Assembly (NCBI GenBank): GCA_964030475.1
Contig: CAXIPT010000001.1
Span: forward strand, 24,573,448 to 24,637,447
Length of the DNA stretch: 64,000 nucleotides
Reading direction: 5' to 3'
Source: Tethya wilhelma
Taxonomy: Eukaryota; Porifera; Demospongiae; Tethyida; Tethyidae
Made by a program: the position numbers and the translations under genes. The notes beneath the pieces were generated by a model. The model searched no databases and was not told the origin of the DNA. It saw only the letters and a list, made by a program, of their open reading frames with translations. The stretch's first letter is position 1, and each line of letters opens with the position of its first letter. This document shows positions 1-64,000 of the stretch, piece by piece.

Positions 1-386
1 CAAATAGTGACAAGGAAGACCAATGGTTACCAAAGAAAACCAATAGTGACCAATACTAAAACCATTCATTGGTGTATACAAAAAGACAAGACAATGAAAT
101 TGTCATGCATGGCTGACTACTCTGTAGTATCATACTATGGGTTGGGTGGGACAAATAGTGATAATCAAGGACCAATGGTTACCAAAGAAGACCAAATGTT
201 ACCAAAAAAGTTCAATAGTGACCAATATCATAACCTAGTGACAATGCTTGCACTGGTCTTACTGGCACAAGGCTCAACGGTCAATGTAATACAAAGCAAT
301 GAGGAAAAGTACATACATAATGCAATGAACCAAGCCTACTGGCACTTGAGAGTGGTGCCAAAGGCTTGTTCAAACTTGCTTCTCAC

Positions 387-464
387 CTTGGCTTCAGAGT
401 GTTTCTCTGTGTGCTCTTCAAGACGAGCTGTCTTCTCAGCAATGGTAGCAGCACACGTCTCAAG
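387..464 (-). CDS. SMC2: SMC2 exon, returning coiled-coil arm (last exon in window)
   Basis: A 78-base phase-0 exon starting [17 protein letters not shown], bounded by TTTCAG and GTGAGA. It continues directly from the exon at 2600-2773, whose end ...ESQEQQ plus LETCAATI matches the KQQLEAVNEAI segment of animal SMC2. It is short, so the call rests on phase and position. Confidence 0.72.
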
Positions 465-3400
465 CTGAAAGAGAGAAGAATGGATGGTCATGTTAGTAGT
501 ACTATGAGACGTATGTACACAAAAAATGGATATACTGAACATTACTGCTTAATGTATTTTGCTCCATAAACTATAACTTATAGTTTATAGAGCAGAGTGT
601 ATGCAAATACTAGGCAATGTTTATACTTGTGTGAGATTTAGAAGTAGGTTGCTGTTAGGATGCATGAAGCTTGCTTGTTCTAAGGCACACCTCTTTCACA
701 AAACTGATAACAAGGGTAGTATGTGTGTTACACTACAGTTACACTACTATCAAATCTCCCATCCAAATACAGTGTACGGGTGTACTTGGACTCACTGTTG
801 AAAAACTAATTGTACTACACAATGCCTTATTCTGCCAAGTATGATCGTCACCATTCTATACTTATCAATAACAAAGCAACTGGAGATCACAGCTGAATGA
901 ATTAGTGAAGAAACAATGTTGCTTTGTCTTGTCATTTTGTGCTCTCTCTTACAGCTTGGTCAGCCTCAGAGCCAGTGTACTAGAGAGGTGAAATCACTGA
1001 AGGAACAGCTACAAGCAGAGCTGAGAGAAGCTGTAAGAGATGCCATCAACACTAGCCTCACCAGAGAAGACATTGTAGAACTCCTTGAAGACAAAGCCAC
1101 AAAGAAAGATGTCTTCAAACTCAAAGACGAGTTCTCTGCAGGAACTAACTTCATGAAGGAAAACCAGAATTCAACGATTGAAGGTATTCGTCGTTTCATT
1201 CATAACGTAACTGCCACAAAGGAAGACATCCAGGCACTTAGAGAGAAAGTGGCCAAGGAAAACCAACTTGTGACTCGCACGCTGTTGGTCGATCAGAGTG
1301 TAAAGAGAAATGAACTCGTTGATATACTGGACGAGAAAGCTACCAAGAAGGGTGTTCGTAAAAGGGCTGATGAAGTGGTCGAAACTCTCAATGTTAGCGT
1401 TGCAACTGGAAACAAACATCTTATGGAAACTCTCCATGAGATTGTTGAAATGCAAGAAGGAATTAAAAATGCTACCACAAAAATTGGTCTTGATTTCTCC
1501 TCAGCACAGACATGTGTAACGAGAGCAGAACTGGCCAGTGAAATACAATCCCTCACACAACTTGTAACCAACAATACAGAAATGTTGCAAGAACTTGTCG
1601 GGAAACAAGAAGCACAGGGAACATACAACAATCCTGCCTCCTCTTGTAAGAAGATTCCACGAGGAAATCCATCTGGGTACTACTGGATTCAGTCTTTGAC
1701 CAGTTCAAAGACTCCAGTGAAACAGCTCTACTGCGATGTGGAAAGAGGGTGGATGAGAATCACAAACCTTGATATGACCGACTCTAATCAGCAATGTCCA
1801 ATAGGATTTAGACTTGTATCCTCTCCACGTCGTTCGTGTGGTGTGCCTCAACGGGGATGTACATCAATCACATATTCGGTCCATGGTGTAGTATATTCAA
1901 AAGTGTGTGGAAGAGTGACTGGCTACCAAAAAGGATCCCCAGATGGATTTGTTGCAGGTCGTACTATTGACAGTGGCTATGTCGATGGCGTAAGTCTCAC
2001 TTATGGTTCATCACCAAGGCAACACATCTGGACGTTTGTAAATGCTCTTCTTGATAGAGGGAGAAATTGTGCATGTTTTCATCCAGATCATCAAACCAAA
2101 CCATATGTTCCATTGTTTGTTGGAAATGACTACTTTTGTGAGACTGGAAATCATGATAACTTTGACCTTGATCGGTTCTATCATGAAGACCCACTCTGGG
2201 ATGGACAAGGATGTGGTCCTCAAAGCACGTGTTGTAGTTTCAATAACCCTCCATGGTTCTGTAAGCAACTACCACAACCAACTAGAGAGGACATTGAGCT
2301 GAGGTTGTGTAAGGATGAAAGCCATGCTAATGAAGACATTACTCTTGAAGCTATAGAATTGTATGTAGAGTGAACAGAACAGAACCTTCCAATAAATAGC
2401 TAGAGTTTAATGGTATCCATTGTTTGAGCTGATTGCCACTTTTGTGTCAACTAATGCTACCAGTAATGTTATGAGTGTTTGTCATAATTATCACTATGTA
2501 CAATAACTGTGCTTTTGAACATTTATCATTATCGGTCCATGATGACTACAAAAGAAAATTTCCACAAAATTGTCTAAAACAACCCCCCAAACACTCTACC
2601 TGTTGTTCTTGGCTCTCCAAGGCCTTCTCCAGCTCCTCCACTTCCAGTTTGAGTGTCTGCATCTCTTGTTCTTTCACCTTTGCCTCCTTCACCACACTCT
2701 CAGCATCCTTCTTGGCTTTGGCTACTCCTTCTTCAGCTGCCTTCAGCTCTCTCTCGTGGTGGGACTTGGAGTCCTACAAGAGAGACACATCACATCACAT
2801 CACATATTAGTACTGCTATACCTGCAGTATACTTTATAGCCTTGTTTCCAGGCTCCCTCTCTGGAAATAAAATGGAACTCTATCTGGCTAGACCATCGGC
2901 ATGATGTAGAATTCACGTTCAAGTTGTATGTTAATATTGATAATTATAGACTCACAGTAACACTTAAAATATCAAAACTCATACCCAAGCTCTCTCCTTT
3001 GACCTTTCACTCACGTACAGAAAGGAAGGGGAGAGCCTGGGAATGAGGCTATGACATTTATGTAACTTTACATCACAATCCCACATGAATCTCAGGATGA
3101 GTATATATATTATCTATGGGCAAGGCTAGCATGAGTGTACTACAATGTTAGTTCAATGTCTTGTCATATATTACTCACTAGCTACCTGATGCGCATTGAC
3201 AATAATACTATGTGAGTTAGTGTACCTTCATTTTCTGTTGGACATCGTCAAGTTGTGCTCTGGCATTCTTCTCAGTCTGTTGGGCTTGTTTCAACACATC
3301 CTTCTGTTGAGCTATAACATCAAGAAAATAAACAAAAATTTGACATTAATGTGAGGCATATGTAGGGAATTTTTGAGATCTAGCTTGGATTTGAGTGACC

Positions 3401-6400
3401 TAGCTGGGTTCATAGATATTTGTTTTTGCTTTTTGCATGTCCCTAATCTAAGTGTACATGAACCCCAGCTACATTTCAAAATTTTTTTCAAAGAACTTTT
3501 GCATCTTTTGTGAGTATATCATATGGTATGCATGTAGCTCACATGCTAATCACATGACAGTCACCTGATGTATCACATGACTTACTGATGTTGTCTCTGA
3601 GTTGCTGGAGGTGTGTCAGCTGCTGGTGGTGAGTGCTCTGCTCCATCCTGGTCTTGATCATCTCCATCTCATGGACTTTACCATCACGCTGGTCCTTCAA
3701 ATGACGATACCTGAGAGAATATCATGCAATCAACATAAGCTATGTTTATACTAGCTTGGCTAGGAAGAACTTAGTCACAGTAAAAAAAAAATGTTTTCTA
3801 CCAAATTCTATTTGTGGAAATAAAGTACAAAAATCTCTGTGATGAGTGATTGATTTCATACCAATTCTGATTCTGCTGACCACAGTATATTGAGGGTTGT
3901 TACAACCATATTGAGGCACAGAAATGGCAAGTAATGAATTGTTTTTTCATCTTTTCTCTCACTTACTTGGCAGCGACGCTCTTCACTTGTTCCAGCTGTG
4001 TCATCACCTCCTTCAGCTCCCTCCTCTTCTCCTGGAGTTGGTCCTCGCACTCTCGAAGCTCTTGGAGCTTGGAGAGGATCGAGGAGGTCTTTGGACGAGC
4101 GCCCCCTGTCAGGGTTCCGGAGGGGTCGAACACGTCCCCCGCTAGAGCCACTGAACGGGTCATGACTTGTTTGTCGAAAGTGACCTGGAGAAGTAAAATA
4201 GAAGTAGTAAGAGCAGTGGCAATATTTAATTGTAAAATGTTTACAGGTGTCTCAGTGGATTTTGGAGATAATCTGCTAAAGACTGAAAAAAATATTAATG
4301 TAAGGGAAATTTAAGTTTATACAGATAGTGAAGTATGCAGTTTCGGGAGATATCCTAAAGTAGATGAGCTTGCCACGAGTATAGAATCAAGAGTATTGCT
4401 AGCACACTTATGAACAACAATAACAAAAATGTTTGTATAAATGTGTGTTCACTCTTGTGCAATAGATTGCTAGCTTATGATTCTGACGACCATTACCAGT
4501 TTAGCAATCTGTAGGGTATCACAGATGAAGGTGGAACCAAACACATACGCCATCGCAGGTCGAAGTTCATCATCATAGCCAACCAGAGTCAGTGCTGGAC
4601 GTACTTTGTCCTTACCAACCTACACGTGCGTGTGTATGTATGTGTGTTCTCATGTGTACCTATTATACATACTTGGAAGTACACACAATACTTGTACTTT
4701 GCAGAATATCACACAAAATTTAATGAACATAGGATTAAATTTCTAATTACAAATAGCTAGTATAATAAGCTGTGTCGTGATAATATTATTAGTTTTCTTG
4801 ATTATTCATTGAACACTAACTAATTTCACTATCATACAACAGTGTTCTGCCCAGAAATTTAGAGTGGTGGTTAAAATTAATAATGGTTACAACAACATTG
4901 CATAAAAGTCACTTGACTGAGTGTCAAATAATACAACTAGGCCTTGTTAGTTGCATTACTTGGGGTAATTTGTGCTTTGTGATGGTAATTTTTGTTGAGT
5001 GGTGGTTGGTCTCGACCACTGCTAACCAGTGTGAGCAGAACCCTGATACAACTATTTATGAGAAAATTTAATTATAAGATATGATCTCATCTGACCTCTC
5101 TATTCACTCACCAAGGACTGTGCCTTCTTTACAGTGTCATTGCTGATGCTCCTGGCTGATATTTTGTTGAGAGGGATGATGGTGTAGCGACGTTTGAGCT
5201 TGCCTTTCTGCAACAACTGTTTCCCTGTCTCTTCCGTGTCCACTACCACGTTGAACAGCTGTGAGTACACACATCACCATGACAACAAATGCATGCATGA
5301 ATGAACAAGTAAAAAACATACAGAGTCCCAGTCTCTTTGATAGCTTGTAATGTACAGTAGAGGCTTGTTTGTCAGCTAATGTGTTATTAGTCGGTAAAAC
5401 TATACACCCAGTGCGTATTGTATGGCTAGTAGAAATACTCATGACTATTAGGGTGCAGTGCTTTCAGCAAGAGCTACAAGAATAGAAGTACAAGGTGATA
5501 TAACATAGCTAATGAATGCCTCCATGTCCTACAATTGCTGAGCTTGCCAGATTTTGAGTAGCTAGAGATTAATGGATGATTCCCTTAATTCATATGTATG
5601 TATGTATGTATGTATGTATATTATATGAGCACAGATAGGAGATATTGTACAAGGATACTCAAAGTTTTCAGCACGAGTTGACATTTTATAGTAAACAGTA
5701 AATGAGGAAGTACTATTGATGTGCACTCAAAACACTCGTAAAATCATGTCCGTACATCCTAGATGGCTTATCAGACATTGAGTAGCTAGAAGCTATTGGA
5801 TGACAACCATCATACATATTATGTATGGGCACAACTGGGAGATCTTGTGTACAAGCTAGAAGCATCTATGAATAATCACAGTGATGCCTATATGGCATGT
5901 ACATTTAAAATAGGTTCCAAACAATGAAGGAAATTCCCAATAGAAGACACTAGAAACAGACCAAAATTCCATAACTGGAACTAGAAGACAATAGCAAAGT
6001 AAATTATTGCCATATCATTGTGCGACGCATATGCAAAACCATGACACAGCAAACACACACACGCTCCATTAATCAGAGGTCAAGAAGGTCACATGAATGC
6101 ATTCATGAAGTGAGTATGATCATGAAGTGAGTATGATCATGAAATGTTCATTAGCTAGGGGCTTACCCTGCTCCCAGCTGTGACCTCCAATGCAGTGGCG
6201 GTAGATGTGTCCTTCACTCGAACCAGCTTAGCAACAGGTCCTTTCACTTTGTCTCTGTTGAAGTTTGAAGAGGGAGGTTGATAGTCAAACTGCACCTGTG
6301 GAAACCTTCAGTGTGTGTGTGTGTGTGTATGTGTGAGGTATTTAATGACGGGTAAACATCACTTTGTGAATGCCACAGCAAATGGTGCAGGTATAACTCT

Positions 6401-8292
6401 ATTAGAATTTATTTAATAGTTCCAAAAATAGGTTTAGTGCTTAACACAATGAGTGACTCGAGTTCATTGTACCAGGAACAAGCATCATTAAAATCTTAGT
6501 AGACGAATTATCTTTATTACAAAAATGCATATTATTTGACAGTTTCCATAGATATTATACACTATATAATATCCATGCTGTGTCTCAATGACTCAATCAA
6601 ATACTCAATGGTGTTTCCAGGCAGCCCCCTTTGCAGAGCTGGATGGATGACACACACACCATCATCAGATTCACAGAGATGATTAGATATCTTTGACTTA
6701 CACAGCTACTTGCAAAGGCAAGCAAAATTTCGTGACCCATCTGATGCAATCTTAGCAGTAACTTGGAAATATTATAAAGGAGGAAACTAAATTATTAGGG
6801 AGAACCCCGGGGGAACTCCCCGAAGCAACTGCACACGCATATGCGCATGTGTATATATACGTACGTGTAACGCCCCAAGCAAATTTTATGTGGTCACCAT
6901 CACTCGATCAACTAGCCAGAAAACGGTAACAGTTTACAAACAAGTTTTGCAGACATGAGTTCCATTTCAAGAAGTATCAAAGAAAAGAAGGCCCGTAAGC
7001 GAGCTAGAAACCAGCCGCCGCTCCTACCTGTAGTTCAACCTCCACCTGCTTACATTCACGAGGTCATACAAAAGATGGAGGAGAGCGTCGTGTATGCAAA
7101 CTGTGCCAAAAAAGATCTCAATGATCTGGCAGATAACATAACCAATCCTGAATTGCTCAAGTCATCATATTTCAGTGGGTATCAGGATTACAGAAGTCCA
7201 GTAGCAAGCCCAAGGTCATCGTTCAGGCTCCCGTGTCCTCCTATTGGTTTCCAAGCGATTCCACAAGAAGAGGAGCCAGCCGAAGATGTCCTTCACGTGA
7301 AGGTCCTCATAACGACTCCATCTTCAGGAATACTGAGCTTGAAGGTGCCATCCCTCGAGAGTCAGGGTGCATGCGGCGGTGGAGCGCCAGTTGTCACCAT
7401 GATAGAAGAAAAATATGGCCAACATATCTTGAAAGCTTCTATTGATGTGAATGGACAGATTTTGACATGGGGGCCAGATAGCCTGATTGTACCACAAGGC
7501 AGACCCATCCCTGACACAGGAGGAGCCTCTGCTCCTGCCTTGCTCTCTCTTGGTAGTCTTGAACGCAGGCTTCAAAATCAAGAAGAGCAGGAGACTCGAG
7601 AAGCACATTCATTACAGCCATGTCCTGGTCACAAGTTGGAAGGCCTCCTGAAGTTGGTGAGCATCTATAACAAGAACTACAAGTTTGACCCTAAAGCTCG
7701 GGATTCGCTACGTTTCGTCTTAGATGCTCTCAAAGCATTAGGCTATCAAAATCTCCCGCCTTTCCTTACAAAGAGATACAGCGAATATCTGAGTGCACTG
7801 AAGCAAAAGAAAAGTAAGGATCTTCCTTCAAGCTTCAGAGACCATGCTTCGCTAGAGCACTATCTTCACCAAGGTGCAAACTTTGTAAAAGCAAAAAAGA
7901 GTAAGTTTGACGTCGAACTTCTGTTAAATCACTACGTGGAATTTCACTGGAAAGAAAAGAGTCAAGCGAGAGAGCCAGGAAAGTGGTTATGCCAAAAATA
8001 TCATAAAGAGCAATGTTTGATGGAAATCCTGGAAAGTGAAATCACACCCGAAAAACTTCTACTGAACGAGTTCAGATAACAATAATTTATGACAAGATTT
8101 TGTGTTCATTTTGTGTATATGTGTGTGTGTGTGTGTGATCAGAAATTCTATGTGTTTACAACTTTGTGGTCTGTGGTCCACTGTATTCTATCATTCATTG
8201 TGGTGAGTGTGGCTATTGTTGTTTGTGAGTACTTGTCTGTACACAAGCAGTTGTAGGGTTGTGTACATGACTTTTTTTGTGTTATATGTGTG

Positions 8293-8329
<37 letters not shown>

Positions 8330-11300
8330 GTGTGTTTGATGTTTATTGTGACTCAATGCAATGCACTGTAGTTCTGTCTTACGTCAAATCATTCACTGTT
8401 TCAAAACTGAATCCAAATAACATTAGTGACCTTGTATATGCAGGAGTATTGTCCTAAAATCATTTGCTTTGACAAACGCTTTAATGAAATTAGGTAACAA
8501 TTTGGCGAGTTACTGACCTGTAATAGTCCAGAAGTTAGTGGGCTTTAATTTGGGCTTTTTGGTTCATCATTTGACTCACGGTCAGTTGATGATCCCCAGT
8601 GGGTAGATAATATACAGTGACTATAATGCATCGTGAACTGTAGCCTTTTCAATTGTCACACAACTTCATGGTGTATTACAGAAACATGAAGTGAATCGGG
8701 TTTAAGAGTGTGCAATCTCTTTATGCATGTTCGATTCCACTCTTAGAGGTATACTCTTGTTTATTTGGCCAAAAGTGTGTATAGCTGTATAATATGGGAT
8801 GTGCACACAGACAATGGGTACAATGAACTGCTCAGTGGAGCTTGTTTGGAGAATCAACACTGAAACCACAGCACACTCCATTATAAAGAAGGTGGACACA
8901 TTACTACTGACAGGAACTGGTCAAACAGGCTTCAGGTCTTCCCCCCAAACCACATGGTGTGTAAAGCATAGAGCCTTTAGTTCCTGAGTAGTAGTGGTGG
9001 AGATCCTGTACTGACAATGAATATGCCATAGTTGGCCACAGTTAGCAGTAATTAAAGCTATCAGGATTCCCCCTATGACAGGTGGCGTGGGGTGTAGGGT
9101 GTAGGTAATGGAAATTCCAAGGTGGGTCACTTACTTGGCATTACTGGCTTGAGGTTCACTGAAAGTGTATTTAATGACTTATGACTTGACAAAACTTGCA
9201 CATGACCCATTATCCTATTGAGCCTATAGAGGATGTAGTGATAGCCAGTAAGTCAGCCATGTCACACTGAGCTATGATTTCTTCAAATTTGTACATGTGT
9301 GAGAAGGAGCTCATGAGGGCCATAGGCTCCTGCTGTCAGGGTCTTTTCAGAACTCAGGCTACCCATAGTAATATTATTATTCATTCACTGTTACAGGTGA
9401 ATTTTATCCAAGTGCTAGCTTAGTATAGTAAATCACTAGTACTGATTGCCCCCTGCACAAAATATGCCAAAACAGGCTGTCATGCTAAGGGTATTGTATG
9501 AGGCAAATTGCTGGTACACCATTGTCTCTGTTACTGCAGACATTACATCATAGTCTTAGACAGAGTCAATTTGACTGCAATTAGTGCTTCGCTTGCAGGC
9601 CGGCCGGAAATTGGGAGGGAGGGGCTGGGCGCGAAAAAGGAAGGCAAGGGGGTGTACCATCGATCAATTACAAACCGCACCTTGGCCCAAGGTCAATAAA
9701 ATCAATTTGCCAGCAGGGAAGTCCAAGCCTTGTATAAGTATTTTCAGTTGCCAGTGTACGTTCGACATCTCTGCTGACTCGTAATGTCTAAACGTAGTGT
9801 CAATCATCTATCTGCTAACCAGGAGAAGCTTCCCCCAAAGGTTGCCTTCGCTCTGGACAAGCTCAAAAGAGGTGGAAGATACCCTTATTTAGACCACGAC
9901 CAACTCGTTCGAAAGGCCTACAATCTCACTGATCCTGACTACATTCGAGGTGTGTTCAACTACCTCTTCGATTCAGTCGGGAAATTGATGAAGGAGCTAA
10001 CCTGTCAAAACGACCACGAACTGCTACGCACGTTGGAGCTGGAGGAAGCTCACGACAAAGCCAAACATGGNCTACGCACGTTGGAGCTGGAGGAAGCTCA
10101 CGACAAAGCCAAACATGGCGTGGCACAAGCCTGCCACCTACCAATCCGGCTGCTCCTCTCAAAACTCAGGTGGAGCATGCCGACGTTTATAAACAGGTTC
10201 TCCTCGCTACTAAGCCTGGAGTATGGAGCCCTTCACGCCGCTCTACAGGTGGGAGAGATTGTTATAGAATGGGGTAGGGGAAGCATAGTAGACCCTCGAC
10301 CAGTAGATGATGTCCACATGGCCAATAGAGAGTTCCAAGCACAGATCGACAACCAGGGGCAATGGTTTCAGAGAGCTCACCAGTTTACTCGTGACATGAG
10401 TTTGGCCGATCGGCAACACAACTCTGAAGAAAAGATGAACGTGCTGACTCAATCTGTGGCCGAGAAGAAACAGTTGATTGAAAACTTGGTTACTGTCATT
10501 GTGGATTACAATGGAACCAAAGAGTACAGCGTATTCAAGTGCAATTGTCAACACTTTGTGCATGATGCGCTTACGGCACTAAGGATTGAGAACACCCCCC
10601 AATTCAGTGGACCACTCCAAGACTACTTCAAGCACCTCAAAATCGGAGCCCAATCCATTCCACGTGATCTTGACACACACGAGAAACTCGACAAGTATGT
10701 GACGGAGAATCAAGACAAGCTCTCCCAACACGACATGGAGTATCTCCTCTGCCAGTACTTCAAGCATCACATGACCGAGATGGAGAAAGATCTCAACGAT
10801 TGGGCGTGTACGCTTGAAACCTGTCAAGCAGGTTTGCTCGAGCAACGGATCAAAGAGGAGACACTCGTGTTTAACCGTTTCAAGAAGAAGAAAGACAAGA
10901 GAGAGCAGTTTGTGTTGCGCCATGCTGATCAAAAGGTGCTTGATGCTTTAGAGGAGGAGGAAGGCACGTCGGATGAAGACAGAAGTGGGAGTGGCAGCAG
11001 CGATGAAGATATTGAACTTCCCCAAGAGGTGAGTATATCAGTGTATCTATTGTATAAGTGTTTTTTTTTTCTAGAGGGAAAATTCAATTGTCTTTTTCAC
11101 TGTGGCAATCAGCAAAATTGTTTCCCTCTAGAAAAAAAAAAGACCTATACAATAGATGTGCTGATATGAGGCGATAAATACACACATCAAATGAGGTGAT
11201 GAATACACATATCACACCAACATACAAGAAGCTATGATGGTGTGATTTGTGCATTTATCGCCTCATTTGAAGACTCTCCCCTTCATCAGAAATGGAAAGG

Positions 11301-14300
11301 GGGAGACTCAAATGCTGCAAGATTCTGCTGACTTTGCCACATGTGCCTGAGTTGTGATGTACAACATGTTTAGCATGTGGTCACTGTCCGGTGCTTGTGG
11401 TGGTGTCCCCAAAACTGTGTGTGTATCGTGACACAATAGTAATTGTAGTATGCATTGTACTTTAGCTGTCCTTCATTCAATAGTTAACAGTACATCTACT
11501 CTCTTTCCTCCTATATTAAGCTTGCTGGTCGTATCTGTCTACAAAAACAACGCTCCCTTCTCAACAAATTCTCAGGCTATCGAGAAAACGTCGCTACCAA
11601 ACTAAAAAACCATCCATTCTACAGTCGTAAACTCGAAGCGAAACAGATCGATTTTCTTTCCGAACGAGAAAAGTTTCGAGAGCAGTACATAAGCGATGTC
11701 ATTGATGGTCCAAGTGAGAAAGTTGTACTTCAGATAAGTTTTGACAGTGAGGCAGAGGTCGCTCAAACCATCCCGAGGGAAGAAGCTAAAAGACGACAGA
11801 AGCAACGTTTCGACAAACTCTTCGAGTTTCCCATCAAGCTGTGTCTGTATGTATCACAAGGCGATGCCCAAACGCTAAAATTTAGACAAATCGAAAATGC
11901 TCCTATGAAAGCGGGCCTCATTGTCGGTGAGTATTTTTATGAATGGGATAAAACTGGTCTTGTATTTCCAACGAAAGCATCAGATGTGTTAAGCAGTCGA
12001 CCTACACTTCAAGTTGGCTTGCTGAAGCAAAGTGAGTGGTTCACCTACGTCAGCAAACAAAAGCAAGAAGTTGACTCTGCTATCGAGTGTCTCGATCACG
12101 GCTCGCTCATAACACAAGCATTCGAAATCACGGCGAGAAAAGACCAAGTGATGTTTGCTCTAATAGACCAAGTCATGGACTACAACAGACACTATGAGTA
12201 TCATCACAGAAACTGCAATGATCGGTTCTTTGTGCTCGAAGCTATGAAAGCACTTGGAATCAAGACACCATTTTCGATCCTATCCACTCTAAAGCGTCAC
12301 ATGAAGGGCCTCCGACAACCAAGGAAGGTTAAGAGACTCGATTCACACCCAGAATTAGACTCCAGATTGTTAGAACTCGATAGAAACACGGGTCTGGCAA
12401 ATCTTTCCAAGCAAGAGGTGATTTTCTTGGCTTCACATCACTTTATGTTCCATCTTAAGGACTGGATGGACCAAAACTGCCCCGATTCTTGGACTTGTAC
12501 ACTAGACACATGCCAGTTAACTTTTCTACAGAGAATCTATGATGCAATGTGACATAATATTATTTTTTTTATGTTTGTGCTGTGATCATTTTAATAATTT
12601 TATGACATTGTGTGTACATGAACTTGTATGTGTGTGTGTATTATTATGACATAATATGTGTGCATGACGTTGTATGATGTGCTCTAATGGTTACTCACAA
12701 ATGTTGAGTTAAATTGAACAATATAAATAATACATACATAAACAATGAAAGCTCGGCTCAGAATCACGGAGCATGCCACAGACCACAAACTCATCCAACA
12801 CATGCTATCCCACAGACAATCTACTCTATGTTCCTATGTAGGCAGACATGGGAACAGCAGGTTACACATAACACAAAAGTTCTCCTATGTAAACTTTAAA
12901 CTAGTATTGGTACGATTTGTCCCTTCAACAAAGCTCTTAGTTCGTTCATCCTACAACCTTGTCTCCCACACGCGTCGCCATCACCATCGTGAAACTGATG
13001 GCAGTACACAAACAAAAGATACTCTAAATCGACACCGGGAAGCTGTTCCAGTCTTCCTTGAGCTTGTAAGTTCTCCACGACAGTGTCAATGTTTTCGTGA
13101 TAAGGATATGCTGCTTGGACTGTGAGTTCTCTTTGCATCAGTTGCTGTGCGTGTCTGTTCAACTTTGTAGCATACTCAGAGTGTTGCTTTATCCCAAGAG
13201 ATTTCATACAGTCGTTCACAAATCTGTGCGAATTCCGTGCAATCTTGTCAAAGTAGAAATACCGGTTGTACCTTGATATAGTTTTAATGACATTCTCAAT
13301 AGCTTGAGCTTTCGTCGTAACAGATTCAAGAATAAATTCCACCTCTTCTGCTCCTGTGTTGAGAAAAGTCGGCTCATCGGTTGCACAAGTAGGAGCTTGC
13401 ACACCAATTTGGTAATGCACGTCAGAATGGAACACTATACGATCATCATGTTTCACAGGGCATTCTAGATTGATATAAGAAGGACAAATGAGACTGTTTT
13501 CACACCATTCTAATATGCTTTAAAACACGTCCCCAACTGCAATAGCCACACTCACAGTACCAGGTGCACCGGCTGCATTCACCGTAAAGTGATCACGATC
13601 ACAAAACAGAAAGAGTGTTATTGGAAGCCTTGTGACTTGCTCACGAAGTTCTTGTTGTTCTCGAATCTTCATTTGTGGAGCATCGCTCAGAGATGAAAGG
13701 CTTGAATTTGCTTTAGTGCTCTGTTCATCTAGTATAGTCTTATCGACTACCTCACCCACAGCATCATCCACCAGGTGACTGAAAAATGTCATCAACTCTT
13801 CTGGTTTAGTGAGACGTTGCGTCTCTTCTTGCAATTTGTTGTTTGCATCGGCAAAACCTTCAAGTTTTTTGAGCTTATCTTTGACTTGCAATAGAGCTCC
13901 ACTGTCTGAAGTCCCAAGAGCTCTTGCACTAGCAGTAACTGAGGCACCGAGCTCACTAGCAGACAGGAGAGACCTGCGACTGCTCACCTTCACAATGGAT
14001 GGTCCTTTAGACATACTCACAATAGCTACCACTTGAGAAGCACTTGAGCAATACAATACACAGTAAGTGTGTATATTGTATATATCCAATTGAGAAATTC
14101 TTTGATAACAGCTTGCTAAGACAAGAAAGCTTTTCAAGAAGTGGGCACAGAATAGATGATTTGCTCTTTATCAGTTCAACTAAAATGGGCAGTACTGTGG
14201 TTGAATGTGATGCACATGTGACATATATGCAGGATAGATTCCCACTGACCATGCAGTGTAGATAATAGCAATGAATATCTCAAGAATGTACATAGAGATA

Positions 14301-17300
14301 ATACAGATAACATTCCACTACCTGTAGGAATAGAGGCGGCAACAACTAGCTAGAATGTTGTTGCACAAGTTGACATCATAATTATGCTAGGCAGGACAAT
14401 CACATGTATATACACTGCTTAGATGGGGAATATTCTTCATGTCATGAATTGAGTCAAGAGATGATACAGCTGTATACATACATGGGTTATGCCTACACAA
14501 AACAGTGCAAATATAGCTATAGTTGACGTCATAACCAACTACTAATATGATTACAAATTCCCCAGGGGAACTCCCTTCAGATGGCTCCTATACAGCTGAT
14601 GTCAACAACTCTGAATATCCTAAGAAGAATCATAGCTAAGGAGACAGAATTAAATTATGGGAAATGGTCAAGGATCAGTGAAGGAGTCAGTCTTCAAAAA
14701 AGATGTCACTCAACTTAGCAACCAAGAGGCAGATTCCAGAGGGATAATAGTACAATTTCAACAAGTGAAGCGAAAGTTGCTGGCTGTAGAGCCTGAATTG
14801 GAATCTTTACCCAACAGGTTGAAGGAAGAGGCAGAATGTTTGAGCAACATCGATGAATTTATGTTTAAGTACTTCCACCATTTATTGGAGATCGGAGATC
14901 AAGTTGTGCAAGCTGTACAACGAGAGCAAGAGTGTTACCCCGAAGGCTATCGCAATGAAGCAACAAGGGATAGCAGCAGGGCCCGTATGTCTGCTGAAGT
15001 CCACGAGTTGGACAGTTTGGAAGTCAAATTGCTCCTTTACGAAGTCAACGATCGGGCTCACATTCAGAAAATGGCTTCGGTCTTTCACAGTAAGTTTCAC
15101 GAATTTCAGTTTGGACCGTTCCACGCAGCTATACTCATTGGGGATGTGCTACTGGATTGGGGTCCCACCGAACTGGTTCGCCCTAAACGCTTGACTAGAG
15201 CTCTTCACGAAGAAATACCAGGGCAAAGAACACCAGTCTTTATGGGAAATCTTCACACTACTAACGTTGATGATGAAAGAGATGCGATGTTTGAACATCT
15301 TCCAGTCCGTGGAGGTGCTGAGCAAATGCAGGAAGAATTCAAACAGACCATATCAAAACTGAGAGTCAGGAGTATGGAAAAGAGGCAGCTTCTTACAGCA
15401 CTAGCTGAAGTGGCAGTGTTTTACAACACAAAGCAACAATATGGGCTAATGTCAAACAACTGCCATCGCTTTGTGTCCGATGTGTTGAATGCGCTGGGTA
15501 TAACCGAGCATGACGAATTGTTTCAAGGAAAAATAAAAGAGTTTGAAGCCATTTTGATACATCGAGATCAACAAAAGAAGAAAATCATAGAGTACAATAG
15601 TCACCAAGAGCTCGACAGTCATGTGCGAGACAGTATTAATGAAATGCCTCGTGAAGAGCTGGAATTCGCGTATTGCCACTACCTACTGTTTCACTTGTGG
15701 GCTAAAAAATTTCCAAAAGAGAGAGCTTGGACATGTTCTAGAGAGAGCTGCTTGTGTGATGAACTGCATAAAAAACTCACAAGCAAGTAAACTTTCTAGT
15801 ATCATTACCGTATATCATGTATCGGTTTTTATGATGCATAATTATAATCATATTAGAGTGTTTTCTAAATATTCTACACAATACATGTTTTTGTTCTTCT
15901 TACAATGTAACAGTTTCTAAACTTGTACAGCTGAATTAAGAATGTCACATGGTGTTATCAATAATAACTATTGTATTTTACATAGAAAATTCCTAGAGAT
16001 AGTCAACTTAAATTAAGACGTCATCTATACTACAGATACTGTACCAGTATAATAATTATATACACTTGCAATTGAGCATGCAATCTTCAAGTGGGTATGA
16101 ATATCATTACATAGCAATTGTGTTTGCACTCTTGGCTATTTCCAACCAGAATCTATATAGGGTGCATGCATCATTCAAGTCACTAAGTGCATGTTTGTAA
16201 CCTAGGAAAAGAGAGTTATATCATGGGAGGTGGTGAAAGCAAACTAAAGGAGTCAGTTATCAAAAAAGATGCCACAAGCAATCAAGAGGCAGAGTCTAGA
16301 GGGGTAACAATGCAGCTAGAACAGGTCAAGACAAAACTGTTGGTTGTCGATCCCAACTTAAAAACCACACCAAACAAGTTGAAAGAGGAGGCAAAATGTT
16401 TGAGTGATGCTGATGAATTTGTGCTGGCGTACTGTGGCCATTTGTTAGAGATTGGCAACTATGCTGTGCAAGCTATTGAGCGTGAACAAAAGTACTTTCC
16501 AGACGGATATTGTAATGAAGCAACAAGAATTTACAGCACAGATCGCATGCATGCCGAGGTTCAGGAGTTGGACAATTTAGAGGTGAAACTTCTCCTCTAT
16601 GAAATCAACGATCAATCCCACATTCAGAAAATGGCCTCGATTATCCACGGACACTTTCACGATTTCGAGTTTGGACCGTTCCATGCAGCCATACTCATCG
16701 GGGATGTGCTACTGGATTGGGGTCCCACCGAACTGGTTCGCCCAAAACGTTTGGCAGGATCACTCCACAAGGCGGTGTCGGGGCAGAGATCACCCATCTT
16801 TATGGGAAATGTGCATACCCCTCCTTCCGGGGATGAAAGCAATGCTTTGTTCGAACACCTTCCGGTCCGTGGAGGTGCTAAGCAAACACAGGAAGGGTTT
16901 AAAGAGACCATAGCGAAATTGAATGTAAAACGAATGGAAAAGGAGCAGTTGCTTAGAGAATTGGCTGAAGTCGCAGTCTCCTACAACATAAAACATCGCT
17001 ATGGTTTGCTGACAGACAATTGCCATCACTTTGTGCTTGCAATACTAAATGCACTGTGTATCACTGACTACAAGGAGATGTTTGAAGGGAGATTAAAAGC
17101 GCACGCTGCCATCTTGACACAGCGTGACCAACAGAAAAAGAAGATTGTGGAGTACAATAGTCATCAGGAGCTAGATACCCATGTGCGAAATCACATTGAC
17201 GAAATGCCGAGAGAAGAAATGGAATTTGCTTACTGTCACTACTTGCTATTTCATGCATGGGCAAAAAAATTTCCAAATGAGAGAGCATGGGTTTGCAATG

Positions 17301-20300
17301 AAGACACGTGCAGGTGCGATGAACTGTATGAAAAACTTGAAGGACGATCATCATGAAGAAATAAAATTAGTTTAAATCATTCATGAATATAGTATAGTAA
17401 ATGTATAGTATATTATAGCATTGAAATCACCAGACTGTTTCACTTGTTTTTCTCCATCTGGACAAGCACCTGACTTAATACAGAATGTGCAGGCTGTAAA
17501 TATTATTTCAATATTGTTGTTAGCATTGTGTTTTTCCAATAGCTTTGCAGAATGTGGAACAATATGGCTGCTATAAATAGACGTGCTTGGTGTACTCCAA
17601 CTTGTAGTATACATTCATTGTTTACATTAGTACACAGACCCACCCACCTCATACAATACAATTACTATGCCAACAGAACGTGATAGGCATGTGATTGTCT
17701 TGGGCCTATTGTTCAGCATAGTAGGCGTGTATCATAAGGTCTGGCTTCACATGTAGACATGTGTTTGAATCAACAAACAACAAGACAACATCTTATTTTG
17801 TCAGAAGTGAATGTGTCACTATATAACCTATAGTTGGAAAGGCCCTAACAATGTCAAGAAGTAAAATTAGCGTAAAGGAGAAGAAACCCAAGACTATCCC
17901 AGCAGCTCCTATGACTGTGGAGCCAACCTACATCAAAGATGTTGTGGAGAAGCTCAAAAAGCATCCTAATTATCAAGATAAGCTTGAGAGGTACACAGAA
18001 GCTAAGTGGAAAGAGAAGGCAAGAAAATGGACCAATCTAGAACAACTTCATGTTAGGTTTAGTCACTTAACAGATGAAGCATTTGCTGATGTAGCATTAG
18101 AGACCGGAGAAGAAGCTGATGACACTGAAGGTGGTGCATTGTTCACACATAGTGATGAGCACAAGAGTGCTTCTCGTAGGATGAAAAGAAGATTAGATGG
18201 AGCTTCAAAACTCCCAGTAAAACTCTATCTTCGAACGCTCGTGGGCCAAACTGACTTTTCAAGGTCATTTGCTAGCATCTTTGCCAGGAAATATGGTGCC
18301 TTACACGCCGCACTACAGATAGGAGATGTTGTCATTGAGTGGGACTCTTCAAGTTTAGTTCTTCCAAAGAGACAAGGTTTTGCCGATCCAATCTTTCGAG
18401 GCGACATGAGCACACACACTTCTCTTGCGGCACATGCAGTTATGTTGGCACCAAAAATGACAGATGCCGTTAAACACGTGAAGTACAATGAAAGCATCAA
18501 TTTGATGTTTGACGTGTCAGTGAGCCGGAAGAAAATGATTGACGAACTGATCAAAGTTATTTCTAGGTACAACAAGCAATATTATTATCACATGCTCTTT
18601 CGTAACTGCCAGACGTTTGTCACAGATGCAATGCGTGCCATGGGCATTAAAAAAACACCCAAGTTCTCTGGAAGATTGAAGGAATACTTTAAAGAAATTA
18701 AGAAAGGGAAAACAAAAAACATCCCCGATGAGTTTGCTAGTCACGAGCAGCTTGATCGCTACGTAATGGACATAAATACAGAAGTCATCCTCACCGCTCA
18801 CGATAAGGAGTACCTTCTCTGTTTGTACTTTCAGTTTCACCTTGATGCGATGAGATCGGATAAGGATGACCCTGAGGAGGCCATCATGAGGTGTCCAGTC
18901 CCCTCGTGTCAGATGGGGAGACTGGACGAAATGATTCATGGACAACCAGTAATACTGTTGGCAGTGGATGATGATTAACTTGACTATTTGTGTTTTATTA
19001 AAAATTATAGATTATTATAAAGTGAACTAGCTAAGCATACTGTGCTTGCAGTACAAGTTCGAGATAATCTCAATTGATCTGCATGGATGACATGCTGATC
19101 AGGCGTAGCTATTAAGATGCCAAGCATATTAGGAATAACATGTTTATTTACCATACTCCTGAAGGAAATGCCCATGCAGTTACACATCACAATGGCTTTT
19201 TTGCACACAAAATGATGATCACATGATTGTCATGTGAATGTGGGGGTGACCAAAATTGTATTAGCCAGCTGTGGTAAAACAGCTTTCAAAAATGAGCAAG
19301 TCAATTGCCAAAAAGAAAAGACCACAGGTAATTCCACCTACTGCAATAAAGCTGGAACCAACCTACATCCAAAAAGTTGTAGATAAGTTGAAAAAGCATC
19401 CCTGGTACCAAAGAAAGAACTATACAGAAGACAAGTGGAAGCAAATGGCAAAGGAACTAACAGATCCAGATGAACTACATGCTAAGTTTAGTCACCTAAC
19501 AGATGAAGCCTATGCTGAAGTTGCCATAGAAACAGGGGAAGAAATTGACGACACAATGGGTGGAGAGGTGTTCACGCATTCTTCAGAAAAGAGTGAAGCT
19601 AGTGCTAGCATTAAACAAAGATTAGATGAAGTTTCAAAACTCCCCGTTCAACTCTATCTAAGAGAGTTAAATATCCAATCGAAAGCTGCACTTACATTTG
19701 CTAGAATCTTTGCTAAGAAATATGGCCCGCTGCACGTGGCACTACAGGTTGGCGATGTAATTGTGGAGTGGGACAACTCAAGCTTAGTCATTCCAATCCA
19801 AGGTGAATTTGTTGAGCCTATCTTTCGAGGAGATCTAACCAAACACAGTGCTGTCACATCTCAAGCTGCTGCATTAGCACCGCAAATGACAGATGCTGTT
19901 CAACACTTGAAGTATGACAAGAGCATTGAACTTTTGTTCGACGTATCAGTCAGCCGGAAGAAAATGATCGATGAGTTGATCAGAGTCATTTCAAACTACA
20001 ACAAGCGATTTTACTACCATGTACTTCATCGTAACTGCCAGACGTTTGTCACAGATGCAATGCATGCCATAGGTATAAAACACATGCCAAAATTCTCTGG
20101 AAGGTTGAAGGACTACTTCAAAGAAATCAAGAGAGGGAAAACAAAAAATATTCCCGACGAGTTTGCTTCTCATGAAGATCTTGATCACTATGTCATGGAC
20201 ATAAAGAAAGAGGACACACTCACTGCTCATGATAAGGAGTACCTCCTCTGTTTGTACTTTCAGTTTCACCTTGATGCGATGAGGTCGGATAAGGATGATC

Positions 20301-23300
20301 CTGAGGAGGCCATCATGAGGTGTCCAGTCCCCTCTTGTCAGATGAGGAGACTGGACGAAATGATAAATGGAGAACCAGCAATACTGTTAAGAGTACAAGA
20401 TGAAGACTGAATTGTTGCACAATCACATAGTTTAGCTAGCCAAACAATTTAAACTATTAAACTTGTATTTTACAAATCATTGCACAATATTGTAAGAACA
20501 GAGAATTGTATTAGCAACTGTACTGTTAAACTCAATTTAGGATCAAGTCTTTAAGCATATAGTCCTTCATCAAGCATGTCCTCCATCAGGAAGTCTTCTT
20601 TCTACCAAAGATCTGATCAAGCCAGACTTGCATGTTCTCACCATACATTCTTCAACGCCTATATGAATCTGATGGTATGCTAGACGTAGGTACCGAAGAT
20701 CATCTGTGAAAAGACTTTCAAGCTTTCCTTTTGACTCCTTTTTCATGACATACACATCAATATCTTCATGACGTTGAAAACTTATGGGTACTGTCAGGTT
20801 TCCTTGCATTATTTGTTTCATCGTTTCAGCTAGGTCACCAGTCAATTCTGGTGGCCGATCAATATACCAAAGACTTTAAGAACATCATCTACAAAAGTCT
20901 GGCAATTTCGACGGACAACATTATAGCAATAAGCACGATTGTACCGACAAATGACTTTAACCAGCTCTGAAATTGCGTCATATTTAGGCTGAGCTGATTT
21001 AATTGCATGTTCTAATTCTTCACTCTTGCTCTTAATATTGTTGCGTACTACCTCTACACGAACGTGATACATGCTGTGAGGGCGTATGTCGGCAAAAATC
21101 TCACAAGTGATTCAGAAATATCTAAATCTTCAGGATTTCTCCTACGAGGTATCACTAAACTTTCTAGCCCCCACTCAAGAAAGACATCTCCAATCCTTAT
21201 TGCAGTATGGACTGCACCATAGTTCAAACCCATTAGGTGTGCCCCGTAACAAAGGAGAATACCTAGGTTTGGTGCTCTTTTTTGCTCTACACCAATCAGC
21301 TCAGAAACGTACAAGACTATGGGTAGACTTGCATTCATTAAAAATCGATGTTTGAGTCTTTCTTGTTTCATGCAATTCTCTTCTGAAGAAACCAAATCAG
21401 AGTCATCCTCATCATTTTCCTGAAGGGTTTCTTCAAGGCCATTTTGATAAAGATGGCTAAAATCCATCCTTAGTTTGTCCTCTTGTATAAGATGCACAGC
21501 TTCATAGGTAAGTTTTGTTTCATTGAGATCTCTGTAGTCTGGGTTTTTTCTTAGTTTATCCTTCACTTGGATTACATAGGTACTCTCTCCAGTGGACAAT
21601 GACCGAATACCAGTAGAAACATACCTTACAAAGTCACTGGAAGACTGGCTTATTTGGGAACTACTTCTCACAGTAGAACGAACAGCAGTGCGAGAAGATT
21701 CGCTTGCAGTACGACTAAATTTCGACAAACTTATCCTATCTTCCAAGCAAAAAAACAAACTATATATACTGATAGACTTTGAATTTCTCAACTCTGCACA
21801 AGATATAGGTGTTTTTATAGAACACCCAATGGGTAAGGAATGTGTAAACAATTGACAAGTGTCATCTAGTATGTATTGCACCACCACAAATGCACATACT
21901 CATTATAGTAACATGATACAACAATACATCCCACAAGATCCAACCCTTCAATAGTGCATGCAGCAATTGCTGACAAAAAGAAAACCCTCCATTCTATTCA
22001 TCAAGGTTGTAGGTGGGAACTAGATGAGACAAAGTTAATTACTGACAAAATAGAAAAGTCTGCCTTCTATTCATCAAAGATAGTAGGCAGGAAAGTAAAA
22101 CGACAAGTTGTAAAATAGTACAAGAGCTGTACACAAGACTATAGTTATATTTATCCATGGTCTAGTCTAAGTGTCTACTCATTCATGTACGAAAATTATG
22201 GATTCGCAATGAGTCAATTTTGATACACTCTTCAACTTCCTTCACTAGGCATTCAACCTCTCCACACTTCCAACCATCAGCAGCCATAGGGCCATCCTTT
22301 AAGGCACACTTTGACTGCAAGTGAAACACCAAATATTGGGCCAAGAGATACTCTAGATCTTGGTGACCCAGTGAAGCAAATTCACCACTCTTTCGAATAC
22401 GCCTTACGTACACATTGAGCTCTGAATGACTTTGGAATTTATCTGGAACAGACTTTGAGTGCCCCTCTTTCAAAGCTTTGTAATACTCTGCAAGACCCTG
22501 AGTGAGTGTAATGGGTCTTTCCACACCTAATGCCTTGAGCACATCACTCACAAAATGCTGACAGTTGCGCCTTATCACATCGTGGTAGAAGACTGAAGTA
22601 TACTTCACTATAGTATCCACAACAGCACTAATGGACTGAACACTTGTCGAATCAATAACGTAAGCGAGAGTGATTTCTTTGTGAAAACCTCGCTGTTCGG
22701 CTGCTAATCTCATACCAGTATTGTGTCCCATAGTGATATCAACCCATTCATCTTTGTGCGGAAGATGCGATTGTAAACTGCCAAAGTCACTCTCAATGAG
22801 GCGAGGTATGACCAGACTAGAATCGTCCCATTCCAACTCAATATTTCCGATTTGTAACACGGCACGAAGAGGTCCATACTCAGCCTCAAAAATGGTCTCA
22901 TATTTTGATGAATTGGTTCCACTATAGTTCAGTGGGAAGAGGGTAAGCTTAAGAGGTAGATTGCTGATTCTGTTTGGTTGATCGTCACTGGTAGTTGCTG
23001 CTAACAAAATTTCATGGCGGGAGGTCCCATGGCCATTCTTTATGTCACTTTCATGTAAGCTATCATCAGAAGTTGTCACCGAATAACTTTTGATCATTTG
23101 ATTAAAATAGCATGACATGATTTCGTCCGCATTTGTCAAGTGTTCGGCTGGATTAATTTCTCTATTCTGGCCACTTTCAGCACCATTCTGCTCGTGTATG
23201 CTTCTAAGACTTTGAAGAAGGGGTGCTATCCTCAGTGACTGATGAGGATTACACCCAGCAGCAATACTGCTAGGTCCTACGCTTTGTAAGGAAGGATTTC

Positions 23301-26210
23301 CAGTCGATAGGCTTGGGAACTCGTGAGTGAGTGAAGCATATTGGAGTGAAAAGGGTTGCTGTTGGTCACCGTCTGTAGACTCTTGGGCACCTGATCCAGA
23401 GACAAACAAGCTTTGTTGAAGTCTCAGGCTTTCTTTCCTCTCAAGATTCTCAATCTTTTCCTGCACTTGAGGAATATAACTAGAATGTCTACTGGATGGT
23501 CTTCCGTTGGATTGTCCTGTGGGTTGCTTCTTCACCTTAGTGGCAAAGCTACCAAGGAATGACTTTCCTTTTGTATTGCTTCTGGACATTGTTTTACTGA
23601 AAGTACCAAGTTGTATACTACACACTAGTATGGCCTAGTTTGGTAGCACATGTGTGAGTAAACACATGTAGTCAAAAGGAGTTATTTCGACAATACTTAT
23701 AAACTGTCTCTAATTGTCCGAACTACTACTAGAGTGTTAAATTGCTCAGGACAATAAAACTACAACCAGTTTACATGATTCACAAAATTTCCTACATAGT
23801 ATTTGTACCAAACAATGAGTGCTATATTGCTGTACACAAAAAACNTCAAAAGATCTTTCTCTATTTCATTCAAATGAGTCACATTGAGAAATGGAAATGT
23901 TTCTTTATTTTGACATTTTGACCTATCTTCAAAGTATGATTGAAAGCTACACAGACCACAGGGACACTGGAAGCCACAAGCTTGTACTCCTGTAGCACTT
24001 CCAGAATCAGAGTCTCCACTAGTTGTAGGATCAACTGTCCTTTTTAGCTCATATGCTAGCTTGGTAAGGTTCAACTCTTGAAGGATAGCGATAAAATTAT
24101 CAAAGTTTGCATCATTATCCTTGATCTTGGATAAGATCTGACTCATGAGGATACTAGCCCTGTCATATTCATGAGCATGAGGATTCTCTGCTTGAGTTTT
24201 GTGGTAGTCAGAGATGAGAGACTTTGAACGAGCATTTACAGCAAATTTGACAACAACTGAGGACACAGCTTCTACTAGACGAGGAAACTTTTGAACAAAC
24301 ATTTTATATCGAACAGACTGAAATTCTACACCTGCATTTTCACTGGCCATTTTAGTCGCAGAGGTGTAGCTTCTTGACAATTTATCCTTGCAATTCTGTG
24401 TGGCCATGTTAATTATTCCTAGCTTGATTGTCTAGCAGGTTATAATTTATTTTATGAACCATTTCTTGACAGTCTATCCACACAACATGACCATTGTGAG
24501 ATATGGCCACAATAGTCCATATAAAATGGCATATAAACTACTTTAGAAGTTTCATCAATGTACTGAACACTTTAGTGGTTCAGAATCACCTCTAATTGTC
24601 TGATCTTTTTTTATTGCTCAGAACAATAGACACTTCTTTCACAACAATAGGCGTAAACTTGAGTACAACACCACACATTTAATGGGACATGTGACACTGT
24701 ATGAATATCACATGGTCCCACCACTGAACAGAACCACTACATAAATTCATTGCTGAGTTGGTTTGGCATTCATGCATACACATCCTGTGAGCTACACACC
24801 ACTATCAGAACACTCATCAAATCAACACATTTTTATCATACAAAATTAGACCACATGGCACACAAAATCCCTATATATTAGAGAGCAGAGGTTGGACCTG
24901 GTCCAACCATCTCCACATACAAAAAAATTACAAGTTGTCACAAAAGGGACTCAACTCACAATGAGGACAACTATACATGGACTTGCTTACAAAGACAATA
25001 CTGCTACATTACACTAACAAATAACAACATAACATATATCGGCCTATAGCAAGACACACCAACCAGATTCAAACAAGGGTTTGCGCTTTTCTAGTTCTTC
25101 TAGCTGACAATTCTCAACTGGACACACCCATTGTCCTTGAGGACGCCCATTCTCGTCCCATCTGGTAATGTGAAATCGAAAATACTGTCCCATCAAGAAA
25201 TCTAAGTCATACGATTTATAGTCATTAAGCTTTCCATTTTCTATCTCTTCTCTTACAAATTCATCAAGATCTTCATGCTTTCTGAAGTTACTGCGTTTCA
25301 ACTTTCGACTACGATTCAGTTTTGAGATCTGTTGGTCAAAGGTCTTACAGATATCTGGAACTGGTTTTACTCCTACAGCACGGCATACATCACGGATAAA
25401 GTGCTGGTTATTGCACGTGCGATCGTTGTAGAACTTGTTTCTGTTATAGTCGACAACAACTCGAAGAAGATTGAGGAGCAGGGTGTCTCTCTTTGTATTG
25501 AGATCGATTATCAGTTGCACTTCAAGTCCACCATCCTTTTGGTCGATGGCTGAATCTCGTTTTGGTTCTTGTTTGCTAACAAAAGTAGACCAGTCACTAA
25601 GGTGTAGGCTAGCCTTGTAGACTGGTTGGGAGGCAAGAAATGTACCTGCTTCAACAGGAATAATCAAGTCAGATTCGTCCCAGGACAGAATGAGATTCTC
25701 AATATGAAGAAAAGCTTGTAAAGGAGCATTGAGGATTGGGCCTGGTCTTTGTTGTGGTTGAGTACGAAGGAGTAGCTTAATGGAGAAATTGGAAGCGGTC
25801 TGAAATCGGTCCATTGAAAGACGGCGTGCTTCTGCATGAGGTAGTTGATTGTCTTGAACTCTTTGGTAGTCATTAGAAGCACTGAGTGTGAGTTGTTTGG
25901 CTACTTCGTCAATCTTTTTGGCAAAGTATTTGGCACGATATTCTTCCTGCGATACAAGAACTTTGGCTAATTCTAATCGTTCTGCTTGGCTTTTGTTAGG
26001 AAACGTAGCATCTACTTTTTGAGAGATCCTCTCGCTATATCCAGAACGACTATGACGAGCTAGTAACAGTGCTTGATCTGTCTCACCAGCCAGCTATAAA
26101 ACAAAGAAGAAATTAATGGGTCAGGACTAGCACACAGTATACTTAGAGCAGGTACAACCTGAACTCATCCACCAGTGCTCTTTCTCTCACACCAACCCCC
26201 CCCCCTCCCC

Positions 26211-26265
<55 letters not shown>

Positions 26266-27764
26266 GACAACTCAGCATCACTTCTTTCCACTCACCTNCT
26301 GTTTAGCCAATCGTTCACTTGCTTCTTCTTGATCACCTCCAGGAATACCGTTAATGCCATGGCCATTGCCAACTCCATTCTGTTCAACATCTTCCTGTCT
26401 AGGAGCTTCATACACATATTCTTCTTCTTCTTCTTGAATAGCAGAAACTGTTGGTTTTCTGGACACCGGTTGTGATTTGTTTTCCAGAAACTGATTTAAT
26501 AGGAGAGCGTGATCCTTGACCCACTCCTCCAGCTGTGCACACTGACAGTTGGGTACTTCACATTGCCACTCATCTTCATCCTCAGAGGCTTCGATGCTTG
26601 GCAGGTGGAATTGAAAATATTGGCAGAGAAGAAACTCGGAATCATGATTCGTCATGTCTTGGACTCGTAGCTTTCTTGCAACACACTCATCAAGTAGCTC
26701 GTGTGTTTTAAACTCAGCAAAATTGAGTGGTTTTCCTTTTTTCAGAGACTCGAAGTATTCTTTTAGATGTCCACTAAACTCAGGTGGTTCTTTGATACCG
26801 AGCGCTGCCAGAGCATCAAGGACAAAGTGTTGACAATTGCAAGAGAACACACTGTACTTCTTGTTGCTATTATAGTCGATAATGACATCGATGAGCCTTT
26901 GGAGGAGTTCCACCTTCCTTTTTGCCGAGTTGTTGAGAATTTCAATTTTTCTTCTACGATCTTTGCGACGATCAGCCAAACTCATACTTTTCACGAGCTT
27001 ATACGTCTCATCAAACCACTCTCCTTGATCGTGTACATGGGCAGCAAACAGTGAACCACTTGGTTCATATGCCGGCATGACCAACCCTTCTTGGCCCCAA
27101 TCCAATGTGATATTACCAACTTCCAATGCAGCATGCAAGGGACCATACTCATACCTCAGCAAAGATGTAAAGGCGTGACTGAGGGCCCACTGCCGTTCAA
27201 GCTTGGAGAGATGAAGCTTCACAGGGAGATGGCAGACACTAGCTACCCCATGTTTGGCAGCTTCACGAGCCTTATCTCTTTCAAAAGAATGGAAATCAGA
27301 CAGCAATTCGTTCTGTTCTTCGACATTTTCTACGACTCCTTCCACGCAATCCAATAGATGCTTAAATTTTTTCATAATTTCATCCCGATCTGTCAACTCT
27401 TTCGCGAGCTGGATTACCGCTTCTTGATTTTTGTCAGGAAACATCTTTCTCACTTTCTCTTGGGTCATTTTGGTTGCTGTTACTGGAGACTGAGCCATAC
27501 TAGCAAATTTTGAAAAACACTCGAGCAGAACACACAAACAAAGAAAGAAATTATGCTATGGCAGAGTGGGAACGAGGCCATAAATTATGCGCATATGCGT
27601 GCGATGTGCACGCTGACAATGCACGGGGGTGCCCCAGGGGGCGCCCAAGGTGGTGACGTGACTGAAAGTAATTATATAGCTGAACACATGCGCACATGCA
27701 CTGCACCGATGAATATTCCAAGATATTATACACAAATTCACAACCTTGTGAGTAGACATACAAG

Positions 27765-27815
<51 letters not shown>

Positions 27816-30800
27816 TTTTCTGTCCCAATGCACACTAAACCGGTTGTCAAAATATAAGATTCTTTATTTGTATTTTGCTCTCAAGCTCTTGCATGAGGCA
27901 CCCTCTCTCTGTACACTTCCAATTCTTTAAAGTAACAGAATCATTCTTGTAGCGCCTTCGGTCTTCAATATGAAACTTGAAATAGGTCACCAAGAGAAAT
28001 TCCAAGTCTGCTCGAGACATAGAATCAATCGACTTCTTAACAACAAGATTTCTCACATGTTCGTCAAGTTCGGCATGAGTTTTGAATGGAAAGTTGAAAT
28101 TGACTAAGTTTGACTGTAACTCTGAATGGGTGGAAGACGTTAGAGCTTTGTAGTACTCTCCAAGACTGCCTGTAAATTGGATTGGCAATTTTACATCTAG
28201 TGCTTTGAGAGCATCAAAAATAAAGGAATTTTTTTTGGATAGACTAAAGTAGCAATTGCGATTGTACTCCACAATTACTTCAACGAGAATATCAATTAGA
28301 CGAGACTTCTCCACTGTTGCTTGAATAGTAAGATCAACCTGAGCAAGATGGTCCATATTCTCAGCAGCTTCCTTCAATTTTGGGATAAGATTGTGTGTGA
28401 ACCCAACCCAACTAGAAAGATGTTGAATATCTGCCTTGAATAATGGATTATTGATATCACACTCACTAAAATTGGGAATGACCAGACTTGAATCATTCCA
28501 TTCTAAAATAACATCACCAACTTGAAGAGCAGCATTCATGTAGCCAAACTCGTTCATTTTCTCAAAAACCACCAGCCACATACTCTTATGCTTAAAATTA
28601 AGGATTAGACGAAGAGGAAAGTTAATCACTTCTGAAAATCGGCATTTCCCTCTGTATTGAGCCTTAGAAATCTCCTCAGGGGTTGCTGGCACAGTTTCAG
28701 ATTCTATAATGTCCTCACTCACAGCAGAAGCAGCTAGGCGCTCAACAATATCACAAAAATAATTCCGTATGAAGTCAGGATCACATATATTCTTGGCAAC
28801 TTTATCTGCTGAAACTACAGATTCTCCAAACCTAAATTTCTTGTAATTGCAGGCCTCCAACTTTTTAACTACCTTGGGAATATACGAGTGTGAAGGTGTG
28901 GGGCTGCCCCCAGATATAACCACAATGAAAGATCCTGAAGGAAGAGGGGTGCCGTTCACTGTCACCTGGATCTCACAATCACCAGCTCTCGTGGGAGTGA
29001 AACTCACTACATATTCTCCAGGGTTATCTTTCACTGGTTTAAAGAATATACCTGCAACAATTGAGTCATTAGCTAGTAGAGTCAGTTTGGTGTCAATATG
29101 GTGGCTGCCACTACATGGGTCACCGTCTTCATCAAAGAGACAGACTTGGAGGTGAGATGGGGTGTGCTTCTCCAACTTTTCCTGAGGTAGACTCACTGTA
29201 CACTTGGAGATATCAGGCTGGAAAATTGAGCAGTAATAAGGTTGATTAAATCTGTCTATCATTAAGTTACATTTTGACATATACCTGTAAATAACTATAG
29301 ACCACAACAAGGAGAGCTTTTGAAGGAAGAGACATGCCATTCACTGTCACTTGGATCTCACAATTACCAGCTCTTGTGGGAGTAAAACTCACCACATACT
29401 CTAAAGGGTTATCCTTCACTGGTTTGGAGAATGTGCCAGCAATAATTGAGTCATCAGCTAGTAGAGTCAGTTTGGTGTCAATATGGTGGCTGCCACTACA
29501 TGGGTCACCATCTTCATCAAAGAGACAGACTCGGAGGTGGGATGGGGTGTGTTTCACCAAGTTCTCATGAGGTAGACTCACTGTGCACTTGGAGATATCA
29601 GGCTGGAAAATTGAGCATTAATAAGTTTAACTTACAGATTATTAAATCTGTATGTGTTACATGCACCCTCAGGAATTATGAGTATAAACGTGTGGTGTAC
29701 CTGCAAATAACTATAAATAGTAACATGGAGAGCTCCTGAAGGAAGAGGGGTCCCATTCACTGTCACCATGATCTTACAATCGCCAGCTCTTGTGGGAGTG
29801 AAACTCACTACATACTCTCCAGGGTTATCCTTCACTGGTTTGGAGAATATGCCAGCAACAATTGAGTCATCAGCTAGTAGAGTCAGTTTGGTGTCAATAT
29901 GGTGGCTGCCACTACATGGGTCACCGTCTTCATCAAAGAGACAGACTCGGAGGTGGGATAGGGTGTGCTTCTCTAACTTCTCCTGAGGAAGACTCACAGT
30001 ACACTTGGAGATATCAGGCTAGAATGAAGGAAAGAATGCAATTAACTCAAGTGAGTCATTGAATAATTATGCATTGTTCTTACTATTGATGACTTGTAGA
30101 TTTGGAGACACTCTTGAGTTTTCTTGAGTTTGAATTGACTTAACCATTTTGCATCTCTAGCATCGCTGAGCTGCTGCTGAAGAAGAATCACATTCATGTA
30201 GAGTGACAACTTTAAAACCTTTTGATCATCCTCAGATATTCCCTCCTGTTGAAGTTTGTCCATCTTGGTCTCATTTTCTTTAATGGCTTGTGAGAGTTGA
30301 CGTATTTGCTTATCTTTGATAGCTAGATCCTGAGTGTGTGTTTCAATCTCTTTTCTTTTGAGCTCTACTTCTTGTTTGCCTTGCTCTAACTGGAGCTGTG
30401 TAATTATGACATAAATCACATGTAAACATGCATCTTTCCATCAATGCATTATATCAATACCTTTACTTCTTCAAGGTGTTTTTCACCGGCTATAGAATAG
30501 GCAGTTGACTCAATCAGCCTCTGGTTTATCTTATGTTGCTGTTCACTAAAGGATCTCTTCAGTGTCTCCACTTCTTCTCGGAGTTGTTTCACTAAAGCTG
30601 ATTTCTCCTCAACTTCCGCCACCTTTTCTTCCAGTTCCCTTTCCTTATGTGCAAGTTGTTCTCGAATCATGGCCAGTTGGTTTTTCTTGACTGCCAGCTG
30701 TGTTTGAAGTTCTTGGATTTTATTGCGATGCTTACTCTTCATTCTTTCAAATGTTTCATGCCAAGTACTTTTCATTTTCTGCTGCGACTGTTTGAGGCAC

Positions 30801-33800
30801 TCACTTTCTTCACGTTCAAGTTGAAGTTCAGTTTCAAGCGATTCAATATCATCTTGGAGAATACTGTTTTGTACCTGCAATTCTAACAGTTTTGTATTCA
30901 GGTCTGTTTCAATGCTTTCGATCAGCTTATCTCGTGAGCGTAAGGCTACGTCCAGATCAAATTGCTTGCATGATAGTTGACGCTCAGTAGATTGACAAAG
31001 TGCATCTGCATCCTATGAATCAAATGTACTGCATATTATCACTCGTATCCACTCAGACTGTCACCATGCATGCAAAACGTGGTAGCACCACATTTGTAAG
31101 CTGTGGACACTTACATATCAAACCACACAATGTTGTGGTGGCTGTTACCAGATTCTGATATTGGAACATGAATTATAGTATGTAGCCTCGTTCCCAGGCT
31201 CCCTCTCCTTTTCTCTTGTGCCTAATTTCTGGTGGGTGTGGACTCATTGAGAGGGAGCCTGGGAACGAGGCTGTGTCCACCAGCTCTCTATGGTTAAACC
31301 TCTCAAGCCTGGTTCACAATATGATGCATTGATGCACTTATTAGTACTTTATATTGGTGATACAGCCGTGATGCAAAACATTGCCGCAGAATTAGAATAA
31401 GTTTCTAAGTACATGTTTGATACGTTGTGTTGCTATGTTTTAGCGAGCCAATTTTTTTAGTGACTTAATGCAACGCAACCAAAAATATTGTGAACCAGGT
31501 TTTATTCTTCTGTAAATGTACCTCACCCAAAGGAGAATAATTGACATAATTATAATGGGAAATTTTCAGTGGTCCAAATTTTTGAAGCATTGGTTGTTTC
31601 TGCAAGAATTTATTTTGTAGAACGTTGATTGTTACAAACCAAAAGCCTATAGTCACGAACACATATGTTTAAATTTTCATAGTTCTTTTTTTTTACGATT
31701 AGATACATCTTGACCATGAAAATCACAGAAACTTGAACCTGTGACAATTTCCTCCAATATGGTATGTGTTCTAGGTTCTATTTGATCAACATAATAAAAA
31801 GACTTACTGAGGAGGCTGCAACAGTAGGTAATTCAGAAAATGTGACACCTATAAGCAAAGAAACACAACATATTGCTCACTGTTTACAAATGTATCAATG
31901 TTCTGGACTTACCATACTTCTTTGCAATGTTTTCAGCAAGTACACATCTTCCAATATTCACAAGTGCTCTAACAACTTTTGTCCAAGTAGGCTTCTCTCG
32001 TATCAACACCTCCAAAAGACACTGCTCTACTCCTAACAGGATGTTGTCTCTCCGAATGACCCTCAACTCATCATCAGGAATGTCCAGCTCTAGACCAAAT
32101 TGAAACCAAGTGTCAACTCCTTTCAATTCTCTTTGGAGATCCTTCAATTTAGCTTCTTCAACTATAAAGTGCATATCGAGTTTAATGGATGGAAGCAAAA
32201 TCTTTTCAAGGAGCTTATATAGGTAACTGTAAGCTAGTTACTGTTGGTACTTCTTGTTTTATTACTGTAAAAATTGGGGATTATCATTTTTATAGAAATA
32301 CACCATCACCAAAATTCCCCAGTATGAAATGCCCCCAGTTTACCTTAGCGTACATGATAATCACACTTGTACTAAGCATACACAAGTATACCACATTGAT
32401 CCTATTACCTTTTTGAGATGAATGTTGATCCAAGTTCTTGTCACTGAACATACTCTTGTCAAAGTCAAACAGCTTACTCTTCTGCCACTTCTCTATATAG
32501 TGCCCAAAAGTAGCCAACGTTACTTTATGCATCACTGGCCATGATGGCTTTCCTTTTTGCTCAGTAGAATGTGTTGGGGATGCTAAAAACAGCTCAGCAT
32601 TGATACTAAATTGTAGTTGGGGTTCTTGTACAGACCGGTCTTGTCCAGATATTGATATGAGAGTACTTTGGTCAGCTTGTACTAGTGTTTGACGATTTAC
32701 TTCAGGTCTAGCCTTGAATTCAGTTGAAAGAACCTCAGCAAGGTCTAATTCTACTTTCTTCTTGTTTTCAAGAAATTTTCTCAGAGCTGACTGCGAAGGG
32801 AACACAACTGAGAAGAGTGGAGCTTCCTCGTGATAAAACGTGTCTATGTGATACACTCCATGTTTTTCACTGAGAGCTATAGCAACTCCTGGCACAAGAT
32901 TGGAGAGAGGATACTCTATACCAGTCTCAGAGTGATGGATGAGTGATGTTCCACTTTGGTTGATTTTGATCTCAGCAGGGGTGCCATTGATGGTGATGAG
33001 AGTTCTCAGGAGAAAGAAGTCGTTGTAGTAACATGAGTGGAGGCTGAATTGGATAGGGATGGCTTCAGAAGGCTCTTCATCCCTGCTCTCTAGATCTAGT
33101 CTAGCTGGAGGTACGTCAGACATGATCAGATATGATGCATACACTTTTCTATGCTTCTCAGTACGTAATTGGGTGCGGTGCCTATTTAACCACGTGGCCA
33201 CTTTGTGGATGGAATTTCCCTGGGAAAATCCCCACTTATGATACTAACCTACCATACAGTACTTTACAAACCACAATTTACACAACATTATCACTAATAG
33301 TGAATAGTTGAACTGTATAAACAGTATATATACTCAAATAGATTAAAGTACTATTTAGGAGATATACAATAACTCAAAATATTCAGTAAAATTCACAATA
33401 AGAGCACTAAGCGACTGGGAAGAGTAGTAAATGGGTGCACAGTTTTACTAGGAGTGGTCAACTTCATTGAATATAACTGTACTATGGGTCACTATAATAC
33501 ATTCATACGTGGGACACGCCTCATCCTCTACTTATGATCAGGAGCTCATAACCACAATTCACACGACAGCTATAGGTAATACACAGCTACAAAGAGTATA
33601 AGGGCTCTGAACCTTTTGTATTTGTTAAACGTCCTATAAATTAGAGTCATCATATCACAACTTGACACAATGATACTGAGTTATTTTTTGGGGGGGGGAG
33701 GGGGAAATATTTGACCAAGACATTATGCTAGCCACTTAGATAAATATATAGATATGGTGTGGTTTAAGTGTTGGTTCTCCAAACAAATTCCACTGAGCAG

Positions 33801-34376
33801 TTCCATCGTACCCATTGTCTGTGTGCACATCCCATATTATACAGCTATACACACTTTTGGCCAAACAAACATGAGTACACTCATTGTTGTATCCACCAGC
33901 ATTACTGTATGGTGTACAGAGTCCTACTGACACATGTATGCATGCAGTCATTGGTAAAATTTTAAGAGTGGAATTGAACGTGCTAAAAGAGTGCACACTC
34001 TTAAACCTGATTCACTTCATGTTTCTGTAATACACCATGAAGTTGTGTGACAATTGAAAAGGCTACAGTTCATGATGCATTATGGTCAATATCTATCCAC
34101 TGAGGATCATCAACTGACCATGAGTCAAATGATGAACCAAAAATCCCAAATTTAAAGCCCATGCGCTTCTGAACTTTTAAATGTCAATATATAGCTCTCC
34201 AAATTGCTACCTAATTTCATTAAAGCTTTTGTCAAAGCAAATGATTTTAGAAGTATATATACTCCTATGTATAAAAGGTCACTAATGTTATTCGAATTCA
34301 ATTTAATAGTTTTGAAACAGTGAGTGATTTGACGTAAGACGGAACTACAGTACATTGCATTGAGTCACAAAAAACA

Positions 34377-34428
<52 letters not shown>

Positions 34429-36046
34429 CNCTTTCCTTTTGAGCTCTGCTTCTTGTTTTGCCTGCTCTAACTGGAGCTGCATACATTAAAAAAATATCAT
34501 AGATAATGCATCACTCAACTCACCAAATCAAACTATGTAAGTATGTACTAATAATTATACTTCTGTGATGCAGCTTCTATACAGTCATAATATTAATGAG
34601 TAGCTCCACCTTTATTTCTTCAAGGTGTCTCTCATTTGTTATGGAATAGGCAGTTGATTCGAGCTGTCTTAGGTTCATCTTTTGTTGCTGTTCACTGAAG
34701 GATTGCTTCAGCATCTCCACTTCTTCTTGCAGTTGATTCACTAAGGCTGATTTCTCCTCTACTTCTTTTATCTTTTCCTCCAGTTCCTTTTCCTTTCTGT
34801 TTGAGTTGTTCCTTGATCTGTGCCAATTGGTTGCTCTTCATCGTTAATTGGTGTTGTAGTTCTTTGATCTGTTCCTTTAAACCATTCTTCATTCTCTCAA
34901 CAGTTTCTCTCCAACTGCTTTTCATTTTCTTTTGTGACTCCTCCAGGTATTCACTTTCTTGGCTCTTATTTTGCAATTTTAGTTTCAGGTATTCGATTTC
35001 ATCTGCTAATGAGCTATTTTGCCCTTGTAATTCTAGCAGTTCAGCACTGAGCTCTGTTTCTATATTCTCAATCAGCTTATCTCTTGATCTTACAGCAGTA
35101 TCCAGATCATGTTGTTTGCATGACAAGTCACGTTCCGTATAATCTTCTCTCAGTTCATCACATTCCTATATTAGAGTTGATTGCCATTTAATTATCATGT
35201 TAATCAATATACGCACAATCACATTAATTTTGCTGCACTCGTTTCCTAAAAAAAAAGAGGTAACCACCTATAGCAGCAATGGAGTGATTCCATGACGCCA
35301 AGAAAAAAAAAAACACAGGTGGTAGCTTGTGCTACTTAATTCATACTACTTGAAACATGGATACTGACGGAAATTTTCCACACCCATGCAGTGCTCAATT
35401 TTTCCTGATGGTGCTACTCCAACCATGCTCTCTACTTTCCAACCAAATAAAGGATGTTGTGGTCTATATAGTTGTGCTTAGCCTCGTTCCCAGGCTCCCT
35501 CTCCGGAAATGAAATGGAATAAAGTTGGTGGTTAATTTCGGTGGGTGTGGACTCACCGAGAGGGAGCCTAGGCTAAGGCTAAGTAGTGCTTACCAGTGGC
35601 GTAGCTAGACACTAACAGTTGGTAGGGCACTGAAGCAATCGAGCTACGCCCTTTTTTGCTAGACGACCTTTACCGTTTTATTTCACGGCAAAAATTTCGA
35701 GAATTTGGCATTGAAAATGTCATTTTAGAAGTTCTGAGCAGTCTGAACTTACTACATGAGTCATTATTAGTGTCAGTTATCCTTCCCAGCCATTAAAATT
35801 ACAGACTTGTTGCTCATGAGTTTGTGCTGAATGAACAGACTGCACCAGCTGATTTGTAATTTGGTAGGGCACGGTGAACTAATGGTAGGGCACAGGCCCT
35901 GGTAGGCCCTGGTTTGGCTACGCCACTGGTGCTTACTCACTACCTTTACCTTTGATGTCATAAGGCTTCAACTACAATAGGTAGATTTATAAATGTAATA
36001 ATTAACCCTTGGTGCGCATGCGCAGCAGGGGTTATGGTAGTCGTTT

Positions 36047-36092
<46 letters not shown>

Positions 36093-39000
36093 CCAACTAT
36101 ATCTCAAGAACGGCAGCTCCAGTCTTCAAAAGCAGCATACCAAGGTAAAATAATCGAGATTATCTAAAAAAATTACACAAAGAATTTAACAAAAGCGTGT
36201 AGTTCCTGAGATCTGAGGCTTTTCAGCCTCTTTGAGCGCTAAGCTTCGAGGCCACACCCATAATTTTGGGGGACGAGCCTGAGCGAGCTTCNAGCTCACG
36301 ACTTGGGAGAGCATCGAGAAAGGATTATCCATCAATTAGCTGAAGTGATTGCAGACTACAACAGTAACAAGAAATACAGCATATTTCACTGCAACTGCCA
36401 ACACTTTGTGGAAGATTGTCTTACAGCTCTTGAGATCAACGATCAACCAGAGTTTCCACACGAGATGCAAACTCAATTGAAGAGGCTCAAAAGAGGAGGA
36501 ATGGCGAGTCCGACGCTAGAAAGAAGACGCTTTGGCACACACACTGACCTCGATAAATACTACTTGAATGAAGATAAAATGTTTAAAAAAGAGGACTTGG
36601 AGTACATATCATTGCTCTATTACCATTTTCACCTGACAGCGTTAATACAAGCAGGCAAGCCTGAAGATTGGCATTGTCAAGAGGACGACTGCCAACTTGA
36701 TGCAGTGCAAGAAAAGCTCCAGCAACTATGTGAAGAAGCTAAAGAGCTAGAAATAACTGTATCTATTCGTAGCACAGCACTTTAATGAATTTCCAAAAAT
36801 CCCTGTATTTGCCACAGTTGCATAATGTAATTAAGAATGATAGTCCATATACATAATTTTTCTTGTAAAACTAAAATTGATATCAAGTGCTGATCATTTT
36901 TGGTAAAAATTAAATGTGTACATGATTAAAAATAATTTGTTGCGATAACAGTGCCATATAGCGGGGTTTAACTTTTGCGGTTTTCGCAGCTCACCATCCA
37001 CCCGAGGAATTAAGTTCATCCATGAAATTCTCTGTAACATACATACCGTGCTGTATGGGTGTGGCACAACTCCTCCACAAATTAGTTAAAATGCAAAAAT
37101 GCACCTATAGGCATGAATGTATATGGCCTGGTTCACAATAATAATTATGACGAATTGACGTATGTAATAGTACTTTATATTGGTGACGCAAAACGTTGAT
37201 GCAGAATTAGAAAAAAGCTTCTAAGTACACATTAAAATTTAATACATTGCACTGCTGCGATTTAGTGTGCAATTTTTTCTTTCATAATGCAGCATAACAT
37301 AACCCAAAATATTGCAAACCAGGCTTGTAGCTCTGGTTCAGCAATGATAGTATGTCTGAAGACAAAAATTCTATTACTACAAATTCTATTACTACACAAA
37401 AGTATAAAGGCCACAGATTTAACTAAATTCACACAATTAACAAGCAATGTAAACATTCCAATGATGTCCCAACATGTCAGCATTAACATTTAGAATAATA
37501 CTTTCAAGGTTCAAAGTTCAAGGACACACAATCATACATACATACATACACACACACACACATACATAATTATAGTTAAATAAACAGTTGCATAATGTTT
37601 CCCATTTACCTACTACAGGTTTAAATCAAGCTATAGTACAGACAAAAAGTATGTGAACTTTCATTATGTAATGATGATGTAATGGCTAGGTGCACTCACT
37701 ATCAGACAAGGTTGTGTGTGACTAAGAGAACAACAACATCTCTGTGGGCACAAACACCACTGTCACTTGAACTTCCCTGATTTTATATTGGTGACGCAGC
37801 TGTGATACAAAATGTTGATGCAAAATTAGAAAAAGTTTCTAAGTACATGGCGTTGTTGCATTTCAGTGGGCAAAAAAAATTTCATGATGCAACGTAACCC
37901 AGAATATTGAAAATCAGGCTTATAGCTCTGGTTCAGTAATAATAGTATGTCTGAAGTCTTACTACACAAAAGTACAAAGGTCACAGATTTAACTAAATTC
38001 ACAGACAGTATGTGATTAACATGCATTCCAATGATGTCATAACATGTCAGAATTAACAGTTAAAGTAATACTTTCAAGGTTCAAAGTTCAAGGACATACA
38101 CATACATACAGAACATGGTTAAGCAAACAGTTGCATAATGGTTCCCGCCAAGTTGTAGCACAGACAAAAAGTATGTAAACTTTTCATTATGTAATGATGA
38201 TGTAATGGCTGGGTGCACTCACAATCACAAAAGGTTGTGTGTGAACGAGAGAACAACATTTCTGTGAGCACAAACACCATTGTTATACATGTAACAAACG
38301 TCTTCTAATGTACTGTTTTGAATTGATGAAACGCAAGACTCTTTAGTTGTATTCGACTCTCAAGCTCTTGCATGAGGCACGCCCTCTCTGTACACCTCCA
38401 GTTCTCCAGAGCAACAGGATCATCCTTGTACTTTCTTCGTTCATCAAGATGAAACTTGAAGTACGTGGCCAAGAGAAACTCCAGATCTTCTTTAGGCATC
38501 GATTCAAGATCACCTTTAGACTGAAGGTTTTTGACATATTTGTCAAGTTCGGCATGGCATGAGAATTCAAACTTCATCGACTGTGAGCAACCTGACTTTA
38601 GAGCTTTGTAGTACTTTCCCAGACCACCTGTAAACTGAATGGGCTTCTCAACTCCAAGTGCTTTGAGAGCATCACACACAAAGTGTTGACAATTGCGATC
38701 GATCAAGTTGTAGTAGTGATAGCGATTGTAATCCACAATTACTTTGACAAGATTATCGATCAGACGAGATTTCTCAGCTGTTGCATGAAAGATGAGGTCA
38801 ATTTGACCAGGATAGTCCAAATTCTCGGCAGCTTTCTTCATTTTTGGAGTGTGCTGTTTTGTGAAGTCAACCCAACCAGCAAGATGTTGAATATCCGCCT
38901 TCAAAAGTGGATCATCATGCTCACTAAAGTTAGGAATAACCAGACTTGAATCATTCCATTCAAGAATAACGTCGCCAACTTGAAGAGCAGCGTGCAAAGG

Positions 39001-42000
39001 GCCAAATTCCATACCCAAAAGAGACGAAAAGGTTTTTGTTATGATTCCACCTTGACTAATGGGGGTAAGGATGAGACGAAGAGGAAAGCTGCACACTTGA
39101 GAAAAGCGATACTCGCCTCTGCTTTGAGCCTTGGAAATCTCCACGGGAGTAGATATGCTAGCATCACGTTCATCAATGTTCTCGTCCACAGCATCAGTGG
39201 CAGGATGCTCCACAACATTGCTAAAATAATCTCGGATGAAAATGGGATTACACATATCCTTTGCAAACTCCTCATTTTTGAATTTCTTTCGAGTGGCTCC
39301 AGTAGGATTGTCAGCATTTGGTGTCTGTTCTGCAGGGTGAGTTGCTGGAGGCTGACCTGCTGTTACATCTGGTCCTGCTTGGCTTTCTATGGTAGCATGT
39401 ACAGAGATAGATTTAGTCTGGATGTTTCCAGATTCAGCATGTTCTGACTCTTCGATGTTTAAAGCTTTCACTTTTTCAACCACCTGGGGTATATAAGAAG
39501 ATTGGGATCCGCGGCGACTGCCGGAAGGTTCTGGTTCTGTGGAGCCATATTTAACTTTAGCGTATGATCTTGCTAGACTTCTCCTGGTGCTCTCAGATCT
39601 AGATCTACTAGTTGACATGTTGACTTAGAGCTTAGAGTTTAGAGGAAACTCCCACAACTGTGAGAATGGCTTGGCAAAGTATGGCCGACGCGGCGCGGCG
39701 GCAAGCATTCACAATCACGTGCGAAGTAAAATGGGTGGGGCTAGAAGTTGGGAGGGGGGAGGGGCTGTACACTAATGTAAAACTCTGAATAAAGTTGAAC
39801 TGTTCTGATAGTGGACTTTCAGTTCAAATTTCGTGGGGATGGGGGAGGGGGAGGAAAGCATTAAACCTTTTAATTTTCAATAGTGAACAAAATGTGAATA
39901 CACTTGACTTCCTACTTGTAGATAACATCTTGTGTTCCCCTGGGGAAGTCCTTTACAACAGGCCAAGAGGAAATCCCACTTTTTTGTACTATAAAACAGC
40001 AGACATTATCTACCAATAAACAATTCACCAAAAGCAAGCAAGCAAGCAGAGTAAACATCCGAAAGAATATAAAGGACTCCGAGGAGAAAGATGATTCGCA
40101 GCAGGAGCAGAAGTAGGAGTAGACAACTACCAGTCCAAAACTACAAAGGACCTGCAGAGCTGGTCAAGGAGAAGCTGGAGAAATATTACGATACTTCAAG
40201 TACGGAGCAACAAAAGCTGGAGTTGCTATCAGAACAGCTAACAGATGTTGACCAAATTGAGGTAGGCTATTTGGGTTCCTTGCTCACAGCAAGTAAGAAG
40301 GCGACAAAAGATTGGGAGAGAGAACACAGCTTTGAGAAATCATTTGAAAACGTAAGAACCTACAGAACAGCAGCAAAAAAAGTGGGAAAACATTTTAAAG
40401 AAATCGCAAAGTTGGATGTGAAGCTGTACCTCACTGACATCAACCACAGCATGTCGATGAACATCTTTGGTCGAGCCATTGTTGGAACACTAGCTAAACT
40501 GATGAAAATATCATACGGTCCTCTTCACGCTGCTTTGAAAGTTGGCAATGTTTACCTCGAGTGGGGGGATAGCAGTTTAGTGATTCCAACAGAGATAGAT
40601 GACACCCAACAAATTCAATTGATCAGGTTTGCAGGCGAAGTACAACAACATGGAACATTTTACAAGCAAGCACAAGAGTTAAAGGAAACAGTGAAAGATA
40701 CCATCCCTCGTGATCGCAAGAAAATGAAGTTTACACGACAGAGAGAAATAGCTCACGACTTGGGAGAGCATCGAGAAAGGATTATCCATCAATTAGCTGA
40801 AGTGATTGCAGACTACAACAGTAACAAGAAATACAGCATATTTCACTGCAACTGCCAACACTTTGTGGAAGATTGTCTTACAGCTCTTGAGATCAACGAT
40901 CAACCAGAGTTTCCACACGAGATGCAAACTCAGTTGAAGAGGCTCAAAAGAGGAGGAATGGTGAGTCCGACGCTAGAAAGAAGACGCTTTGGCACACACA
41001 CTGACCTCGATAAATACTACTTGAATGAAGATAAAATATTCAAAAAAGAGGACTTGGAGTACATATTATTGCTCTATTACCATTTTCACCTGACAGCGTT
41101 AATACAAGCAGGCAAGCCTGAAGATTGGCATTGTCAAGAGGACAACTGCCAACTTGATGCAGTGCAAGAAAAGCTTCAGGAACTATGTGAAGAAGCTGAA
41201 GAGCTAGAAATAACTGTATCTATTCGTAGCACAGCACTTTAAGCATTCCTGTATTTGCCACAGTTGCGTAATGTAATTAAGAATGATAGTCCATATAATT
41301 TTTCTTGTAAAACTCAAATTGATATCAAGCATTGATCATTTTTGGTAAAAATTGAATGTGTACATGATTAAAAATAATTTATTCACCTTGTTGCGATAAC
41401 AGTGCCATATAGCGGGGTTTAACTTTTGCGATTTTCACAGCTCACCATCCACCCGAGGAATTAAGTTCATCCATGAAATTCTCTGTAACATACATACCAT
41501 GCTGTATGGCTGTGGCACAACTCATCCGCAAATTAGTTAAAATGCAAAAATGCACCTATATAGGCACGAATGTATATGGCCTGGTTCACAATATGACGAA
41601 TTGACGTACGTAATAGTACTTTATATTGGTGACGCAAAACGTTGATGCAGAATTAGAAAAAAGCTTCTAAGTACACATTAAAATTTGATACATTGCACTG
41701 CTGCGATTTAGTGTGCAATTTTTTCTTTCATAATGCAGCATAACATAACCCAAAATATTGCAAACCAGCGCTAGGCTTGTAGCTCTGGTTCAGCAATAAT
41801 AGTATGTCCGAAGACAAAAATTCTATTACTACAAATTCTATTACTACACCAAAGTATAAAGGCCACAGATTTAACTAAATTCACACAATTAACAAGCAAT
41901 GTAAACATTCCAATGATGTCCCAACACGTCAGCATTAACATTTTAGAATAATACTTTCAAGGTTCAAAGTTCAAGGACACACATACATACAATCATACAT

Positions 42001-45000
42001 ACATACACACACACACACACACATAATCATAGTTAAGTAAACAGTTGCATAATGTTTCCCATTTACCTACTACAGGTTTAAATCAAGTTATATTACAGAC
42101 GAAAAGTATGTGAACTTTCATTATGTATAATGATGATATAATGGCTATAGGTGCACTCACTATCAGACAAGGTTGTGTGCGACTAAGAGAACAACAACAT
42201 CTCTGTGGGGACAAACATCACTGTCACTTGAACTTCCCTGATTTTATATTGGTGACGCAGCTGTGATACAAAACGTTGATGCAGAATTAGAAAAAGTTTC
42301 TAAGTACATGTTTGATTTACATGGCGTTGTTGCATTTCAGTGGGCAAAAAAAATTTCATGATGCAACGCAACCCAGAATATTGAAAATCAGGCTTATAGC
42401 TCTCAGACTGGTAATAATAGTATGTCTGAAGTCTTACTACACAAAAGTACAAAGGTCACAGATTTAACTAAATTCACGACATTATGTAATTAACATGCAT
42501 TCCAATGATGTCATAACATGTCAGAATTAACAGTTAGAATAATATTTTCAAGGTTCAAAGTTCAAGGACACACACATACATACAGAACATGGTTAAGCAA
42601 ACAGTCGCATAATGGTTCCCGTTTAACTACTACAGTTTAAATCAAGTTGTAGCACAGACAAAAAGTATGTAAACTTTTCATTATGTATAATGATGATGTA
42701 ATGGCTGGGTGCACTCACAATCACAAAAGGTTGTGTGTAACCGAGAGAACAACAACATTTCTGTGAGCACAAACACCATTGTCACTTGAACTTCCCTGAT
42801 GCACCCACTTAGGAAAGTTGTAGAATGGTATAATTTTAAAAATAAACATCAATTACATGTGTAACCTCCAAGAGGAAACTATATTGTGTGCTGATAATCC
42901 CCATGCAACTCAATCTATTCCTATAAAATCACAATCTATTGGGTCTTAATGTTAACAAAAATCAACTGCATGTTTAAAAGAAAGGTCCTAGCAACCATTT
43001 CAAACCTTCATCTCAAACATCAATAATCAGATTTTTATTTTCATATAAGCAAGTCATCATTTTCGTACAGTCACCATGTTAAAGTTATTGATTCATAAAA
43101 AGAACAGGAACCCAAGAAGGTCAGTGACACCTACACCTCACGAAGAGGTGATAGTGAAGCTGGAGAAGATGGAGCAACGTTTGCCTGAAGATACACCAAA
43201 ATCGAGTCGACAAGAGCTGGAAACAGAAGCCAAACAGTTAACCAATGTCGACAAACTCAAGATGATCTATTTGAGTTCCTTACTGACCCCCAGCCAACAG
43301 GCGGCAGAAAGATGGAAGAACGAACACAGTCTCGAAGCAACGTTTGAAAGCTCAGGAGCTTACAAACAAGCAGCAAAAAGAGTTGGTAAACATTTCAGAG
43401 ATATTGCTCGGTTGGACGTGAAGCTCTACCTCATCGATATTGATCACGGTATGCCATCAAACCTCTTTGGACGTGCCATCGTAGGAGGGATGGCTCGACT
43501 CATGAACATAAGATACGGTCCACTACACGCCGCCTTGAAAGTCGGAGATGTGTATCTCGAGTGGAATGATAGCAGTTTGGTGATTCCAGAGTCAATAGAG
43601 AATCCAAGACAAGAGATTCAAGAATTTCCAACAATCAGATTTGCAGGAGATGTGCAAAGACATGGTTCCTTCTACAGCGCAGCACAGGACTACAGAGAGA
43701 CAATTAGAGAGACTATTCCTCACGATCACAAGAAGATGATGTTTACAAGACAGATGGAAGTGGTGGATGACTTGAGCGACCATCGCGAAAGGCTAATCCA
43801 CAACTTGGCCCAAGTGATAGCTAACTACAACATGAACAAGGAGTATGATGTGCTGGACTGCAACTGTCAACATTTTGTTCAAGACTGTCTAACAGCGCTC
43901 GAGATCGATAAGCCAGTGTTTCCACACGAGATGCAAACTCAGTTGAAGAGGCTCAAACGAGGAGGAACGATCAGTCCAAGGCTAGGAAGAAGACGCTTTG
44001 GCACACACAGCGACCTTGATAAATACTACACAGAGACAGACAAGATATTCAGTAAAGAGGAGCTGGAGTACATATCGTTGCTCTACTTCAAGTTTCATCT
44101 AAGAGCTTTCAAAGAAGCTGGCAAGCCTGAAGATTGGAAATGCTCGGAAGACGATTGCCAACTAGATGCAGTGCAAAAAGAGCTGCTTAAACTACACGAA
44201 GCAGCAGAGGAATTAGATGTGATTACCTCTACAGCACTTTGACTGTAAACCACACCAGTAAAGATAGGAACACTCATACATATAAAAATCAGTGTGCATA
44301 TCACGAAACAGTACCGTAAGATACCTTCATTGTGAGCATTTAATTATGTTGACCTTTACCAGTTTGTGAAAAATATTATTATATTATTAATTCTATTTTG
44401 TTTCATTTTACAATCGACAGTGAATTTATTCGCACTCATGAATCAGAATATGAATTAAAGATCATTAACCAATATTGTCATACAGTAGCTATAGATAATG
44501 TATGTCCAATGACAGTGACTACTATGCCATGTAATAGTATAGCTATCTGTTTAGAGCAGCACATTATTTATGAAGCACTTTACTAGTGCTACACAGTACA
44601 ATATGGGCACTAATACATTAGCATGGTAGTCACACAAACCATCTTAACTGGGAGTGGAATAAAGAATGTGCCACAAATTGGGTAAAAACATGTTTATTCC
44701 ATTCTCACTGTACAGTGTGTACACCATGTGTACTGCACATGCACAATGTATGGCTGTGACATCATTGTGCATCACATGACATCATCGAAAGTGCAAGAAT
44801 AGAGTTTTGATAGGGAGTACACAACGTTAACCTATCATACACACACAATTCTAATGGGGGATGATGCAAAGTGACATCATCCTCAGCACACAATGCATGA
44901 TATGAATATAATTTACAATGCATGCATGATACACAATGTTGGAGTATCATGCCGATCATAATACAAACCACTTACCTTAACGATAAAAATTGAATTTCAA

Positions 45001-48000
45001 GTTGATTGGCTTACCTTGACTATGCATTTACATGTACTTGGTAGACATCAGAACAGGTCCGAGGATCATGAAATAAATCTAGCTGTATATGCATGACTTA
45101 CCTCTTGCTAAATAAATGCATGTCAGTACGAGCCGCGTTTGAACTAAGCTAAACCTGTCAGATGATATATACACATACGAGGTTTTCACCATTCACCATG
45201 ACCTACTCTTCTTGAGAGTAGCTTATGGTCCATATAAAAACACCCATTGTACACATGTTACATATGCATGTACTCTTCTACATGACAATTTAATTGACAT
45301 GCATATGTGCACACTTGATTATACATTTTCCCTTGTGTGCATTTTCTAACAAGTTAATTGTCAGAAAACACTAAAGGAAGGCAAATGACTAAAATGAATT
45401 CTGATTTTATCAGTATGCTAAAGACACGTACAGACATGTGCAGTGCTTGCTGGTCTGTTCCTGTCAACTCTAAATTCAGTTGAACTCTCACTCATATATA
45501 AAAATCTACACAAATGTTATGCCACACTCGTGTACACATACATACGTACATAAGGATGCATAACCACATGAATAATCAGCAAATCACCAAATTAAAAATT
45601 ACCAAACACAGGCACGTGTATATAAATGATGTGGCATGCAGAATCAAATCAGCACAATCGTAGTCACTCACCTTGATTCTAGAGTATCAACTTTGTCTTT
45701 GAGTTTGGCAACATCAGAAGATAGCTCCTCCCTGAATAGGTAGGTATTGGTAACTTAAAAGACTGTTTCAAAATTGAGTGGCTTAAAGAGAAATTATCAT
45801 AAAAAAGGTGCCAAGTAAATGCAAATGAACCCAACGACCTAAAACAATTACACAAATTAATGCCCATGGATGCACTAACAAAGCTTGCCACAATACAGAT
45901 AGACTAGTTGCATGTGATATAATAGTGACAGCAAAATTGGGGTAATTTAACTTGTGATCAACTACTGGCAACTAACCTTCTTGCAGTGAGTTCCTCTTCA
46001 AGTCCATCTTGATAGTTGAGCTTCTTCATTGATTGCTACAAAGGTCAAAGTAGAGTGATTCATATTAAAACATATACCACTACTTGTTCCCAGGCTCTCT
46101 CCCCAATGAAAAACAGGAAGGGAGAGAGCCTGCCTGCATGTGTGCATATGGTACATAAGGTCATGTGAATGATCTTCACTGTAGAAGAATCAGTATAATG
46201 CTGTAGCAGAGAAACTATAATACAAACTCTCCTTCCATTGTCTCTTTATGGGCAACATCACACACATGCATGACTTCACTGGGAAAGAGCCTGGGAACGA
46301 GGCTATGAAATTGCAGAAGTTGCAACAGGCTTGATTCTATACACATAGTTAGTCGCTTGGCAACTACTCGCACGTACGTATGTTTTACTATGAAGCAGCA
46401 GCCACAGTCAACTACGCATACAGTACACAATTTAGTTTACTATATCAGGTGATGGATTGCAGACTGAAACCGTGGTGTCTCCTTAATTCATTCTTTAACA
46501 GGACAACATCACCTCTATGTTTGTGAGTACAAAAAGTGAAAGTCTATTAAAGATATTGTTAGGTGTACAATGCAGACATCTGATGCAGGCGGCTGTCTCC
46601 ATGGGAATGTGACGCCATGCATGCATCATCTATACTAGCTGTATTGTCATTGTGTATATATAAGCTGCTATAGGCCGTGGTGCTTTAGTAGATCAGCAAC
46701 TTGAAAGCAGCAGAAGACTGAGCTCATCGATCTTATAATTCCATATTTTCCTGCCAGCGTTATCTGAAGAAGTAAAGTCAACATGAAACTCGGCCCTCAG
46801 ACGATTGTAGTAATCATTGTGTTGATTGCTACATCACACATCATGAAGTCAGAAGGTATAGAGTAAAACCAATATTATAGGCCTGAATTTGCACTGATGC
46901 TGAATTTGCATTGGTTGTATTATTCCTCTTCAGCTGGCTGCGATATTTGGGAAAAGGCTGCATGTGCTGCTGCTATTGCTGCTTGTGCAGTTTCATGTAT
47001 TGATCCACTGGATGGAATATGTGAGGCCTGTTTTGCTGCTTTGGGTGCATCCGGTTGTTACCAATGCTTGTTCTCGGAAAGTGTATTTAACAACTTGGTT
47101 GCTTTTAAAGGTAATTGAGTGCATTCATAAGCATGCATGTGAACAGTATACCGTCAGAGCTATTTCAAATCTGTTTGCAGGAGAGTCTGGTCAAACGTGC
47201 AACAGCCCAGACTGGCTAGCATGCACTGCTAAGGTTGGTCGCTGTGAAGCTGTTTGTGGACCTAAACAATTTGGATCCCCGCAGTGCACAGCTTGCTTGG
47301 GTGATACTTATGTGAATTGTGTCTACTGCATTCCAGAGATTGGAGCTGCAAAAGTTAACGGTTCAGCACTTCGGGCCATTCACCGTAAGCATATAGTATA
47401 AATACAGTGTAGTCATGCATGCATGTACATGCCTTTTGCCAATTATAAACACTTGCCTTCATGAGCAGGAAATTGGGAGGGTTCCTTTACATTTAGGATT
47501 ATTTGTGAAGAAAACACATACCATTGATTATATTCGTGTATATATACCTCATACATGCTACAGTTCAAGGCTGCAGTCCATTCGATTGGGTGAAATGTGG
47601 AGCTAAAGTTGCAGAGTGCTCAGCCACTTGTGTGGAAAATGGCATACCCTCTTCTCAGTGTATCAACTGCTTTGGAAGTCTTTATAATCAGTGCAAATCA
47701 TGTATTGGCCTTCACAATGCAGTTCTGACTCATGCAACAATGCCAAAAGGTATAAAATGCGTGACGATTGTGTGCGTCATGCATGACATTGTATAGTATA
47801 TGTGCATGAATTGAATTGAATGTGTATTTGATTACAAACATCTGCATGTAAATCTGGAGGCATAAAAATGCCAGTAAAAGTTTAAATAAATTATTAATAT
47901 CCATATAATTATAGGGTGTGGAGTTGATAAGTGGATCAAATGTGCAGCGGAAGTGGACCAGTGTAGCGTTCCGTGCTCTGAATACGGTTTTGTGTCACGC

Positions 48001-48825
48001 CAATGTTCCAGTTGCTTTGGCTCGTCTATTGGATGTCTTGACTGTATCACGGAAGACGATAAGAAACATAAGCCAACTCTGCGTTGAGGTACACGATCAT
48101 AATCACGTACTAAAAACCATGCATGCATGCATACATAATTTATCAGTTATTATGTTTCTGTAGGAAAAGCAGGATTTATTAGGAAGAGATTCCTGTAATT
48201 TGGACTATAATTATATTAGCTAACATTTGTGTGAATTGAACTTGTATATAGCTACCTAAAGTATATAGTAAACATTGTTATTAAAACTGTTATAGGCCTA
48301 TACCTGTGACTCTTACAGTGACTTAATTGATCTGTATAAGTGTGTGTTAAATTTTTGCCACTTTAACCAATTCGGTAAAGATTGCCATACGTTTTAAAAT
48401 TTTCACGCGTTTAATTTTTGCCACTTGTGTTCGTGGGGAAAAATTTTTAACAGCAAAAATTTCCCAATCTACAAGACAAAGGGTGAATATCACACTCAAT
48501 GTAAGTAGTAACATATGGGTCAGTTATCATGGTGATGTATATCCCACAGATGTTTTCAAAGTGAATGCATGTACATTTTTAATGAAGGACCACAACCACA
48601 ATAAGGGTAACCTCTTTATCAGGATGGTGTCATCAATATGCATGTATTTATGCATGATTGTGAGTCAACAGGAAATACATTGTGAGCTAGGTGTACCATG
48701 TGGACATCTGGTGCAACCAAGGCTTTCTGGCAATGTCTATATAATTGAAGGAACTATATAAAGACCAATTAAACTCTATACACCCCATCCACATGTAATT
48801 GTCACTGCATGTCATGCAGCATAAA

Positions 48826-48881
<56 letters not shown>

Positions 48882-51177
48882 CACATACTGCCAATCAATA
48901 TCAAGGCAAAAGCATCTTGCCACATGTAAATAAAATCATAAAAAAAGACGTATTGTAGTGCATTAGGGAATTGGCAGTGCTGTAAAAAGTTATAAAACAA
49001 GATATTTCTCAATATCAGAACATGTATGCATGACTACTTCTTTTTCGATCTCAACCCCTTATCCTGTTATATATGGTTCAGATTCGTGGCAATTGATCAA
49101 TCTGTACAATCATGTATGCTCAATATGGCCCAAACCAGAATGGGTCAAATTGATGTAATTTGTATGGGCAGGCATTAATGCAGCAGCAGTAAGCGTATAG
49201 GCTACTGCGTACGAAAATACAACAGACCACGCAGCTAGTTAATGACCTTTGCATGGACTCTGATGGTCAAACTCTCCACAAAAATGGACAATACTCTTCT
49301 GTTCCACATGCATTTGACAGCAGTGAGCAAGATTGGTTTGATAAGTGGTACTTGTGCAGGACCGCAGTTGTAACCTGTGGTCAAGTTAAGACATGCAGGT
49401 GTTACCATAACAATGCCATTATATGAGGGGTTGAGTAAAGTGGGTGTCCCCATAACAATACCATTATATAAGGGTTGTTATCATGCAGGCTCTTCTCCCT
49501 TTAACCTTCCAGAGCCTGGCAACAAGGCTATGGTAAGATTGGGCTGATAAAGTAACGTGGAGGTGGATGGTATATACAACTTGCAGGATACTATTTTTTT
49601 TTACTATATACTGTTTTGTTACCAAAAATTAAATGCGTGACAATTTGAAGATGGGTACCACGTCTGAATACTAGCTATGTGTACTTACGTATATTGCATG
49701 TTTGTCAAGAGAAAATATCACAAACAAAACAAAATAAACATCATTTAATGGTCATAGAATGTCATAAAACATCACACATTTTATTTTTAGTAACAAAACA
49801 GCATTTATAGTGACTAAGTTCCTTTAAGTGTCTCTTGGGATCAACTGCAAATAGTGGTAGTTGAGTGTTACCAAAACAATGCTCTTATATTCATGAGCTA
49901 GGGGTCAAATTAAGTGGGTGTTATATGGTAACTGTGATTGCTATTATATGAAGGGTCCAAGTTAAGTGGGTGTCTCCCCAACAACCATGAATTCCATTAT
50001 ATGAGGTGTTGCTGTTACCATGCAGGCTTTTCTCCCTTTAACCTTCCGGTGCCTGGCAACAAGGCTATGGTAAGATATGGCTGATAAAGTATAGTATGGA
50101 GGTGGCTGGTATAACTTGAATGATATTCATGATTTTTAAGTGTCCCTCCATATCAACTGCAAATAGTGGTAGTTATGTGGGCGTTACTATAACAATTAAT
50201 GCTCTTAAATGAGGGGTCAAGTTTAGTAGGTGTTAACATGACAATGCTATTAAACAAGGGGTCGTTACCATGCAGGCTCTTCACCCCTTTAACCTCGAGG
50301 AAGCTAGTGCATTGTTAGTTCACACCATAGATAACAGCTGGCCAGCCATTTTACCCTGCACCAGCTAGCCCATCATGCATGGGCAGGTCATTGCCTATTT
50401 AAGCTTGAGATCCTGTAGACCGTGACACTTGATCAGTAAAGCACTGAACTTAAAGAAGCTGCAGATTGAACTTTTAAAGATTTCTACCGACTATATCCAA
50501 TATTTGAAACAAGAAAAGGCAAAATGAAACTCTTTCAGCTGATTGCAGTAGTCATTGCTACATCACTTGTCATAGACTCAGCAGGTATTGTATAGAATTG
50601 TTAATGTTATAGTAAAACTATTTGGTATTGCATTGATGCATGCAAACTTAATAATTATATTCTTTTTTAGCTGCAAAATGCAGTATTTGGAAGAAGATTG
50701 AGTGTGGTGCTGCGCTTGCTGCTTGTGCAGTGGCCTGTATTGATCCACTGGATGGAATATGTGAGGCCTGTTTTTCTGGTCTGGGTGCAACTGATTGTTT
50801 CAGTTGTGTGTTCTCGGAGACGGAACTTAACAATATGATTGGTTTTAAAGGTATATTTGCTTGCATGCAAGAATATATTTGGCTTGTGAATTGACCTATT
50901 GTACTTGCAGGAGAGTCTGGTCAAACATGTAACAGCTCTGAATGGCTTTCGTGTAATGCTAGGATGGTTCGCTGTGAAGCTGTTTGTGAGGCTAATAAGT
51001 TTGCATCCCACCAGTGTGTGACTTGCTTGGGTGATGAGTATGTGGATTGCGTCTACTGCGTTCCAGAGATTGGAGCTTTACAATCTAACTGTTCAGAACT
51101 TTGGGACGTTCACCGTGAGTATAAACTTTGCAAATTGCTATTAATAATACAGACACGTTATATTTAATTATCATGTA

Positions 51178-51218
<41 letters not shown>

Positions 51219-54200
51219 TACATGTACAGTTGGAACCTGCAGTGCATGGGACTGGTTGAAATGTGCAGCTAAAGTCGCAACATGTGCAGGCACTTGCTAC
51301 GATCATGGTATTACATCTCAAGAGTGCATGGGCTGTTTTGGATCTCTTTATGATCAGTGCAAAAAATGTGTTGGCCTTCAAAATGCAGTTGTTCAAAATG
51401 CAGTATTATTAAAAGGTATACAGTGTTTATGATACATTATATATACAAGGTGTTGTGCATGCATGCATGTATATGTAAGTACTGCATGAATCAAATTGAA
51501 TGTGTATAATATATATACCTTTGATGCATCTGCATGGCATGTCATGCATGAACGAAGAAACTGATGGTAAAAGGTTTAAGACTGCATGTCTATAGCACTG
51601 CATTTTTATATCTAATTATTATAGGGTGCGGACCTACTCAGTGGGTTAGATGTGCAGCGGAAGTGGCCAAGTGTAGCCTTCAATGTTTTGAATACGGTTT
51701 TACGTCAGCCCAATGTACCAGCTGCCTTGGTCCTGCTATTGACTGTCTCAGTTGTATTACACCAGAAGAAATGCAATTGTCTGCCAAGTCAACCCTCCGT
51801 TCAGGTATATACATGATAATTATGTAGAATAACCATGCTATCAGCTAAAAATATTTCTGCAGGCAAAGCAGGATCCAGGAGGGAACTGTAACATGGACTA
51901 TACTGAGCTAACTTTATAGTCTGAATCGAAGTTGTATAATAGAGACACTTAATACTAGATGAAACTGTAGTGTGTTGTAGGCCTTTATATAGTTGTGAGT
52001 CGTATTGAGTATAGCTTTAAACTTGAAATAACAAGTTGGTATGTTACCCTTGCTCTAATTTGATATTATAATATTAATTTGAACACAATACGTACATTGG
52101 GGCGAGCATGAGCAAGTGTCACAGTAGCGTGCATGATAAATGACTTGTAATATATCCAATTGTACAGCCGACCTAGGCCACATGCATGTCTATAGATGAA
52201 AAATAACAAAGCTGTTTGCTTACCATGAGTCTACAAAAATTTGCAAGGCCTGACAGTGTATGGTTTTAAAAATCTGATTCAGAAATGATCTTTTAGTTCT
52301 AGGCTGCAGTCCATTGGATGGGGTGAAAATGTGGAGCTAAAGTTGCGAACAGCCAATTGCATGCAAATGGAATAACCTCTTCTCAGTGTATCAACTATGG
52401 CTACTTTGGAGGGCTTTATGATCAGTGTAAGTCATGTATTGGCCTTCACAAATGGATAAAACTCTTTGTTCCACATTAGCATGACAGCAGTGAGCAAGAT
52501 TGGTTAGATAAATGGTATACTTGTGCAGGACCACAGTTGTAACCTGTGGTCAAGTTAAGATGGGTGTTACCATAACAATGCTAATATATCAGGGGTCGAG
52601 TTGTAATAAGTGGATGTCACCATAACAATTCTATTGTATACTTCTTGGGATCAACTGTAGGCCCAGATAAATTCTGCTGGCAATTTTTGAGCAAAATAGA
52701 TAGCTGAAACCAATGAGCATTTTTCTGGAAAAATGGGCATTATCCAGCATCTCATACAGATAAAAGATCATTATTCTAGCATCTGAACTGAGTGGCAGGG
52801 TATTTATTTGAGCAATTTGACTATGTCAGAGGGCACTGTTGGAACTGTCTAGTTTGTCTATTTTACCTCCTATTGTTTTTTAATTACTTATTTTTCATCA
52901 AAAAAACTCATCATTCACAGAATCGCATTAGAATAATTGAAGCAAAAAATAATAGGTATAACTCTATAGTCTGAATCAAATTTGTATAGAGACATTTATT
53001 ACTAGATTGAAACTGTATAGTGTGTTCTAGGTCTTTAGTTGTGAGTCGTATTGAGTAGATTTTAAGTTTACACCATCTTGCATCAAATTTGTATAGCATT
53101 TATTACTAGATTGAAACTATTGAGTGTTATAGGCTTTTATAGCTGTGACTTGTACTGAGTAGATTTAAACTTGCATGAAATAAAGATGTTGGTGTGTTAA
53201 TTGCCTTGCACTAATTTGATTGAACACGATACACTTGATTTATTGGGGTGAGCATAAGCAAGCACCACAGTAGCGTGCATGGTAAATGACTTGTGCAACA
53301 ACATAATGTAATCGTATAGCCAACCTAAGCGACAAGTCTATATAAAAATTACAAAGCTGTTTGCTTGCTGTATACCTATCTACTAAAATTTGCAAGGCCT
53401 GCATGGTTTTGAAAAATCTGATCCAGAAATGACTGAGCAGCTGGGAACTGAAGTAAGATGAGTAACAGGCTGCCTGGCACATCCTCAGTGTTGTACAGTA
53501 GCTAAATGGTTTTTCATAGCTGTATGTGTGTATACAACTTTAGTAAATGGAGGACTGCTTCATTTACAATATATGTCCAAGTTTTACAGTCATGTGCATT
53601 TCCTAATCAAAACTTGGGGTTGCTAAGCAACCACCCACACATACATTACGCGAATGGTTTATCTTGTGAGAGTCAAACAATCATATTGTGTTGTAGGTAA
53701 AGGGTCGTCAAAGTGAAAAATGGGATAGCTTGCTAGACTAACAGATATGGTGCACAAAGTAAAACCTCAATCTTTGTGATATGCTAATGTCCATAGAATG
53801 TACTGGGGAAAGCATGAGTGAGCACCAAGAACCATCAGTAGTGGGGTGAACGACTGGCGTATCCATGCATATATAGATACGATGTAATTGTTGATCAATC
53901 ACTTTAATTCTGTGTATTCTATTCTAATGGTACACATGACTTCACTAGAAAAGAGCCTGGGAACCGGAGGCTATGAAATTGTAAAAGTTGCAAACTGCAG
54001 GCTTGATACAATACACAGGATTAGTTGCTTGGCAACTACTCATATGTGCATACGTTTTCTCATGAAGCACCGTCCACAATCAGCTACAAATAGTCCCTTA
54101 TAAGCATAGAGAGCATAACTTTTCTTAGAAGCTACTATTATCAGATTGCGATCACAAACCAAAAATTTGTATTTTTAATGCATTCTTTCACAGGACAATA

Positions 54201-57200
54201 CCGTCATCATTGCAATTGTGAGTACAAGAAGTGAAAGTGCACTGTTGCAAACTGCAGATGTTTGGCGCTGCAGGGCTGCATCTTCATGGCATGTGAATCC
54301 TCTAACTTTACTTAGGTTACTTACTATTATCATGTACATAGTTACACATTTTCTTGTGAAGCAGCGTCCACAGTCAACTATACAAATAACCCCATATATG
54401 TATAGAGTGCGTAACTTTTCTTGGAGGCTACTATTATCAGGTCATGAGTCACAAACCAAAAAATGTGTTCATTCTTTCAAAGTACAATATTGTCATCATT
54501 CTGCGTTACTGAACAGTTGTGAGTACAAGATGTGAAAGTGTATTGTTAGGTGCACAATGAAGAGGTCTGGCGCCACAGAGCTGTCTCCATGCGAATGTGG
54601 CCACTGGCGCCATGCCTGCATGCGCTAGCTGTATTGCACCATTGGGTATTTAAGCTAGCTGCTGTAGGCTGTGACACTTAGAACCTGATCAGCAAAGCAG
54701 CCAAAAACTGAGCTAAAACATCCCAATTTCAAATTTTCTTACCAACTTTATCTGAAGAAGAAAAGTCAACATGAAACTCTCTCCTCAGCTGATTGTAGTT
54801 ATCATTGGGCTGATTGCTACATCACACGTGATGAAGTCGGAAGGTACATATAATGTATAGCAAAACCTATCTATAAATAGGCCAGTATTTGCACTGAATT
54901 AAGCAAGCATTCAAACATGTATTATTTCCCTTCAGCTGGCTGCAGTGTTTGGGAGAAGATTAAGTGTGCTGCTGCTATTGCTGCTTGTGCAGCTTCATGT
55001 ATTGATCCAGCAGATGGAATATGCGAGGAATGTTTTGATGCTTTTGGTTTAGCTGATTGCATCAATTGCTTGATATCGGAAAGAGCATTTAACGAATTTG
55101 TTACTCATGCAACATTACCAGAAGGTATATAATGTTGATAATTTTTGAGTTGATGTACTTCATTTTTTTTTGGACCTAATTAGCTCTTGTAAGTTACTAC
55201 ATACCTACATGCATGCCTGTGTTACTTCATCCACATATTAGCCACTGAGTGATTGCATGCATGCTTATATTGACTCATGAGTCAAATCACTAACCATACA
55301 TAGTGAAATTCGAACTTGCAATTGACTACTGAAAACAATATGTGCTAAATTCAGAGACTTGCCTTGTTCTATTGCTTTTTACAGCACTGTACTTGTACTT
55401 AAACTGCTTATTTTACAGGGTGTGGAGTTGATAAGTGGAGTGAATGTTCAGCAGAAGTGGGCCAATGTAGCGATACATGCTCTAAATATGGTTTTGAGTC
55501 AGACCAATGCACTGGCTGCCTGGGTTCTGATGCTGACTGCCTCAACTGTATCACAGATGACGACAGGAAAAATATTAAGCCAACCCATGGCCTGCGTTGA
55601 GGTATATGTGATACAATTATGGAGAATTACGATGTTTTTCAGCTATTATATTTCTGCAGGAAAAGCTTGATGCAAGAAGATACTATACTGTAATGTGGAC
55701 TACAGTATATATTACTAACTTTTGTGTGAATTGAATTTGTAGCTACTGTAGTAGAGATTGATTATTAGTTTGAAACTGTTATAGGCCTTTAGCTGTGACT
55801 CGTAGTGATTTAAAGTTTGTATTGGATTTGATAGCATAATATTACTGGGTGAAAAAATTGAAAATATATTTTGTAATGTGTCAATGACTCATGTACAATT
55901 GGGGCGAGCATATCTATCATGGTTCAGCAACAATCATAGCCATGTGTTTAATATATTACGACAAAAAAGGATCCAATCAGCGACTGCTGAATTTGCTAAG
56001 CAGTGTAGTAAAGTACATAAGCCGGCAGATTGACAACTTAGGTTAAATTATAAGACTTGGACATAAAAAATAATTAGTCATGCGCCAAAGTTGAGATTAT
56101 GCATGGCTTGTTTCTATGGTATCGTCCATTCCCACACTGCTTATTTTTAAGAAATTTAATCCCCACTCTTATCAAAACTTTCATCGCTAAGCAACTACTC
56201 ACATGTATACAGTATTACGTGTCGGAAATGTATAATTAAGAGGAGTTCCCCCTAAGAACCCATTCATTGTTCCATAGCAATGGTGGGTGTGGTCACCAGA
56301 AATGAGGCATTGTCTCAAAAATTCTTGGCTCTAAATAGAGCTCAGCCTTCCTCCCATACAAACTAAGAATTCTGGATGAAACCATGACAGATATGGTACA
56401 CAAACCTCAATCTTGGTGATCTCTTTTTGGAAGCTCTCACACTGGGTCTTGTCTCTGCTGTAAGAGGTCTCACCGTCTTTACAAGCCTTCTCCTTCTCTT
56501 TCAGCTCTGACTGGGCATTCTTGAGTCTCATCTCAGCTTGCTTCATTTCAGAGACAGCATTACTGATGGCATTCTCACAAGCTAAAGATGGTAGGAGCAA
56601 AAAATTATCGGTTCAATATGCACACACAATGAGGGAGAAAAGAGATGGAAGGCTGAACCAAGATAATCTGTCTTAAACAAAGGCACTGTGCTGCAAGAGT
56701 ACTTCATTATGAAGTCATATTACTACGTATGTTTATGCATGTGTCAATGGCTTAAACATTGTGATAAGCACTGTATCCCCCCTCCCAAGTATATGCAGTC
56801 ACCAGTCACCATGTCAATAGAGGTATACAGTGTGTAAACATAAAAATGTCCCACCTATTCTCCCACCCCCAATACAAATGCAAAAGGGTTTAGGAATCAG
56901 ACTATGTTCAGTGTGTGAGTATTGCTCACCAATTTTCTGAGCTGCTAGGGTTTCTTCCTGCCCATCAGCACCACTAGACAGTCCAGCTGTGACAGCTTGA
57001 AAGTGTTGCTGGGCGGTCAACACAGCCTGTTCCTTGGCTTTGCTCCTCTCTTGAAGCTCACAGTAAGCACCTTGACGTGAGTCCACTTCAGCTTTCTTGC
57101 TCTCAAAGAGAGTTCTGTCTTCTTCAAAGGCCTTCAGAAGAGCAGTCTTGTTCTTCTTCTCAGATACTAACAGATCCTTACTGTTCTTCAGTGTAGCTTC

Positions 57201-57420
57201 AGCTACGGCCAAAGCCTAAGGAAAGGTGAAGGATTATTCCCAAAATTGACAATTGTGTACACACCTGATCATTACACATAAAAAAACAAGTACACTTTAC
57301 ACAGTAGAGGAGATGCTACAGGCTATTGAGATAGGGAGGTTAAGTACTTACATTGGTGTGATCTTACCTTTGCCGATTCATCGACTTTCTTTTCAAACTC
57401 GAGAATGGGGCCTTGTGATT

Positions 57421-57454
<34 letters not shown>

Positions 57455-58301: not shown

Positions 58302-59376
58302 TGTCGGTGGCTTACAGTGAATTGTGTGTATCTGCCAAAGTTATTCTGTTAAACGCTGTGTGTCTCTCATTCTTTTTCTGTGTGTGGATGCTATTTTTGT
58401 ACACTCTGTGTTACCGTGTGTGGGCATGGCGGTGGAATGAGTGTACCTCACTTCCATTCATATTGTGTCAACAGAAGACAACACAGTTGCACAACAGAAT
58501 ACTGATTAGTCTGATATAAAAAATACTTCATCCAACACATCTTAGGTTTTATACCCACATATTGTCCATCAAAAGTTTACAGTTCATTGTCTTCTGAAGG
58601 GACACTATGCCTAGTAATGTAAGTATACACGGTGTAATGCACATGTTTTTTTTCCTCCTCCTGTTGTAGGAAGAAGAGTGGTTAAAATCAATCTGCTATC
58701 GTGTCAACTCATCAAGAAAGACATTACCATAATATTTATCGTTGCTGAAAAGTGACACCAACCTTTGATCTTTGATCACGTTTATAAAACTCACCACTCA
58801 AAACAATCTGTGCTTTTTTTAGCAGCACTCTAACACATCAAAGCCACACTTTGACTTATATAATTGCACACCTCGTGAAAATCTTTACAAGTGAGATCAT
58901 GAGTGAACAATAGCGACGACCTCTTCTGTTATATCCCAACCTCCCGAAACGGACGCAGCCAATGTCCAAGGTTCCATCCAGGTCCTCCTTCCCTCTCAAT
59001 CGCAGAGCGCAGTCAACCGCACCGGGGTGCAAAACACAGGGCAACATCTCGGCCAATCCTTCCAGCATCTTGGCCTGCGACTAGCGGTACGAGATTTATC
59101 CACTCAGCTCACACAACTCACTGGGATTCGCATCCAAGGAGATTCGCAGACAGAAAGTTGCTGCTAGCTCAGCTTTCGCAGACTGACCAAGACTACAGGG
59201 CTTCATCAACTCTGCCTGACTAATGCTTCTTTTGTGATCCAACCGACGTTTCAGAGGGATCACTGTTGTGACCACTTCACCTCCGACTTCAACGGCTACC
59301 AGTAAAACGTAAGTAAGGTCTCTGTATTGGGTAAGATTAGGTTGATTTGGCTAAAGCATAAGATTGTAAGACTTTG

Positions 59377-59381
<5 letters not shown>

Positions 59382-59435
<54 letters not shown>
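59382..59435. repeat. TC microsatellite ending at a gap base
   Basis: About 27 TC units, then 'n'. Confidence 0.9.
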
Positions 59436-60386
59436 NCTTTTGTAACAAAGTTGTCTATATTCTCAACTCTAGTTACTAATAATTTTGTGTCAATATATTT
59501 ATCCATTGTGAAAGTTAAGTACATTGTGCTATACTTAAAAGTATAGCTTGAAAGAGCTCTTAACTTGTATGTATTATATGCTAAGCTCTATGATAGCTAC
59601 TGTATCAGTTTTCAAATGTGTGGGCAACAAGTTTGAGCGTGGAAAAAAAAAAACCAAGCAAAATTTCTTGGTACCATTTTGTAGCTTTTAATTTGTCCTT
59701 GTAGTATTGTATGGCAAACCACTGTCCTTGTCTTTCCTAAGAAGACTACACACCACTTCTAAGAATACCTGCATTGATGTGTGGGGATAGCTATATGAGA
59801 TAGAGGTTGTGTGGGTGGGTGTTAATTTTTCCATGAAACGCATGATTTTGTGGAGTGTTCTATGGCCTTAATTTGATCGTGGCTCATGATAAGCAGATAT
59901 TTATACATGGTCCAACTTTACCTGTTATAAAAGAGTGGTCCAACTTTACCTGTTATAAAAGAGACTATGAGGGCATTACATAATATTATGAATGCAAATG
60001 TGCATGTGCTTTGAGCATTCTTACAAGGTGGTTAATTTGAATTCCTATCCCTATCCTAATGTTGCCATGGAGACTATAGTAATTATGTTAGTGTGTGGTC
60101 AATTCTGCCTTATCTGAGGATACAGCTTTGTCTTTGCTGAGGTAAATCTATTGTGCCATTGTTTACATGTGTACAATATGTATATGTGTTTGTGTTAGTG
60201 TTGAGCAAGCTTTTTATCATGCAAGACATTTTCCTGCAAGCTGACAAATTTTCTTCCGTTGCGATACATTATGCATGGTATGCTGGTACACTTATGCAAA
60301 GTACATTTGGAAGCAAGTAATTAATGAGGTGGTTGATTGACGTAAGGCAATAAAAGCCATTGCAATATAATAATATTGGTAATTTT

Positions 60387-60436
<50 letters not shown>

Positions 60437-61344
60437 TTGTGCATGGTCGAAGCAAGTTGCAATAGTTTTCGTAAGTTACTATTACACTTGGAGACAGCAA
60501 GCTGTTTCTTAGTTATTCTTTCCTCTGCGACAATTGTCTGTCAATCTTGTTCCAGTCCTGATACCAGACAAATCTCTGCACAGGCAGCACACTCCGAGTG
60601 TATGTGCTTGTACGAGTGAGTGGAACTCAATTGCACATACCTTTCTACAATAAACAACAGTAAATTATGTCATGCAGTCATCTACATTCTCACTGTATAT
60701 GTGTATATTGTAGAGTATTTATTTTAGTGTTCCGATGAATGTAATATAAATTAGCCGGTTGCTCCAATCTCCACTGAACTATGCTGCTTTGTGCAAATAC
60801 GAAAATTGGTGACGGCACGTGTCTGGAGATTTAATATAATGAACGTTATTCTATTACACTACCGCGCTTTCATTGACCAAGAATTTTAGCAAGTCTTTAA
60901 AGTTTGGACTTAAAGTTTGTGAAAGTTTCTCCTTCGAAGGATGATCTTAAGTTCCTATTCTCCTTTCATGTTGCATTCTAAACTTCATTTGAGGTGACCG
61001 ATATCATACTGCAATGTATCTACAGTACATCTTTGCTGGAAGTCTTTCTAAAAATGTAATTTTTGTCGATAGCGCAAAATGAAATTTTAGTACTTTTCAC
61101 AATATTTTAGCACATGTATACATGTGTATTTACACTAAGGAAGGTTCCAGACCAAAGCGTTTTGATAAATTTTAAAGACCGCATCTACACTGCAAAGAGT
61201 TCGGTAACAGTCAACATGCCTGTATCTAGCTCAATGTGAATACTACCTCAACTCGGTGTACGTGTATCCACGTATTATGTCTTCTACATCAAATCTATTA
61301 AGGGTGTTCTGGGCTCTGAAAAAGGATTCTTTCAACAGAAGACG

Positions 61345-61398
61345 CTTCATCACGCTGTGTTACTTCATCACGCTGTGTTACTTCATCACGCTGTGTTA
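61345..61398. repeat. Minisatellite, three copies of an 18-base unit
   Basis: cttcatcacgctgtgtta repeated three times without change, followed by a partial fourth copy. Confidence 0.9.
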
Positions 61399-61780
61399 CT
61401 TCATTGTTGCATGATTTCCTGTCCGTTTGGAGGGGGGTTAGTGACCTTTCCTGTCATTATTAAATGCTTCTTTGATGTCTTTGTTTTGCAAAGGTTATGC
61501 ATACTCAGCAAAGAATGGATACAATCTCACAATCTCGTATTGTTTAGACAAGTAATTGTCATTATTGAATTAGACGAATGTATAGACTTCAGATAGGTTT
61601 AGTCTGAGGCCGCCTCCTCTTTGTGTGTTGTGACGTTGTGCTCGAGTTCCCCCAGCAACCGGAAGGGCCAGGCACTGGAATGTCATTACTAGAAACTCAA
61701 CTTCCAGCCACCAGCTTCCGGGAGGAATGGCTCTCTACACGTGTAGGCTATTTCAATGTTGGCAAACACCGGCCTGCAGC

Positions 61781-61790
61781 ATATATAAAC
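61781..61790 (+). promoter_or_regulatory. TATA box of the 62033 gene
   Basis: atatataaac in a locally GC-rich setting, about 250 bases before the first coding ATG; the region between would be 5' leader. Confidence 0.5.
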
Positions 61791-62032
61791 AAGCCTGTCT
61801 CTGTTTCAAGCTGGAAGTAACCTTCTTTAGTAGAAGCTAAAGACACTGTTCGAGCTCAAGTTGCAGCTCGTTTTGACCTGCTGCAACTCACAAATTTATT
61901 GAAGAAATATCAGTGAGACACAGTCACTCTCTCTCTCGTTCCTGCATTATATCACTAGCTAGAAATATATAGTCAAGCTCGTGGTATAATAAAGTCTTTC
62001 AGTTTGCAAGTTCAAACGTATCGTGATACCTG

Positions 62033-62223
62033 ATGCTTAGCGTAATGCAGTCTCCCCACGGGCCGGGCCTGCCTTATCCCTCGCCAGCGAGGACTCCAGC
62101 TTGTCTCTACGGTCCATACCAACCCCACTACCCGCCAAACTGCGTCGCAAGTCCCAGCATGCTGCCATCATCGATGAGGATCAAGACAGAGCAACCAGAC
62201 GTCTACCACACTTGCGTGACTGG
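62033..62223 (+). CDS. First coding exon of a probable transcription-factor gene
   Basis: Encodes 63 residues from MLSVMQSPHGPGLPYPSP to a donor in HTCVTG|GTAAAT. It is Pro/Tyr/Ser-rich (YGPYQPHYPPN), with MRIKTEQPD, a psi-K-x-E sumoylation-type motif common in the N-terminal regions of nuclear receptors and other DNA-binding regulators. No DNA-binding domain is in the window, so the family is not determined; the next exon must lie past 64000 or was not recognised. Codon use and GC content are clearly higher than the surroundings, supporting a real exon. Confidence 0.5.
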
Positions 62224-63030
62224 GTAAATTATAAGACATTTTTTTTTCAATAGCTCTAGGCTACTCTCTCTACACAATTAGTTACTTGGGCAACCATGTT
62301 GAAAGTTTTCTGTATATGTAGTATTTTTCATGGTGGAACCAGTAGTTTCCATGGATATTCAGGAAGTGTTGCCATTGGTGGCGGTCTGCTCAGCTGCAGC
62401 AGTACTTCCTAGTGTGTCCAATATGCTTGCACTTCGTACCTGTGAGTGTATCACTCTCTCACCTTGGTTGAGATTATGTAGGGGCAATTGTGCAAAACAA
62501 TAGTAGACTGATTGCATGCCTATTGTCTCAATTGCTGCAAGTCCATGCACGTGTTCCATTATGATGTGTGATAGTGAAATAAGTGCAGGTGATTCGAATG
62601 ACCGAATGTCCTAAATCACTGCTGTTAGCTTTTAATCTGTTTACTATTAAGTTATTGCATCTGTGTGATAGTGTCTGTCGTAATTTTTTGCATATTTTTA
62701 AATGATCTCTTCCAAAAACTGCATGCACCATTTGCTGTAAGTTCCTAAAAATCAATAACTCATTATTTGACACTTGACTCGTGTTTGGAATACACAGTGT
62801 ACACATATTTTATTCAATAGTGTTGCACTCAAACACGTCCTATATTGTACTAGCTCAAATCATCATCAGTTTTCTAATATCAAGAGGAGTAAGTTGCACA
62901 TTTTGCGAGCACTTTCAAATGTTTTGTGCCTTTGCTTTTGAGCTTACATTGGTGAAGTTGTACAACTGATAATCAGTACATTTTCAACTACATGTGCATG
63001 GGTGTGTGGCGTGTGTTTGCTCTAATGCCT

Positions 63031-63110
63031 GTGAGTTTCAGTAGCTCAGTGGTAAGAGCATTCAACTAGAATTTGAAATACTTGAATTCGAATCCCAGCT
63101 AGATCTCAAG
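63031..63110 (+). repeat. tRNA-like sequence, probably the head of a SINE
   Basis: Has an A-box (tagctcagtgg), a D-arm, a perfect anticodon stem (ttcaa/ttgaa around ctagaat) and a B-box (attcgaatccc), but the T stem does not pair. A tail like cccagctagatctcaagattttttt also occurs, diverged, near 3470. It is therefore more likely a tRNA-derived retroelement than a working tRNA. Confidence 0.6.
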
Positions 63111-63705
63111 ATTTTTTTCAATAAACTTTAATTGGTGTGTGTGTGTATGCTGTGTGTGTGTGCATGTAATGATCTGCTGTTTATAGACTATCTGCAAGTT
63201 TTAGTGTAAATGCATTGAAATGAAGATTTGTCCATGTACTGTACATGTTGAATGCATGTATAACGGTGTATTGTGTGTGCTGGTTCTAAATGATTTCCGT
63301 TTCTCTCTATATATAATTTATTTGGGTTTTTGCTAAGCCATTGTTTAGACTGTGTCTTTCTGCATGGGTACAACAAATCATTTGGTGATTTCAATATCTC
63401 TGGTATGTCTTAGAAATTGCTTGGCATCCGTCGTTGATTGCTAGCGGGAAGATAGAGTGACGTTCTTGGGATATGCTCAAAGTAGTAGTTTTTTTGTTGA
63501 TGCTAATTTTTACAGGATATGTAGACATTTTTGAATGTGTCTTGTCTAGATTTTTTGCGTGTGTGTTCAACGTTCTTGTGATATGCTGAAAATTGTAATT
63601 TTTTTGTCTATGCTACTTATAGTATGTGCATGCATTTTTTTAATGTACCATGTGTTGTAGATCTTTCGTGTGCATGTGAAGTTTTCTACTTTTGAACGTG
63701 CATTT

Positions 63706-63709
63706 GTGT

Positions 63710-63760
<51 letters not shown>
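63706..63760. repeat. GT microsatellite
   Basis: Long GT run, followed by a CA run at 63770. Confidence 0.9.
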
Positions 63761-63763
<3 letters not shown>

Positions 63764-64000
63764 CACACTTGCACACACACACTAGCCCTAATGGTCATTA
63801 AGCCAATCAACCCCATCCCATCAGCAGCTTCTGTAAATGTCCATTTCGTAACAAGTTAATCATTTTTGATGTAGAGTATTCATCCATCTCGCAATGTCCC
63901 ATGGTATGAGGTACCAGACATACCTTAAACATGTGTCTCATTTTAAAGTGCATTGTTTGCTGTGTGCATCCATTCTCAAATTTTGTTCCACGGTATAAAA

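Follow-up and report, generated by a model that had tools for sequence, protein, structure and literature searches.

In the sponge Tethya wilhelma, the condensin gene SMC2 is probably a host gene, a single minus-strand transcription unit that exceeds 60 kb and houses independent genes that have settled in its large introns. The analysis covers a window of 64,000 nucleotides (contig CAXIPT010000001.1, positions 24,573,448 to 24,637,447); all coordinates are those of the window, and negative numbers lie to its left. One SMC2 intron holds most of the loci that we detected for one gene family in this genome, and two further introns contain genes of unrelated families.

The SMC2 host gene

To define the host gene we aligned human SMC2, matched to PDB 9f5w_A, to the window plus the DNA to its left with tblastn and with a spliced-alignment program of our own (DP). 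This gave 16 minus-strand exons in the window, all in phase (Table 1). The spliced alignment spans residues 177-1185 and is reliable to residue 1172; 517 of the 1006 aligned residues match human SMC2 exactly. In window coordinates the gene extends from 58295 down to about -2163, and thus continues approximately 2.2 kb to the left of the window, where there are seven segments (locus L009), six of them reliable. The seventh, a doubtful leftmost segment of 39 nt (-2814 to -2852) that supplies the last 13 aligned residues, is preceded by an AG that lacks a pyrimidine tract, and we place no weight on it. From residue 177 on, the hinge and coiled-coil arms align to SMC2 along their length, and SMC2 is the only significant PDB match of the exon 5 frame. 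The C-terminal ABC signature ELSGGQRS and the Walker B motif YILDEVDAALD are present in the L009 exons. Exon 22 is 75-99% identical to its homologs (best 120 of 2414 listed) and, among the matches listed, Ephydatia muelleri is one of the close ones at 90%.

Table 1. Features of the SMC2 locus in the window (DP, spliced-alignment program)
Feature	Coordinates	Strand	Remarks
SMC2 exon 16 of window	387-501	-	acceptor 501 or nearer 464; donor after 387
Single-exon secreted-type gene	901-2373	+	in 2.1-kb SMC2 intron (502-2594)
SMC2 exon 15	2595-2773	-	tblastn + DP; 3' end maybe few bases earlier
SMC2 exon 14	3226-3311	-	DP
SMC2 exon 13	3586-3710	-	tblastn + DP
SMC2 exon 12	3967-4184	-	hinge end; linkage-search query; tblastn + DP
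SMC2 exon 11	4497-4619	-	hinge; tblastn + DP
SMC2 exon 10	5112-5258	-	hinge; tblastn + DP
SMC2 exon 9	6167-6305	-	3' border of 39.4-kb intron; tblastn + DP
SMC2 intron, 39,366 bp	6306-45671	-	LRAT/PPPDE-like array; DP
Putative LRAT/PPPDE-like gene	6916-8079	+	His and Cys positions lost
Putative LRAT/PPPDE-like gene	9778-11169	+	N at 10071 within, 47-bp repeat on both sides
Putative LRAT/PPPDE-like gene	11488-12552	+	His lost
Family member	12896-14167	-	in-frame stop; likely pseudogene
Putative LRAT/PPPDE-like gene	14654-15790	+	
Putative LRAT/PPPDE-like gene	16187-17356	+	
Putative LRAT/PPPDE-like gene	17827-18978	+	
Putative LRAT/PPPDE-like gene	19265-20410	+	
Family member	20657-21899	-	frame-shifted pieces; likely pseudogene
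Putative LRAT/PPPDE-like gene	22183-23634	-	His lost; tree partner P0066 of 2,009,892-bp contig
Putative LRAT/PPPDE-like gene	25044-26093	-	His and NC motif lost
Putative LRAT/PPPDE-like gene	26278-27555	-	N at 26298 near 3' end
Putative LRAT/PPPDE-like gene	27847-29340	-	filamin repeat in front; His and NC motif lost
Family member, 3' part	36293-36785	+	cut by N at 36292; 98% identical to 40748-41239
Putative LRAT/PPPDE-like gene	38305-39624	-	nearest relative P0001 (67%); query for family, structure and genome searches
Putative LRAT/PPPDE-like gene	40073-41242	+	
Putative LRAT/PPPDE-like gene	43049-44242	+	
SMC2 exon 8, 60 nt	45672-45731	-	DP
SMC2 exon 7, 59 nt	45977-46035	-	tblastn + DP
SMC2 intron, 10,370 bp	46036-56405	-	gap-free; three Cys-rich genes; DP
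Cys-rich gene A	46867-48084	+	four Cys-rich exon-like frames; outer frame ends
Cys-rich gene B	50655-51824	+	four Cys-rich exon-like frames; outer frame ends
Cys-rich gene C	54881-55597	+	two Cys-rich exon-like frames; outer frame ends
SMC2 exon 6	56406-56581	-	tblastn + DP
SMC2 exon 5	56930-57202	-	tblastn + DP + PDB match
SMC2 exon 4	57352-57421	-	DP
SMC2 exon 3	57504-57644	-	tblastn + DP
SMC2 exon 2	57873-58010	-	tblastn + DP
First SMC2 exon present	58233-58300	-	aligned from residue 177; cut by N at 58301; tblastn + DP

The SMC2 introns are GT-AG and in phase, with a GC donor at exon 387-501 as the sole exception in the DP alignment. The sequence directly after 387 is the donor GTGAGAAG, with GT, and it replaces the GC donor that DP had given to this exon (near 429). 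Intron sizes range from 82 to 908 bp, apart from three introns of 2,093, 10,370 and 39,366 bp. The alignment has no gap across the 45672|6305 junction, the 56406|46035 junction corresponds to the 10,370-bp intron, and the exon DNA bordering the 39.4-kb intron on either side occurs once in the assembly. A sequence-only reading of this DNA had described one SMC2 gene with 16 in-phase exons on the minus strand, introns of 39.4 and 10.4 kb with the others mostly below 1 kb, two exons of about 60 bases separating the arrays in these introns, and a donor after 387. The alignment recovers the exons and introns, and the sequence itself shows the donor.

SMC2 stops at a single N at position 58301, and residues 1-176, including Walker A, are absent beyond it. 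They were not found in the remaining 5.7 kb of the window or the 60 kb beyond. Searching the entire assembly with the protein sequence of these residues gave two weak matches, both on contig C9, the better one 31% identical. Two motif patterns for the N-terminus had no match genome-wide in a search without a positive control, in which an intron inside the motif would hide it. Absence of these residues from the assembly is what would be seen if this SMC2 were decaying or split and the real SMC2 were elsewhere. This seems very improbable to us; the 22 exons relied on are stop-free and have usable splice sites, exon 22 reaches 99% identity to listed homologs, and a gap N marks the position of the break. 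We favour an assembly gap as the reason for the missing 5' end, since single Ns behave as unsized gaps (10071 and 36292).

Other SMC_N loci were considered as a second SMC2, namely seven of the 12 other genome matches along with L011 and L012 from the N-terminal protein query. All were rejected because they were at most 56% identical to SMC2 or had no match to it. A run of 1,034 Ns is located at window coordinates 72719-73752 (L010 from base 8719), between TG and CT repeats and approximately 14 kb beyond the 5' break.

Genes inside the SMC2 introns

The 39.4-kb intron contains 17 members of one family, 10 on the plus strand and 7 on the minus strand, and their open reading frames fill half of the intron. 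Fourteen are long single-frame ORFs, two of which, beginning at 9778 and 26278, cross an N. The remaining three are split by a stop (12896-14167), fragmented (20657-21899) or cut by a gap (36293-36785). About 15 genes on both strands had been read from the sequence earlier; the use of both strands holds, and the number is now 17.

From sequence comparisons, the nested family is predicted to carry an LRAT/PPPDE-like (papain-like) domain. The best scores in the window are 24.6 bits for PPPDE (PF05903) and 20.2 bits for LRAT (PF04970), below the curated cut-offs of 29.2 and 24.3, and the scanned members are also under the cut-off for RTE1. Relatives outside the window score higher, with P0003 at 31.9 bits for PPPDE and 27.3 for LRAT, and P0094 at 28.7 for LRAT. 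These profile scans covered 12 of the 17 members (two in part, one as a C-terminal piece), and no Pfam death-fold family matched among them. The label "Death-type" that the family had been given is therefore unsupported. The weak profile matches are accompanied by a His-then-NC order that is common to the LRAT, PPPDE (DeSI) and NlpC/P60-like papain folds; the family is presumably linked to NlpC/P60 folds. Its predicted structure model has a PPPDE1-like core but, unlike LRAT and PPPDE folds, would have extra helical parts before and after this core. Both the putative active-site His and NC are retained in 9 of the 14 long members, and the putative catalytic His is lost in the other 5. One relative of the family, P0088 (738 aa, on a contig of 1,084,963 bp), is fused to a protein kinase domain.

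The nested coding sequences look constrained because dN/dS was 0.14, 0.24, 0.24, 0.38 and 0.47 in five paralog pairs, the highest value coming from a recent pair; a sixth pair was saturated. An AATAAA poly(A) signal within 400 nt was counted in none of the 7 minus-strand and 2 of the 10 plus-strand members, a count that does not separate sense from antisense.

Several other features of the 39.4-kb intron were observed. A direct duplication of about 2 kb with 93% identity (36293-38283 and 40750-42782) is one of the most recent events that we observe in the array, and its left copy begins exactly at the gap N at 36292. An inverted repeat pair of 86-92% identity (8297-8873 and 33755-34419) is found near both ends of the array and could have promoted inversions. 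Two coiled-coil frames on the minus strand, 30449-31012 and 34692-35165, are 63% identical over 115 residues and have no Pfam family above the cut-off; perhaps they are exons of a separate duplicated gene. For the minus-strand open frames at 32290-33243 and 23760-24431, there was no Pfam match above the cut-off and no paralog was found in the window.

The 10.4-kb intron contains three Cys-rich genes, all on the plus strand and all predicted in the sequence-only reading. This family has 18 exon matches genome-wide, 7 of them in this intron, and three further clusters at C1:22.30 Mb, C2:5.44 Mb and C6:4.78 Mb. The gene in the 2.1-kb intron has a signal-peptide-like start, a coiled coil and a C-terminal domain that contains Cys and matches COLFI weakly. 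A genome search with 380 of its 490 residues scored at least 108 family matches, including the gene itself, on many contigs.

Confinement, continuity and linkage of the array

We used three members from different branches of the large family as whole-genome queries, which gave 23, 17 and 16 matches. Combined, these are at least 20 loci, and 17 of them are in the 39.4-kb SMC2 intron. The three loci elsewhere are C4:4858552-4861605 (where two matches separated by 2 kb were treated as a single locus), C1:10081615-10082250 and C1:24469445-24470062, the last of which is about 104 kb to the left of the window. Such searches give minimum counts and could overlook distant members elsewhere. By contrast with 17 of 20 loci in one intron, the family of the gene at 901-2373 is scattered across the genome. 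The proposal that two whole families are nested in SMC2 was overstated, given the Cys-rich clusters and the three large-family loci elsewhere. A pattern search of viral contigs gave 52 matches, none of them a relative of the family. The same type of search in bacterial and archaeal genomes gave 63 matches, with one short match of 21 residues (L019) that was not used.

The 39.4-kb intron is interrupted by five single-N gaps (10071, 23845, 26298, 34430 and 36292), so its true size and middle order depend on scaffolding. The 10.4-kb intron has no such gap. The single Ns behave as unsized gaps. An identical 47-bp sequence is on both sides of the N at 10071, as for two overlapping, unmerged contig ends, whereas the N at 36292 cuts a nested gene and that at 58301 cuts SMC2. 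With five of these gaps in the intron, and sequence missing at such Ns as the two cut genes indicate, pieces of the array from elsewhere might have been placed between two SMC2 halves to produce a false 39.4-kb intron. We consider this very unlikely for several reasons. The gap-free block at 36293-58300 joins eight SMC2 exons with four family members (one partial). The gap-free block from -4449 to 10070, bounded by Ns at -4450 and 10071, contains SMC2 exons together with one member and the beginning of another. Each half of SMC2 therefore adjoins the same array without a gap being crossed. The 47-bp overlap at 10071, the lack of gaps in the 10.4-kb intron, and the linkage of SMC2 and the family on seven other contigs also argue against such an artefact.

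This linkage was assessed by comparing, for base-exact equal size, the longest contig of each protein-database match. The inputs were 98 family matches, 26 matches to exon 12, and the best 120 of 2414 matches to exon 22 (108 with a contig size), a list that includes other animals. With exon 12, 5 of 11 distinct contigs of at least 50 kb also bear the family (195827, 270534, 334548, 1091162 and 2009892 bp). With exon 22, this is true for 2 of 27 such contigs among the matches listed (421249 and 2777284 bp). Under a log-uniform model, equality by chance is expected 0.0002 times for exon 12 and 0.0003 times for exon 22. No listed family member is on 6 of the 11 large exon-12 contigs or 25 of the 27 large exon-22 contigs. 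The two exon lists have no contig of at least 50 kb in common, which indicates that both are incomplete. Three short sizes shared with exon 22 (1540, 1694 and 1896) were dropped as probable coincidences; for exon 12 there were none among 15 short contigs.

In a tree of 41 rows, the member at 22183-23634 pairs with P0066, and those at 38305-39624 and 27847-29340 group with P0001. Both P0066 and P0001 are on the 2,009,892-bp contig, which also bears SMC2 exon 12. The linked contigs fall into about four groups on this tree. Because seven other contigs carry an SMC2 exon together with family members, the linkage looks old, although equal sizes show linkage on contigs rather than nesting.

Possible origin of the nested array and comparison with known systems

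In the host-gene arrangement, SMC2 would be transcribed through the array, the nested genes would be removed as intron, and these genes would have their own putative promoters. The 39.4-kb intron could have been filled as local duplications, tandem and inverted, expanded an old LRAT/PPPDE-like family to about 17 members on the two strands, and a Cys-rich gene in the 10.4-kb intron may have been duplicated to three copies. We infer that any rearrangement moving the array would break an essential gene, and that this keeps the family with SMC2. More tentatively, the SMC2 intron might be an ancient, stable nursery in which members have been born and lost across sponge lineages, the family being trapped since breakage of an essential condensin gene would not be tolerated. 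If this is correct, the expression of members oriented like SMC2 would be coupled to transcription of SMC2 and hence to cell division.

Nesting could instead be kept by co-regulation or a functional relation between host and nested genes, for instance if SMC2 chromatin is open in dividing cells, rather than by the lethality of breaks. The apparent age of the linkage is consistent with this, and coordinate regulation has been proposed for an insect cluster of GMC oxidoreductase genes in Flo-2 (PMC3240667). However, the members here are on both strands (10 and 7), the loss of the putative catalytic His in 5 of 14 suggests divergent roles, and expression of the insect genes nested with TipE is reported to correlate poorly with that of their host (PMC3240667). 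We therefore think co-regulation is unlikely to be what maintains the arrangement.

Nested genes are common. Counts reported are 2432 of 19,578 genes in Aphrocallistes vastus and 3358 in Amphimedon (PMC10282587); in the ctenophore Hormiphora, 1654 hosts contain 2357 nested genes (PMC8527503). In human cells, nested genes are described as able to disturb splicing and polyadenylation of the host (PMC3192792). The SMC2 locus poses a clear question about transcriptional interference: can a cell-cycle gene be read through about 40 kb of sense and antisense genes?

Titles and abstract openings in the literature searched gave no account of this SMC2 arrangement or of the family. Nesting of this type had been called unusual in the sequence-only reading, an interpretation that is supported in part; precedents are known. 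In the GMC/Flo-2 case, as here, a single large intron of a conserved, unrelated gene houses most members of a family, and the cluster is described as kept across insect species (PMC3240667). The host, family and phylum differ, and here the host is a condensin subunit with two further introns occupied. TipE/Teh genes in the last intron of CG18675 form a stable family cluster in a conserved single-copy insect host, for which a structural constraint has been proposed (PMC3240667). That cluster is a handful of genes whose nesting was compared across many insects, whereas for the approximately 17 genes here the comparison across contigs is of linkage only. Sgs4 and four ng genes in a dunce intron of Drosophila are, likewise, several short genes within one unrelated intron (PMC10835880). 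They are a small glue-type set, unlike the larger, enzyme-like family in SMC2, which appears to be under purifying selection.

Intron-nested family clusters are thus already known, and SMC2 is a large and striking, but not unprecedented, addition to them. It is a strong and testable example for the idea that a gene family becomes fixed in position when it resides in an essential gene. The SMC2 locus combines an essential host, the use of both strands, the presence of three unrelated families in three introns, and the unusual confinement of one of these families.
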